Assembly: GCA_036362985.1 (NCBI GenBank)
Contig: JAYGXS010000008.1
Coordinates: 26,316,850 to 26,380,849 of the forward strand
DNA length: 64,000 nucleotides
Origin: Ligula intestinalis
Lineage: Eukaryota; Platyhelminthes; Cestoda; Diphyllobothriidea; Diphyllobothriidae
Direction: 5' to 3'
A program made the translations under genes and the position numbers. Each line of letters begins with the position of its first letter. Within the stretch, counting starts at the first letter, position 1. Below, piece after piece: positions 1 through 64,000 of this stretch. Under the pieces are notes generated by a model, which worked only from the letters and a program-made list of their open reading frames with translations, was not told the DNA's origin and ran no database searches.

Positions 1-843
1 ATGTCCGGGGACACGCATTTTCGCTTAAATCAGCGGAACATGGTCCGGGAATTCCACGATCTCCTGAACTCTGTGTTTCCTGACATCCAGTTCACGATGG
101 AGACCGAGAAAGACAATCAACTGCCGTTTCTAGACGTACTCGTGCATCGAAAAACGAATGGAAATCTCACAACAACGGTGTATAGGAAGGCCACCAATAC
201 GCGCCAAATCCTGAGTTACCACAGCAAGCACCCAGCATGCCTCAAACGCAGTTGTGTGCGAACGCTGTACAAACGGGCAGAAACACACTGCAGCGAGCCA
301 CATGACCGGAAATCTGAAATGCAATACCTCCAACGCCTTTTCATGGCCAACGGTTACCCCCGAAACTTTATCGAACGCAGCAGGCAGTCTCGACCGAACC
401 GAAGTCCAACAGCCAATCAACCAACAGTATGGCGCGCGCTGCCTTACATTGATGGAGTGTCAGAGGCAGTCTCCCGTCTGCTGAAACCTCTGGGTGTCGG
501 CATCGCCCACCGACCAGAGGCGACAATACGACAACTGGTTATGCGCCCGAAGGACCCCCTGCCCCGAGGTGAAACCACCAACGTCGTTTACCGGATAAAA
601 TGCGATTCGTGTGCGGCCGACTATGTCGGAGAGACGGGGAAGCGACTGCAGACGCGAATGGCAGAACACAACAGGGCAGTAAACAGGATGGACGATCGAT
701 CGTTGGTGGCGGAACACTGCGCGAATTCCGAACACAAATTCTCCTTCCAGAATGCCGAAATCCTGGGTCGAGGAAATGACCGCGTGGTCAGGGAGACAAT
801 TGAGGCCTGGCACACGGGGACAACGGGGAAGAATTCGTCCTAG
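1..843 (+). CDS. Penelope-like element ORF: RT C-terminus plus GIY-YIG endonuclease (left end cut by window)
   Basis: The 280-residue frame is open from base 1, so the RT palm lies to the left of the window. Residues about 30-66 read FTMETE..QLPFLDVLVHR and then VYRKAT, the segment that follows the RT catalytic domain in Penelope-like elements. A GIY-YIG nuclease follows at about 194-275: VVY at 195-197, a CxxC pair at 201/204, YVGETGK at 208-214, Arg219, Glu-His 222-223, and a late ETIEAW that should hold the catalytic Glu. In this family the protein copies its RNA and nicks target DNA in the nucleus. The stop at 841-843 is not the natural end: it falls in a short inverted copy of tail DNA, and GIY-YIG sequence resumes after it. 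Family assignment is firm; activity is unlikely. Confidence 0.88.
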   Translation: MSGDTHFRLNQRNMVREFHDLLNSVFPDIQFTMETEKDNQLPFLDVLVHRKTNGNLTTTVYRKATNTRQILSYHSKHPACLKRSCVRTLYKRAETHCSEPHDRKSEMQYLQRLFMANGYPRNFIERSRQSRPNRSPTANQPTVWRALPYIDGVSEAVSRLLKPLGVGIAHRPEATIRQLVMRPKDPLPRGETTNVVYRIKCDSCAADYVGETGKRLQTRMAEHNRAVNRMDDRSLVAEHCANSEHKFSFQNAEILGRGNDRVVRETIEAWHTGTTGKNSS

Positions 844-868
844 GCCGGTATTCTTATTTGCGCTTATG
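830..868 (-). repeat. Inverted copy of PLE tail segment 1270-1313
   Basis: The reverse complement of about 830-868 matches about 1270-1313 with only a few differences over some 40 bases. It sits exactly where the first GIY-YIG ORF stops, so a short inverted insertion of downstream element DNA appears to have broken the frame. Confidence 0.75.
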
Positions 869-1050
869 AAACCGCCAACGTCGTTTACCGGATCAAATGC
901 GATTCGTGTGCGGCCGACTATGTGGGAGAGACGGGGAAGCAACTGCAGACGTGAATTCCGAATCTCAAATTCTCCTTCCAAAATGCCGAAATCCTGGGTC
1001 GAGGAAATGACTGCGTGGTCAGGGGGACAATCGAGGCCTGGCACACGGGG
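868..1050 (+). pseudogene. Second, partial copy of the PLE GIY-YIG coding segment
   Basis: Bases 868-952 nearly repeat 580-664 (the VVY and YVGETGK part), and 953-1050 nearly repeat 722-820 (the region leading to the catalytic Glu). The middle of the domain, including the EH motif, is missing, and a TGA sits at the junction near 952. This looks like a partial tandem duplication with an internal deletion rather than a second working domain. The frame then opens into the C-terminal tail. Confidence 0.8.
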
Positions 1051-1533
1051 ACAACCTTAATCAACCGTTGTGTTATACTTCCCACGGCCTACCAAGCCCT
1101 TCAAACGCATCTTAATGAAGAAATGAGCAAACGAGACCATAGACTGAATGCGAATCTGCATACTCGCGAGCCGATAATGGACACACCCATAGCTGAACCA
1201 CAACCGGAAGTGGCAATCATCAGCTCAGCCAGTTCATCCAGTCAGTCTGCGAGTGTGAAACCGGATGGACGCATGAGCGCAAATAGGATTACCGGCCTAG
1301 GACGAATTCTTCGATCGATGACAACTCGGGAGCCGATAGTGGACACACCCATAGCTGAGCCACAACCGGAAGTGGCAATCATCAGCTCAGCCAGCTCATC
1401 CGGCCAACCTGCAAGTGTGGAACCGGATGGACGTAGGGGCATAAGGAGGATTCCCGGCCTAGGAAGACAGCTCCGGTCAATGACGGCTGCAGAAACGCGA
1501 ACACCGGAAGTTGACGAGAGACCCCATGACTGA
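1015..1533 (+). CDS. PLE C-terminal tail ORF with two 54-residue repeats
   Basis: The frame starts inside the duplicated GIY-YIG end (TIEAWHTGTT). It then reads INRCVILPTAYQALQ, similar to the segment that follows GIY-YIG in flatworm PLEs. Two tandem 54-residue units follow, each starting TREPI.DTPIAEPQPEVAIISSASSS and ending GLGR.LRSMT. The tail is low-complexity, rich in Ser, Pro and Glu, and has no recognised domain. The ATG at 1015 is probably not a real start; in an intact element this would be the C-terminus of the RT/endonuclease protein. Confidence 0.6.
   Translation: MVRGTIEAWHTGTTLINRCVILPTAYQALQTHLNEEMSKRDHRLNANLHTREPIMDTPIAEPQPEVAIISSASSSSQSASVKPDGRMSANRITGLGRILRSMTTREPIVDTPIAEPQPEVAIISSASSSGQPASVEPDGRRGIRRIPGLGRQLRSMTAAETRTPEVDERPHD
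1161..1484 (+). repeat. 162-bp tandem duplication inside the PLE tail
   Basis: Two direct units, about 1161-1322 and 1323-1484, are offset by exactly 162 bases, so the reading frame is kept (54 codons). They differ by scattered substitutions. Confidence 0.85.
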
Positions 1534-1671
1534 GGTTATAACGCTTCACAGGGCACGATGATTGAACATCCCGTCTAACTCCCTCTTCCCTCCCCCCCTC
1601 CTCTGTATTGGTTAAACCCTGTTGACTATGACTGCCAACACCTTTAAATACTGTGAGGTGCGGTACAATTA

Positions 1672-1720
1672 CCACCTCTGATGATGGAAGCCTGTACGCT
1701 TTTGAAACGTCAGGACGATA
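1672..1720 (+). ncRNA. Hammerhead-ribozyme-like motif, PLE 3' end (palindromic ACGU stem III)
   Basis: CTGATGA lies at 1678-1684. Stem II follows, with AAGC pairing GCTT and G-T pairs outside, then GAAACGTC at 1704-1711. CCT before the core can pair with AGG after GTC as stem I. Stem III would be the self-complementary ACGT, which can only form well between two RNAs. Hammerheads in PLE terminal repeats are established; the dimeric reading here is inference. Confidence 0.55.
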
Positions 1721-1752
1721 AAACAATGGTTCCCGAGATCGCCTTATCTTCT

Positions 1753-1772
1753 CATATATATATATATATATT
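1753..1772. repeat. (AT)n microsatellite
   Basis: Alternating TA between two partial PLE termini. Confidence 0.9.
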
Positions 1773-1787
1773 ATTAATAGAATTGTA

Positions 1788-1850
1788 TGATTCCGAAACG
1801 TCAGGACGATAAACCTTTGGTTCCCGTGATCGCCTTACCTCCTCAAAGAC
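1788..1850 (+). repeat. Second partial copy of the PLE 3' terminus
   Basis: Bases 1795-1845 repeat 1704-1753 (GAAACGTCAGGACGATAAA, then TGGTTCCCG.GATCGCCTTA). The CTGATGA half is absent. An (AT)n tract separates the two copies, giving a short tandem of element ends about 91 bases apart. Confidence 0.75.
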
Positions 1851-1861
1851 ACGAAAATGTT

Positions 1862-2850
1862 ATAACGAATAGGAAGCAAGAGGAAAACAGGTGCAGGTTA
1901 ACGCCGCGCCAGCCGCCTGCGCTCTCCCCCATCTCCGGTATTCTTGAGAATTGATATAAATGGGGGAAGAGAGTGGAACAGAGAGTGAGGTGGATTCATC
2001 AAAAGTCTATTCTCACTATACTTCCGCCCAAGGTACTTTCTCTGTTCACCCACTGTGGGGCATACGGCGGACTTGATCGAAATCGACGAACAAACTACTG
2101 TTTGTAGACGACATAACTTATGCAATGTCGTGGTCAGAATACGAGTGAGTAGTCTGGGATATATCTTAAGTGTTATTTTGATCTGTTCAGTGGATTACTT
2201 GTACGTGTTGCAGCTGTGATCATGCCTGATTTAGCCAGCCTCCATGATGTCACGAACAGTATCTCTCCGTGCGTGACGACTGGCGGCAACTGATCTGGAA
2301 AGCTCCACCCAGTCTCTGCTCCAGCGACGGAGACCGAAGATTGAAGGTTCAAGAACTGCTTTCGAAGGATTGAGAAAACACAGCGAGCAGCATCGATACG
2401 GGAGACAATGTCGTCCTTGCTCTGCCCATTCAGTTCAATGGATTTGCGGTCGATAAAGCATTTTAGTACGCAAAACTGCTTCTTAAATCTTATTTCACTG
2501 AAGAAAAACTAGCGTGATTTAAGTGATATTGTTGGCTGTCCATCAGGTGACAGTTGGGTGTCGCATGCATAAGTAATTCGGGGGATAATTTCACCATTCT
2601 ACTACCCTTTTGTAAACCAGCACACATACAGTGAAAGATGATAACGGGAAAAACGAGCAGAGCTGAAAACTTACTGGCTGCCATCTTTAGTCCAACCAAC
2701 CCGCACAATGTACTCAAAGTCAGGCAGCAACTTAAAAAGCGGCCAAGGCAAAGTCAGGTTCCGTACCTCCGTGATCTAGGCAGTAGAGGATGGCAGAGGG
2801 AGGAGAAACGTTATGCAGTGTAAACGCGTGGAATAGGACGCAAATGATCA
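1862..2850. other. No recognisable gene
   Basis: Only short frames (75 codons or fewer) with no family resemblance. I see no repeat shared with the rest of the window. It probably separates two PLE remnants. Confidence 0.5.
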
Positions 2851-2855
2851 TGCAA

Positions 2856-2871
2856 CCCCCCCCCCCCCCCC
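2856..2871 (+). repeat. Homopolymer C run
   Basis: Sixteen consecutive C residues, prone to length error in sequencing. Confidence 0.9.
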
Positions 2872-2989
2872 GAGGATTGTCTATGAAGACGCGCGGCAAA
2901 ATAAGCGCAAGTTAAACAAAGAAGCAGGCAAATAGGAAGCAGAGCGCGATGGAGAACAAAAGGAACTAGTAAAACAATGTGGGGATCAA

Positions 2990-3440
2990 TTCCATCCGGC
3001 AAAACTACACTAGAAGCTGCATTTGTTCAGGTAATCAACATTAAAGCAGCAAGGTCAGGCGAGAGGACGCCACCGTGTGATGCAACCCAAAGGCAGACTG
3101 CCCCCTGCCGAAACCTCTGCAGTTGTGTACAAGATACGTTGCAATGATTAAGGCTGTAATTACGTAAGAGAAACAGGCCAAAAATTGCAGACCCGCCTAT
3201 ACGAACACAGACTGGACGCAAACTCACAGCTTGTAGCACACATTGCAGAGACTGGCCACGACTTCGATATTAAAGGAGCAACCAACGTAGGCTGAGGAAA
3301 CTCAAAAGCCGAAAGTCTGACGCTTGAGGCATGATACTCAGACACTAACTCCATCAACAGGCATCCAGACCTCCCCACGGCCTACAAAGTTATGCGTCAT
3401 TATGTGGGCGGAACAAGGCCAAACCGAACGTAAGAACTGC
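2990..3440 (+). pseudogene. Decayed PLE GIY-YIG endonuclease (second lineage)
   Basis: From 3122 one frame reads VVYKIRCND-stop-GCNYVRETGQKLQTRLYEH, then LVAHIAETGHDFDI and HPDLPTAYKVMRH. That is the GIY-YIG order VVY, CxxC, Y(V/I)G, R, EH plus the usual tail. The second Cys of the CxxC pair has become TAA at 3149-3151, the Gly of the YVG motif is Arg, and further stops interrupt the tail. The copy is clearly dead and more diverged than the one at 1-1533. Its 3' flank leads to a hammerhead-like motif near 3714, as expected for the end of a PLE. Confidence 0.8.
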
Positions 3441-3705
3441 AAAGGAAGAGGACACCACAACGAACTGGCTTGAAAAGGAGGCAGGATCACCGGGTCCTCT
3501 ACCGTGGGGACAAGGCATTAACTTAATTACTGTTTATGACCCCGAACGACCGCCGACTCCACTGACAGTTAATAAGTGTATACCACTATAATTGCCCCCA
3601 CCTCCATCCTTCTTGGTTGATGTTTCTTATCCCTCGACGCCCTAATGACTGCTGACAGTTGATTGGCCTATGGCCACTATAATAACCCTTCTTGTGGTTG
3701 CTGCT

Positions 3706-3760
3706 ACTTATCTCTGAAGATGTACTCCTGCAAGAGATCGAAAGCTCAGGACATTAAATC
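3706..3760 (+). ncRNA. Hammerhead-like motif, PLE 3' end (palindromic AGCU stem III)
   Basis: CTGAAGA at 3714-3720 has the canonical core except at position 7, which tolerates any base. A CTC/GAG pair gives a weak stem II, then GAAAGCTC follows. TCT before the core pairs with AGG after it (one T-G pair). The possible stem III is AGCT, again self-complementary, where the copy at 1704 has ACGT. Confidence 0.45.
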
Positions 3761-3799
3761 AACTGATCCGGTGCTCGACACGTCTTCTTCCTTATCTGG

Positions 3800-5175
3800 G
3801 TCATTGATCGAAAAACACAAACATTATAATCGACGAGGAGTGCCACTTAAAAACACTGCAAAGGAAGTTAAAAGGTGAACTCTCATATTTATCAGCGGAC
3901 CGGAGCCACTTCAGGTTTAGCATAGTTGGGTTATTTGTTAACGTAGGCTAGATCCGCCCCCCCACCCCCTGCTCGCATGTGGATTAATTCCACATGGTAC
4001 AAAGTCCGTGTGGATCCTGCACGAACGGGTACTTGGGTGACTTTGTTGATCGGCTATAGAGTTAAGAATCGACCTAACCGTCAGCCCCCGCTCAATAAGC
4101 TGGCATCAACGACCAAACATTCACTCATTCACTAACGCCACTTGAGGTATACAGTAGTTTTATTTCATTCAATTTCTGCACTGGGTTTTCAAATTCATCG
4201 GTCTCATTATCCTCTTTCCTAGGTGAGGATGTGCATTCTAAACTACGGGATAGGTTACGTAAGTCTCCTTAGCCACTACTAACTTCCAGAATCGTGTAAA
4301 ACGGGAATGTTGGCCAATTGAGAAACAGCGAAATGGGTGCAAGACGACATCAAAAAATAAGTAAATTTCTGTCTTATTTATTCCGGGATGCATACCCGGA
4401 AAATAGAACTATTTAGAGATTCGAGTATGGAAGTTAAGGGCTAGCTATTACCTACAATGCATGCATAATATATTTTAGCAAAGGTCGTGACACGTGGTCA
4501 GTGCTACGCCGAAAAAAACCCAGATAAATGTAAGGAAAATTAGATCGAAGAGAATAGTTGAGAAGTAAGCGCAGATATTAGGATATGAAGGTTGTGAATC
4601 TGTTTCATTTAATGTTGAATTGCGTGATAAGGGTTCCAACTGCGTTTAGGAGAAAATGACAAGGGCTTAAGTCGGGGAACGGGGACGCTTCTGAGTTGCT
4701 AACGAGAAGCACACTGAGTTCCCCTCCCCATAACACCGCCCGAACGGAAGAGAATAAGAAGAGGTTGTATAGTCGCCCTGCTTTTAAAATATGTAGGCTG
4801 GTACAGTTTGATTTCGTACTTCACATATAAGGCAAGCACCCTAATACATTCACATAACGACCAACAAGCAGATATTTTTCATTTTGGTTTTGTTGTTCGA
4901 GCATTGCCTTCCGTGTGTTTTTTTATTATTCGCAGCGGAACGTTAACTGTTTTGTGTTTTCTAGCACACATTTCGCTGCTTGTCCCTGGTAAGTCCCTCC
5001 GTAAAGCCTTCATTACTATCATTCCTGCTTCACACGTTCTCGAGGTTTGTGGTGGCTAAGGGGGGCCTACATAATCTACCGTTACCCGTGAGATGTTCAG
5101 ATGCTAGTATCCACATGACGATTTAAAATAAAAATACTTCCAAAAACAACAATGAAAATAACTTTGCGCATGCCA
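3800..5175. other. No recognisable gene
   Basis: AT-rich, short frames only. One small hairpin at 3976-3996 (8-bp arms, TTAAT spacer) is unremarkable. Confidence 0.5.
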
Positions 5176-5178
5176 TTA

Positions 5179-5192
5179 GGGGGGGGGGGGGG
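5179..5192 (+). repeat. Homopolymer G run
   Basis: Fourteen G residues just upstream of a SINE A copy. Confidence 0.85.
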
Positions 5193-5204
5193 TAATTGGC
5201 AAAT

Positions 5205-5565
5205 TTGAATAATTCAGTTGAACTGATTGTGAAAAACTCGCTGCCTCGGTGAGAGACGAACCTACACAGGGGGAAAGGCTTTTGCGCAGCCAACGCTCTA
5301 CCATTGAGCTATGAGGCTCGCCGTGAGCTGTGAATTTAATAACACTAGGATCGATTTTACTCACCCAGTCTACTGATTGTATGAAATCCACCAGTACAGA
5401 TACAGCAAGCTGACTGCCCAGGCAGGATTTGCAAAGCAGTTATCTAGAATCCACCAGAATGACTACTAGGCAAACATACTTATTAAGACTTGGCAGATTT
5501 GCTTTATTCAGTTGACCTAATTGTGAAAAACTCACGGCCTCGGTAGGAGTCAAACTGACGCAGCA
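5205..5565 (-). mobile_element. SINE A: tandem tRNA-derived repeat
   Basis: On the minus strand a tRNA-like segment (about 5320 down to 5240) has an A-box-like TAGCTCAATGGTAGAGCG and a B-box-like GGTTCGTCTC, then GAGTTTTTCACAAT. Upstream of it lies a body of about 170 bases containing TGGTGGATT twice. Before the body comes the tail of a second tRNA-like unit (5560-5520). The two tails are about 296 bases apart, so this is a tandem dimer. It is too diverged to be a working tRNA gene. Confidence 0.75.
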
Positions 5566-5599
5566 GTGCATTTCGTTACATGTATGTAGCGGTTAAAAT

Positions 5600-7640
5600 A
5601 CAAAGCCTTAATTCTTACAGGTTTGAAATAATTAACCAAGCCAGGTCCGGCTATGTACTTAAAATGCCAAGTGGCTTACTTCCAGGACTCGAACCCGGTA
5701 GCTCAGGCACATAAGATATGTTTAATTACTCATATGCTACCCCGACACAAAAATTGTGCCCGGGACGAGATTGTGGTTTTCACGTCAAATTTCTGTCCAA
5801 ATTCAAACGAATGTGCGTCCATCCTGTAATCTATGAGCCGATAGACAACAGTTGCTATGAGGTAGCAGGGATCAGTAAGTACTGCTAAATGTGCCCATTT
5901 AAGAGGAGGGGGGGAAAACACGACGAAAAAAATGATCATCAAAAAGTACCTCGTTATTCCGGCCCATCTCAAATCTGATCAACTTGAGGGTTGATTTTGC
6001 ATTGGCTTTGCCTGAAAAGTACAAAAACACATGCACTCTTAAAAGGAAAATTCTTCCATAAAACTCTTAGGACAGTTTGGCAAACAGTTTACTGTACCCA
6101 AATGGCAGCCGAATTCCCGGTCTAAGTGGGGGTAGGGTTTAAATGAGCGCGCAGTTACCGCATCTCGGAATTTTCCTAGGTGCAGGACACGACACTGACG
6201 AAAATGGCTCTTGCCGACATAGAAGACATCCTATTTAACGCAGCTCAAACTAAAATACTAAGCAGAAGCGCGGAGCAAACATGGCCATACATTTTTCTTC
6301 CTGGCTCGAGAAGGTCGATAAACTTACCGCAGTTTTTCTGTTCCAGTGATGAATTGCCGCAGAGGTGTTTCCACACTGAATGCCGACGTTTTGATTGCCA
6401 GAGGCTTGAAACTGGAACATCAGCACTTAGAAGAGACGTCTCCTGTTGGTGCGCAATGAAAGTCTACGTATGGTTGAACACAACCAGGTGAAGATGCTGC
6501 CACAGTGGTCAGGTTATAAACAAGGACGCGGCGGTATGACCAAAACGGACATGGACGGGGTGGTGGGCCCAGAGAGCGATATGACAATGACGCAAGTCGC
6601 CATTTCCTGCATAGATGACCTCACATTCGGCGTAGCTAAAAACCCAAGAACTAAGCAGATGGACTTAAGGGAAACAACTCCTGCTGGTAATGGAATGAAA
6701 GGCGGCTAGTTTTAGTGGCTCGACTTATTTATGCCTGAAAACCACCACGGTGTCATCAGCTCTCTAAACTTCTTACCCAAACTGAAGATGCCGACATGGT
6801 AGTCAGATTATAACAATGGACGGGGTGGTAGGCTCCAAAGGACGCGGCTGTTCCTAATTAGAATCTGGACTGGACAGTAGTCACCGGTGGTTTAGCGACT
6901 GCTCAGAGCACGGACAACATACGTTTGCCGATTCTGGAGGGGAGCTTATATGAAAAAACGAACGTTAGTGAACGCCTGCTTTACTTTTACCCCGTTCCAA
7001 TAAAAATGTAATATCTCGGTGAGAATATACTGGAAGCCTACGCATGCTCACCAATTACCCTTCTGAATAATCTCATGGGAATTTTTGCAACTTCAAAACA
7101 TAAACTAGACATTTCGGCAACACGACCTAGTAAAATGGCTGCTCAACAAAACTTGAAAAACGTTTCGAAGCAGTTGAGGGGCTAAGGGTTGGATGGCAGA
7201 TAAGGATTTTGCGCAAAGTGTGAATGACTAGAAACTAGGCTGGTTACCTGGTTTGGGATAACGATGCGGCTCTAACTCCGCACCCCAGGCACCGCTACGA
7301 GGTAAGTAGGTGATGTCCACCATGGATTCGTCTGTTTCTTCATAGAGCAACCAATATATGTCTACAAAGGAAAAAAAAATATACATATATATATGTAATC
7401 GAAGTTGGACAGTTTGAAATTCTATTCGGATAGGATTTGGAAAACGGGCCTCTCTACTTCACTGAAAGTTAGAGGCCACAGGATTCGATAAGAAGACCAC
7501 CATTCCAGTCTCCCTTGTATTTGCCGGCAATAATATTTGGCTAGACTAGTGGCCGCTGAGCCCCAAGACAAAGCGGCACGAGTGAGTTTCGTTAGCGATC
7601 AGTGAACGTTCATCAATAAGTGTCAATATCTCCTCTGGCT
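5600..7640. other. No recognisable gene; one short direct repeat
   Basis: The frames at 6180-6491 and 6446-6709 resemble nothing I know. Bases 6489-6535 and 6784-6830 are diverged direct repeats (TGAAGATGC.G.CA..GT.GTCAG.TTATAA) offset by 295, suggesting an old tandem repeat. A fragment of a dispersed repeat (reverse of the copy at 14458) lies at about 7566-7605. Confidence 0.45.
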
Positions 7641-7642
7641 TA

Positions 7643-7803
7643 AACCGGCAAGACAACGAGCCAGTAGCCCAATGGTTAGAGCGGTAGGCTTCTGATCAGA
7701 GGGTCAAGATTTCCAGCACCGGGTGGTGCACCACTTGGGGTTGGGTAGGTCTGGCTGACGACGGCTGATAAGTCAGAAATGCCCATTCCAGTCTCCTTTT
7801 TCT
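7643..7803 (+). mobile_element. SINE B: tRNA-like head plus hammerhead ribozyme
   Basis: The head has an A-box-like TAGCCCAATGGTTAGAGCG at about 7666-7684. The B-box position near 7703 is mutated. A hammerhead fold follows at 7749-7793 and a T-rich end near 7803. Such a unit would be transcribed by RNA polymerase III and could self-cleave. The architecture parallels the Sm-alpha repeat of Schistosoma; homology to it is not claimed. Confidence 0.75.
7749..7793 (+). ncRNA. Hammerhead ribozyme of SINE B (7.7 kb copy)
   Basis: Stem I is GTCTGG with CCAGTC (5 of 6 pairs). The core is CTGACGA at 7755-7761 (position 7 is free). Stem II is GGCT with AGTC around a GATA loop, then GAA. Stem III is a near-palindrome, ATGCCCAT. 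Predicted cleavage is 3' of T7787. All conserved core bases are present. Confidence 0.7.
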
Positions 7804-8215
7804 TTGCACGGCGAAAGATGGTTATTGAATAAAAAACATAATCCGAAGGCTGACTTTGGCTGGAAAAAATATATAGGAGGTCGGTATACGTCGGAAAATG
7901 CGTCATGAAGCATTTGAAAACAATAAAACAAGCAGAAGCATCAAGGCACTTACTGTTGCCCGCGGAATTTGTTTCCGAACGCGGTCGCCACCAAAAGCCG
8001 ACGTATCGGTCGAACTCCTCCTGAATTACGAAGGCCGGTGAGCCCGCAGACAACGCAGCTGGTTTTAAGTATTTTTTAAAGAAAAGAAGAGACTAAGACA
8101 CGCTTGGTTGACGTAAACAGTAAGAAGCCAGTAAGAAGAGTATTTAGATTGCATAAAAATGGACCATGTACCATCACGTGCTACAATACACGCCCACTTA
8201 TGATACATACTAGAC

Positions 8216-8290
8216 TGGGATTGGGTATGACTGGCTGACGACTGCTAATAAGCCACAAATAGCCATTTTAGCCTCCTTTATATCTGCCGG
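8216..8290 (+). mobile_element. SINE B 3' fragment with decayed hammerhead
   Basis: It retains GACTGG, CTGACGA and the stem II AATA loop (8229-8273). GAAA has become CAAA and the stem I partner has drifted, so it should not cleave. The tRNA-like head is missing. Confidence 0.65.
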
Positions 8291-8346
8291 ATCCACTTCA
8301 GACACTATACTGCTTAAGCAGGTTACCATCAAAACGCTAATAGTTT

Positions 8347-8830
8347 TGGCAGCTCAACGAGTTTCCTCCAGCCTTCGAAAGCGACTATGGACTTGATGCG
8401 GTATTTCTGTCTTCAAAAAGGTCTGGGTGTACCGTGAATCTGTACGCTCTGTTCTTCTATATGGATGCGAATGCTCGGCTATGCGCGTGAAAGATGAACG
8501 TAAACTGAAGGTTTTTGACCACTACGACTTGAGGACCATTCTTCGAGTGAAGTAAATCGACTTTGTCTCAAATAAGACAGTCCGCACTCGCTGCGACATC
8601 GCAAGGATATCCAAGGCAAACCAAGAAAGGTGAATGAGGTGATTTGGACACATTCTTTGCTGTCAACCTCTCAAGCTCAGTGTTGCTACCCTCGACCCGT
8701 AACCGCTACCTAATTGAAAAACGCCGAAATGGGGGTCAACTCAAAACCTGGCTCGACTCAGTCCGTCAGGACATGGAAGCTGTTCTTGGACCTTTGGTTA
8801 TCGGTCTCTGTCGTTGGCTAACAAAATGAA
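8347..8830 (+). pseudogene. RTE-like LINE, C-terminal part of reverse transcriptase protein
   Basis: Frames read SSLRKRLW, VYRESVRSVLLYGCE, MRVKDERKLKVFDHYDLRTILRVK, VSNKTVRTRCD and GGQLKTWLDSVRQDMEAVLGP. This is the connection/C-terminal region of RTE-clade LINE proteins from flatworms. Stops and frameshifts are scattered, for example the TAA after ILRVK near 8552. Its last part, about 9355-9480, is split off by the fold-back element at 8835-9353. Confidence 0.75.
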
Positions 8831-8884
8831 CTTAACTGTATAGACAGAAAAGGAGAAGGCGTTTTGATCACCGGAATCATAATT

Positions 8885-8935
8885 TTATTCGGCTGAGCTT
8901 TCGGGCCCTTAGTGGAGTCTATCGTCAGCGATAAA
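8885..8935 (-). ncRNA. Hammerhead-like motif, left arm of fold-back element
   Basis: The minus strand has CTGACGA at 8928-8922, a GACTC/GGGCC stem II with one A-C mismatch, and GAAAGCTC at 8902-8895. Stem III would be the palindrome AGCU. Confidence 0.45.
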
Positions 8936-9249
8936 ACCGTCGAGGACAGATTAGGCATGGTATGTGATATTATTACGTCCGACTGCTCACTGGGATTTCA
9001 TCGGTCCTTGATTCTCATGACCCGGCTGGGCATGGTAGCCGTAGGACGGTGTGCAATTCGACGCCTACTCCCGCAGCAATGCGATCGATCGCTTCATACG
9101 GGTTGGTTCTGATTGGGTCCTCGGAAGGTGAGCACGTAGACACCAGCTTATGAAGGCCTTCGGATAGCCATTCCGGTCGCGCAGATATCGGGCATCACAT
9201 ACTTTTTCTTCCACGTTACTGCAGTGCATCTAGATTCTGTTGAACGCTT

Positions 9250-9300
9250 TGACACTCTGGCGGTGGACTCCACTAAGAGCCCGAAAGCTCAGACGAATAA
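9250..9300 (+). ncRNA. Decayed hammerhead-like motif, right arm of fold-back element
   Basis: The plus strand has CTGGCGG (degenerate core) at 9257-9263, stem II GGACTC/GAGCCC and GAAAGCTC at 9283-9290. The core mutations make cleavage unlikely. Confidence 0.4.
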
Positions 9301-9353
9301 AATTATGCTTCCGATAGCGAAACGCCTTCTCCTCCCCCTCTATCTGTATACAC

Positions 9354-9480
9354 ATACCTGGGATGCAAACACTGGCCTACATTCGTGAACCCAGCTGTCC
9401 AGATGGGCTGCCACGAATCGTCACGCGTGGAGAGGTGCAACCAGTGACATCATCATCATCGAGGCCGGCTAGATTACAGC
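9354..9480 (+). pseudogene. RTE-like LINE end, continued beyond the fold-back insertion
   Basis: The reading CHESSRVERCNQ and the alternative-frame HAWRGATSDII..EAG match the usual end of this LINE protein (compare 13830-13880, HAWGEVPYVTSL). This suggests the fold-back element landed inside an existing RTE copy. Confidence 0.55.
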
Positions 9481-9489
9481 CGCAACAAG

Positions 9490-10065
9490 TACAACCCAAG
9501 TGCTTTTAAATTTGTAAACAAAGATTCAAAAAACGTTTATGACGTACCACCCGATGGGAGATTGGTCAGATTTACAATTGCGGGCGGGTTTGGGCTGGCA
9601 TCAACACCGGCTACCGTCGTTGGCCTTGGTACGGCAGCGAGTATGAGATCGATGTCTGATACCATGGCGACCAGATAGGGATTCACTGGGCATATAGCAG
9701 GTTGCAGAGGACTAGAGACTGGTATGAGGGTTGGCGGGGTGACTCCGCTGACGGGACCTTCAGCATTTTTTGCGGATAGAGTCTAAAATTGGGTGGATGA
9801 AAACTGTAAAAAAGCCTCAGTAGGAAAGGTATTAGCGCTTTTAGATGCTATGCTAAGTAACACTTTATGCAAACAGCCAGCTTGAGGAAGCATCTGTAAA
9901 TGGTTTACAAGAAGTTACCCACAGAGAGCGGCTAGCCTCTAGCACATTAGGGGAGCTGTAACCGTTTGCAGCAAAACAGCCCTACTTTCAAAATAAAACT
10001 TGGTTACCACGTTATTGTCAGGCGATGGTGTAATACTGTTATAGCCTTAAAGTGACTGAGCACAT
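9490..10065. other. No recognisable gene
   Basis: Short frames only and no repeat matches noticed. Confidence 0.45.
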
Positions 10066-10070
10066 CACGC

Positions 10071-10396
10071 TAGTACAGTACGCGCCAGAATTCGTACGAC
10101 ATGCCGACATATGCGAAATATTTATACTCTTTCACTAATCGGCATTGACTCAAGTTGTGATAGTGATTAGAATGTTGTCTATTCTGAAATTATTTCAGTC
10201 ATTATAGGATGCGAGAATTTTAATGAGCTTCGTTCTGCCCACTAAAAAGACTTATGTACTGTAAAAAGTGGCTACCTAACTAGCATGCATTTTTATCATT
10301 GACTTTTACTGCCTTTATGAATTCAAATATATTTTATGGAAAAAGTAAACGAAACAATTATTTTCGTACTCGTTTGGTAGCAAATTACGCCTTACA
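10071..10396 (+). repeat. Left arm of a large palindrome
   Basis: The reverse complement matches 10733-11060 along the whole arm with moderate divergence; examples are the CAAATATATTTTATGG block at 10324 and the CGCGCCAGAATTC region at 10081. The segment 10258-10390 also recurs in direct orientation at 17455-17600 and, more diverged, at 17940-18062. Confidence 0.8.
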
Positions 10397-10732
10397 GAAA
10401 TGGCATGTTTCGGTTTTAAAAATGTTTCTAAATTGCCGAATAATTTCGAAACCTATTGATTTTTACACTCGAATTCAAGGTTTACAAACTGCGCCCTGTG
10501 TACATCCTATTTAAAAGAAAGGTATGTTTTCACATATAGTTTGAGGAAGAAGTCCCATAGTCCTCATAAAATGTGTCAATAGGTGCGGAACATGTTTTAT
10601 ACAGTATAGGCAGCAGTAATAAACTGACGGATACGATGTATTATGAATGAACATCTCACAATCGTAAAAAAACCATAACAAGAAACTGTTTTAAAACCGA
10701 AAGATATCTTTTCGTCAAGTACATCATTTAAA

Positions 10733-11060
10733 GAAGGCGTAATTTTCTACCAAACAAGTACAAGAAATAAATATTTCTTGCGTGTTTTCCATAAAATATA
10801 TTTGAATTTATGCAGGTAGTAAAAATCAATGATAAAAACCCATACTATTTAAGTAGTTACTTTCTACAGTACACACGTTTTGTTAGTTGACAGAACGAAG
10901 CTCGTTAAAAAGCCCGCATACTATCATGACTGTAATGACTTCAGAATAGACTACACCATAATCAGTATCACAACCTGGGTCAATACCGATTACCGAAAGA
11001 GTATCAATCGTTCGCATATGTTGGCATGTTGCACAAATTCTGGCGCGTACGGTACTTCGC
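10733..11060 (-). repeat. Right arm of the large palindrome
   Basis: Inverted partner of 10071-10396, separated by a spacer of about 335 bases. Short frames within (for example at 10880-11158) are by-products of the repeat. Confidence 0.8.
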
Positions 11061-11162
11061 CGCCGCTGAAGTGTAAAGCTTTGAATTCTATCATAACTAT
11101 CAACAGCCAAAATCTGTCTGCTACTTTATTGACGGTGCCGCTGCTGTTGATTGTGTGACTGC

Positions 11163-12060
11163 TTACAGTGGATGATGCCACCAGATGGTGTACCACCAAA
11201 AATTATCACTATGCTCAAGGTGCTCCACCACCGCGCGGGTGCTAGCGAATAACAACCTTTCAGAACCGTTTGCTATTCGGTCTGGCGTTCAACAAAGCTG
11301 TATTCTGTCACCCAACTACGACTGGATTCTCGGGAGGGCCCTGTGTGAAGGGGAGTATCCGGACGCTGGTCGACTGACCTCGACTACGTCGACGATATTG
11401 CGCTTTACTGGCTTCAAGCTTTGGTGACCTACAGCCTACGCTGTCACGAGCGCACGAGGTCGCTGAATCGGTTTGTTTTTTTCCATACCTCATGGTGAAT
11501 TATGACACTAGATGGTATACCAACAAAATCATTGCGATGATTAAAGAATACTAACATTCCACCCCTGCACGGGTTCTTGTTTGTTACAAACTTTCCGAAC
11601 TGTCCGCTCTTGAGTCAGGTGTTTGACAAGACTGTGTCCTGTCGCCCATGCTGTTTAACTAAACCATCTACTGGATTCTCAGGAAGACCCTACACGAAGG
11701 GGACGGTGCTCAGCTTTTACCCGGACGCCGGCTGACTAATGTCGACAATGCTGAGGATATCGATTTACTGGTTTCAAGTTTTGGTGATCTACAGTCTACC
11801 GCATCACGGGTGAACGAGGTCGCTAAATCGGTCTGTTTTTTCCATAAGCGCTTCGAAGGCCAAAGTGTTTTGATGCTGCAACTCTGACCAGGAGAAGGAA
11901 CCTCTCTAGATTACTGGTTGTCAACTTCCAGAAGTAGACAGTTTCAAATACCTCGGAGTGAGGTTGCTGCCCAATGGATAGTGTAAGAATGACATTGTCT
12001 CCGGAATGGACGCAGCTCGTAGAAAGTGTATTTGGACCTGACGTAATATTTATACTGCCG
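11163..12060 (+). pseudogene. RTE-like LINE reverse transcriptase, two tandem copies of the palm segment
   Basis: The first copy (11163-11490) reads FAIRSGVQQSCILSP..DWILGRALCEG, then DYVDDIAL in another frame. The second (11491-11850) reads ESGV-stop-QDCVLSPMLFN and WILRKTLHEG, then NAEDIDLL where YVDD should be, followed by SFGDLQS, NEVAKSVCFFHK and FQIPRSEV. These are RT motif B (SGVRQGC.LSP) and motif C (YxDD). Both copies have stops and frameshifts, and the second has lost the catalytic Tyr-x-Asp-Asp. The offset between copies is about 327 bases. Confidence 0.75.
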
Positions 12061-12109
12061 CGAAGGTTCACGTGTACTGTGCATTCATTCAGTGTGTCCT
12101 TCTCTATTG

Positions 12110-12345
12110 CTGTAGACTTTGTCTTTACACCGGAAACGGAGGTGGGAGCGGCGAGCGAGTGGGCAGGTTCCCCACGAGTCTGCTTTAACTCTTGTTTTCG
12201 TTAACGGTAGTTCGCTGCGTCGTTTCTGCTTGCTGCAGCCTTCGTACAGCTTGCCCAGCTTGCCTCAGTATCTGCTTTCGCTTGCTGCAGCGTTTGCTGC
12301 GGCTTGATGGAGCACGCGGTACCCCTCGTTTAAATCGACGGAGGA
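12110..12345. other. Insertion of unknown origin within the RTE remnant
   Basis: Just before 12110 the LINE reads VHVYCAFIQCVLLY. It resumes near 12346 with DAGLCV and EDERK. The intervening 235 bases, rich in TGCTGCAG-like and CTTGC motifs, do not belong to the LINE frame seen elsewhere. Confidence 0.4.
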
Positions 12346-12785
12346 ACTGTCGGATGCTGGGCTATGCGTATAGAAGATGAAAGAAAAAACCTGTGGACCC
12401 TACGCGATATTAATATCTTCACAAAGGTCCACGTGTACCGTGCATCTCTTCAGTCTGTTCTTCTATACTGACGCGAATGCTGGGCTATGCGCGTGGAAAA
12501 TGAACAGAAACTGGAGGTCTTTGGAGACTAGTGCTTGAGGACAATGCTTCGAATGAAGTACACCGACTTCGTCTCAAATGAGACAGTCCGCACTCGCTGC
12601 TACAACATCTCAAGGACACGTTATTCGATACCAAAGTCATAGGCTCAGTGTTGTTACCCTTGATCCGACACCGTTATCGAATTGGAGGCGTCGAAGAGAG
12701 GATCAACTCAAAACCTGGCTCGACTCAGTCTGTCAGGACATGGAAGTAGTTCTTGCACATTCTGTAGATCAGTCATGATCGCAGC
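12346..12785 (+). pseudogene. RTE-like LINE C-terminal fragment(s)
   Basis: The region contains VHVYRASLQSVLLY, NAGLCAWK, VSNETVRTRC and DQLKTWLDSVCQDMEVVLAHS, the same C-terminal segments as 8347-8830 in broken frames. Two partial starts (12346 and about 12400) suggest overlapping duplication. Confidence 0.65.
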
Positions 12786-13254
12786 CGTTACAAGTGCAAG
12801 TAGTTAGTATTTTCGGGACTCTTATAGTCAGCGAACCAAATGATCAACTCTTCAACAGCTGGTGTCTCAGAAATGCACACTTATACTAAAATAATCTCCT
12901 TCCAGAAAGTTAGTACACCTTTAGTTCAGCGAAAAAAAAAAACTAAATGTAAAATGAATTCAGAGAAGACAACGGCAAGGTTTCTCAGCTGGTGAAAATT
13001 CGAGATGCGGTTTACTCTAGGGCCGTCACAAATGCACACGTTTTCCTAGGGTTTCCGCAGTAAGTTGTTATTTCACCCGGCCAAAAAATATATTGTTGAT
13101 GCGCAAGACGCCGCCATGACCCCCGCCAAGGTGCAAAGTTCTGTATCGACACAACAGCAAGCTGATTGGGTGGCATTTTTAACTTCCCACCCAGGACTTC
13201 CTGCTGCAGACGACGTTGGCTTGGAGAGGCCAATGAGGAGCTCCGATTCAACCC

Positions 13255-13930
13255 AGGATACAGACGTGGTTGTTGAAGCTTTGCTGTTTTGGTCTTTGTC
13301 GTGGGACCATAAAGACCGGGAAGGGCAATTTATTCTCGAGCTGCATCCCTGAAGAGAAGGCCTGCCTGGGGGGTCGTCAACTTGAGGGAGTAGACAGCTT
13401 TAAATACATCGGGATGAGGCTGCTACTGTGTGCACCACACATCTGTCCGGTAAGTACTCCTCTATGGGTGAGAATGGTGGGCTTTGCAGGTTGATGATGA
13501 GCGAAGACTGGCATTATTTGACTACCGCTGCCTGAGTATACCAACTTCACATCAATTTAGACAGTTTCCACTCGCTGTGACAGTATTACGAGGATGTCTC
13601 AAGCCATCTAAGAAAGACGACTGTGGTGGTTTGGGCATTTTCTCCGCATCACGAGCTATGCTACGCTGCCCTCGATCCGGCGCCACAGCCCACCTGGGGT
13701 CGTCGAAGCGGAGGGCAACTTGACACTTGGGGTGGCACCGTTCGTGAAGACATGAAAGCGATACTTGGACCTTCGGTCTTCTTCACCAGAGAAGAAAATT
13801 GGAGGATCTTTGGAGATCCGCTGTCACTAATTGTCACGCGTGGGGAGAGGTACCCTACGTGACATCACTGAGGTCGACTAGATCAGGCATGATCACAGCC
13901 CTATCAAGTACAAGTACGTCGCGCCATTGC
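13255..13930 (+). pseudogene. RTE-like LINE C-terminal half, internally deleted
   Basis: GNLFSSCIPEEKACLGGRQLEGVDSFKYIGMRLL matches the segment just after the YxDD motif in this LINE family. The sequence then jumps to VDDERRLALFDYRCLSI, SHQFRQ, LWWFGHFLRI and HAWGEVPYVTSL. About 100 codons between these blocks are missing. Frameshifts and stops are present. Confidence 0.7.
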
Positions 13931-14415
13931 CACAGATCATAGGATAAGCGAATGGGCCCGACGGCCTCGAGACCGGCTGCGCAGAGAGTGAAAACCGTAC
14001 AAGAAGAGCAGGCAGATGCAAGGCTTACCCGGGAGGATGGGCAGCTGTCCGCTCGGTTATCGAAGAAGTGCAATAGCTGGTCGCCCATCAGCACCAGAAT
14101 ACAGCCTGTGTCTACGTCCACCTTGAGATCGGAGATCCCTGAGTACTCCATCCGCATGCGTTCTCGCAGAAGACTTGCCGCCAGGGAGGTTTCCCGCCTA
14201 TTAATAAGAGAGGAGCAATTGGGAGGACGATAGGGGGCGTCGGGGGAAGGACAATCCATAGAGCAGAAACGTAGACCAAACCGGGTAATACTTAAAGAAT
14301 ATGGCAGTGGCCTAGCAGCCATCATCAGGCAGTCATACCCGCTAACCTCAAGTCGCGCCCTGCCCCAGGGCACAAACTCGCGGACTTTTGATCGGAAGTC
14401 GAACGCTCTAAACAT
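13855..14415 (-). CDS. Unrecognised 186-codon open frame
   Basis: It is one of the longer clean frames but resembles no family I know. It overlaps the RTE end on the opposite strand and, near 14330-14370, a minus-strand SINE B fragment that supplies GYDCLMMA. It is probably a chance frame across repeats; coding status is doubtful. Confidence 0.12.
   Translation of the reverse strand: MFRAFDFRSKVREFVPWGRARLEVSGYDCLMMAARPLPYSLSITRFGLRFCSMDCPSPDAPYRPPNCSSLINRRETSLAASLLRERMRMEYSGISDLKVDVDTGCILVLMGDQLLHFFDNRADSCPSSRVSLASACSSCTVFTLCAAGLEAVGPIRLSYDLWQWRDVLVLDRAVIMPDLVDLSDVT
14323..14372 (-). mobile_element. SINE B fragment (minus strand)
   Basis: The reverse complement contains GGGTATGACTG.CTGATGATGGCTGCTA, the start of the hammerhead region of SINE B. 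The rest is lost. Confidence 0.55.
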
Positions 14416-14457
14416 TGCACCACGGGCTCGTAGTCTTGCCTATTTAGATTAACTTTC

Positions 14458-14545
14458 ACCTATCACTAACGAAACTCACTCGTCTGGCTCTGCTTTGTGG
14501 GTCATTCTTGAGCCCCTTGCCTTGGTCGGCAAAACTATATGTACA
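14458..14545 (+). repeat. Dispersed repeat R6
   Basis: It contains CACTAACGAAACTCACTCGTCTGG, GCTTTGTGGGTCATTCTTGAGCCC and AGCCGCTG. Related copies lie at about 40958-41075, 42205-42312 and 46858-46985, and reversed at 7566-7605. Some of these are followed by SINE B sequence, so it may be part of a longer composite unit. Confidence 0.6.
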
Positions 14546-14566
14546 GCCGCTGTGCGGCTGCCGACG

Positions 14567-15037
14567 GGTACACTTGCTGATTCGGTTTCACGCCTTCTAG
14601 GCTGTGAGTGGTTCACCTACGTAATTACCTTTAAGTAAGCCTGCTGTCTCGGATATTCACCCTGGTCCATACATCCTGAGAGGAATTTGACTGTCACATT
14701 TGCTTCAGCAAGCCTAATGAGGCTTGCTTAATCAGCATACATGGTTCTTATTGATGCTCGACACCCCCGAGACAGCAACTCCAGGTTTTGTACGCAATAA
14801 ACTCTCCTCCGGGTGGATTCCAGAATTATACCCATCTTATTGTGTTCTTCCTTGGGGATTCCAACAGGGCGTAATTCGACGGTAACACACCTCAGATGCC
14901 CCCGTTACAACACTTGCGACGCAGAACTGGTCGTTATAACAGCGGGTGCGCTTGCTGATTCGGTTTAACTATGATTAGGTTTCATGCTTTCTATGCCATG
15001 AGTGGTTCACCTACGTAATTACCTGTAAATAGTTAGC
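14567..15037 (+). repeat. Pair of direct repeats about 380 bases apart
   Basis: Blocks 14567-14642 and 14950-15037 share GCTTGCTGATTCGGTTT at the start and GAGTGGTTCACCTACGTAAT at the end. A block at 14729-14768 also recurs at 15742-15778 (CAGCATACATGG and GCTCGACACCCCCGAGA). I see no coding function. Confidence 0.65.
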
Positions 15038-15184
15038 AAGGGCATATTTAGTTTATCTGACATGACTTTTTCACGCAGCAAATACGAACATAGCATGCAG
15101 TCATGTAAACGACCTCCTTTTTGAGTATTTTCTGCTGCATGTATATGCAGTTCTTGGTGACTGTGTCACCAATAGGGAGAGCTC

Positions 15185-15530
15185 AAAGGCTTTCAACTCG
15201 CGTTTTCCGAATTGGGTTAACAAACTCAAGAAAATTTGTCAAGAACTCCCTAAATAATGAAGCCAGTCTAGTAGTCATTCTGGTGGATTCTAGGTGATTG
15301 CTTAGGAAATTCTGCTTGGGCAGTCAGCTTGCTGTTCCGTATTGGTGGATTCCATACGAGCGGTAAAGTTGGGCGGACAAAATCGATTCAAGTGTGATTA
15401 AATTCACGGCGCAAGGCGTGACGTTTGTAGCTCAACTAGTAGACCATTAAATTCGTTTTAAGGCCTTCCAGGAGATGTGGGTTCGACTCCCGCCGAACGC
15501 AACGAATTTTTTCACAACTGGGTCAACGAA
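15185..15530 (+). mobile_element. SINE A copy with preceding unit tail
   Basis: It begins with a decayed unit tail (CGAATTGGGTTAAC near 15209), then the body (GTGGATTCTAGGTGATTGC, TTGGTGGATTCCATACGAGCG). The tRNA-like segment at about 15422-15500 has TAGCTCAACTAGTAGA and GGGTTCGACTCCCGCC, followed by TTTTTTCACAACTGGGTCAAC. Confidence 0.75.
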
Positions 15531-15849
15531 ATTATGCCGACAATGCTATCAGTCCATGTTTTATCATGTTTCATCAGTCTATGTCGATCGCTAATTAAAA
15601 ATTTACTCCTACCTTATGAATGCGCAATGAAAGTAAATAAAAAGTCACGAAATTTTATGACCTCATCAAATTCCACCCGTTTTTGGCCGGTTCGCACACA
15701 TTACATAAAAATGCACGCTAAATCACTAAAAATGACTACTCGATCAGCATACATGGATGCTCGACACCCCCGAGAAGTTCAAATATATGTCAGAAGAGCA
15801 GTGTGCAAGCATGCCTAAGATTTCGATTGATTCTCATCGGACCAGTTCA

Positions 15850-17440
15850 TTTATATGGGAACGGAGTACAAGTTAAAGCAAGTGTGCACCTCTGAGGAAG
15901 CCTTCAAGGTAAGTTAGACGGTCCCACCAAACTATTCGAAGTCTCTGGATCAGGGCCCGTTAACAACACCAGAAGCGACTTTTATGAGGTTGAGGAAGCC
16001 GGTATTGTATGCATAAAAGAGCCTCCTGCCCGAAATGGCCAACGGTATTTTAAGTGCATGCACTCTTCCACACTCTCTCTTTGACCCTTCCCCCCTGGAC
16101 CGGCTCTACCAAACCCTTCGTGTCGCGTAATCCATGCCCCGACCCCTCCTATTTCCACGATTCGCTTGGATGGAAAGACAAACATGTTTTAACTTGCGTC
16201 CCATTCCCACATACATTTAGTGACCCGATGAAATTTTTTTGAAAGTTTACGTAGACTCGCCAACTCTGTTTTTGCTTCTGCTCTGATGGGAATTTTCGCA
16301 ACCTCAAATCCATTTTCTATGGATGATGATGTCTCATGAGCCAGAACTGGCCATTCCAGTTTCGCCTTACTTTTGGTAGATATGTTACTTTGCGCATACC
16401 ATTATGCCCTGTGCGGCTGCTGGCGCGGCCTGTAGTGGACTCTAGCAGCCACTTAGGACCCAAGATCAACCGCTGACGCCTGGCGCCTTTAGTGTGCGTG
16501 CCCATTGCCTCCTGAGGTTAGGCACTAGCTGTCCTTGACCGACACCAGCCTTCGCCCATCTCAAGGTCGCGCGCCCACGCTAGTCTAGACATCAGCCGTG
16601 TGATTGGCCGCCGTAACAAAGCATGCGCTAACATTGTGGCGATTCCTGAGGCTCTCGTCAGTTGAGAATTGACGCCCTGGCAGCCGGATTGTAGTCATCC
16701 GAGAGTCAAAACTCTTTCAATCTATTCTCCTATCCTTCTGCAGAATGCACTATTCCTGAAAATCTGGCTTTCCCACCGTCTTTTCTCCTAACCTAAAGGA
16801 ACCATGGGCCTGGATGATCGTAGCTGTTAGGGTTAACCTTCTTAGCCTTAACAAGTGTAAATAAGCTTCTAGTTACCGCACACCAGATAGCTAAGGGCTT
16901 GACGAGAACACAGAGGTAATGTGTAATCGTAATCGTAGTCATTTTTCAACTTACGGGTGAGCTCCCGGCGCTTGAAAGAGCAGCGGTTTGGAGCTCAGTT
17001 CCGCATCAGTTGGGGGCAGTGAGGACGAACAGACATCCGCGTATAACAGCGAAGCCTCACGTGACGGGAGGTCATCTTGGATGATACCAGTGTAGTACAG
17101 GCGACAGGAAGTGGGCTGCAAAGTGGTGAGGCGTAAGCAGTGCCACATATATAGTTCAAGTTCTGGATTATGCAAAAACATGCAAAAGCTAATCAAGCCT
17201 ACCTACGTTAGATTGACTATCTCGTTAAGTGTGCTGTCCTCTAGAAAATATCACGATACATTAATATACTAAAATACAGTATGGCGAGTGCTGCAAGAAA
17301 CATTCCGCTGTTTGAAAAGGACCGGTAATCACTCGCAAAATAGCATTGAGTAGGGTTGCAATACTGTTTATCATGCAGTCCAATTTCAATTATTTTCAAT
17401 CACGTTAAGATACCGACTCTATGATACATTTCTTTTTGAC
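15850..17440. other. No recognisable gene; one SINE B tail
   Basis: Bases 16318-16382 contain GAGCCAGAACTGGCCATTCC, the hammerhead 3' half of SINE B. The short frames at 15982-16505 and 16951-17196 match nothing known. Confidence 0.45.
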
Positions 17441-17454
17441 CGCTGCGAAAAAGT

Positions 17455-17600
17455 TGATTCTGTAAAAATGGCTACTTAAGTAGTGTGCATTTTTAGCATT
17501 GATTTTGACTGCCATTATAAATTAAAATATATTTTATGGAGAGTATGCACAAAAAAATTCTCTGTTGTACTTAGTTGGTATCAAATTATGCCCCGTGTCC
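17455..17600 (+). repeat. Copy of the palindrome-arm repeat
   Basis: It matches 10258-10390 (TGTAAAAATGGCTACTTAAGTAG, then AAAATATATTTTATGGA and CAAATTATGCC). A further diverged copy lies at about 17940-18062. Confidence 0.7.
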
Positions 17601-17609
17601 CCTGGACTG

Positions 17610-17835
17610 ATGGCAGCTGCAAACGGACGAAGAACACACACCCGACGGGCGACTTTAAACTGTCACTAACCACCCTGGGCCCTAACCGCCAGAGAGCTCT
17701 TCCCCCCGTCCCGCACCTACCTACAAGTACTGTGAGGCACAGCACGACACTTACCTCCGACGACGGAAACCTGTTTGTTTTTGAAACTTGAGGAAAATTA
17801 CAATTATGGTGCCCGGGATCGCTCTTTCTTCTCGA
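17610..17835 (+). mobile_element. PLE 3' terminal fragment
   Basis: AAGTACTGTGAGG, CGACGACGGAAACCTGTTTGTTTTTGAAAC and GGTGCCCGGGATCGC line up in order with 1648-1745 of the first PLE. The hammerhead-like core has decayed to CCGACGA and GAAACTTG. The 5' boundary against the preceding repeat is sharp near 17592. Confidence 0.7.
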
Positions 17836-18090
17836 TATGTAATATTTATATTATAATATTGCAATATGCAATGCCGTGTGGGATGCCGATTTTGGAGTGC
17901 ACTTTTGCCGACTGTCTGCAAAACTTTCAAATTGAAATCTTATGTAAGATGATTTTTTTCTATTTATTTTTGACGCGCTTATAAATTTTATTATATTGGA
18001 TAGAACATATGCGTAAAAAAGACTCTAGCTTACACATATTTAGTAACAAATTACGTTTTCTTCAGCAATTAGACTAAGGAAATTAATGTA

Positions 18091-18191
18091 CAGTAGTCGC
18101 CGGTTATTAAGCCCACGGTTAATAGGCCCAGCCGCTTATTAGGCCCAATTTGGTTTGGGCCTGAGGTGGGCTTAATAACCGGCGACTACTG
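18091..18191. mobile_element. Miniature inverted-repeat element, pogo/Tigger-like
   Basis: It has perfect 25-base terminal inverted repeats (18091-18115 and 18167-18191) starting CAGTAGTCGCCGG. The 101-base element has a second nested pair of GGCCCA blocks, so it can fold into a near-complete hairpin. The CAGT start and the flanking TA on the left fit the pogo/Tigger superfamily; the right flank is CA, so the TA duplication is imperfect here. It carries no coding sequence and would depend on a transposase from elsewhere. Confidence 0.75.
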
Positions 18192-18468
18192 CATTTATGT
18201 AAAATTCTTAAATCCCCAAAAAGGTTAAGCCCGACCTGCTACTCAGGATTTTAAATCGAAAAGCCATTTAGAAATTCTGAATCACTTCTCTACAATCTTC
18301 TGTTAGTTCTGAATGCTGGTGGAATCACTAATGTAAGCAACCTAAGCCCATATTTATGTCCTGTTACAAACCTATAGCGGAAAAGAGAGAGAGAGATATC
18401 AGAATAAGACCAACCGTGATGGGGGGAGGTAGTGTTGGCTGAGCGCTGAGATAAGAATTTTAGTCACC

Positions 18469-18515
18469 TGACGTTTCAGATTCCGTTGCGGGTCCATCAT
18501 CACAGACAATAGTAA
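18469..18515 (-). ncRNA. Decayed hammerhead-like PLE terminus
   Basis: The minus strand reads GTCTGTGATGATGG, CCCGCAACGGAATCT, GAAACGTCAGG. Two extra bases disturb the CUGAUGA box, so it is probably inactive. Confidence 0.35.
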
Positions 18516-18834
18516 AAACGGACAATTCATACTGGGGGGTTCTCATTGGTCAAATAAGTTTGCCAATCGGGGAACGCATAGGCCTGCGCCAGGAAGCCAG
18601 AAGGCACAGCAATCATCACGCCCAAATAGAGCACAGTTGGGGAAAATTCTGCAGGCAACGACCCGCACGCCTGTCATAAAACTATTAGCGCACAAGCGGG
18701 CAAATATCCTCGAACGGGGGGACTCTTTGATGGTCATAAGTATGCAGTTGCATATCGACTATATTCCAAATATCCTATTCTCTAAATGCGGTGCGGATCT
18801 ATCATCATAAGGCAGAGACGGAAACGGCCAGTTG

Positions 18835-19005
18835 CGGACAAAGCAACCACGTCGGAGAAACTAGAAGGCTTCTCAAGACACGAATTGCTGAACACGCGGC
18901 AGCAGTGCAGAGGGCAGTCGCCAACTCTTAAGTCGCGGCTCATCCGACGAAACCCGGCCAACCATTCAAACCTAATGAGGCCGAAATTCTTGCGAGAGGT
19001 GTGAT
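18835..19005 (+). pseudogene. Decayed GIY-YIG fragment of a PLE
   Basis: Reading across broken frames gives RLLKTRIAEHAAAVQRAVANS and then VAAHPTKPGQPFKPNEAEILARG. These correspond to the R..EH motif and the AEILGRG segment of the GIY-YIG domain at 650-780. The N-terminal GIY half is not visible. Confidence 0.65.
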
Positions 19006-19375
19006 AAGCATGTGAGAAGTGGGTTATTCGAGTCATGTTTCACGGGCCCCAGTCTATATACAAACGCATATACCTGTCCATACCTGTCAATGTCAGTACC
19101 CAGGCACAATTTTGCCAAAACAAGTCAGAAGTGGGGGAACGCACAGGCCGACTCTTCGTCTAACGCTAACGCCGAGAAACCAGATGGCCGAGCAATCATC
19201 ATGTCTTCTTTCATGGCTAATGCTACAGACTGCACGCTGACCATCAAGCAATTGGCGCACAAGCGAGATGCTATCGTCGATAAGGGAGAGAGCCATTAAT
19301 TGCATGCAGTAGCATAGCGACTGCGGCCTATAAATACTGCAAGTCCCTGTGTATCAATTAGTCGTTTCTGCTATT

Positions 19376-19425
19376 GTCTGTGATTCTGGATCCGCAATGG
19401 ATTTTGGAACTCCAGGCGAATAAAA
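19376..19425 (+). ncRNA. Decayed hammerhead-like PLE terminus
   Basis: GTCTGTGATTCTGGATCCGC, GGAACTCCAGGCGAATAAAA aligns with the minus-strand copy at 18515-18465. The core boxes are mutated. Confidence 0.3.
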
Positions 19426-19699
19426 TTCCTACTTCAGCGATCCCATCCGCTGCTTCTCAATTACTTCCTGGTACTCGCATGTTCGCTTGCATTGACATTT
19501 TAGAACCACACATGCTAGCAAACAACAAGCCGTACAGAAAGTCTGAACCCCTGCTCCCGATCACTAATGTAAGCAACCTCAACTCATATTCCTATTCTTT
19601 TACAAAATTAAAATAGGGAAAAAACAGAGGGCGAGACTAGAATGTGAACGGACCGTGGGGGGAGGTAGTGTTGGCTGAATGCCAGCCCTCAAGCTCGGT

Positions 19700-21250
19700 G
19701 CATCACTAGAGACAGTGGACTGACTAGGCTGAGTCCGGATGTGGAGAAATGATGGAAGACCGGGATTTTGATAGGCAGATGCTGCACGATGGATGACACT
19801 GAAGTAGGTAGAGAAGGCTTGCGGACCACTGGGCTCTAGCCTCTCCACCGGAGGACTGATTGCAGTAACAGACTTCATGGTTGGTTGTTAGGGAGAGTGA
19901 GGTGCCAAAGCAAAAGGATGTAACTCGAAGGGGTGATGACTTTAAAACTATAAAAAAGGAATGGAAAAACAGGACGTTGAAAAGAAAAACAACTTAAGTT
20001 TAGCGCAGTTTCATTTGAAAAATGAGGGCATAACTGACTGCAGGTGGGATAAAAAAACCTTAACTTGCAAGACAATCGGCAAAACGGGCACGGCGATCAG
20101 GATACGCATTTTTGACGGCAAAAGACAGAAAATAACTGAAAGTAAAACGTTCTTTTTTGTAACTGTTTAGAAGCAGACAAGCCGAGGGGAACTGTCACAC
20201 TTTTGTTAGTGTACATCGGTAGACCGGAGTGCACAGCATGTTGACGTGCGATAACTCGGTCTGTTTTACTAGATTCATTACTATTACTATTACTACTACT
20301 ATTCATTACTATTTGGATAGTAGTATATATTTTATATATTTTAACTAAATGTAGGTTATAATACTCTCCCGTAATTCTAAAGCATGTCCGTTAAAAAAAT
20401 ACAACAATCAAATATACAAACTTTGACAGTCTATGTGATACTTCCAGGCTCGCTTGGACAGCAATAAAAAATCCAATCAAGCCCAATAACTTTCGGGTAG
20501 GTCACCTTAATTTTATCTCAAAGTCTGCGTTCCGAAAGAATTCATTCAAATTCATAAGGAAAACAACATTCATGCCGTCACTTGCCAATTAACCTAAAAA
20601 TGTGGACGCATCCTACCCACTTTTATACGATTCCACAAAGGAATCCGCAGCTAAATTTCGAATTTTTTGCATATTGGCTGCTGGACATGCAAAGACCACT
20701 AGGTGCGATGCGCTTTAACTTCCTACGACCAAAAACGTTGTATTAATTCTTTTTTTACTGAAAGGAATTAAATGTCTTCAGGAGATTAAGATGTGATCAT
20801 TGGAACTGGGCATTTAATCGTCTAACTTTCCAGGTTCTCACTCCTAAAATCTTACCGGTTATTTATTCGAACGGGAACCCAAAAGGTCGAATAATCAAAC
20901 ATCTTCGTACAATGATCGCATATAATGCAACTTTTTCGTACTTTTACAATACCTGTTATTATGCAACTTTTTTCAATAAAATAAAGGAATCACGTCGTTT
21001 TATTCATCATTTATGCGACTTAAAAAAAAACAACGGAAGGGTGGCCGCTTATATACTGCGCTAGGAGGAAAATAGGATTGGGCCGAGAGTCTGAGTCCCT
21101 ATATAGCTTAAAATCTCGATGCCGTAAAACTAGTTAGCTGGCACGCGCTTTCCGCACTAGGACGACGGCAAGCCAAAGCATGCATTGATTTAAGAAGTGG
21201 TAGGACTGCGACAATAAAATATGGCGAGCTTACTAGGGGTATAACTTGCC
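19700..21250. other. No recognisable gene
   Basis: AT-rich with short frames. A (CTA/TTA)n-like stretch lies at about 20277-20325. Confidence 0.45.
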
Positions 21251-21259
21251 ATTATAAAA

Positions 21260-21415
21260 TTACAGTTTAAATCCTTTTAGACGGGTGGGTCAAGGCGTTT
21301 ATATGGACTAGCGAAAATCAAAAGATTTGTGCCTTTTATGCAAGGGCATCCTACATACGGCGGTAGAAGCCCAACCTATGTAAGCAACTAGACCATGTAG
21401 TTAATCTTCACTGTG
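21260..21415 (+). pseudogene. C-terminal scrap of a PLE protein
   Basis: The frame reads SYIRR-stop-KPNLCKQLDHVVNLHC, nearly the end of the PLE protein at 63300-63380 (AYIRRFKPDLCKQLEHVVNL). LLDGWVKAFIW upstream corresponds to LLDTGHPVDLKTFF. This shows a second, older copy of that PLE family. Confidence 0.7.
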
Positions 21416-22900
21416 CTGTTATTATTATGTGGTCATTGCATGCACATTATTTTCCAAGTCTACACTGCCTTTAAGGTAGTGCATCGCTTCCATATTAAAG
21501 CAGATTTAAATCAGTTACAACAAATAAAAACAGCTCAGTCAAGTCTGGAAGTAATGGCGCGTACATCCACGCAGTGAAAAACCCGTGCAATCATAATTAC
21601 GTATACGTAACGTCGCCTATACAAGCGACTTATTAAGGTCGATTAATCAACCCGCAGAATGCATATTCAGTTAGGCCAATGACGGGTTAACAGCTCAAAT
21701 TCCGAAAATTCGCTTTTCGGTTTGTCGTCTTTATATACACTTACAAATAGAATGAACGTTCATTGCTAGAATTCTAGCAACGCAGTTTTAGAATAGCATT
21801 ATAATCCTCTGCGTTGGCAAAATAGCTTAAGGTATGCAGTCAATTTGCTGTAAATGACTGTAAGAGGCAATAATTCTGGGGAAAAAAAATGAAAGTTCAG
21901 GCGTGTAATAGTTCCTAAATTAATTAAAAAACAATGGACATAGACAGCGACAGCCGAATAACCAACGCAGAGATTTGGTAACCTCAATGACCACAAATAT
22001 CTAGGTCTCAATTTAAAAGTTCCAGATATATTTAGACATTAGGTAAGTTTAAACGGTCTAATGCCATGGAGCAATGCGATCCGCCTGAAGGCTTAGTCAT
22101 TTAAATATAATCCAAGAACGACCGTGAGGTTTTTAATATTCTCGATTTTTTCAAAAAATGAAGTATCAATACCTTCCATGATATCGTCCCGTGCACTTGC
22201 ATCACAATCAGATAAGATCAACGACATTGTATGTAAGAATGGAAAAGCAGTCTCCAGCGGCCTTTGGTATCGTAACTGACACCAATTTGCGTAGTAGGTC
22301 AGTCAATTCTCGGATGTTTGGTGTATGAACTATGTTAAACAGCAGAATTAATTGAATTAACTCTGCTCTATTCGAGCTGTGCATGCGAGAAGAAAAATTG
22401 GTAGAATTCGTCCTGGGGCCCTCTAAGTGCGCGCGAAGCGTGCTCAACTCCAAGACGGGAGACGGTTTATAGGGGATAGTATGGGTGGGGCACATCAGGG
22501 AGCAAAACAGAAGGTAAATGGGATAAATAATAAATAAATTTTATATATCCGCTAAAATTTGTTTTACTGAACAAAAAATTGAGCTAAAGATTGGTTAAAT
22601 GCACGGAAAATAAAAAAAGAAGCGAAAAAACCAAGTTAATGTAGCGGAAGTAGGTAATTGGCCTGAACTATAATGGAAACTGAATATTTACTTGCAAGGT
22701 CACATAAGATCGGGTCGCCTGATCTGGCGCCCAATGGGAAATAGCTAAGAATTCCGGTAGCCGACAGAAACCTTTCATAGTAGAAAAAATTATGCCTTCA
22801 ATCGGCAGCCAGATGGACATTTTCGGAATGCAGAGGTAAGAACCAGAAGGGTAATGTGTTAAGTGCGGTTCAAAGCAAAAAGAACTTGACATTAGAATGA
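21416..22900. other. No recognisable gene
   Basis: Only short frames, including a 95-codon minus frame at 22208-22495 without family resemblance. It may contain the 5' end of the Merlin element, whose terminal repeats I could not identify. Confidence 0.4.
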
Positions 22901-22928
22901 GTGAATTATTACGTTGAATTTTATAGAA

Positions 22929-24421
22929 ATGGGGGAAAAGTTATGGCGAGCATGCCGTTACGCGAACCGGCGACCATATGCATTTAATTATTGCGAATCC
23001 TCTTGCTGTTACAGTGGCACTGTTGCAGATGCAGAAACTATGACCATGCCGAAGGAGATCGCGGATGCCAAGATAGGGACGGATACGGTCATCCGTAGCC
23101 ACGCGGAGCCGCAGCCTTGTATGCTCTATAAGCATCATCGGAGGTAAGCTGATATCGGTGTAAGGGAAGTTTTTGGGGAAGAGCAGCAGCGGGAATAATT
23201 GTATGTATAACAATCTGTTAATTCTGTAGCCCGGACCTCAGATCACCAAGGTCCAAGCGAGTGGATTCAACCACACCATACGATAAGCTGGCTTTCTCGC
23301 TTAATTCGCCAGGACTGGTGGCTAACCTCCAAGGCAAAGGCCTTCTCCCCATGGACCTACGGTGCGCGTGCGGCGGTAGGATGGCCCAACAAATCCTGAC
23401 CCAGAATGGCGATGGATACGTCTTCCGGTGCGTGAAGTGCCACAGGAAGAAGTCAGTGCGGTTCAATTCCATTTTTTTGGCAGCTGGTTAACATTGCGGA
23501 AGTTGGCAAACATGTGCCTGGCATTCGTTGTTGGAAAAACTGTGCAGGAAGCTGCGGCCGTTTGCGGATTAGCCAATGAAGCGGCTGCAAGTTGGTTCGC
23601 TATATTGCGAAATGTGTGTTCGAACACCCTAAATGGGGAAGCTTCCACCGCAGGTGGACCGGGTGTGAAGGTAGACATACATGAGTCTATGATCGCCCGC
23701 AGGAAGTACAATCGCGGCAAGACCACCAGGCAATTGTGGGTCCTGGAAATGTACGATACGGTGAAGAAGAGGGCTGTCCATGAGCAGTTAAGTAACCACT
23801 CGGAGCAAAGCTTGTGTTCCATAAGAAGGAGGCGGGTAAAACCGGGTAGCGCAATTGCAGCAGATTGCTGGAGCAGCTACTGCAACCTCGAAACCATGGG
23901 GTACACCCACGATACGGTGAACCACACGTTAGGATTCGTGAATAGGTACACGGGTATCCACACGCAGGCTGTGGAGGCATTTTGGAGTCGCCTCAAACGG
24001 GGACTGCGGCAATTTGTCCCTATCCCAGAACTGTCAGTGTGGGCCCAGGTGGAGGAAATCCAATACCGCCTGTGGTTAAAGTTTCGGAAGAACGCCATGC
24101 CTGAAGCCTGGGAAATCTTCTGCGGACACATTTCTGAACTGTATCCCGTAAACGTGTCCCAAGGTAAAGGAGTTCTTCTTCGGCACCTAACAACCAACCG
24201 ATAGAAGCCAGCCAGCACACTGGGAGACGTTTGGTAAATAACAACCTAGATGGCATGGCCTGCAGTCTGTTGCGGCCGGTCGAAGCCGGTGACAGCATTG
24301 AGGAGGAAGAGAGCGGAATCCCAGGCTCATCTAACCGTCCACGTAAGTCCCATTAGTAGGAGAAAATTAAAACAATTTTTTAGAACGAGAAGGTGCTTGG
24401 CTAATGCCGGCGGAAGGATAA
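22929..24421 (+). CDS. Merlin (IS1595/ISXO2-type) transposase gene, four exons, frameshifted
   Basis: A cut-and-paste DDE transposase. My model is exons 22929-23143, 23230-24163, 24205-24342 and 24384-24421; every junction is GT-AG and keeps one frame, ending at TAA 24419. A zinc ribbon (CxC about 23365, CVKC about 23433) precedes SVRFNS and SWLTLRKL. The catalytic core follows: VDIHES and RRKYNRG, then AADCWSSY, VNH..GFV and VEAFWSRLKR, the last holding the final Glu. Two defects show: the first catalytic Asp is His (codon 23680-23682), and one T seems missing from the T run at 23472-23478, shifting frame. The exon 1 start is uncertain. Merlin elements are known from schistosomes. Confidence 0.82.
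23144..23229 (+). other. Intron 1 of the Merlin gene
   Basis: GTAAGC to TTCTGTAG, 86 bases. Removing it joins the frame ending KHHR to PDLRSP.. in phase. It is inferred from splice consensus and frame only. Confidence 0.5.
24164..24204 (+). other. Intron 2 of the Merlin gene
   Basis: GTAAAG to CGATAG, 41 bases. Unspliced reading stops at 24202-24204; splicing opens a frame NNNLDGM...EEEESG. Confidence 0.55.
24343..24383 (+). other. Intron 3 of the Merlin gene
   Basis: GTAAGT to a T-rich TTTTTTAG, 41 bases, with a good polypyrimidine end. The frame continues 12 codons to TAA. Confidence 0.55.
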
Positions 24422-26340
24422 CATGTGGCAGGTATCGGTCTATAGTCTAAGAAGGCAGAAGCCTCCCATCGAGAATGTGAACTCATTGGGGGAACGGAAG
24501 TGGACCTAGACAGCAGTAACCAAGGTAAGTAACTCGTAAATGATGGTCACGCTTCATGCTGCAGAGCCGAAACCCCGAAGATGTGCTTCTTCGGTAGCCA
24601 TTAGTAGCCGAGTAACCACGGGCAGTGAAGGGAGGACAAGAATGGGACTGCCAAGTCCAACGGAAGGCGAAGGCAAGTAAATGTACGCTAATTATTTTTT
24701 TGTAGAAAAGGCGACAAGAAGGAAGAAACTAAGAAGTGGAATTGTGTACGGTAAAGCGTAAGAACCTATTGGGAGGCGTATGAGAAAACGGAAGTTGATG
24801 TTCCCGGAGGAGGACGAAAAATGATGAGGGTCATTACTGCAACAGGAAGCAGGAATAGGTAGGACTATTTGACCGTACACGTAACGTAATACCAAACAGA
24901 TAGAAGATTTTCAAGGACCTTGCCTCACGCAAACGGGACAGACGACAATTAGGAGGGAAAAAACGCTGACTTTGAACTGTGTATTGAAAAATGTTTTTGA
25001 ATAGTAAAAGGATAGTAAAGTCAAAGGGCTTAATTCTACACGGCATGAAAGAGCGCAGGCCGGGGATGGTTCCGCTGGACGTGATACCTGTGCCCTAGAA
25101 CGAGGCGCGGAGGATAAATGCGGTCACCATATATTCGCTTCATTTACTGCGGCAATTGTCTGTAAAACGAATGCGAACTTCGTGCTCAGTCGTAAATCTA
25201 GGGAGAAGGATGATCGCGAACACCTCGGCGGCCGTATTTATGAGGTTGAGACCACGGTTATCTGACCATAGGCCCATGGCATTGCGCGTCGGCAAGAGGG
25301 ACGAAATGGACGGCAACCAGGCAGCCGGGATGACTTCGGTATTCCACGTTATCTAGATCAGACGGTGTAGCTATGATGCCGAAGCAGAACAAATACCTCC
25401 GAGCCTACAGCCGGGAAACCACCTTTATCCGATGCCTTCCGAACTTTCAGCCGCAATAATACCGAATCTAGTTCAGGTTTCCGACGAAACTGGCAGTAAC
25501 CGCAATGCGAAACTGCTGGCGATAGGGGAAGATTCGCAAGGTCAAGGCGCAGGGTGGATTGGGCAGTACGTAACCATAAGGCAAACGATTAGGAGAAGGA
25601 CGCGTGGTCGAACGTTTATGAAAGCTGTAACTCGCGGCAAATTTCGTGAGGAAACGAACCGCAAGGCAGGGGACCGAAAAACTTTTGCTTTGGCTTCTAC
25701 GCGGTTTAATGTGAACGGATAACCGACAATGCGGATGGGTAATCAAGGAAGGGCGGGCAAAAGGGAGCTGTGGTTTAAGGGTGGACGTCTAATCGAGGCC
25801 GAAACCAGCAACTTTGAACGCGCGCGGGTCCCTCCATCGAAATGGGGCATGGTTAGGTGGGTCCACGGTAGCCTCTCACTATAAAGAAAGTAGCTGGCGG
25901 TAAATTAAGCGGGAAAGGTAACCTATGCAAAAAGCAAAAGAATAACGAACTGGCAGGCCTTAAGCCTGCACGGTAGGTAAGAGCGAAATGCTGGGGAAGA
26001 ATCTGCAGGATTCGACGTCTGTGCTCTTGTGCGAGGCTTGCGAGCAACATGCGCCGGACGTAAACGTAATGCGTACGACCAGGAGAAGAAAGTGAGGTAT
26101 AAAGCCATCGAAGGATTTAACTAAGTGTAAACTCTGCGAGAAAACCAACTGCCAAGGGAAGGGACCGGAAAAAATTTGCCGTGGCTTCCAGGCGGTTTGG
26201 TGTGCAAATACACGGACACGGCGGAAGGGTAATATTGGCACGGTGGGTAACGTAAGTTGCGGTTTTAAGGTTGACGTCAAAATCGTTTCTACTGCATATT
26301 TGGCCATTCACTCGGAGCATCAATATGCACATTGTCATTA
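24422..26340. repeat. Diverged repeats downstream of the Merlin gene
   Basis: There is no coding sequence I can support. Two blocks recur in the same orientation: about 25027-25130 with 25959-26050 (GGC.TAA..CTRCACGG..., AAGAGCG.A..C.GGG), and about 25640-25800 with 26130-26290 (CGAAAAACTTTTGC.TGGCTTC against GGAAAAAATTTGCCGTGGCTTC). Several GTAAGT and T-rich AG sites occur. The open frames seen here on both strands are by-products. This may be non-coding internal DNA of the Merlin element. Confidence 0.5.
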
Positions 26341-26599
26341 CTATACTGCTATATTAAGTTTGTTTTGTTAGTGCCCCCTGGGTGCCTTAAATGTTAAAAA
26401 TATTTATTATTTATTAACAGATTTTTTATGATTATTTTGGGCTACTCGCTCGATCGTCGTTGTATATTACTGTAGTCTGTGAATTGGCAGAACAAAAAAT
26501 CATTAATATTTATTTGTGGAAGTTCTGCGAATGGATCGACAGCTGCCTCGTAACTCGGTGACATTGTGTGCGTTGACCTAGGGGATTCAAGTTCTGCTG

Positions 26600-27115
26600 C
26601 AGTCAAATGTGTAGCCCCCCCCAAGTTCAATTCAGTTCAGTTTTATTGAGAGAAATTTATTGAAACGCCCTTGAGCACCTTGTTGGTGATATTGACTGAA
26701 AATGCATCGATACGGCAGAGATTTCAAATAGTGAATGCGGACATGATTGCAGACGAAAAGTGCGTAGCTGTCAGCTAGTGGGAAATACTAAATAAACACC
26801 ACTTTTCACGAGTAGTATAATGACACACGTCTCGTAGCCCGGCTCACTGTCGATGCCAAATGGCATGACACAGTAAGTGAGACAAAATTAAGCAAAAGAA
26901 GACAGGGAAAAACGCTTCGCGCAGTTTTCAGAAACAATGGAGGTTCTAAAAGCAATTTTAGGGCCTTTAGGGAGAAAAGCCTGTCGCTCGTGGGTGGAAA
27001 ATGTACACGAGGTAGGAGCATCATGTTAATGAGGATTTGTAAGGCAGGATAGGGAACCCATAACGGACGTCATGAGTATAGTTTAGTAATTCGGTATAGT
27101 TAGGGTAGCAGGTAA
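26600..27115. other. No gene; possible LINE 3' border at 26630-26660
   Basis: TTCAGTTTTATTGAG at about 26637 resembles the reverse of a LINE 3' end. A run of 8 C lies at 26615. Nothing else is recognised. Confidence 0.35.
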
Positions 27116-27120
27116 TGCCT

Positions 27121-27545
27121 TTAAGTCACTTTATTAAGGGAAGAAGGCTTTCGCCCTTGAGCTCCCTATTCATAATCAAAATCGTATAATAGGTCCACCG
27201 TAACAATAGTACATAATACAAATGTACAAATGTAGGCTTAACATCAACGATAAGTGTGAGCCAGTTGCAAGGTGCTGCTACTGACACTTTGTTCATTATA
27301 TCTGCCACAGTTTCTCAGCAAATGAGAATCAAGTTTGTGTTTAAAAATGTCAACAGTATCTGAGAGGACCACATCTTCCGGGAGTCCGTTCCACGCTCCA
27401 ATGACCCTCTGCGAGAAGGCGTTTCGTCGAACGTCGATACGGGCCGGTTTCTTCTGTAGTTTAAAAGGATGACCTCGCAGATGGTCAGTCCTTTGAAGAT
27501 CCAATTGAAATTTTGTGCAAATACAGCCAACATTAAGTAAATATT
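27121..27545 (-). pseudogene. CR1/Jockey-like LINE, C-terminal end and 3' UTR
   Basis: The minus frame reads RTDHLRGHPFKLQKKPARIDVRRNAFSQRVIGAWNGLPEDVV, then FKHKLDSHL. This is the conserved C-terminal block of flatworm CR1/Jockey-like LINE proteins, ahead of the stop. The 3' UTR has AATAGGGAGCTCAAGGGCG and ends in TTAATAAAG near 27130, as does the copy at 31180-31690. It is 5'-truncated, as LINE copies usually are, and this remaining piece has few lesions. Confidence 0.75.
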
Positions 27546-27659
27546 ACTATAAAATAGTGCACAGCATGTAGACACCTGCACACTTTAGCAGTGACATTTA
27601 TGCGAAGTCGTCGTGAGGATCGTTCGTGAAAATTGTTGAATCAAAGATGCCTTCTTCAT

Positions 27660-27725
27660 CTGCATGCGTAAATAAAAATAATTTGTATATTTAAGGCCCA
27701 AGGGCCTCTTATAAAATAATTGTCA
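27660..27725 (-). mobile_element. LINE 3' terminus (minus strand)
   Basis: The reverse complement reads CAATGACAATTATTTTATAAGAGGCCC, TTGGGCCTTAAATAT, then a T/A-rich end. The GGCCC/GGGCC hairpin followed by ATTTA-type repeats also ends the plus-strand LINE at 35233-35288. It is likely the 3' end of the LINE at 28300-30300. Confidence 0.6.
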
Positions 27726-27976
27726 TTGGCAGTAAAAAACTCCTTAATCGGTGGATGAGTTCAGTGGGTCACCGATTTCCAAAAAACTATAGGAGAGAAA
27801 AAACTGCCTTTATAGGTAACAGGGTTTGATGTGGTTAGATTGGGACCTGATGTTCAGGGTTCGGGACGTTCATGGTCATGGGAAAAAATAATATATCGTT
27901 GAGGTAAGAAGGGGTCATCCGAGACAACAGGGGAAGACAGTAGAAGTCAAGGCAACATCAACGAAATACGACCCAC

Positions 27977-28208
27977 CTGACTCCAGAGCCCATCGAAAAG
28001 TTTACGATAACCATTAATAGCGACCTCGAAGACCACAGCGAAGGTTGCAAAAACGGATAAATGTTCGCAGCCCTTGGAAGTGATGCTTGACTCTGACTCC
28101 AGAGCCCTTCGGAAAGTTGGCGATAACCATTAAAAGCGACCTCGAAAACCACGGCGAAGGTTGCAAACACGGAGAAGAGTTCGCAGCCCTTAGATGTGAT
28201 GCTTGAGT
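27977..28208. repeat. 116-bp tandem duplication
   Basis: Units 27977-28092 and 28093-28208 share CTGACTCCAGAGCCC, CGATAACCATTAA.AGCGAC and GAAGGTTGCAAA with few differences. It lies in the 3' flank of the minus-strand LINE and has no clear coding role. Confidence 0.85.
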
Positions 28209-28299
28209 CTGCTTCAAATTCCAGGAGGACCCTTTTCAAAATCTACAACTTGCGTGTTTGGAAATGAAACAGACAGAAACGACTTTATTTCCTCTCAAT

Positions 28300-30300
28300 T
28301 TAAATGCTTATACTATTTGCCTTTAAAATCGATAGTGTAGAAGACAGCCTAATATCGAGTGGAAGGTTGTTCCAAATAAAAGCATATTTGGAGGTAAAAA
28401 AGCGAAAACGGTTAGATGTGGAGCTATGGGGTAGTAAAATTATCATGGAAGAGTTATGAATGGCGTAAGGTCGGTCTACCGGAAGGAGAGCGTTAATTTG
28501 TGGGAGATAAGGACTATTGTTAACGCGAAACAGAAAGCATATACCAGCTTCGAGTCTTCTTACCCAAAGAAATTTAATGTTTGCTAACTGATATCTATCT
28601 GCATAACACATACCAGACCCAGAAACAGAAAATATTTTACGAATGAAAACTTGCTGAACCTTTTCAATCTTACTACGGTCATTGTGGGTCATGAGACCAG
28701 AAAGCGGACAGCAGTATTCTAGTATACGGCGAACAAACAGGCGGTAAAGTTTTCACTTCATTTCTGGAAAGTGCCGTACCGGCGCTAAAAAATCTAAATT
28801 CCAAAATTCCAAAAGCAAATATCTGTGCGGCCTTGGCAGAAATTCGATCTGCATGAGGTGATAATGCAAGCTAATTCGTGTAAGAAAGACCCAAATCCTT
28901 TATCATAGATCTTTCTAACAGTGGAATATTTTGGAAGATAATGGGTCCAGGAAGCCTTGTGGGACCAAAACACATGAAACTAGATTTGGATTGAGAAAAC
29001 ACTATCTGCCATGTAGCGCTCCAACTTGAGAGGATACGCAAGCCTGCGTTTACTTTATCAACACAACTACTGGCCGTGTCCTTATAAAATGAATAAATAC
29101 ACTGAAGGTCATCAGCATAAATGAAATTCTCCGAATTATTCAGCATTGTTGAAATTTCAGTTACTTAAAGAATGAAAAGGAGGGGACCTAAATCCGTGCC
29201 TTGTAAAACGCCACTCGTGATCGCCTGAGGCATCGTGTAGCTATTGCCTACTAAGACCTTCTGGCTGCGGTTAGACAGATATGAGGCAATGAAATCAAGG
29301 AGGGGAGGCCTGATGCCTAGGGCTTCCAGTTTCAATAAAAGGTGCCTATGCGGCACCTTGACAAAAGCTTTACTAAGGTCAAAGTAAATCATGATGACTG
29401 ATTGCTGTTCATTACGACTTGAAGTAACCAGGTTAAGGAATGCCAAGTGGCAGGTTTCGCATGATCTTCCAGGTATAAATCCATGCTGTGAAGCGTTTAA
29501 TCGTTTATTTTCTTCACAAAAATCGAGAATTTGATTAAAAATGATCTTCTCCAAAAGTTTGGCTAGGGCTGGGGTTTTATGAGCACCTCGGTAGTTATTT
29601 ACGTCCGAACGAGATCCTGACTTGAAGACCGGAAGAATAACAGATATCTTCCATGATTCAGGAAAGAGACCGTTTAGAAGATAAGCTGAGAATAAATGAC
29701 TAAGCCATCGGGGGAAGCAGAATGCTCTCTTAATAAGTGAATTTGGAAGGCCGTCAGTTCCCAAGGAGTGTGAGTTTTTTAGAAGGATAATGTGCTTACG
29801 AATTACTTATATGGAGAAATCTATGGTACTAATAGTATTGACTGAGCATGGCTGAAACGACGGGACTGGTTCAGATTCCGTCGTAAGGTGCTTTGCAAAG
29901 AACGAACTGAACAGTTCAGCCTTCTCAGACTCATCTTGCACCAATTTTTTATTTTCATTCAGCAAAAGGGGGATTTGGTGACCTCGTTTAGCGGAGGAAC
30001 GACGACAAAACAGTTGGGCAATAGATTTTGCAGAGTTTCACTTGCTGAATGCGCAAGATTCCCTCTGTTTGTCACGTGCAAGACGAATCTTAGACGCTAA
30101 TTCAAAAATCTCTGCGATTCTAAGGTGCAAAGATGATGAACTAATAGACTGGTCTTTCAACTGTCTTTGCAATTTCGTCAGTCTAGACAAAAGAAAATGA
30201 GGAATGGTGGGGTCCGAAGCATAAGGCTTAACATTTTTGATCGGCACAAATTCCAAAATGCTTTTTGAAATTGCCGTCATTCAGTCACAGATAATCGTTG
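28300..30300 (-). pseudogene. CR1/Jockey-like LINE reverse transcriptase, nearly complete RT region
   Basis: In order on the minus strand: a pre-RT helical region (30280-30038); RT fingers and palm (29764-29165) with MGTDGLPNSLIK, HGFIPGRSCETCHL, IYFDLSKAF and SGVLQGTDLGPLLF; motif C YADDLQ (29146-28871); and the C-terminal block YAFIWNNLPLDIRLS (28692-28300). Both catalytic positions (Asp in YFDL, YADD) are kept. A single in-frame TAA at 29167-29165 separates motif B from YADD, and a frameshift lies near 28870-28700. The usual Asp after SKAF is Val. It copies its RNA at the target site in active relatives. It is the best-preserved LINE here but is inactive as read. Confidence 0.88.
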
Positions 30301-30725
30301 GTATGTTCTAACAGTGCTTTCCTGTGCGAATGAATGGTATCTCTTAAGTAAATGTACCTTGAGATTGTGTTAAAAGGTGAACGTCGAGTTTGCCAATAGG
30401 ACCTAATCGGGCAGTCCGTTCCAGGCACCGCTTGCTCGCTGTGAAAACAAATGGCTGCGGACATCCAGACGGGATAAGGATCATCGCAGTTTGAGAGGAT
30501 TCCCTTGAAGGTAAGTTGAAGTGGCGAATGTGAAGAAGTCATCAAACTAAAGGGCACAATTCCGATTTCTCACGATCCGGTATGTCCGCATGAGATCACT
30601 TCGGATCTGCCCACACTCAAGAGGAAAGGGGCTTAGTGTATTAAGTCTGCCTTCGTAAGATAAGGACTTAAGGCCCTTCAGAATTTTTGCTGCTCTCATT
30701 TAGACGCTTTCCAGTAACTTTCGCA
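30290..30725 (-). pseudogene. CR1/Jockey-like LINE C-terminal fragment
   Basis: One minus frame runs from AAKILKGLKSLSYEGRLNTLSPFPLE through FDDFFTFATST to SRLDVRSHLFSQRASGAWNGLPD, interrupted by about five stops. It is the same C-terminal region as 27244-27504, from an older copy. It abuts the better-preserved LINE at 28300-30300, which may have inserted beside it. Confidence 0.7.
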
Positions 30726-31179
30726 TACGTATGTTTACATCTAGGAGTGGGTAGTAGAGGTCAGGAGATTATTTCCGAGGTGCCAGAAATGTGACAACGA
30801 TACGCCCTTGCCGATAGTGGCGTCTGTCGACAAGGTTGAGAAAACAAGCGAACCTGCCACCATCGTCAACAATCCGTTAGTAGCCGACGTAAGGATGATG
30901 CATACATAGTGGATGCATTTGACACAGAAAATAATTTTCACATATAAAGGTTACTCAAGCTTTGTAAGTATAATCATACAAATAAGATATTTTTCGCCTG
31001 CGACAAGACTACCGAGGTCGGCTGGATTTATAATGGGCGTTGCTGTAGCAACTTAGCTTCCTCTTAAAGCCTTCATTAGAAGTGCATATAAAAACATAAT
31101 AGAGAGCATTCCAAACTTCGATCACTCTATTACAAAGGAAGCACTCTTGTGTCAGTCTGTCAGTATATTTGAGGAAAAA

Positions 31180-31690
31180 TTAGGCCTGCGCCTTTGAACT
31201 CCCTATTGGTCACATCAAAATCTGAAAAATTAGAAACAATGTTAACAAGTTTTAAATCAGGAAAATATAGTGCATCACATGGTGCTGTGTTTGTTCAAGG
31301 TTTATGTGTCACATAGCTCAGGTTGTGTTGTAACATATGTATTACAAGTCGGTGTTTGATTTTTCCACAGATTGGGACATATCAACCACCTCAAGTTGGT
31401 TATTCCACGGGTGTACGACCTGCTTAGAGAAAAATTACTTCCTCAGATCCAATATTCCTTGGGGTACAGGCAGTTTGATAGGATGTTTCCGGAGATTAGT
31501 TGCAGTGGCAAGTTGGAAAAAGGTGTCACAGATGAGAGCACAGTCCAAGCCACGCACGATAGGGAAGGTTTGTATCGAATCTCCGCGTAACTGCCTGTAA
31601 CTCAACGGACAGAGATTGGGGTTATACAGGTGGATCTCAAGTTGTACTGAACATTTGCTTCTTACCAATTTTGTAGCCCACCGCTGCACC
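31180..31690 (-). pseudogene. CR1/Jockey-like LINE C-terminal fragment and 3' UTR
   Basis: The minus frame reads QRWATKLV, PNLCPLSYRQLRGDSIQTFPIVRGLDCAL, FFQLATATNLRKHPIKL, then stop and FFSKQVVHPWN. The YRRLRGD and FF.LA..TNLRGHP.KL blocks are typical of flatworm LINE proteins. The 3' UTR shares AATAGGGAGTTCAAAGGCG with 27130-27180. Confidence 0.75.
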
Positions 31691-31699
31691 CTTTAAAGT

Positions 31700-32480
31700 A
31701 CGTTATACTTCTTCCGCATCCGCAGTCTCTGGGATTGAATCGCGTATTCAGGAGGTGGCCGAATGAAGGTACCGAAGGTTCTCTAGCAACAGTCTTAATA
31801 AAAGACCATGAATGCCCGCTAGATGGCGTAGAACATTAAAATTGAAGTTCTAGCCACCTTAAAACAGTGCGTAGATGGCTTGTGGTTGTCTTTCATCCAG
31901 ATCCGAGATATTTCTGCATTTCTGCTTTTTGAAGTGAAATTCCGTTTAGATGGTAGGATAGCGCATCAGGGACCAGATTTTGAGTTCCCAAGCGCAACAG
32001 AGTGCATTTGTTGTTAATGCAACATACAGGGTAGATGCATTCATGTAGCAGTTTACCGAACAGTCGGTCGAAATTCAGGCTCCTTTATTCTGTCTTGACA
32101 TGTGATCGCCACCTAGACCAACAACTTCGTCGGCGTCAAAGTTAAACACATGCAGACTTTGGGTTTAGCCTACTTACTGATAAGTGATACACATACATTA
32201 GCGTTTTGTAGCCGCCATCTAGTTCCTGTAACGTAGTTGCACATCCGAAACTGCACTAAATTCGTAGACAAAGCCTGATTTTTTATTTTTGCGATGGGGT
32301 CTTTTGACCGCATTACTTATTGTCGGATTGTGGTGGCAGGCCTAGGGGCCACTCCCATTCCAAGAGGCGCGAGGGATCTCGCCACGGTTTCGGAGCCCTC
32401 TTTCGTGCAAGGGATACTATCTCACGACCTCAGTGGGCAACGCTCCTTAAGTCACGTTTTTAGCGGCAAATGATTTCATT
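31700..32480. other. No recognisable gene
   Basis: Short frames only; it lies between a LINE fragment and a PLE remnant. Confidence 0.4.
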
Positions 32481-32499
32481 CAGTGAACGCTCAAGGACA

Positions 32500-33500
32500 G
32501 CCTTTAGCTCTAAAGGGCTCCAGCACGAGCTTTGCCTCATATCAATTGGCGCTGACTTGCTGCAGTCGGTTTCTTTTCGTCGGTATAGCGTACGTATACA
32601 TTTTGCTTATGCTGCAGTGGGTGGGTGCTATTGCAACTTAATTGCTGCGAAGTGTTTATTGGGTTACATTAGAAAGACGTCGCCATGTTGCTGTCTGTTT
32701 GGCGGTAGACGAGACGGGAAAGTCTGCCCTCCACTTCTAATTCCATCGTGAACTTTAGGTCGGGAACTCTCAAGTTCAAACGCTTTTTGTAGTTGTTGAT
32801 TCATTTGTGTTTGAGGACAGTGAAGATTTCCTTCATGTAGCGCACTCAACCTCTGGGCTTATCCTCTTCGAATAGCCGTCCCTCAAGTTTTTGTATTACC
32901 ACCTCAGGAATGAGCCCAAAGATTGGGGACCCCACTGGGGTGCCTTTGATTTGCTCTTATGAAGTCTCTTCCAAGGTTAAAAAAGACTTGGCGCAATGAA
33001 CCATGAGTTCTATGAGGCCTTTAGCTGTGGGCTGATCTTCTCTCTCTGCTTAATTCCGTCGTAGAAAATCCCGAGTTGTTTCGATAACAAGTGCCTGTGT
33101 TATGTATGGGCAAAATGAGATGACATCAAATGACAGCATCCGTTTACCTGATTAAATTGCAAGAGCCTTTATTTTTTCTTGAAATTGTTCTGCCGTGTAA
33201 ACTGTCGTCAGTGAGCCCACCTTAAGGAATTTCAGCTTCTCAAACAGCCTGTTTACCAACGCCGTATGTAGGCATGCCTCGTAAGGATACGCCTGATGAA
33301 CGTCTAGCTTGTGTACTTTTGGGGGGCCGTAGAACCATTCAATGGCTTCTTCAGTGGACTCAACCATGTACCAGTCCTTGATGGTGATGACCTTTTCCTT
33401 TTCTAGTCAGCCCAATATTTTGCTCACTATGCCGGAAGTGGCTGTATGTTGGTGGTGTTGCTGATCATTGAGGAGGACTCGGATTTTGTTTTCGTAGTCA
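32500..33500 (-). pseudogene. Decayed PLE reverse transcriptase
   Basis: On the minus strand VLLNDQQ is followed by EWFYGPPKVHKLDV (the PLE Y-G-PKVHK motif, 33367-33152) and KRMLSFDVIS (motif A). EQIKGTPVGSPIFGLIPEVVIQKLE (motif B region, 32980-32880) lies in another frame, then DLKFTMELEVEGRL and VYRQTDSNMATSF. Where YVDD is expected the sequence reads YMKEIF, so motif C is lost. Several frameshifts and stops occur. The GIY-YIG part would lie below 32500 and is not visible. It represents the N-terminal half missing from the PLE at 1-1533. Confidence 0.78.
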
Positions 33501-33509
33501 ACTATATAG

Positions 33510-34250
33510 AGCAAAACCGTTTATCGGTAGTTATCGGTTTGTAAGATAACTATTTGGGCATCAACGTGTAACTCCCGGACGGCGTTTTTTCTTTTAGATG
33601 TAAACGGGCTTGTCTGCGTGAAATAAACATACAGGTGACCTGGTGTCGAAGAAGGTCCCTCCTGCTGTCTGTGACGCCAGTTTGGCGTAGTGCTCATTCG
33701 AAAAAGGCAACAAAAGGGACAGAATCCGCATCGGTTGTCTTGAATCCAGGCTACGTTGAGACGCACAGAGACGAAAAGGGGGCACGCGCTGCGACACAGA
33801 TGATCAGCACGTGGGGAGATCAAAGAACCACTAACGTCCCAAATATGGACAGTCTCAAAGCAGAGAAGATTGCAGATGACGGCTACCAGGCTGTTGGGCG
33901 ACCAGTGGTAACCACCTCAAGCGACGAGCCACACAAAGTAGTTCAAACTTGATTGGTCGAGTACGCATGCGGAAGAATAATGCAGCATATAGCGCGAGCC
34001 AAGAGCCAGAGTATTCACTTTCTGAAGATGAAAAGACGGGACAGTTATCCGAAAGGTCAAATAAAAAATATAGCACGTTTTAGCAAAACCTGCTCCTTAC
34101 CTGGTAAGATGGGTAAAAGGCTTGACAACCAAGCGTCTTTTCTTGCCGCTGTTGAATTATGGCAGTGCTTCGTCAACGGCTTGCAGCTGCCTGGAGCCCG
34201 TCAGACATCTTCAGCGTTCAGTCAACGTTTCACAATTACTCTGATGGACA
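33510..34250. other. No recognisable gene
   Basis: Overlapping frames of about 100 codons on both strands (33521-33952) resemble nothing known. The plus frame beginning at 33953 merely leads into LINE sequence. Confidence 0.35.
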
Positions 34251-34254
34251 AAGA

Positions 34255-34475
34255 GAGTTTAAATGCCGTATGGGCCGATCACTTCTTTGCCTCCAAATAT
34301 ACCTTCCTCTGGAATAATATTCCCCTCGAAATTAGGCTATCGTTGAACTTAGCAGTTTTTAAAGTCAAATTACGGAAACACTTAAATTCGGAAGATACAA
34401 AGTCCTTGTTATCCGTCTCCTTCCCAAACACACAACTTTTGGACTTTGAAAAGGGTCCCCCTGGTATCTGAGGTG
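34255..34475 (+). pseudogene. CR1/Jockey-like LINE C-terminal fragment (plus strand)
   Basis: FFASKYTFLWNNIPLEIRLSLNLAVFKVKLRKHL closely matches FFTSKYAFIWNNLPLDIRLSSTLSILK of the minus-strand LINE at 28300-28692. So the same family has two copies in opposite orientation here. Upstream LINE protein is absent (5' truncation). Confidence 0.75.
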
Positions 34476-34479
34476 GTTA

Positions 34480-35225
34480 TGTTTTCATCAGATTTTTTTC
34501 CAAACATGTCTATTTCTTCCTCCTTTGAGTGATATTTGCAACGATGTTTCGTCCACTTCTCTGTCCAGTCATCATTGCCATTTTCTCCATTCTCCGTTTT
34601 ACAACCTTGACGATAGGCCTCATGGTCCTTCGTCATGCTCGTGGCGGTTCTGCTATTTTCGCCAGCTCGTCGTTAAACTTCGCAGTCTACAAGGTCACAT
34701 CTCGGACGTTTCGTTGATGATCAGGTGACCTCTGCCGTTCCCTCATCTTCCTGACTCTGTTGTCCGCAATGGCCTCCTCCGGTTTCACCTCCCTGATGGT
34801 TGATCATGAAACCAGGCGGGCGGTGTAACAGTGGTGAAAGACAGCCTCTGCTGTTATATGATTTCTCCAATTACAAGAGGCGTTACCCACCCTCATTCGT
34901 TCTCATCAACAGTCCTGTCTCATTTGCACTACAATCAATCCTCTCAACCAAACCCCCTTAACTTTTTTGAAGCAGTTTTTTTCTCCTACGTTTTGTTTTT
35001 TTTAAGCAGGGGTTCGCTGAACTCCGCCCCAGCTTAAATGGTAGGAGTTTTTTTTCACTGCTTCCTTCTTAGTTCACCATGCGTTGACTACTATTTTAAA
35101 ATGACGATATGTTGGTGAATATGAATTAATCTACCAACACTACTAATCGCTCCCGCTGTCTATGTGGTTGTTTCATGGAGAGCAGCATTTATCAACTGTG
35201 TATTTATTTTTCCACAACACTAAGT
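34480..35225. other. Probable LINE 3' UTR, no gene seen
   Basis: It lies between the LINE C-terminal block and the terminal hairpin at 35233. Frames here resemble nothing. Confidence 0.4.
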
Positions 35226-35227
35226 TA

Positions 35228-35290
35228 GCAATGACGAGGCCCTCCGGGCCTAAAATATAAAATTTATTTATTTATTTATTTATTTATCCA
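35228..35290 (+). mobile_element. LINE 3' end with (ATTT)n tail
   Basis: CAATGACGAGGCCCTCCGGGCCTAAA forms a GGCCC/GGGCC hairpin, followed by (TTTA)n at 35262-35287. The same layout, reversed, lies at 27660-27725. Confidence 0.7.
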
Positions 35291-35299
35291 TATATCCAA

Positions 35300-38200
35300 A
35301 CGATGAGCTGGCATCTGCTTGGGTATGCTTTCCCTTCATATCATCCAAAACCAAAGCTACCTTTGTCAAGTGAAAAATATAGAATCCAAAAATGACAGCT
35401 TCCTTCTTGGCCCTAACTATGCTTACTTTAAAACGTTCATACCTATGCCATACAGTTATTCTACTTCATGTTTCGATATTATTGGCCCTTTGAAGATAGG
35501 TTATTCCACCTAAAACAAACTGCCTATTTCGTCCAACAATTGCCCAAGAATAAAACTGAAACAAAACCAGTATTGACTGCAACAGAAGGAGTTGCATTAC
35601 AGGTTTTCTTGACGGAGTCCAAATTGTGCTTTACCGATAAGTCTAATTATCAAATTTTGCTCTCAAGGTTATAACCTCAGTCTAATTTCAAGAACTAACT
35701 GTCAGTGTTTCACCCTCACTGATGGCGCATAGGCCGGTTTAAAATACCTGGCTATTGGTATTTTAAATTCCGAATCATCGTGCTAAAATAAGGTTGACTT
35801 ATAGTTGATTTACTAACACTACTTTCGGTGGTAGGGTCATGTGCAGTAGGTGGGCTTACCCATGAATTCCAAGGATTCTAACAAGAGAATCTCTGGTTCG
35901 CAAACACAACCCTCGCTGCAACCCCCAAAGTATAACAGCCGTGGCTAAAGGCAATAACATGAGCGGCCACCGAAAGCGGTCTTCCTCTTAAACAGCCTGT
36001 GTGATAATTGGTTAGACCGGGGGAGATAAGACACTGGCGTGGACACAACCACAGCTTAGCGTGCAATTAGTTCACACTGAACATTTTGAAAGATGTGGAC
36101 AGGATGCAAGAAGTCCTCGTGACTGCAGTATTGGCGTGAGGTCAAACAGTGAGTTTTGGTAGAGTGTTGGCGTTAACAAACATATTTCAAATCATAATCT
36201 CTGGCTCCAATTTGTTTTAGTTTGTAACACAGTCTTTGGTGTAGCACAGTATTGACAAAAGTTTAAACATCAATGAAGGCAATGTGAACTACGTGCTTTA
36301 CCTCGAGAGCTAAAGTTCAGCTCCGGAGAAATATGCAGCGAATTTGTCAGTAAGGAAATTCCTTTACGGAATTTGCGTTGGCAGTTTGATGAAAGGTTTT
36401 AGGTTTCCACTTTCTGCACCAATTAGCCATTGAGAACCCTGTTTATAGTTTTTTCGAGGATGCATATGAAACGTATGCATCTCCAACTTGCTAACACCGT
36501 CCGGCTACCGCATTTTGGTAGCGACATTTTATAATATCGGTAGACGGGTGTCGGTGACAGATTAAAGTTCATCAGTTTGAAATGCATCCAATATTTATGA
36601 AAATTCTTGCTGTTAGCTCACGCGCTTCTGAACTAATACAACTTTCGTAAATAAAATATATGAAACGGAATATATAACCATCCCGAATCTAGAGTAGAGT
36701 GGCACCTGACAATATGCAGAATTGCATTATCGCGCAAACGCTAATTTTAATTGGTTAAGCAGTGTCTGCGCCTGCTCGCATCCGTGGTATGTAAGCAGTT
36801 GTCTCCTCTTCGGGGTACGCTCTTTTCTTGTCTTTCGTGTACTAGCAAGTTCATTGCCAAACTAAGATCGGTTTTCATCTAAATTTCGAAAGTTCAAACA
36901 TCTTCCATCTCCGTTGATATTTTTTAGCCTGATTGTAACTATTACTTAATTATAAAACGTGATAATCTTAATTACGCCGTAACGTTTATGCATGTATTTC
37001 CCCATAAATTTAGTGCACATAAAGCTAGGTTGCCAATTTTGTTTTCTGCAATCTAACTACCACAATTCAGTATTGATAGGTCATTTATAAGATGATTCCT
37101 CAAGTGAAGCGTCGCTTATCGCGTTATAACGTGATATTTTTCGTTTAAAATAAACAGAGCGCTACCGAAACTTGAGAAAATTTCTAGTTTGTTGGTTTTA
37201 CACAGAGACAGCCTATTTTTCATGTGAAGTTTTTTATTAAAACAACATACAGAACACAGAAACAGCTTTAAAACCAAACAAGGCGTTCTATTTATGAAAT
37301 AGGGTGTGGAACAAAAAGGAGTTCTACCGTGTGCAGTTCTGCGATAGGTAAAATAATTTCCACAGAATATTTCAATGCATCATTTTCAAACAATTTGTAA
37401 GCAATCCATATGTAATTTCATAATTATTTATATATAGGCATATTTGCTTTCACTCGATATGCAAGTAATTCCTCAAGCTTTTCACAAAACAGCTTTTTGG
37501 ACAGATTGTCTTATCTTACTCACCTGCAAGTTCTGCTGCATATTTTGTAATGTGCTTGAAACAACCTTCAGAAGAAAATAGGGAAGGCCGATTTTCTAAG
37601 GACAATTGGTTCCGACCTTCTCCCAAATTGTAAATACGTTTCAGTGTGAATAACATTTGATTCTTTGCAAACTATCTACCAACAACAGCACCAAAGAACC
37701 ACCGATAGAATAATATATGAACCCGCTCATTTGCCACGGGCCCAACATTAATTAAAAATGAAAAGAACGACCTTTTACGAGTCCTAGACGCAATGTACTA
37801 ATAACCTAACCGATAAAAAAATTGACATTGAACAACGAGGGGCTGAAAGTATTACCTTACCAGATCCACTACTCCTAAAAATGAACTCAGTACAATTTCG
37901 CCATCCCATTACCATTAGGATTTTTTGTCATCGGCCTGAAAATACACAGTGAAATATATTTTTTACCAGGCACATCCAAGGAAATGGTGAGGGCGCAAAT
38001 CTATTATTAATTTTAACAGAAGTTTCGTAGAGTTGCATACTTTAGATAAGAATACTGAAGTACCAGATGTATGCATCAACCGATATTTTGTTTGTAGTGT
38101 AAGCGCAGGTCTTTAAAGGGTGCCAGTTGGTTAACAGATAACCAGACCTTTGCGTGTTTATTGCTCAGTTGACTTCCATAAGCATCCTTTATTTCAACTA

Positions 38201-40080
38201 CAGTAAAGTAAAATTCATCTAATAAAACACAATCGGCGGAGGATCGACTCATTAGCAGTCTTAATATGTTTTTGAAACGCTGTTGAGTCAATTAATTTCT
38301 GGGGTCCATTCTCTATTTTAACGTGAGCAATTGCAAATCTTCCTTAATATAACCACGCTTTATTTTTCTCCATAGAACTCTTAATTTCGCAGAAAAGCAA
38401 TCCTAACAGCTGGGTATCCGTTTTCTTTTTTAAACGTATTAAATATCGTCCCCCAGGTAGGCATCTGCCCTAAGACTCATCTCTTGTTAGGGGTTACTCG
38501 GTTACAGTTAACAGTACTTCTGACGCTAATTACAGTCTGAAAGATCCGGAGTCTACTTAGTTTGCTGCAAGTTATATTCTAAGAAGTTGGATATGAAAAG
38601 GTCAAGCAGCCTTGGATCAAGTCAATTACCAGCTTGCAAAACAATTGTTGGTTCGCTTGAGCTTGCCCACAGTTTTCAAGAAATCGAGAACGACCTAAAG
38701 GCCCATGTCTGTATATGGAATTCGACAACTTGCCTCTCAGTTTTCAGTCATCAGATTATCCAACCCGAAATCAGAGGTCGATGATTCAATTTGTCTAAGA
38801 GCGTGTTAAGATGCTCTAATAAATTGCACTTTCTACATGTTAGTAGTCCCACTCATCGATAATACGTTGCTGGTTACATACTCCAAAAAATTATCATTTT
38901 AGTCATCTTCCACGGCGAAAACCTCCTGCAGTAATCGCCTGCCAGGAGAACTCAAGGCCCCAAAGTAGCGCACCCTCGAACTCAATCTGAAGGTTATTTA
39001 TTTACCACAGTCCTTTTCATATTTCAAAGTCTTTTTGCCATTTTAATTTTTTTTTCATGGTGGTTTAGAGCTCCCCCCCGCTACAATGTTTTTTCTTTTT
39101 AGCTATTATTTCCCCCCTCCATTATTATTAGAAATTATTGTAGGATATTGATGCAGCGGTCGTTATGACTCCCTTGAACACATTTTTTTCAACTGCACCA
39201 TCTCCCACTGCATGTAGGTCCTCCGTATATCTGTTTGCTTCAAATTGAGGTCTTGACATGACACTGATAAAAACATGAAAAAACTTTGCCTCATCTAGTG
39301 TAAACAGGACAGTTTTAGCGAATGTTGTCTTACACCCGTTTCCGGCTCTCTGTCTGCCGGCTCTTTTTTACAATTCTTCACTTTCACGGTCAAATGCAGC
39401 AGTACTTTGCCCAAATACTTGTCTATCAGTAAACAAAACCCTCTGTCCACTCAGACACACATTTAACGCGGCTTATTTAGCAGTGTGAACATCCGTGCAC
39501 AAACCTGAGCCAAATGCAATTTTCGGTGTTCAACTTATCGTGTGCATAAACCCGCTAGGACCACGCACTCGAAAGAAGCACGAACAATGCACCCCATAAA
39601 TTCTGAGTGTAGATTTAGTTTCAAATGTGAGGAATATACGTTAGTTTATTTATTTTAGGGCACTTTCTAAAAAAACTGGAGGAAAATGCTGATATCGAGC
39701 TATGCATGAAGCATAGTCCGCCTCCTTGACACTTAAAATCAGTTTTTTGGAAACACTGCAGTCGACAGTGTCGCTCACTTCCTTATTACTACTACAATAC
39801 TTCACACAAGCTACTCCCAGCTCTTGACGGTAGTATGCATTTCATTTCAAGTAGTGAGGTCCCAGACGTCGTCTGAGTGAGATAGATGAAAGGTACCATC
39901 GCAGCCTGGCTAATTTCCGTCAGTGGGACAGAATGCGCCGCTGGTTAATAACCTCCTTCGTTGCAGCTTGATGAGCCAAAGTGCGTCAGCTTTATTATTA
40001 ACGAGAAAATCTCTGATGGGGCTGTGTGGGCATGGATTTGTGTGCGTGTAGACTTTACCTTCTGAGAATTAGAAGACTCG
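35300..40080. other. AT-rich region without recognisable genes
   Basis: About 4.8 kb of short frames on both strands. The longest (38076-38291 minus, 71 codons; 38587-38784 plus) resemble no family. I saw no tRNA, long repeat or element end. It could be intronic or intergenic host DNA. Confidence 0.45.
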
Positions 40081-40089
40081 ATCGCTGGG

Positions 40090-40150
40090 ACAATATGTTT
40101 ATTCGCCTGACGTTTCGATATCCGTCACGGATTCGTCATCAGACTTTTCT
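40090..40150 (-). ncRNA. Hammerhead-like PLE terminus (best core of the ACGU class)
   Basis: The minus strand has an exact CTGATGA (40142-40136). Stem II is GAATCCG with CGGATATC (seven pairs, one bulged A, TGA loop), then GAAACGTCAGG and AATAAACATATTGTCCCAGCGATCG. The last part matches the PLE end at 1713-1746. Stem III would again be palindromic ACGU. Stem I is weak (one pair). No PLE coding sequence is visible beside it. Confidence 0.5.
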
Positions 40151-40159
40151 TTGCTATTC

Positions 40160-40950
40160 CATTCATAAATAGCTTGTTTGATTCAATTTACCTGGAAATA
40201 AGAGTAGGCATGCTAACCGAAATGATGTGAAGTTGTTATCTACGCGTGCCACACACAGACTTGGAACTCAAGAGCATCGTAAAGACTGCATCAGCGAGTC
40301 ATTTTGGCCTGACTCACAAGCCGGCGCGTAGGACTTAGGTCTTGTGCCGGTAAGTGGCAGTTTTCTTGCCATTGCTATTGATCTGTTGCGGTTGGCCCTA
40401 AAAGCATCAGGTGAATTACAGTGAGAAAATGCGATGATTGGCTGGCAGCTCGGGGTTCTTTACCATCAGCCTCATTAACTACTTCCTCTCCCTCCCCCAC
40501 ACACAATCTGATTGTTAGAACTTATAACTTACCTTACCTCTCTCTTCATGGTTAGCTGATTCCCCCCAGCCCACCTCTCTCCTAGGAACCTGATGTGTCT
40601 CACAGTATCAACCACGCTAGGCGACGTTTTCTCCCTAAATCTAGTTTACAGCAGTTGGCAACCCTCGGCATTTTACTTGACCCGACACTCTAATAAGTGT
40701 CCTTATCTGTTACAATGCCAGAATAGTGCCAAATTTACTGACGGCGATAGTAATTATGGAGCTTTTTATTTGCTTAAAGCAACAGGGGTTTCTTTATTCC
40801 TCCTGCTTCTGTGTGCGCTTCTCGTGCACGCGGTCGATAAGTGCTACGTTTGTCTTCTTTACTTACTGTTTTTGTGATGATAGTCGTGGCAATGACCGTA
40901 TTAGTATCCTGCCGGGTTGATTACCTTCTCCTTTCCCTACCCCTTTTCCA
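40160..40950. other. No recognisable gene
   Basis: The frame 40593-40877 (94 codons) has a hydrophobic end but no family resemblance. It is probably chance. Confidence 0.35.
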
Positions 40951-40957
40951 CTCGTTG

Positions 40958-41075
40958 ATGAATGCTCACCGATCGTTAACGGAACTCACTCGCCCCACTC
41001 TGCTTTTGGGTTCACTTTTGAGTACCGCTAGCGGTCCCGCACAGTGAGTAGTAGTTTAGGCAGATAAAAATTGCC
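40958..41075 (+). repeat. Dispersed repeat R6
   Basis: It has GATCGTTAACGGAACTCACTCGC, CTGCTTTTGGGTTCAC, then AGTAGTTTAGGCAGATAAAAATTGCC. It matches the copy at 42205-42312. Confidence 0.65.
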
Positions 41076-41079
41076 GACG

Positions 41080-42200
41080 ATTTTATTTATTTATCGAGCT
41101 GTCTTTAAATCCTCCATAGTCAAAAAGACCCCGTAGATTGTATTTTGACCCCTCCTGGAATTTATATCCACGTGTGTTTGTAGACTTTAACCAGTTCACT
41201 GGTACTTGGCGTTCTCCCTCTTTTGAATCAAGTTTAACCGCGACTAGTGGTCAGTCTGGTTTGATACGTCACCTTACAACTTTATTTTTTCTGTCTAACC
41301 CGGTCTGCGTTTGTGTGCCAAGAGGGCATTGCGATTACGAGGGAAAGGCAACAGAAAGATCACGTTGATGGCGCGTGCTTTTCTGCGTGCGCTTTAAAGC
41401 CCTGTTTGCTTTTATCATCAGCCCATCATAAGTTCACCGGCTGCCTCAGCGTGCGCTTGCCTGTCTCGAGGGGCCAAATTTGTGTTGTGGTAGGTGCCTT
41501 TATTGCGCCAGGAGCAGTCGACTGTGACGAGCCGGCAAAAGCACCCGGGACCAGCGCTGGTAGACAGTTTTAATTTGTGACTAGTTCACACGTCTGGCTC
41601 TGGTCTGTGAACTTCCTTCGAGAAGCGCTAGGCTGTTCCAGGCGTGTGGTTGCTGACCCGGATTTTGTCGATTTTTGATCACGACTATGGGTAGCGGGGG
41701 CAGGGGGCGAAGGCACTAGTTAATCGGATTCTTCGGACTTAAACTCCTCCCCAAGCTAGCATTTGATAGCTGATAGAATGAGCGCCCCTTACCACGGTTT
41801 AAGTCCGCTTAACATGCTTTTTTCCGCTCCGTTTCCCGTTCCTGTGGTATCCCGTAGCAGGACGATAAGCTCGCCGCCTGTCAGACGAAGTCTCACTGGC
41901 TTCTTGGCCAGGTTGCAGTTCAAAACCGCAGTGCGGATGGCTAAGATGATTTTCCTTCAAGTTAGTATCAACATTTACTACCCGGACTTAGAGTTAAAGT
42001 ACTGCTCGCATGAGAAGAATCATTCGTCAGCCCGGTCAAATTTGTTTGGATGAAAGATTTTTTCCTATGAGTGCTGCGAACGTGATTAACTACGAAGTCC
42101 TCGTCCTCGCCGCTAGCGTGAACATCCATATTTTGCTAATATGCACCCCTTCCCTTCTTTGCAGTTGGGTGAGTTAACCCAACAAAACCTATGCTCCTTG
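41080..42200. other. No recognisable gene
   Basis: Frames at 41138-41573 and 41763-42053 resemble nothing. A weak R6-like piece lies near 41575-41640. Confidence 0.35.
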
Positions 42201-42204
42201 AGGA

Positions 42205-42312
42205 ACGTTCACCAAGGAACTCGCTCGTTCTGCGTTCTGCCTTGGGGCTCATTCTCGAGCCCAGCCAGCAGCCGCACAGAGGCTAGTAGTTTAGGCAGGT
42301 AAACATTGCCAG
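42205..42312 (+). repeat. Dispersed repeat R6
   Basis: It has GAACTCGCTCGTTCTGCG, CTTGGGGCTCATTCTCGAGCCC and GCTAGTAGTTTAGGCAGGTAAA. It is followed within 30 bases by a reversed SINE B piece. Confidence 0.65.
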
Positions 42313-42333
42313 CAGAGGCAATGGTGAGAAGAA

Positions 42334-42400
42334 TGGTAAGTTTCTGCGTCATTAGCCGTCATCAGCCAGTCACACCCCGAGGCTCAAACCTCCAATCTCC
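42334..42400 (-). mobile_element. SINE B fragment (minus strand)
   Basis: The reverse complement reads GCCTCGGGGTGTGACTGGCTGATGACGGCTAATGACGCAGAAAC. It holds the stem I strand, an exact core box and GAAA of the hammerhead, but stem II and the 3' strand have drifted. Confidence 0.6.
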
Positions 42401-42465
42401 TGCTCAGAACTCCAACATTCCAACCATTGAAACATTCATGAGCGACTGTCAATGCTGCCGATCTA

Positions 42466-42613
42466 AATTGGCAAGGCAACGAGCCATTCGGCCTTCTGAT
42501 TAAAAGGTTACGGATTGCAGCCTCGGGTAGTGTACCACTTGGGATTGAGCATGACTGGCTGATGACGCCTAATGAGCCGGTAATGGCCATTTCAGTCTCC
42601 CTTTTCTTTGGCG
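42466..42613 (+). mobile_element. SINE B copy
   Basis: GGCAAGGCAACGAGCC, a damaged tRNA-like head, then GATTGAGCATGACTGG and the hammerhead region, ending GTCTCCCTTTT. Confidence 0.7.
42553..42597 (+). ncRNA. Hammerhead ribozyme of SINE B (42.5 kb copy)
   Basis: Stem I is GACTGG/TCAGTC (all six pair, one G-T). CTGATGA is exact and stem III is the perfect palindrome ATGGCCAT. GAAA has become GTAA and stem II has one mismatch, so activity is doubtful. Confidence 0.6.
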
Positions 42614-42619
42614 GCAATC

Positions 42620-43780
42620 CTGTATGCCTAGAACGTATGCTTTTTGAGGTATGATCCGGTTGTTGTGGTGCCACGTCTGGTTCTCTCTCACCGTTTACAG
42701 CATCTCAGCCTGGCTCAATTTCTGTCCCTGTCTACTGTGCTGTCGTATCCCATCTTCCATTAATTTTTAAATGTCTATTTATTCGGTGTTGGGTTGGCAG
42801 TCACATATATATATAATCTTATAAATTATATTCGCGGTCCCTGCTCCGACACACTGCACATGGGCCTTAAGTGATTCGTTGCCATGGTCGAAGCTGCTGT
42901 AGTTTTGGGGGCAATTCGGACGGGTTCGAGCCCGCCGCACAATTATGAAAAAGCTCTACGGAGTAGGGAAGGGCAGCGGTTTTTGAATCGTTGGCTCCAA
43001 CAGTTTGATCACAGGCGGCAAATCAAAAAAGAACTCTCTCTGTCATTTGGTCGGAATTGCGGACTGTACACTTGCTCATTAACCTAACAGATGGTTGGAA
43101 AAATTCAACTTTCCACAGCACACTTCCACAGGCATAAATGGCGTCGTAGACGTTTTATAGGGAAGCTAGGCCCTTATAGTCTCTGTCATTTTGTAAGTGT
43201 GTGTGTGTGTCTTCGTTTGTACTTACACCGCCTTTGTGCCTCTCGCAGAGTGTAGATTCGCTTTTGCCAGTCGAGGAGCCTTTCATGGCCGGGTAAACGA
43301 TGCCTCATCAGCTCTCCACTGCTTTTTTAGCTACTGTCTACCACATAAGATACTTGAGGTGATCCTCCAACTGGCCCCAGATTTTGAAAACTTCTGACGC
43401 CTTCGCCACACACCGCACAACACTGTGCGCTACCACAGCCCTTCCCCGTCTTTACTGTCATTTATCCGACATAAACACTGTGCAGACTGTGAATGATCGG
43501 CATTCACGCTGCAAGCGTGTGCTCTTATCACCAGGAGTGCAATCCATTGTACGTTTTGTCAAGCTTCTGACACCACTTCCGGTATGTTGGTCCCAAGGCT
43601 ACCGCTATTGAAGCTCCGTCAACAGCTCTGTCTGCCTACATTCTGCAGAAAGAAGAGGGGAGGGGGCAGATTTTGATTACAGTAGCGTGCTATTGTGACG
43701 AGCGCGCGACAAGCATGGCAGTCTCGGACCGTAGCTAACCTGCAATGCTTTGGCGTGAATGATTAACGAGCTGAGGAAAA
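42620..43780. other. No recognisable gene; SINE A scrap and (GT)n
   Basis: Near 42915-42955, GGACGGGTTCGAGCCCGCCG and ACAATTATGAAAAA look like a SINE A B-box and tail. (GT)n lies at 43195-43210. Frames at 42884-43611 match nothing. Confidence 0.4.
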
Positions 43781-43792
43781 AAATCAGTTACA

Positions 43793-44402
43793 CAGGGTGT
43801 CCCGAAAATGCATACACATTAAAAAACTGTAAACTCGGTCTTTATTAAAATTGTATCATTTCAAAACGTTGCGTAGTGCAATGAACAGACGGTTTTGAAA
43901 GTCACGCCAAGCCTGTCGTACATGCATCCTGGGATTTCCCTGAAAAGTTTCCAGTACTTTTTCTTCCTGTGTAGGACTCGTTGATGATTGTGGTCTTCCG
44001 GACCGTTTTTTGTTAACGTTCTGAACGGTTAAATCAGCTTCAAACTAATCTCTAATTCGAGTGTTGGTAACTCACGTTGGAGGTTTTCTTAAAATTACCT
44101 CTTAAACTGTCTTCGCACTTCAACTGTATTTCCACATTTCCGGTAGCATTTTAGGATAAATTTTCTTGCTTCGAAGTTTAGTTTGGCTGTCATTATTGTG
44201 TTTAGGGAATGAATTTGCAAAATAAACACAAGCAGTTTAATTATTAGCTATTTACTAACATTTAAAATGTAGTCAAAATGTAGTGAAAAAAACAATAAAA
44301 TGATGCTTGACAATATTTTGAAATTTTTGAAATAATAAAATTATAATGAACACAAAGATTGCAATTATTTAAAATGTGTATGCATTTTATGGGACTCCCT
44401 AT
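43793..44402 (-). mobile_element. Internally deleted mariner-like transposon
   Basis: Terminal inverted repeats of about 30 bases: ACAGGGTGTCCCGAAAATGC on the left, and ATAGGGAGTCCCATAAAATG as the reverse complement on the right, both continuing ATACACATT. TA lies at both outer borders. On the minus strand MTAKLNFEARKFILKCYRKCGNTVEVRRQFKR starts near 44193, then RDKFEADLTVQNVNKKRSGRPQSST and ETFQGNPRMHVRQA. This is the N-terminal helix-turn-helix region of a mariner-like transposase. It runs straight into WRDFQNRLFIALRNVLK, which resembles the protein's C-terminus, so the DDE catalytic domain is gone. Confidence 0.8.
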
Positions 44403-44419
44403 ATTTAGCTTTTTAATTT

Positions 44420-45560
44420 CCTCATAAATTATTTTTCTTACTCGGAATAGTGTAGTGTATTTAAAGGTCTACCGGCTCACATAGAACTTTGATCTGAATA
44501 TTTGGGCCGGAGTAATATGCACAAGCTGCCATCAAGCTGTTGGTAGTTTAATCTTCTTAATTATTGACCGAACTGGCAGCACAGGTACTAAGACGCGAGT
44601 TTCGTCGGCATTCTCTCGCTGCTTGACACAGTTTCGAAGGATCCGGCAGAGTATTGACTCACCTAGCATTCCTTGATTGCTTTCTTGTTGATATGCTGAT
44701 TTTTTAAAATTCAGTCTTCTAATTTTCTTTGAAATTAATTTCTCTGCTTGGTACACATTAGTATATTCAAGGTCTAGAGGTATAGACCGAAATTTGATGT
44801 ACAGTGGAGTCCCGGCTGACGAGCAGTTTCATTTACAAGCATTTCAGGTAACGGCCGAGCCACTCACAGAAAATGTCTTGCGCTCAGTTAACGAGTTGTC
44901 AGTTCGTGCGTGTTTGCGTGCTTGTGTCCGCCGTTCAGTCTTATTCTTGGGGTGTGGGTCCTCGGTCGTCGGCAACCAATCAGTGAACTGATGCTGGTTC
45001 CTTAGCTACGTTTCGCAAGACGAACGTTCCCAATGACGAGCTCGATGCTACGACGGATTAAACTCGTTAACTGTGGGTCCACTCACTATATATATGACCG
45101 AACTCCATCTACCACTGCGGGGATAACCGAGTAGTATTCACTAGCAGCCATCGGGAAAGCAGTAGTATAAATTTATGTCTTAATCTCCAATACTGGCAGC
45201 AGCGATACTAGCTAGAAGCGCGGACACGCCTGATTCAGCGGTATTATGTCATTAGTTGACACGCCTACGAGAGATCCGGTTCATCGATGGCTCCCTGAGG
45301 TTCCTCTGTCTGCCTTCGGGTTGGTATACCAGTTTTTGAAAGTTCAGCCTTTGGTTTGCTTAGAAATTAATTTTTGTTTGCGCCATACCTCCAGTATATT
45401 TAAGGTCTGTTGGCATAGACCAAAATTTTAAGTGTATATTTGGGCTGAAATCCGTCAAGCACTGCACAATAGACACCTGCTGCCAACGGACAGACTGTAT
45501 TAGTATATATTGATGCTGTAACGTGCCATACTAACAGTTCAGGTAATATCAAAGGGCTCA
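44420..45560. repeat. Diverged tandem repeat R4, unit about 620 bp
   Basis: Matching landmarks recur at an offset of 618-632: GGAGTAATATGCACAAGCTGCCATC (44507) with GAGTAGTATTCACTAGCAGCCATC (45127); ACTGGCAGCACAGGTACTA (44571) with ACTGGCAGCAGCGATACTA (45192); and GGTCTAGAGGTATAGACC (44771) with GGTCTGTTGGCATAGACC (45403). A third partial unit starts near 45436, and a dispersed partial copy lies at 52725-52930. No protein is recognised. Confidence 0.7.
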
Positions 45561-45589
45561 GACACGGGTGTGTCGACAACGATCTCGTG

Positions 45590-45735
45590 GCTCAATGATT
45601 AGGGATGTTGACTCTGATCAGAGAGCTCGAGAGTTCAAGGCTCAGGTTTGAAACGACCTAAGTCTGGGTTTGACTATCTGACGACGGCTAATAAGCCAAA
45701 AATCGCCTTCTACTCTCCCTTGTTTTTGTCAGTAA
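45590..45735 (+). mobile_element. SINE B copy, first unit of a tandem array
   Basis: The tRNA-like head has TGGCTCAATGATTAGGG and GAGAGTTCAAGGCTC. The hammerhead region at 45671-45715 has CTGACGA and a perfect GGCT-AATA-AGCC stem II, but GAAA is AAAA and stem I is damaged. Confidence 0.7.
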
Positions 45736-45759
45736 TGTCCTTCTGCCTATATCCTTGGC

Positions 45760-45850
45760 GGATGTTCGAGTGAGAGCTCTGATAGCAACGTGGACGGACG
45801 AGTGTGTCCTCTAACATATCGGTGTACGCGTCTCTATCACTGTATATTCC
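45760..45850 (+). repeat. SINE B array spacer, unit 1
   Basis: GTGGACGGACGAGTGTGTCCTCTAAC and ATCGGTGTACGCGTCTCTAT recur at 46100-46145, showing that SINE B plus this spacer is a tandem unit of about 293 bases. Confidence 0.65.
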
Positions 45851-45855
45851 CGATC

Positions 45856-46150
45856 AAATACCGACAAGACAACGAGCTAGTAGCCCAATGGTTAGGGGGT
45901 TTGACTTTGATCAGGGAGGTCGCGAGTTCGAGGTTCGGGTGTGACCCCACTTGAGTTGGAGTATAACTAGCTGACGACGGCTAATCAGCCATAACTGGCC
46001 ATCCTAATCTACCTTGTCTGTGTGGGTAATGTCCTTCTTCCGATGTCATTAGCCGCCTTGCGGTGTAGGCTCGAGGGTGAGTTCCAGTGGCACCATGGAC
46101 GGACGAGTGTGTCCTCCAACAGATCGGTGTATGCGTGTCTATACATACAT
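45856..46150 (+). mobile_element. SINE B copy, second unit of the tandem array
   Basis: The head is well kept: TAGCCCAATGGTTAGG (A box) and GCGAGTTCGAGGTTCGGG (B box). The hammerhead region 45964-46010 and the GTGTGTCC spacer follow. A further partial spacer lies at about 46235-46272. Confidence 0.75.
45964..46010 (+). ncRNA. Hammerhead of SINE B (45.9 kb copy), partly decayed
   Basis: Stem I is AACTAG with CTAATC: the second pair is A-T where other copies have G-C, a compensating change. The core is CTGACGA. Stem II is GGCT/AGCC with an AATC loop. GAAA is ATAA, so cleavage is doubtful. Confidence 0.5.
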
Positions 46151-46429
46151 ACACACATAAATTTCGATATGCGCCTATAGACCTAGAATATACTGATCTA
46201 TATAGGCAGAAAGGGTAGTACCGACAAAGACAAGGGACGGGAGAATGTTCTCTAACTCATTGGTGTACGCCACTAACAGATAACCGATAACAGAAATTCA
46301 GTTTCAAGGAAATTGAAAAAAAAAGTAAAGTGAATTCGAGCTAAGGTTCTGCTTTCAGTCAGTCGTTGATGATAGCATGCATTTCCAGTTGAGTTGGCTA
46401 ACTAATGGCTACTCTGAGTTTGGGTTGCG

Positions 46430-46660
46430 TGAGTGCGTGCGTGCGTGCGTATGTTCGGGCAGCTTGTTCCCCCCTCAAGCTGTCGTGAGGACTGTTCAGC
46501 TCTCTACGCCTTCTCTGCTGTCGCTGCGTGCAACTTTCGTGCACGTGGGCGCGCGCGTGCACGTGCGAGTGCGTGCGTGCGTGCGCCCAATGGGTTTTTC
46601 CGTGTTTTAGTTTCGTCCAGCAGGTGTTGGCGGCGGCGGCGGCGCCGGCGGCGGCGCCAA
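46430..46660. repeat. GC-rich simple repeats
   Basis: (GTGC)n-like tracts at 46432-46450 and 46540-46588 and (GGC)n at 46627-46660. Open frames here are repeat by-products. Confidence 0.8.
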
Positions 46661-46857
46661 GTTAACCACCGTCTCAGTGCCTTTTAAATAGGGTGTTTAC
46701 TTTTCAGCAAATAATTTGCAAATGATTATTCCCAGAGGCTCCTGGGATACGCCTTCGCGTCTTTTTTTTCGCCCGCTCGAGGGCCAAAAAGTCAAATGTG
46801 CGTCGGAGGGCAGGTTGCAGGGCCGAGGGGTGGGGAGTCGGCGTAGATGGGTGGTGA

Positions 46858-47060
46858 TCACCGATTGGTTACGGAACTCACTCTTTCCGTTGTGTTTTGC
46901 GACTCACTCATTCACTCCCGAGTCCAGCGGCTACCATACGTTGGCACAGAAATACATGACCGATAAAGACAGGGCAGTCCGGAATGGTCATTTCGGGCAT
47001 GTTAGCCATCATCAGATAGCCTGGCCGGTTTAGTCTCCCTTTATCGGTAATGCTTTTCTG
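46858..47060 (+). repeat. R6 repeat fused to SINE B tail pieces
   Basis: GATTGGTTACGGAACTCACTC to TTCACTCCCGAGTCCAGCGG matches R6. Bases 47010-47024 are a reversed SINE B core (CCATCATCAG), and 47028-47060 a forward SINE B end (TTTAGTCTCCCTTTATCGG). Confidence 0.55.
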
Positions 47061-47150
47061 CCTATAATATATGCTAGCGGTTGAGCGGTTGATGGTTGTG
47101 CTCGAGAACGAGTCCGAAGGCACAATGGAGTGAGTTAGATCCGCACCGAT

Positions 47151-47330
47151 CGAAACCGGCAAGGCAGCGAGCCCGTTGCGCAGTGGTTAGAGTGTTGAAC
47201 TTCTAAGAACAAGGTCACGGATTCCGGCCTCGGGGGTCGCTACCAGTGGGGTTGGGTATGGCTGGCTGATGACAGCCAATAAGCTAGAAATGGTCATTTT
47301 AGTCTCCCTAGTCTTTGTTGGTGATGTAGG
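47151..47330 (+). mobile_element. SINE B copy
   Basis: ACCGGCAAGGCAGCGAGCCC, then an A-box-like GCGCAGTGGTTAGAGTG, a decayed B box (GGTCACGGATTCCGGCC), the hammerhead at 47260-47304, and the end GTCTCCCTAGTCTTTGTTGG. It is the most complete copy besides 7643-7803. Confidence 0.78.
47260..47304 (+). ncRNA. Hammerhead ribozyme of SINE B (47.2 kb copy)
   Basis: Stem I is GGCTGG/TTAGTC, six pairs counting G-T. The core CTGATGA and GAAA are exact. Stem II begins A-T where the 7.7 kb copy has G-C (compensating), with an AATA loop and one mismatch at the loop end. Stem III is ATGGTCAT, a palindrome with one change. Predicted cleavage is 3' of T47298. Confidence 0.68.
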
Positions 47331-47339
47331 ACTCTGTCT

Positions 47340-48200
47340 CTCTGGCTGTTCTCTCCTTCGGGATCCAGGAATCCGTTTGTCATCAGTCCGTCATTGTGAC
47401 CTCGTTCAGTTGGTTCGAACTAACTGACTGGTCGCCGGACGACGTGATTGAAAGTCGGAATGCCAGCCCGACTTTCAGCAACACTAACCGCCTATGAACT
47501 TACAGTCTCTGGTCTCGCTGACCTGGGATTCAGAGCTAGCTAGTTTTTCACGGTATGTATGTGTCAGACCTGGTGACTCAGTGCTTTAGATTTCTCACTC
47601 CCCCTATCACTGCCTTGTGAATTTATGTGACGGAGACCAAAAGCGAGTCTTTAAGCCGTATAGGCTAGTGTCGCCAGGCTTGAGCGGCAAATGCCACCTC
47701 CATCAGATATTACTGACAGTTCTTCGCTAGGGGGCGATTCGTGGGAGCTCTAGGGTGGTGAGCTCCATAAGCGTAGGTGAAGTAAGCCTCGTGCTGACCG
47801 AAGAATCAGCGCTCGCGCTCGTGTATCAGGCACAACTACTGGCCTGAGCACCTACTCGCGCTGAAATCAGTCTGTCAGTGGACCGTGATGGACAGAACGA
47901 GAGGTAGGGGGAGTTTGTGTTCACTGGAACACGACAAAAAGGAAAGCAAATGTTGGAATGACAACTTACCGCTATCTCCCTTCATCACTGTGCGACTTCG
48001 CCCCAACTACAGGTGGGATGACCTATCACTCGCCAGCCTCTTCAGGATTCCCATTTACAGTTTCTTCTCCTCCTCTTCCTCAGCCAGCTTGCTTCTATTT
48101 ATTGTCGATGAGGTTTCTTTGCCTTTCCTTCCACCCCTCTCTATCTTCCTTCAGTTTCTCGTCGCACTGATTCGCATTCCAGCACCCCTTAGTTGAACCA
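47340..48200. other. No recognisable gene
   Basis: The frame 47885-48196 (103 codons, Ser/Phe/Leu-rich) has no family resemblance. Confidence 0.35.
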
Positions 48201-48379
48201 TTTGAAACGGTCACATATATATGGACCTGTTTTGTGAAGCGGGCACAATTTTCGACGAGAGAGCACTTCCATCCAGTGATAAAAGTTTAATTTAGGCACA
48301 CCAAGACTGCATTCTTGTGTAATACAAGACCGGTGATAATAAAGGCTATATCATTTGGGCATTATAGAGGAATGAAAAT

Positions 48380-49030
48380 TTAAATAAAAAGCAGAGCGTA
48401 TGAATGTAGAAAAATTGTACTAATTGTTTAGCTACTCTAATATTTGGCAACAAAAACACAGCCAATAACAAAAGGTGCAACTACGCAAAGATCAGGAAAT
48501 GCTCAAATGTGCGAAACAAAGCAAATAACTAGAAAGTTCCAAAATTAATGTAAAATTAAGTAAAAATTAAAAACCACGTGTTACTAATAAACGTAGATCT
48601 AAACTACAAATTCAAGTAAACTTACTAACTAAAAAAGCTAAACTATGAAATAACTGAGTAAAATAAAATCAACTACCTAAAGGATGATAAACCAAAGTAA
48701 GCCTAAATAACTAAACCAAAATAAATTTGATTAAACGTAGTGATTAACTAAAAACTAAGTTTAAAACTGAAATAAAATGTAAATAAGCTCAATAAACTAA
48801 ATAAATTGATGTAAGGTAGAGTAAACATGCAAAGAATCTAACTTTAAGGGCAGCTAATAAATCGAAAGCTGAAGTAAATAATAAACTAAAACCAAGCTAA
48901 ACAAAGGTAACCTAAATTAAAATAACTTAACTAAAATAAGTCCAAAACAAAAAAACAAAATCATAAACTAAAACCAAAACTAACGAGAAAAATAAAAGCA
49001 ACTATAACCGTGCATGAACCACATAATAAA
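48380..49030 (+). repeat. A-rich, G-poor low-complexity stretch
   Basis: About 650 bases dominated on the plus strand by degenerate AACTAAA, AATAAA and TAAACTA motifs, with marked A-over-T asymmetry and many stops in all forward frames. It looks like an expanded, decayed short tandem repeat. Confidence 0.6.
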
Positions 49031-49314
49031 CTACTTATGGCGCACTTTTCTGTTGCGAAAGATTAGATTATTCAAACAATTTTGGGACCTAAATTAAACT
49101 CTCACCCATACAGTACCATAGCAGAACGTAAAGAAAGAAATAGCGCCACACTGAAAGCTACACGGTCGATAAGACAATAACCTGGGTCATGCGTTTTTTA
49201 TGACGAGGAATGTTTCCATAGATGCCTAGTCTGCTGACGTCCGAGGAGGAATAAACAGGGAACTGCGCGCCATTTTGTAGGCAGCTGATAAATCAAAGTT
49301 ATTTTCTTTCTCAA

Positions 49315-49430
49315 ATTGTTAAAAACTCGGTGACCTTGGTGGTCGGATTCGAACCACTGCCAGCAGGAGACGGGAGGGCTGTTCTACAGCCAAGGCTCTA
49401 GCCAACTGAACTACGAGACCCCCATACCCC
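49315..49430 (-). mobile_element. SINE A tRNA-like fragment
   Basis: The minus strand reads GTAGTTCAGTTGGCTAGAGC (A box), a longer than normal middle, GGTTCGAATCC (B box), then CGAGTTTTTAACAATTTGAG. The body is absent. The extra bases in the middle and poor arm pairing argue against a real tRNA gene. Confidence 0.65.
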
Positions 49431-49439
49431 CTATCCCTA

Positions 49440-52260
49440 CTCACAGTGGCAGCCGTAGGTTTAATCACAGGTGGGTCAGGCTAGCCGCCCAACCCAACCT
49501 ATGTGGAATGTGCCAATCCATCACAATAAACCTAATTAATTATTGGACCAAAGAAAGCATGTATTGGTACGAAGTCCGGGCAGCCTTTCGCGACCACGCT
49601 GAACGTGTACGGGTGAGGCTGGATTTAGGTGCGTTTGTCTGTACGTTGCGCAATGGTGCAAAGCTGTGTGCAAAAACAACTTCAGCCTATTCGCAAACAG
49701 AAGACGGCTGGCGCCCGAAAGCGTTTCGTCGCAAACTCATCTGTGGACTTAACAAGGGTGGCAGCGATCGTATGAACACGGTTGTGACGTTAGCCTCGTT
49801 CTACATCATAAGCGATGATGTCTGTGTCTGTTTCGTTGTGCTGTCTCTCTTTATCTCTGCTTCACACTGAAAGAGCACCATAGTTTCCGGATAATTGCCC
49901 ATGCGTCAACTCTGCATGATCTCAGCTCGGCCAATGCCTGTTTTTGTGAAGTGTCTGAACATCTGGCAGTCTCACACAGGTGGGCACCGCTCAAACACTT
50001 TTGTATGAAATCCAGGTACTTGCATGTTGGGGACCAGGTCTTGTACCGAGTACACGTAGACGAGGTCATATGCTACATTAGCAGCTGCGCTGTTTCCTGC
50101 CTCAGTCCACTGACCGCAGGCTTGGCGGCAACTGGGGCCTGGCTATGGGGATATACGGCTCAGCGCCCTGTCCTCTGACGCGCTTTAAATTAGCACAATG
50201 CGCTTCAGACCACGGCTTCGAAAGACGCCAACTGGCGGGTTAACTAGAACCATGCCGTCAGCTCAGTGTTTGTTTGTCTTGAATTGCTGACTGAAGCCGC
50301 AGTATGTCCTTCCCACTGTCACCCTTATTTCATTACCAAGGCGAGGTATCTGAGCCAGGGGGTGACTGCACGCTAAAGAGGCGGATCTGGCGACGCCAAT
50401 CATTTGGCCTCTCCCCTGCCTTCGGTCTTCTTGGCTTCGTTATGACACCGGGTCTAGGTGGGGGAATGGGGGAAGAGTGCGATAGGTGCAGCGAAAGTCT
50501 GCTCTTAATATAATATAATTCACATGCTTGCTTCCAGCCACCTGCTTCGATGCACGCGGGGTGAGCATGGTCGAAACAGATGGTTGAAATCCCCTCTCCA
50601 GACACTCCAAAATGCGATTTATCCCAAGCCATGACTCAAGCTCTGTGTTGTTGTCGGGATGGGGGGGGGGCGGTCGATTCCCAGTTGATTGTGTGGACCT
50701 ATCGCATAGTGTTAAGGCTATTAACCCATTACCTCTCGGTAATCTCATATGAGATCACTTAAAGATTAAGAGCTTTCGTAATTATCGGTCTGTACATACG
50801 TATATTTAACTTCCACGCTATATCTATTGGGTATATTTCTCTGATATCCACATGAGATTTTTAAAAGTTTGCTCTAAATTAATTCATATACAAGTTAAAA
50901 AAGTCACAAATGTACTCCAAGTTTCATAACAAAAATCAAAGTGGTTAAAATTATGGGAGGTAATGGCTTAAGGTTAACCCTATCAGCTGCGATCTTCCAG
51001 GCCCTGTTTTCTTATGAGAGGAGAGGGAAGTCATGGGAAGGCCAGAATAGGAGGACGAATATATTCTTTACAGAATGAATGGGAGAAAAGACTGTAAGAA
51101 AATGACTATCAGACGCTCGCACAACCGCAAGCCAGTGGATGGTGTCTGAAGTGAGGTCTGCTTGGCAGTTGTCGCATGAGGACCTCTGTGATTGGCTGTT
51201 ATAGAGACCGGAAACACTGAGCACTTCCGAAAGTGCACTTCGACTTGAGCCAGTTACAACAGGCGTTCGAAAGTACATTTCGTGTTGAACCAGTCACAAC
51301 AGACCTGTATAATTGTAATGGGACGAGTGACCGACCATTCTAAACAGTCCGTCTTCGTGCGCATGTCTGGAGTCATACTGTAAGGGCGTCCGCCTTCTGT
51401 GAGACTCCAAACGTAGCCGTACAGTAGCCTGGTATATGCTGTGGGCAACACACGCAGTCGGGTTGTTTAATTTTGTCAGTCATGTTTAGTTTTTCCTGCC
51501 TTTGGAATGCAATGGGAGAACGAAGGGTGGTGAATGTGCCGTACAGGATTCCGTTTCGCCTTGAAAAAAGCCGCCATGCGCAAGTCACCAACGCCCGCAC
51601 TCGATCCGGTGCAGGTCCTCATGATCCGCGTCATGGGTTTGGGGAGGTGGTGTGTGTACGCGCGTGAAAGCGCACGAGATCGGGCTTCATTTCATAAAAC
51701 ATCCACTCGGACAGAAATCAGCTGAGATGCATCGGGACCTGGGCCGTCCCCCTCCCTCGCCTCCAGTTAACTGCCGGCTGTTTCGTTCTGTAGACACGCG
51801 ACAAATAGCAGCGCAACCCGTGCCTGCCGTGTTCATAACTGCCTCCGCAAAAACTAGGCCCCTTTGCTGGCCTGGAAATGGGACTGAAAGGGAGCGCAAT
51901 CCTGGTGTCGCACGTATACCTGCATCGTGATGGTTGGTCTCCTTTAAAGTGCGTTCTAGGCAAATCAGTGCTTAATGCATATGTAATAGGGACGGGCGCT
52001 GGAAATGTACTTTCTGAAGCCTGAGTTTTCCAACTTAGAGTTCAGTCCTTTTTCTTACAACTTTCCTACCATGCATCTACAGTCCCATCTTGTTTCACTT
52101 GATCCCCTCCAGAGACTATTACGCGATCACCATGATCTGCCCTCCGCCATTTTGTTGTACCTGTAGCTTCTTTACCGGGCGCGAACTCCAGTACATTTGG
52201 CTGATGTTTCATCATATTCTTGACTTGGAGGAGTTGGCTTTTGATGCCACGACTATTTTA
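49440..52260. other. No recognisable gene
   Basis: Frames up to 120 codons (49508-49870) lack family resemblance. A 40-base tandem pair lies at 51225-51304 and a G run at 50656-50668. Confidence 0.4.
51225..51304. repeat. Tandem pair of 40-base units
   Basis: Units 51225-51264 and 51265-51304 share CGAAAGT.CA.TTCG, then CCAGT.ACAACAG.C. Confidence 0.75.
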
Positions 52261-52270
52261 GCCGTCTTGT

Positions 52271-52298
52271 GCTCCTCCTCCTCCTCCTCCTCCTCCTC
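52271..52298 (+). repeat. (CTC)n microsatellite
   Basis: About nine CTC units. Poly-Ser/Leu and poly-Gly frames here are artefacts. Confidence 0.9.
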
Positions 52299-52724
52299 GC
52301 ACTTTTATGGCCAATTCACTGCGCGTTTGGCCCGCGTACTCTACACAGCCATTACTGCAGTGCATCTTGCATAGGACGGCTTGAGGACGTGGTCCGAGTA
52401 AGATGTCGTCCGCACTGCTGCGTTTTAAGTCCCCTTCTACCAAACTCAGTGTAGTAATGTCTGTTCAGCCTACGCGGGTCAAGTACGCAGTGAACTTACA
52501 GTACGAACGTGAGAGAGAGAAAGCACAAGACTGTTTTTTGGTCCAATGACCAAGTATTACTCATTGCTCATCACACACTCCCGTTCGACTTCACGCAGCC
52601 GCTCGCCTGCTTATATTGAACAATGTTTGACACGAGACTGTGGTCTAGACATCAAAACTTAGCCCACTCCTTCCGTTCGCATGACCGCAGTCACTGTTAG
52701 TGAGCGATAACAGTTTAAAGTAAT

Positions 52725-52930
52725 TTTAGGTACCCTTTTTAATTTGTGAGGAAATTGCTGCGTGAACTTTGCGTAAATTCTTAGGGTTCAGTGCAGATGT
52801 TAATTTGAACGCTTGAGGTTAAATCCCTGAATGGCTGGCGAATAACCGCGTAATATTCACAAGCTGCCAATTGACAGGCAGCAATATAAAAGTACTTAAC
52901 TATTTACCATACTGGTAGTTGCCTTTTTAC
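52725..52930 (+). repeat. R4 repeat, partial dispersed copy
   Basis: GCGTAATATTCACAAGCTGCC and CCATACTGGTAGTTGCC correspond to the R4 landmarks at 44507-44590. Confidence 0.55.
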
Positions 52931-52934
52931 CCCT

Positions 52935-54350
52935 CTCCAAGAGGAGACGAGTAAACGCAAGAAGCTGTTACCGATTAAGGTGCATGCGGAAAGTCTTCTT
53001 GGCTCATTCACTCGACAAGGGTTGAGTTGAGGAATCCTGTCATTCCGCTCAAGTGAAAGACGGCGAAACGATGTGGCAGTAGCCATCTGGTCGGAAGCGT
53101 CACCACTTCAGGCCAGCTGGCATGTATGTGCGTGCGTGGTTTAGCCCCATTTTGTGGCCTCATCAAACTTCCCCGAAGGCTATTTTTAATTGGGCACACT
53201 GCTTACCACAGCCAGATACTCTTTAAAAATGGTCCCGCCTACTGACACATTTCACATGTAAACCCGCTTGTGTTCACACTCCGTCCGCAGACTGGACAAC
53301 CCAACGGCGTTGCTCCACTGGTTGGGCGTCGTGTCACAGCAACATGGTTGCTGTGCTAACGTTTACTGCCTACTTTGCGGTGGCTCATTCACACCTTTGA
53401 TTCGTTTTCGGCGGACTGACTGTCAGTATGTCAGCGTATGGTGTTTGCAGGACATGGGTTTTGTTTGGAAACGAGGGCTCATCGGTCGGCGGTGCCAGTG
53501 CACTTTATCGTACAGGAGTAGCCTCGTTTGGCAACTTATATTATTAAGAGATTAGTACTCGAGGACGCGGCTGTGGTTATCAGAAGTACAAATCTCTGAT
53601 AAAGACCTGTTAGAGCATTCCCCTAAACACTTGCGGACAGTCTGCTGCTCCAGTTAGTGCAAGCTACCGTGCTCAGGGCGGGGAAAGAGCGACTTCCACG
53701 CGTTTGCAAGCCACGGAGCTGACTGCCTCGCCCGGCAAGCCCGGCAGAATTGCTTTCAGCTCCGGATTCTGCGTGTGCTGATTGGATAACTTTTTACAGG
53801 TGCTTCTATTGGCCTCGTGGAGGGGAAGGGGAGGGAGAGGCAGCCCCCTGCTTAGCTGGCACTTCCCCCCTAAATTGACAGTGACGTAGTGGAGATAATA
53901 AGTTCGCAAATTTACTACCTTAATGACCATAATTGCTTCTTCCTGGCTTTCACCGCCCCCTCCTGCTCCTACTACGTTTCACAGTAAGAACCAAGAAAAG
54001 GAACTCCCCCCTTTCGCCGGTACTAGACACCGCCCTGGGGGAGGATTCTTTTTCACGTGCCCTGCACTTTTTTGATTATTATTACGCCAATTACCTTTTT
54101 CACGCCGACATGCGGTTAGAAAGTACCCCCCCCCACCTATCGCTTACCCCGCTGTTCCCAATGAGATTGCGCCTCAATTTTTAACTGCTTCCTTAGACGT
54201 GAAGAAGTTCAGACAAGTTCACTAACCCTCTATCCTCCAGTCAGGACTTTGCATCTCCACCAAACTGGCAGTCTCCAAGCGCCCGGCTGTCCCTCTAAGT
54301 CCATCCTGTTGTCATGGTAGCGCGCAGGTTACGAGACACGTTCGTCCCGT
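52935..54350. other. No recognisable gene
   Basis: Short frames (95 codons or fewer) without family resemblance. Confidence 0.35.
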
Positions 54351-54357
54351 TGCCCCT

Positions 54358-54445
54358 TGTGGCTTGGTATGGCTGGCTGGTGACGTCCAGTAGGACAGAA
54401 ACTACCACTCAAGTCTATCTTAACTTTGTTCGGTTTGCGTATGTA
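54358..54445 (+). mobile_element. SINE B 3' fragment
   Basis: GGCTTGGTATGGCTGG, then the hammerhead region and AGTCTATCTTAACTTTGTTCGG. The tRNA-like head is lost. Confidence 0.65.
54370..54415 (+). ncRNA. Hammerhead of SINE B (54.4 kb copy), core mutated
   Basis: Stem II is GTCC-AGTA-GGAC, fully paired, although two of its four pairs differ from the GGCT/AGCC consensus. GAAA is kept. The core is CTGGTGA (A6 to G), which should abolish activity. Confidence 0.5.
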
Positions 54446-54634
54446 CTACTTTGACGCATTTGCTCTTACCTTGGGAAGAGGGGGGGGGCAACGAGCTTGC
54501 CTCCACCGTTTTGCGTCGCAAACCAGCTGCCTAAGTACTGTCAATTTAGTGTTCTAGTGTACTCTGTTAGAAAAAGAAATCACCCCCTGTCTGTGTGCCG
54601 CCGTCTACCGCTCCGAAACTTCCGTCTCTTGAAA

Positions 54635-54652
54635 GCGCGCGCGCGCGCGCGT
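54635..54652. repeat. (GC)n microsatellite
   Basis: Nine GC dinucleotides, able to form Z-DNA in principle. Confidence 0.85.
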
Positions 54653-54904
54653 CTCCTTAAGCTGTCTGGCAGCGAAGTATTATCACAAAATTCCCCTTTT
54701 CATACTCTGGCGCACCTGACCGTTTCCGCGCCGGAAAACCGGATTTTGGTAAGGCGTAGCAGCGCTAGGTGAAGATGGGCAGCGGGTGAGCTATCCCATT
54801 CTGCCGCTATGGGGGGAGGGGAGAGCCGGGGAGAATATTGAGAAGTAGGAGGAGGAGGAGCGCAGTTTCGTCCTGGTTGGGGGGAAAAACCAGGACGCTA
54901 AGCA

Positions 54905-55042
54905 GACCATCATGCTGCTGCTACTGCTAACGGAAGTAATGTTACAGCAGCAGCAGTGGCGGTGAATAATTCATCCGTGTATATGTTCGACTTCCTGCTT
55001 CAACATTACTTCTACTACAGCTGCTGCTGCTACTGCTGCATT
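54905..55042. repeat. CTG/CAG-rich inverted repeat
   Basis: CTGCTGCTGCTACTGCTAAC..GAAGTAATGTTACAGCAGCAGCAG on the left faces AACATTACTTCTACTACAGC and CTGCTGCTGCTACTGCTGC on the right. The GAAGTAATGTT blocks are inverted to each other, so a hairpin of about 110 bases can form. Confidence 0.6.
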
Positions 55043-55187
55043 TTGCTAATGTCGGTTATTTTTCCCGCCCCCGCAACTGCCACCGCGGGTTTCTTCCGAA
55101 CGCGGCAGCAGCACCGCTAGCCTAAACATGCGCGCAGGTGTGCTTGGTTTGGCCGGAAGGGAGTTTATTTTCGGGCGGTGACCGCGA

Positions 55188-55208
55188 TCGCTCTCTCTCT
55201 CTCTCTCC
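55188..55208 (+). repeat. (CT)n microsatellite
   Basis: About ten CT dinucleotides. Confidence 0.85.
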
Positions 55209-55324
55209 AGCAACAAGTAGTAAGATCGCCGTTCTGAGACTGCTGCCATTCTCCGACATCCAGTCCATCGATGACGGGACGAAGAAGGTGATGGTGGTGG
55301 TTAATTTTATTAGAAAGGTTTAGC

Positions 55325-55650
55325 AGATTTGTTTGATTTGAGTTAACCAAATTATGAAAAACTCGAGGCGTTCGGCGGTGTTTGAACCCGCGTAGTAGAG
55401 AAGGCCTTTACCGGAGGCCAACGTTCTAACTACTGAGCTACAAACGCCCCACCTCGCGCCAAGAATTAAATAACACTTGGGTCCATATTACCCGCCCAAG
55501 TTTACCACTCGTATGGAATCCACCAATACGGAACAGCAAGCTGACGGCCCAAGCAGGATCCCTTAAGCAATTATCTAGAATAGACCAAAATGACTAACAG
55601 GCTGATTTAATCATTAGGAGGTTTGGCAACTTGGCTTAATTTGAGTTGAC
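55325..55650 (-). mobile_element. SINE A, minus-strand copy of an inverted pair
   Basis: On the minus strand a unit tail (55650-55610) and the body (GGGCCGTCAGCTTGCTGTTCCG; TGGTGGATTCCATACGAG) precede the tRNA-like segment 55447-55375 (TAGCTCAGTAGTTAGAACG; GGGTTCAAACACC). It ends CGAGTTTTTCATAATTTGG. Confidence 0.8.
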
Positions 55651-55654
55651 ACCT

Positions 55655-55870
55655 TTGTGAAAAACGCCTTGGGCAGTCAGCCTGCTGCTATGTATTGGTG
55701 GATTCCATACAAGCGGTTTAGGTGGTCGAATAATATGGACACAAGTGTAATTAAATTCATGGCGCGAGGTGGGGCGTTTGTAGCCCAGTGGTTAGAGCGT
55801 TGGTTTCTCTACTAGAAGGGTTCAAATCCCACCGATCGCCTCGAGTTCTTTAAAATTGGGTCAACTCAAG
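55655..55870 (+). mobile_element. SINE A, plus-strand copy of an inverted pair
   Basis: The body (TTGGGCAGTCAGCCTGCTG; TTGGTGGATTCCATACAAGC) precedes the tRNA-like segment 55772-55845 with TAGCCCAGTGGTTAGAGCG and GGGTTCAAATCCC. The end is AAAATTGGGTCAACTC. It has the best-kept A and B boxes of the family. Confidence 0.82.
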
Positions 55871-55904
55871 TGGTTGCTGTTGTTGCTGGATCAATTGCAA
55901 GGTA

Positions 55905-56830
55905 ATTGGCTTTAGAGCCACGCCTTCCGGATCTTCTGCTTCATATACCGTACGGTGGCAGAGAGTCTTCGGACGGTAAGGTCGATCGGCGCTCTCAGTC
56001 TGTACTGGACACCAAACTTCTGAACTCTGGCGACCGTCTCGGCTGCGCATTCCATCAGGTGTTCGTTGGTCTCCTCCTCCCTACAGGCTGCACACGTGGA
56101 ATCACTAGTCAGCTTGTACCGCCTCCTGATATGATTCAGCTTTGCACAATGTCCGTTCCCGAATCTCACTAGGGTCGTTATATTTAGCCGAGTCATTTTT
56201 TATTCTTCATCCCAGTTGATGGGGGCCGTATACGTTCTTCGCCCGACTTCATGTGTCATTTGTGGCCTGGGGGTCATTCGTCTAACTGCTTTCATCGTTG
56301 CCGCAAAGGATGTCGGTCTAACGTTTGGTTTAGCCCTGGCCGTTGATGCTTCAATGTCTGCTTGTTCGTTCCCGGGCGTACACACGTGGCGTGAAATCCA
56401 CGCAATTTCCACTCTCCTTCCTGTTGTGGCTCTCTCTGGGACATTCTTCACTTGTTGTACCGACGCTTTCTTCATGTCTTATTTTGTCCCGAAGTTCTGT
56501 AGAGCATCTACAGCGGATTTACTTGTCAGTAAGGATTCTAGCAGAACTCCAATCCTCGGGTCGGCGCTCTAGCCATTCCGCTGCCGTCATTAGAGCTTGC
56601 ATCTCGGCATCAAATGAGTGAGCTGTAGTATGCGCCCCTTCTCCTGTTCGTTGCAACTGTTGAGTAATTATTGCAACTTCCCTTCGTCACCACGACTCCC
56701 GCATCTCCCTGTCTGCATCCATCTATTGCCGAATCGTCGGTATAAATAGTCAAGGACGTTTCTGGTAGGGATTTGAGCGCATCCTCCATTAGTTGCCAGT
56801 TTTCTGCCGTCTCTGCTAGTTTTAGAATTA
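55905..56830 (-). pseudogene. LINE RNase H domain and C-terminal Cys/His region
   Basis: On the minus strand TIYTDDSAIDG (first catalytic Asp; Ser after it) and GDAGVVVT are followed by EMQALMTAAEWL and ILTDK-stop, then WISRHVCTPGNEQADIEAS (the RNase H C-terminal W..GH-like and GNE.AD motif). Last comes CAACREEETNEHLMEC, the CxxC...H...C block that ends many RNase H-carrying LINE proteins (I or R1-type). Frameshifts and stops lie near 56560-56700. RT sequence is not visible. The clade is uncertain. Confidence 0.75.
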
Positions 56831-57065
56831 TTCCTTACAACTTAACAGCTTAGTTTAAGGAAGGGGCTTTATTGATATTTTTCGAGAACAGTGCTGTTGT
56901 AAGGCCTGTGTCTGGAATTTATTTAATTCTGCAGTGGATAGTTTCTACCGAAGAAGCATAAAATCTTCGCAGCATTCACGCGGTGTTCTTTAGGTCGTTT
57001 TCAGTGGTTGATCATTAGGTTGGTGGTTGATGCGAATGTCTGAAGAGGTACGTCAGTCGTCAACT

Positions 57066-57104
57066 TCCTCCTCCTCCTCCTCCTCCTCCTCCTCCTCCTC
57101 CTCC
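57066..57104 (+). repeat. (CTC)n microsatellite
   Basis: About thirteen CTC units. Confidence 0.9.
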
Positions 57105-57109
57105 ATAGT

Positions 57110-58715
57110 TGAGTGTATATCGGACACCACGAACTTACCCTGGGTGGAGTGTTCAAGTGACCCTTAGGCAGCCGCGACTCTCTGAACGCGCGTGCGTGCA
57201 CTCGGTCAGCATGTCGGAAAGTGCTCTCTGCGAAGTCAAAGGAACTTAAGGCAGGGGATGGGCGTTGAACAAGGAGGAAGCCGGACGTCCGTGGTGGCAG
57301 TTTAGACCGGGAGTGTTTGGGGAATGTGGAGATAACGGGACAAATGACATTAGATGACACCATCTGCGCACCTACCTCATTGGTTGTGACGTCATCACGT
57401 CAGTCTGGGAAATGACTCCTGGTCCACACAAACCCGGAACGACCACAAGCGTTGGCCCTCGCTTCCCACCTCCAGCCCCCCCCCCCCTCCCCCGGCATCT
57501 TTGCCCGGCCCAGACACAGACTCGGACCGTACAGACCCAAGGGTAGACGTGCGCAGTGGAAAAAAATCCCACAATAGTAACCAACCGTTTTGCTCCTTCC
57601 CCCCCCCTCCTCGCTTTATAGGGCTGCCCGCTAGACACAGTCGTGTTCAACGAAAAGCGCCATCTCTCTTCCGTGTAGCAGTCATCCCTACGCCAAAATT
57701 AGTAAAATTGCGCGGCAGGCGGTTTTACAAGCAATTCAAACAAACGCTTTGTTGACCCATATGTCCTGCTCTCATTCTCCCGCGCGCTGTCGTTAGCCAC
57801 ATAATTTTTGAAAGCCGCACACACAGACTGCTAGTAAGTACTTCAAGAGGTCCAGCTGTTGGTCCACTTTTTCACACACAACTTTCGAAAATCCGCTGAA
57901 AAAATGGGTGGTCACGTAAACAGGAGCAGGAACCGCCCACGATAAATGTGGCTTTGCGCCCAATTTCGTAAGGGGGAAAACTAGGGTTCAAGCTTATCGT
58001 GAGGATTAAGGTTAAGTGTAGGGTCAGGATGCTGTTACAAGTTAAGGTTCTGACTCGCGTTCACTTAGAGTTTATTGTTAAGGTCTGCGTGTATGCGTTT
58101 GACCATCGATTTCTATGAAGTCCACCAAATGCACCAACAGGTTGGTACAGAAGGTGACGGCCTCAGGGGTTAACTTTAAATTGATAGCTGACTTATTTAG
58201 CGCCAACCACACTCTCCACCTTCGCCCGGAGTCTCGATTTCACCAAAGCAACCCGAAGCACCGCCCAGCAGTAGACATTAGACTTTTCGCGGGTACTACT
58301 GTACTATCTACCCTTACCCTTAGTAGGTGTGAAGACAGGCCCAAGGAGGCCGACACTGATACGGTTACTACTGTTTTTACTACTACTGACTAGCAATGTA
58401 GCCAAGTCTTAGTAATACTGCTACTATTTCTGACGCTAACATTAGTCAGAAGTGACGCTGGTTTGAAGTTAGCGCTGGAGCTCATAATTTCTATGTTCCA
58501 AACACGGAGTGGGACATCTGGGTTTATGCTATTTCGGCTAACTATATGTTCGAGACCCTGTGCATATCAGGGCTTGTCTTGTATTCCGCTCTCTTAACTT
58601 TATCCTCCCAGACTGTCCGTTTCAACTAGGACCTGGACTACAGGGACTAGGATACTGCTGCTAGTAGTACTTGTCGAAGTGCTAATTCCAGTAACCATAG
58701 TTACTAACACCATTA
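57110..58715. other. No recognisable gene
   Basis: GC-rich to 57750, with a C run at 57477-57490. Frames resemble nothing. ACTACT-type triplets near 58360-58460 are low complexity. Confidence 0.35.
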
Positions 58716-58722
58716 ACTATTA

Positions 58723-59259
58723 CGTAGTCGCCGGTTATTAAGCCCACGGTTAATAGGCCCAACCGCGTAGTAAGCCCAAATCAGCTTGGGACGGAATTTT
58801 AAATAGCGAAATCCGCTGGCTAATAAGCTCAGTCGCCGGCTACAAAGCCCAGTTTGCCAACAGGATAGAGTGAGATTCTCATCTTTTTTGCGTGCGCAAC
58901 TGGTTACAGGCATCTACAGGCATCAGATTTCACAAAAATTCGACGATTTCTCGTGCCTGGGGAAGGACATCAAAGACCACTTGCAAGTGAAGTTTCCTCC
59001 AAAACAACTGATACTAGACCGTTTTTTTAAACGTGTCACAAATCATTTTTCTGCTTTTGTTATTACGTAAAACACATATAAACAGCATTATTTTCTTGTA
59101 CATAAACAATCTCCACACATAATACAGTACGCATGTAATGTATAGTGCCTATCCTGCGTTTGCTAATCAAGAACTAGGACTCTCCGGTTATTGCGCCCGC
59201 CGCTTATTAAGCGCAATTTGGTCTGGGCCCGAGGTGGGCTTAATAGCCGGCGACTACTG
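58723..59259. mobile_element. pogo/Tigger-like non-autonomous element, 537 bp
   Basis: The left end GTAGTCGCCGGTTATTAAGCC (58724 on) and the right end GGGCTTAATAGCCGGCGACTACTG (59236-59259) are terminal inverted repeats of the family seen at 18091-18191. TA flanks both ends (58721-58722 and 59260-59261). The right 85 bases repeat the whole small element in decayed form, and a third internal CAGTCGCCGGCTAC lies near 58829. The 66-codon frame inside (58870-59070) is not recognisable as transposase. Confidence 0.75.
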
Positions 59260-59269
59260 TAATGAAGTG

Positions 59270-61965
59270 GGGTTAAGATAAAGGCTAGTGTTAGGCTTAG
59301 GACACGGTAGCACATAGCCTCACTGGAAATTTATTGCAAAACCACCTATTTTAAGCAGGCGAGCGGGCATTCCTACTTTCATGTCCTAAGCGCCATCGTC
59401 ACACTGCATTGGGGTTTTGACTTTGGAGGTAAGATTCGTCTACTGAACTGCTCCTCGAATATTTGCCCGGTTTGGAGTCAAGTATTTGGTTTCGTGGATT
59501 CTAGTATTATAATTACTTATACCGCTGTTAATGCTTTTAAGGTTTCGTTAAATGGAGCCAAGTCTCGCTTTAGTGACCATTTACTTACTTGTGGTATTTC
59601 AAGTCTTCAATAATGTCTCCTGCCTTTGGACAACTACCGTGTCAATGGATGAGAACGTAGGCGGGGCGGCTTCTGTGACATATATATGCACTCTCTCCAG
59701 CTTTTCTTCCTCCTCTTATTCCAAGAAGCACTCGCAGCATTTATGACGTCAATAAATCCTTCTACCCGCCCCCGTCTGCCCCCCAAAAAACCTTTTTACC
59801 TTCTAATTAACTCCGAGCTTAAGTCACCATTGTCTCTTGCGTAGTCGTTCCGTCCTCTCTCTCGCCCAATCAGTCACTCAGCCCCCTTCCCAGTCTCTGG
59901 TTTTCTCTCTGCTCTTAACTTTCCCATCTGCCCACCCCTGCCTCCCTCTTTCTGACCCTATTGCCCGGTAGGCTCGTTGTGGAAGACAAACGAGGCAGTG
60001 GCCAAAGACAGCATGTCATCGAGTCAGACTCATGGCTTGGTTAGTCTGTCAGGCAGAGGAAAGCAACTGTCAGCGGGAACTTTTAGGATCTCCTGTAAAA
60101 CCTACCCGTTTTATTTCAATTTTATTAGTCCCCAACCTGAGGCGCGGAGGGGTAGAGGCACGGAGAGCAAAATGGGAGTCGGCGATGGTGGGTGGGTGGG
60201 TGGACGTGGAGCGAGCCATTAGCACAGGCCCAAAGGCCTATCCGCCCGGCTACAGGTCTTTACGATATGGTGGTCTACCGATACTTTTTAAGCCTCCACT
60301 ATCAGGCTAGTTAGAGCGGGTGCATTAATGCCCGTCTAGAATTTTCCTGGGTCACTTTTTGACCAGCTGCTGGCCCGTTGCAACACACGGACGGACGGAC
60401 GGACGGAAAGGGGGGGGGGAACTACAGCCAGCACAGACACACACACACGTCCCACGATTCAAAACGTGTGAATCACCCATTCGTGTTGTCGGTTCCCAAT
60501 GGCTCTGAGATCGCGTGGTGGCCGTCGTTCTCGTGCCCATTCGCGCACATATATGTGTGCTATTTTGTAGCAAGCTTAGTCATGATCGGTAGCAGTAGCG
60601 TCACCAACTTGAGGTCAGGCAACGAACCCGCTGTATCAAGCTAGATAGCTGTGGGAGGTTGGTGTTTGACCGAGGGGGGGGGGCTATTAAGGATGAAGCA
60701 TCCAATATAGTCAGATGGGCAGTGCAGGAGTAAGCCAGGATAGATTTGGCTTCAGGAGAGCACGAGGGAGAGAATGCTGCAAGCATCTACAAATAGCCAA
60801 AATAAGGCTTGAGTTTGGCTGATCGGAATAGTATAGAAAATAGGCATCCACGAATTTCCATACAAAGGGTTGGAATATGCATATAAAGTCCAGGATTAGA
60901 TGTCAGTTGAAGGTCAAGGTTCCGGAAGGAGGATATCTTATTAGACAGGCTGTCTAGGACTTCAGGACTGGGAGAAGGTCGAAATCAGAAAATGCACTGG
61001 ACTGGCTTCTTAATTATTCAGGAGACGACCATTGGCTAACGATCAAAAAGTCAGTTTTGTTTCACCTGGCAAAGCAAACTGACTGTCAAGATGGCCAGTA
61101 AAGTTTGATCTTTACCTAAAAGTGCTGCCTATTTAACGATGAACTTGTAGGTGTATTGATTTCTCACTGGGGGACTTCTATTAGCAAGAACCAAAACAAT
61201 GTTTTCCTACGCAAATCCCAGACGATTTCAGTAAAGTCCGTGTTTACCATCCGCGGAATTTATTTTATGGGACTGGAATATACACAAAATCTTGGCCACA
61301 CCAAGTCTGACCAATTCCTATGCTAGGACACCTTTTGCATGTTTATATGGTAAGACATTCTTGTGAGACCGTCTGAAAATAAATTCCCCCTCCCCGCCCA
61401 AGTGTCTTACGGAATTCGTGGTTCAAGGTGTACTGCTTGATTAAGGGGGGGGGGTAAATAATGCGTGTTTAATGCATGGGAAGTAGCTTAAAGCCATTTG
61501 TACTTGTTTTAGTGAGCTAAGTACACATACGAACAGTATCAGGGGACGAATAAAATCGACCAACGTAAACGCATTTGTGGTTCAGCAAGAGATGCCTGTT
61601 GACCAATCAGCATAGTAGGCGACCCCTATTGGTTGAATAGACGGAAAGTCGACCTTGGGCCGGGGGGATTTATGTTCAGGCGATCTCACAAGAAATTCAT
61701 ACCCTAAAGTAAAAGTAATAATATTAAAAGTAATCACGAAACTAGGTGTTAGGGGTATCTAAGGTAGTGGACCAACTTTGTTGGCATCAAAAAGTGTTTT
61801 TTTTTCAAAATGACGTATATCCTCTGAGGCAACACCTTCTCACCTGTCAACAACAGCTCTCCTGTCTCCCACCTCCTGCCCACCCGTTATATGTTCTTCA
61901 ATACTCTCCGAGGCATATATAAAGTCTGCTATTCTTCCCGGAAGATATTAAATAAATTTGAAACA
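59270..61965. other. No recognisable gene
   Basis: Frames of up to 92 codons without resemblance. (CGGA)n at 60387-60406 is followed by a G run, with another G run near 61446. Confidence 0.4.
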
Positions 61966-61972
61966 TCGTTTC

Positions 61973-62298
61973 CCAGGTACAAATTTGAAGGCAGTGTATG
62001 TATCAGAATTTAATGGCACCATAAATTTCGTGAGCACTCATCAGCCGCTTCCGCTCGCTGCATAAACAGAATAACGAATGATAAATTACAGAATTGAATT
62101 CATACAGAAAAATCCATCATTAAAACATCAAGGTCACTTGAGTTAGCTAAGGGGCAATCAATAAAGTAGGAATTCAAACATTGTGGGCAGCAAAAACGCA
62201 GTAAAATGTCTAAGGCAAAAACATCTAAGGCAAAAATGTGGGAAGGGGGTGGGTAAACAAGGAGCCGGTGCTACCACGGCAGGGTTAGGTTCACCACA
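61973..62298 (-). repeat. Left inverted terminal repeat of a PLE
   Basis: The reverse complement matches 63361-63685 over about 320 bases with roughly one change in 15. It is therefore an inverted copy of the element's own 3' non-coding end, placed in front of a 5'-truncated RT frame. A hammerhead lies within it. Confidence 0.88.
61992..62050 (-). ncRNA. Hammerhead ribozyme in left PLE repeat
   Basis: The minus strand has CTGATGA at 62044-62038, stem II GTG-CT-CAC, GAAA, then a stem III hairpin formed by TTTATGG and CCATTAAA, then TTC. Stem I is short (GCGG with CTGA, three pairs). Stem II differs from the right copy by a compensating C-G to T-A pair. Confidence 0.65.
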
Positions 62299-62974
62299 TA
62301 TACGAGAGTCATTAAAATTATGTACAAAGAATGTGCAGTTCCTATTTAATGGCCAACTGTATAGACAAGTTGATGGAGTGGCAATGGGTAGTCCTCTTGG
62401 TTCTACCTTTGCAGATATATTTATGGGTCACCTCGAAGAAAAATCAACTTCTACATTGAAAAGTACAACACTCTATAAAAGATATGTGGATGACATCTTT
62501 GCAATTGTTAAAAACATAAAGGAAGCTAAGAAACTACTGTTAACAATGAACAGTTTACATCCAAAAATGAAATTTACGATGGAAGTGGAACGTGGAAGCC
62601 AGTTTTCTTTTTTCGGCGTTCGCATGACTAGGCAGAAAGATGGCTCTATAACGCGTAGAGTTTTCCATAAGAATACATGGAGAGGGCAGTATTTGCATTA
62701 TCTAAGTTTTGTCCCCTTACAATGGAAACGTAACTTAGTTTGTACCCTCTTCCAGAGGACAAGCAAAATCTGCTCAATGGATACACTGGATGCAGAAATT
62801 GCCAGCCTCAAGGAAACTCTTCTCAAGCGTGGTTATCCAGCTCACTTTATTGAAAAGAATAGCAAACCCTTACGGCAAAAGGTTATAGAACAATCAGCTC
62901 CGAAAAAACCTGTTTTCATTTCCTTGCCATTTAAGGGAGACAACACCTTAAACACTATCACGCAATACCATTGA
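62183..62974 (+). CDS. PLE reverse transcriptase (5'-truncated), fused in frame to inverted UTR
   Basis: Residues 1-39 come from the inverted repeat and are not true protein. From about 41 the frame is PLE reverse transcriptase: FLFNGQLYRQVDGVAMGSPLGS (motif B, about 53-74), YKRYVDDIFAI (motif C, catalytic YVDD at 101-104), FTMEVE at 131 and the thumb region to GYPAHFIEKNSKPL. Motif A and everything upstream are missing. The conserved LPFLDV reads FSFFGV. The frame ends at 62974, where a shift separates it from the endonuclease. Confidence 0.87.
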   Translation: MGSKNAVKCLRQKHLRQKCGKGVGKQGAGATTAGLGSPHIRESLKLCTKNVQFLFNGQLYRQVDGVAMGSPLGSTFADIFMGHLEEKSTSTLKSTTLYKRYVDDIFAIVKNIKEAKKLLLTMNSLHPKMKFTMEVERGSQFSFFGVRMTRQKDGSITRRVFHKNTWRGQYLHYLSFVPLQWKRNLVCTLFQRTSKICSMDTLDAEIASLKETLLKRGYPAHFIEKNSKPLRQKVIEQSAPKKPVFISLPFKGDNTLNTITQYH

Positions 62975-62975
62975 A

Positions 62976-63386
62976 ATGACCTATTTTGCAGCTGAGCTTG
63001 TATTTTGCAACTCGGTGAAGACCCTTCCTATTCCAACTGCGAAGGATGCCTTGCCATTGTTCGCCACTTCTAATGTTGTTTACCAATTTACATGCACTTT
63101 CGGATGCAAGTACATAGGACGAACACAACGGCAATTGGCAGCCAGAGCAAAAGAGCACTTGCCGGGTTGGTTATTAAGACAGGAGAATAGGACTCCCCGT
63201 TCTTCTATCACCGAACACCTATTGGATACGGGTCATCCTGTTGACCTTAAAACATTCTTCCGAGTACTTGTTCGGGCACGAACAACTCGTATCTTACGCT
63301 ACCTGGAGGCAGCATACATAAGGCGGTTTAAACCCGACCTATGTAAACAACTGGAGCATGTTGTGAACCTAACCCTGCCGTGTTAG
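62976..63386 (+). CDS. PLE GIY-YIG endonuclease domain
   Basis: This 136-residue frame has VVY at 34-36, a C..xxC pair, YIGRT at 46-50, Arg57, Glu-His 60-61, TEHLLDTGH and a late LRYLEAAYI with the probable catalytic Glu at 111. It ends LCKQLEHVVNLTLPC-stop, a usual PLE C-terminus. It lies one frame off the RT frame and should be the same protein. The domain itself shows no stops and all key residues, unlike the other copies in this window. Confidence 0.87.
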   Translation: MTYFAAELVFCNSVKTLPIPTAKDALPLFATSNVVYQFTCTFGCKYIGRTQRQLAARAKEHLPGWLLRQENRTPRSSITEHLLDTGHPVDLKTFFRVLVRARTTRILRYLEAAYIRRFKPDLCKQLEHVVNLTLPC

Positions 63387-63685
63387 CACCGGCTCCCTGT
63401 TTACCCACCCCCTTCCCACCTTTTTGTCTTACATGTTTTTGCCTTAGACGTTTTTACTGCGTTTTTGCTGCCCACAATGTTTGAATTCCTACTTTATTGA
63501 TTGCCTCTTGGCTAACTCAAGTGACCTTGATGTTTTGGATCGATTTTTCTGTATTAATTCAATTCTGTAATTTATCACTCGTTATTCTGTTGATGCAGCG
63601 AGTGGAAGCGGCTGATGAGCGCTCGCGAAATTTATGGTGCCATTAAATTCTGCTACATACGCTGTCTTCAAATATTACCTAAAGG
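63361..63685 (+). repeat. Right terminal repeat (3' non-coding end) of the PLE
   Basis: It begins within the last codons of the endonuclease frame and runs through the 3' UTR to about 63685. It is the inverted partner of 61973-62298. Confidence 0.88.
63607..63654 (+). ncRNA. Hammerhead ribozyme in right PLE repeat
   Basis: Stem I is AGCGG with CTGCT (five pairs, one G-T). CTGATGA lies at 63612-63618, stem II GCG-CT-CGC at 63619-63626 and GAAA at 63627-63630. Stem III pairs ATTTAT.. with ..ATTAAAT (one bulge). Predicted cleavage is 3' of T63649. All core bases are canonical, a type I hammerhead. Confidence 0.72.
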
Positions 63686-63689
63686 TGCA

Positions 63690-64000
63690 TTTTCCGTGGT
63701 GAATTGATGGGATGCAGGCTCTGTGTTTTTTTGCTTTGGGTGGATAAAAAAATAAGTCCCGAAGAAACCATGGAGGACTGGCTACCTTTCAGACATAAAC
63801 ACCGTGACCCTCTCAAGTTTGCGTTCATTAAAGTTTTTCCCAGTCAGCCTGTTCCATTTTTAAACAGCCCCATTTTTTCCAATGAACCGGGGTAGTAACC
63901 CTCGAAGCAGGACAAACTGCGAAGCATAAAATAAGCACCAAAGGTCCTTGGAACGGGGCAGGATTTTTATGAAGGTCGTTCTTTTCTTTAAGTGAGATTA
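63690..64000. other. No recognisable gene
   Basis: A 63-codon frame at 63704-63895 without family resemblance. Confidence 0.35.

Follow-up and report, generated by a model that had tools for sequence, protein, structure and literature searches.

A tRNA-headed hammerhead repeat family with Penelope-style insertions, probably a non-LTR retrozyme

The repeat family found in the 64,000-nucleotide stretch of DNA analysed here (the window) is probably a non-LTR retrozyme with a tRNA-like head, built like SMalpha and mobilised by Penelope machinery. The evidence supports the combination, in one non-autonomous element, of a tRNA-like Pol III head with a type I hammerhead, as in SMalpha. At the sequence level we observed a defined unit that forms tandem arrays, two recurrent 3' ends, a bias towards head-to-head pairs, target duplications around both single and head-to-head copies, and covariation in the hammerhead fold. 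The family was originally predicted to be a tRNA-headed SINE with a hammerhead ribozyme; the non-autonomous, Pol III-headed hammerhead element stands, but the label of a plain SINE does not suit its tandem and head-to-head, Penelope-style insertions. The complete explanation, i.e., a retrozyme unit, a ribozyme acting as a dimer, a Penelope-like enzyme and double-ended insertion, is in our judgement fairly likely. We also lean, by a little, towards a Penelope-dependent SINE, in which Pol III would drive a hammerhead retrozyme and a Penelope-like reverse transcriptase (RT) would make the insertions, acting on both strands of the target with two RNAs.

Copies in the window and unit architecture

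Hammerhead-like cores were present at all seven predicted forward positions (7749, 8229, 42553, 45671, 45964, 47260 and 54370). Searched with a profile of these sites, the window yielded 12 matches at E <= 1e-3, five of them in addition to the seven used. With model R1, which drew on 70 copies including 10 window copies, we found 11 sites, namely the seven and 16310-16368 (+), 42319-42378 (-), 46970-47028 (-) and 14267-14341 (-), the last being outside the model. The pattern TGGCTGAYGACGGCTAATAAG, taken from the copies, matched seven times in the window with up to three mismatches, versus 0.00 in shuffles. The original prediction was right on the forward copies but overlooked those on the reverse strand, the tandem unit of ~290-310 bp and the head-to-head layout. 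Its motif holds as a consensus but not as an exact string in all copies (GACTGG in 2/7, CCAGTC in 1/7, GAAA in 3/7), and the palindrome ATGGCCAT, said to be common to all seven, is exact in only one. The three paired changes it listed are all there (GTCC/GGAC at 54370, the first stem II pair A-T at 47260, stem I A-T at 45964), but the stems are not fully paired: 47260 has one broken stem II pair and 45964 two broken stem I pairs. The core CUGA.GA/GAA is intact in two of the seven sites (7749 and 47260).

At 7496..7527 (+; nhmmer and sequence) lie the tail and the 3' strand of stem I from an upstream 5'-truncated unit, ~289 bp before the corresponding site in the next copy. The copy at 7655..7807 (+; model 74.2 bits) has a tRNA-like head and a hammerhead at 7742-7800 with intact core, and is followed by a headless copy at 8215..8290 (+; hammerhead 8222-8280, G12 -> C), whose tail end has the CGGATCCACTTC form of subfamily A. 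A decayed copy on the reverse strand (14267..14431, -; model 29.2 bits) has its head at 14431-14308 and a hammerhead remnant at 14341-14267, and a hammerhead fragment with mutated C3 lies at 16310..16368 (+; model, alignment). In one head-to-head pair, the reverse partner (42309..42432, -; hammerhead 42319-42378, core intact, stems damaged), with a spacer extending to about 42235, faces a forward partner (42482..42614, +; hammerhead 42546-42604, A13 -> T) that carries the exact palindrome. The head-to-tail dimer at 45577..46142 (+; blastn) comprises units 45577-45837 and 45870-46142, which are 74% identical with a period of 293; the head and hammerhead of unit 1 (45578..45730, +; hammerhead 45665-45722) show G12 -> A, and those of unit 2 (45871..46024, +; hammerhead 45958-46016) show G12 -> T. 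Another reverse partner of a head-to-head pair (46960..47028, -; hammerhead 46970-47028, core intact, stems damaged) adjoins the forward unit with the best model score (47028..47327, +; 76.6 bits), which has a head and a hammerhead at 47253-47311 with intact core and starts, by eye, near the hammerhead cleavage site. The copy with stem II GTCC/GGAC lies at 54308..54429 (+; hammerhead 54364-54422, A6 -> G; model, alignment).

In the 644-Mb host genome, 11,213 core matches (5,534 + 5,679) were counted with up to three mismatches, versus none in the reversed control. A sample of 200 kb taken along one contig, with 24,716 bases masked, had 14 matches, and 16 after one profile iteration. The unit of ~293-311 bp consists of the tRNA-like head with Pol III boxes, a type I hammerhead whose palindromic stem III has two pairs, and a spacer without coding capacity; units stand head-to-tail and often head-to-head. 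The tandem period is 293 in the window and ~310 bp in arrays elsewhere, e.g., C6:27360003-27362954. The longest ATG frames in three doubled units were 35, 93 and 103 aa, so that no protein-coding frame was found, nor a frame for RT and GIY-YIG.

The tRNA-like head with A and B boxes was borne out as to the Pol III boxes but not as to a tRNA model. B boxes were found in 27 of 46 heads (shuffled mean 1.3; reverse strand 7), A boxes in 14/46 (shuffled mean 3.5; reverse strand 0), and both at correct spacing in 5/46 (shuffled mean 0.02; reverse strand 0), which is consistent with transcription by Pol III. The Rfam tRNA model matched no head in the window or nine loci, and ARAGORN reported no tRNA in the window or 14 loci. 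ARAGORN, its threshold relaxed, gave for the majority string a doubtful tRNA-Leu(tag) spanning the artificial circular join.

Ribozyme core, fold and dimers

Rfam models, proposed earlier as a check, gave no hammerhead match at E <= 5 anywhere in the window. As single copies, 47260 (121 bases) did match HH9 (14.2 bits, E 0.41) but 7749 (131 bases) matched nothing at E <= 10. The only hammerhead match among nine loci, HH9 in L014 of a third subfamily, scored 25.8 of 52 bits, and no match reached the Rfam gathering score. The conserved core CUGANGA/GAA is present in 45 of 70 aligned copies, 30 of these 45 having been preselected by exact core; in the 40 copies that were not preselected it is intact in 15, i.e., in 4/10 window copies (damaged in the other six), 1/10 sample copies and 10/20 further copies in L001-L030. 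Young copies, among them L014, L021, L030 and L001, keep every core residue and stem pair. At the base of stem II (10.1-11.1) a C.A mismatch takes the place of a pair in 57/70 copies, a feature missing from the original prediction.

The covariation check came out in favour of the fold. Over 67 distinct copies the score was 0.217, versus 0.189 +/- 0.009 in shuffles, of which 1/500 was as high, and slid controls gave at most 0.122. Standard pairs fill 83.5% of the hammerhead pair cells and two-sided changes occur in all four stem II pairs; among five measures of the fold, two, namely pairs changed on both sides and pair types, were no higher than in shuffles. A competing helix showed no covariation (68/500 shuffles as high). 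In 14 full window and sample copies the hammerhead has a mean pairwise identity of 69% versus 59% in the head, and the tail columns around CTTTGYCGG reach 82%, above the hammerhead.

As a monomer, none of five copies folded into the hammerhead as predicted minimum. The suggestion that the palindromic stem III favours dimers is backed by four consensus-like young copies, but not across the 45 core-intact copies, in which the gap is wide for both forms. In the four young copies the double hammerhead was computed at -44.7 kcal/mol versus a cofold minimum of -46.5, and the single hammerhead at -12.0 versus a minimum of -17.5. The hammerhead is near the best fold only as a dimer in these copies, which bears on how hammerheads with a weak stem III persist. 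The 5' ends are scattered and left no significant footprint at the cut site; only L003, L053 and L056 begin there, L003 having been picked out for that very feature. The retrozyme RNA may be self-cleaving.

Insertion structure and competing explanations

Among the 67 best-scoring loci there were 25 head-to-head and three tail-to-tail junctions, with an overlap of 1-8 nt at 11 of the 25 head-to-head loci; the first 51 sources gave 14 versus 3, where L018 and L049 may be self-complementary matches. In ten sampled head-to-head pairs both outer edges lay at or slightly beyond an element 3' end, of the type S or L. By eye, seven of the ten sat inside one target duplication of 9-11 bp, and no clear duplication surrounded the other three. 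Because both edges are 3' ends and seven of ten pairs lie within one duplication, we read a head-to-head pair as one insertion. Exact words of 7+ nt flank 5/10 pairs versus 8/90 mismatched pairs, and the pair at L013 has an 8 bp duplication. Half of 16 tested ends had an exact upstream repeat of the right flank of 8+ nt (one of the eight spurious; control 27/238). Where present, target duplications measure 8-15 bp, in the range of >4 bp given for metazoan non-LTR retrozymes. By eye, six non-tandem L ends lie 1-2 nt apart among copies matching that far, and nine S ends fall within a ~7-nt zone; in an independent set, 15/80 matches stop at query 363-376, at the S end. Mixed S/L pairs made up 10 of the 14 classed by eye (of 16) and L/L pairs four; with an overall S share of 9/15 the mixing was not clearly above expectation.

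The window also holds a Penelope-like element. Its forward terminal piece (63407..63680, +; hammerhead-like core 63612-63631) is 92% identical to an inverted terminal piece at 61975..62250 (-), where a minimal hammerhead-like core at 62025-62044 was found as a pattern match only. The Penelope-like frames span 62165..63386 (+). The RT fragment at 62165-62974 matched PF00078 with E 6.5e-5, under Pfam's cut-off, and had 698 database relatives, of which, among the 120 listed, one was named GIY-YIG endonuclease and one carried PF01541. The second frame, 62952-63386, we take to be GIY-YIG-like; Pfam gave no credible match to it, GIY-YIG included. The best 39 other copies of this host family are 95-98% identical and have two sharp 3' ends, 38 of the 39 stopping at about 63672 or 63680. 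Wherever one of these copies had an inverted neighbour within 1 kb, the two were head-to-head by eye (3/3 cases), as is the window copy. By eye, the retrozyme and the Penelope-like element share no sequence beyond the hammerhead core. The proposal of a flatworm family is plausible but unproven, since 12 of the 15 organism-named RT relatives among the 120 listed are flatworms and the best named relative has 49% identity.

From these structures we infer the following cycle. Tandem units would be transcribed by Pol III, and hammerheads would cut the transcript into units, probably in pairs joined by the palindromic stem III (double hammerheads); the RNA might also become circular. An enzyme, presumably a Penelope-like RT/endonuclease, would cut both DNA strands with a stagger of ~10 bp, and copying would begin inside the RNA, either ~36 nt (S) or ~150 nt (L) past the hammerhead cleavage site. 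Extension of one DNA end would leave a 5'-truncated or tandem copy; if both ends were extended, the two cDNAs would join, often via microhomology, into one head-to-head insertion in one target duplication.

The same copies could represent an ordinary tRNA SINE moved by a LINE, with the hammerhead as a relic and the inverted pairs due to twin priming or to adjacent independent insertions. Target duplications and 5' truncation are normal for LINEs too, the 5' ends are scattered, and the window holds a further RT fragment (29165-29806, PF00078 E 1.2e-16), which we take to be LINE-type. However, twin priming would not be expected to put a natural 3' end on both outer edges, as seen in the ten sampled pairs, independent insertions would not have one duplication in common, and the excess of head-to-head over tail-to-tail junctions also speaks against this explanation; we regard it as unlikely. 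Satellite DNA spread solely by DNA-level duplication and inversion would account for the ~310 bp tandem arrays, but not for copies dispersed on both strands with recurrent 3' ends and target duplications, and is highly improbable.

Somewhat likelier, though still of low probability, is a hammerhead that is catalytically dead or irrelevant, its conserved part being an RNA structure recognised by the RT in a merely retrozyme-like family. The C.A at the stem II base, the non-hammerhead minimum folds, the lack of a significant cleavage footprint and the higher conservation around CTTTGYCGG all suit such a reading, as does the independence of Poseidon insertion from hammerhead cleavage (PMC11167929). 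The intact young copies, the stem covariation and the greater conservation of hammerhead than head argue against it, and according to PMC7229834 a retrozyme hammerhead with U-U at the stem II base does cut, 22% in one hour.

Relation to known elements

LINEs are the usual partners of SINEs, and if the Penelope-dependent reading is true, Penelope elements would join them as a partner class. Hammerheads in animal repeats have been known for more than 30 years (PMC7229834), and these repeats are described as having no motif that helps to deduce the mobilising enzyme (PMC7761336). Penelope-like elements were put forward as a strong candidate, as they co-exist with the repeats and share with them type I hammerheads and a tandem arrangement (PMC7229834). 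The Penelope-style insertions reported here point to an enzyme that may move the animal retrozyme class; if general, the Penelope-dependent reading would name the enzyme spreading animal retrozymes and SMalpha-like SINEs. With the insertion structure preserved across a very large family, the Penelope idea is directly testable by counts of ends and duplications and by a Poseidon-type in vitro assay.

The likeness to SMalpha is one of architecture, by description. The stem II base of SMalpha is G-C, as against C.A in the window family. SMalpha/Sjalpha of Schistosoma are likewise SINE-like with a type I hammerhead (PMC8490949, citing Ferbeyre et al. 1998; Laha et al. 2000), and schistosome repeats are tRNA-bearing and figured as retrozyme-like units (PMC4918200). 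The latter source gives them a full tRNA, unlike the window family, which fits no tRNA model; in what these two papers say of the schistosome elements there is no mention of Penelope-style insertion ends.

Penelope insertions have direct and inverted pLTRs, mostly head-to-head, with 8-10 bp duplications; one inverted pLTR may carry an additional tail of 31 bp (PMC3846280). The Poseidon protein cuts and extends both strands from an internal start, and its in vitro insertion does not need hammerhead cleavage (PMC11167929). Shared with the window family, as far as these two accounts go, are tandem and head-to-head insertions, short target duplications, alternative 3' ends and a hammerhead close upstream of them (PMC3846280, PMC11167929); unlike Penelope-like elements, the retrozyme unit has a tRNA-like head and no RT/endonuclease frame.

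Metazoan non-LTR retrozymes, as described by Cervera and de la Pena (2020; PMC7229834), where platyhelminths receive a passing mention, agree with the window family in tandem units of ~300 bp (retrozyme units span ~150-450 bp), a type I hammerhead whose stem III is short, duplications >4 bp and co-existing hammerhead-bearing Penelope-like elements. The GC of three units here, 46.8-49.4%, lies under the <50% of that paper's text but above the <45% of its figure legend. The window family differs in its tRNA-like Pol III head and in insertion structures that point to a mobiliser. Vertebrate retrozyme hammerheads reportedly require dimers (PMC7229834). The axolotl HHR_Amex2, for which the account in PMC7229834 mentions no tRNA-like head, resembles the present hammerhead in its two-pair stem III with tetraloop and in a mismatched stem II base, U-U in axolotl versus C.A here.

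Hammerhead units and their spread

All seven hammerhead sites of the original prediction, from 7749 to 54370, were present in the window. A profile built from them gave 12 window matches on both strands, the seven included (E ≤ 1e-3), and a covariance model, itself partly derived from the window, found 11 hammerhead-like sites. The family consensus is a type I hammerhead, in which stem I GACTGG/CCAGTC with an outer GGG/CCC is followed by CUGAYGA, a C.A step, stem II GGCU-AAUA-AGCC, GAAA and AUGGCCAU, the latter being a GGCC loop closed by two stem III pairs; AUU precedes the cut. The motif first quoted for these sites holds as a consensus but not copy by copy, since GACTGG was exact in two, CCAGTC in one and ATGGCCAT in one of the seven. 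A third variant was found in two genomic stretches outside the window, L014 (1160-1232) and L046 (5451-5511). At its stem II base A.C replaces C.A; stem III is longer (ACA/UGU), and GUA precedes the cut. The L014 copy matched Rfam HH9 with 25.8 bits, below gathering, and is joined to a subfamily A unit that runs in the same direction. The CTGATGA...GAAAC pattern also occurred at window 1678-1708 (+) and 40112-40142 (-), outside the retrozyme family.

The units were found both dispersed and in arrays. One head-to-tail dimer lies at window 45577-46142 with a period of 293 (blastn), and tail pieces were seen in the sequence upstream of the retrozyme heads at 7496 and 47028. Elsewhere in the genome units of about 310 bp form satellite-like arrays, the longest with about nine or ten of them, with genome hits on three other contigs (C6:27360003-27362954, C7:10332025-10333419 and C3:4453810-4455033). 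GC content in three units was 46.8-49.4%. Subfamilies A and B have the hammerhead and the architecture in common, while head and spacer differ.

In the 644 Mb host assembly, where the window is C8:26316850-26380849, CTGGCTGAYGACGGCTAATAAGYCAGAAAT gave 5,534 + 5,679 matches with up to three mismatches; read backwards, it gave none at the same setting. Twenty spaced 10-kb stretches of contig C1, with 24,716 bases masked, held 14 family matches, and 16 after one profile iteration. By proportion from this one contig, the family may roughly comprise some tens of thousands of copies. The exact 23-base core pattern had no match in collections of viral and prokaryote contigs.

Fold and tRNA-like head

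The fold was assessed in an alignment of 70 rows, 67 of them distinct, taken from 73 hammerhead copies; one copy was left out for N, and the two third-variant copies (L014, L046) were also left out. Thirty rows had been chosen by exact core, which lowers the variation there; among the other 40 the core was intact in 15 (4 of 10 aligned window copies, 1 of 10 in the C1 sample and 10 of 20 further copies from L001-L030). Standard pairs filled 83.5% of pair cells, compared with 82.3 ± 0.5 in shuffles (3 of 500 as high). The covariation score was 0.217 against 0.189 ± 0.009 (1 of 500 as high) and reached at most 0.122 in slid controls. Pair cells altered on both sides numbered 22 against 13.6 ± 3.2 (2 of 500 as high), and two-sided changes occurred in all four stem II pairs. 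The number of pairs with a two-sided change, 10 against 8.3, was not above shuffles (130 of 500 as high; 67 distinct copies), and neither was the number of pair types (99 of 500 as high). A competing helix of stem I with loop III, present in some predicted minimum folds, had no covariation and was rejected. Across 14 full-length window and sample copies, mean pairwise identity was 69% in the hammerhead, 59% in the first 60 columns of the head and 82% in the last 11 columns, the CTTTGYCGG tail.

Two observations count against activity: position 10.1-11.1 was C.A in 57 of 70 aligned copies, and the monomer minimum fold was other than the hammerhead in all five copies folded. The suggestion that a palindromic stem III may favour dimers is partly borne out by predicted energies. 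In four consensus-like young copies the single hammerhead had -12.0 against a minimum of -17.5 kcal/mol, and the double hammerhead -44.7 against a cofold minimum of -46.5 kcal/mol, which would favour activity as a dimer. The average copy does not show such a near-minimum dimer hammerhead, because the means across 45 core-intact copies were -3.6 against -16.0 (single) and -22.3 against -40.0 kcal/mol (double).

Box A (TRGYNNARNNG) was found in 14 of 46 heads (shuffled mean 3.5; reverse strand 0) and box B (GWTCRANNC) in 27 (shuffled mean 1.3; reverse strand 7); both boxes, spaced 30-65 nt, occurred together in five (shuffled mean 0.02; reverse strand 0). Neither Rfam nor ARAGORN reported a tRNA in the searched heads, and at a relaxed threshold ARAGORN gave for the majority string only a doubtful tRNA spanning the artificial circular join. 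The head is therefore tRNA-like in its Pol III promoter boxes, as had been proposed, without being a tRNA gene; it may resemble tRNA-Arg(TCT). What looks like a further family of tRNA-headed repeats is represented by tRNA-like matches starting with RCGTTTGTAGCYYA (Rfam tRNA, 25.9-37.2 bits) at window 15421-15501 (+), 55367-55447 (-; ARAGORN tRNA-Thr at 55365-55448) and 55774-55840 (+), and in a stretch outside the window at L015 290-370 (+).

Insertion ends and head-to-head pairs

Two 3' ends recur, about 36 nt (S) and about 150 nt (L) after the hammerhead cleavage site. In subfamily A, six non-tandem L ends stop, by eye, within 1-2 nt at CATTCATTC(A); stops earlier than L would be missed, because copies had to match the search string up to that point. 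Nine S ends lie, also by eye, between CACTT and CACTTCTTCAT(C), and 15 of 80 genome hits ended in the S zone (query 363-376).

Neighbours less than 500 bp apart in the first 51 sources were direct in 14 cases, head-to-head in 14 and tail-to-tail in three, though the overlapping L018 and L049 pairs may be self-complementary matches. Junctions in 67 distinct best-scoring loci, which are those distinct among the best 40 candidates of each of two genome searches and not a random sample, were head-to-head in 25 and tail-to-tail in three; 11 of the 25 overlapped by 1-8 nt. The copies had been read as a SINE with a hammerhead, and dispersed tRNA-headed hammerhead units are indeed present, but their tandem and head-to-head insertions do not fit a plain SINE.

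An exact right-flank repeat of 8 nt or more was found upstream for eight of 16 tested 3' ends (control 27/238), counting L013 minus, a chance match to the hammerhead, among the eight, and L016, which runs on into the spacer and is not a true end, among the 16. A single duplication of 9-11 bp enclosed the whole head-to-head pair in seven of ten pairs, judged by eye on both outer flanks; two had one mismatch and two a piece extending beyond the L end, and one pair showed both. Exact words of 7 nt or more were shared by the outer flanks in five of ten pairs, compared with 8 of 90 mismatched pairs; in one of the five the word lies in an AT repeat, and that pair is outside the seven found by eye. 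In a further head-to-head case, L013, with S on the left and L on the right, ATGCTTAT stands on both sides. Because the duplications surround whole pairs, the best reading of such a pair is a single event, during which element RNA would have served to extend the two target ends. Pairs were mixed for S and L in 10 of 14 classifiable cases, near the general S share of 9/15, and we claim no asymmetry.

Both the head-to-head layout and the short target duplications have counterparts in Penelope. A typical Penelope is described as having direct pLTRs with an adjacent inverted pLTR, most often head-to-head, and target duplications of 8-10 bp; one inverted pLTR may carry an additional tail of 31 bp at its 3' end (PMC3846280). 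Purified Poseidon protein cut and extended both strands, and its reverse transcription starts inside the RNA, the tail being bounded by two start sites (PMC11167929).

The 5' ends were checked in 20 fetched stretches, 18 of them chosen for BLAST hits beginning at the element start of the query. Sixteen of the 18 extend upstream of the cut into complete or partial hammerhead sequence; in the other two, L053 and L056, the copy begins at the cut, which is also true of L003. By eye, other 5' ends fall either upstream of the cut, at some 26 to 84 nt, or downstream of it, as far as about 115 nt. Because only three copies start at the cut and most do not, a cleavage footprint was not significant. Five partner ends at query 257-265 had hinted that 5' ends stop preferentially in the head's T-loop; this did not recur in a further set of ends and was likewise dropped. 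Poseidon insertion in vitro did not depend on its own hammerhead (PMC11167929). Taken with the lack of a footprint, this suggests that the retrozyme ribozyme may act in release or circularisation of units and not in the insertion step, or that it could be a relic.

Many animal phyla, platyhelminths included, are reported to have retrozymes of about 300 bp that carry type I hammerheads (PMC7229834). Schistosome repeats known from PMC4918200 and PMC8490949 share the hammerhead but carry a tRNA where the Ligula family has a tRNA-like head. No literature report of the Ligula family or of Penelope-type retrozyme ends was found in a search that covered few subscription journals.

The Penelope-like element and other window features

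Each of the two inverted ends of the window's putative Penelope-like element (61975-63680) carries a hammerhead-like core. Of its 39 best other copies, 12 end at query 218-219, one at 224 and 26 at 226-228, and all three inverted neighbours within 1 kb were head-to-head. It is called Penelope-like because of a weak Pfam match for the reverse transcriptase (RT) fragment (62165-62974), 698 database relatives of that fragment and the layout; among the 120 relatives listed, one bears the name GIY-YIG endonuclease and another has PF01541. The second frame (62952-63386) may be GIY-YIG-like. Twelve of 15 RT-fragment relatives with a named organism, among the matches listed, are from flatworms (Sparganum, Spirometra, Calicophoron, Paragonimus, Trichobilharzia), the others being two from coral or sea anemone and one from a bacterial metagenome bin. 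This supports the flatworm origin proposed for the window at the level of phylum.

A long frame at window 23380-24204 (+) contains an ISXO2-like (IS1595) transposase domain (Pfam E 2.2e-15), which we assume to be Merlin-type; it had no match in the protein collection at E ≤ 0.001. An RT fragment at 28300-29806 (-), with PF00078 at E 1.2e-16 for 29165-29806, is taken to be LINE-type. The long frames at 460-1533 and 1162-1464 overlap and carry a tandem repeat of about 162 bp.
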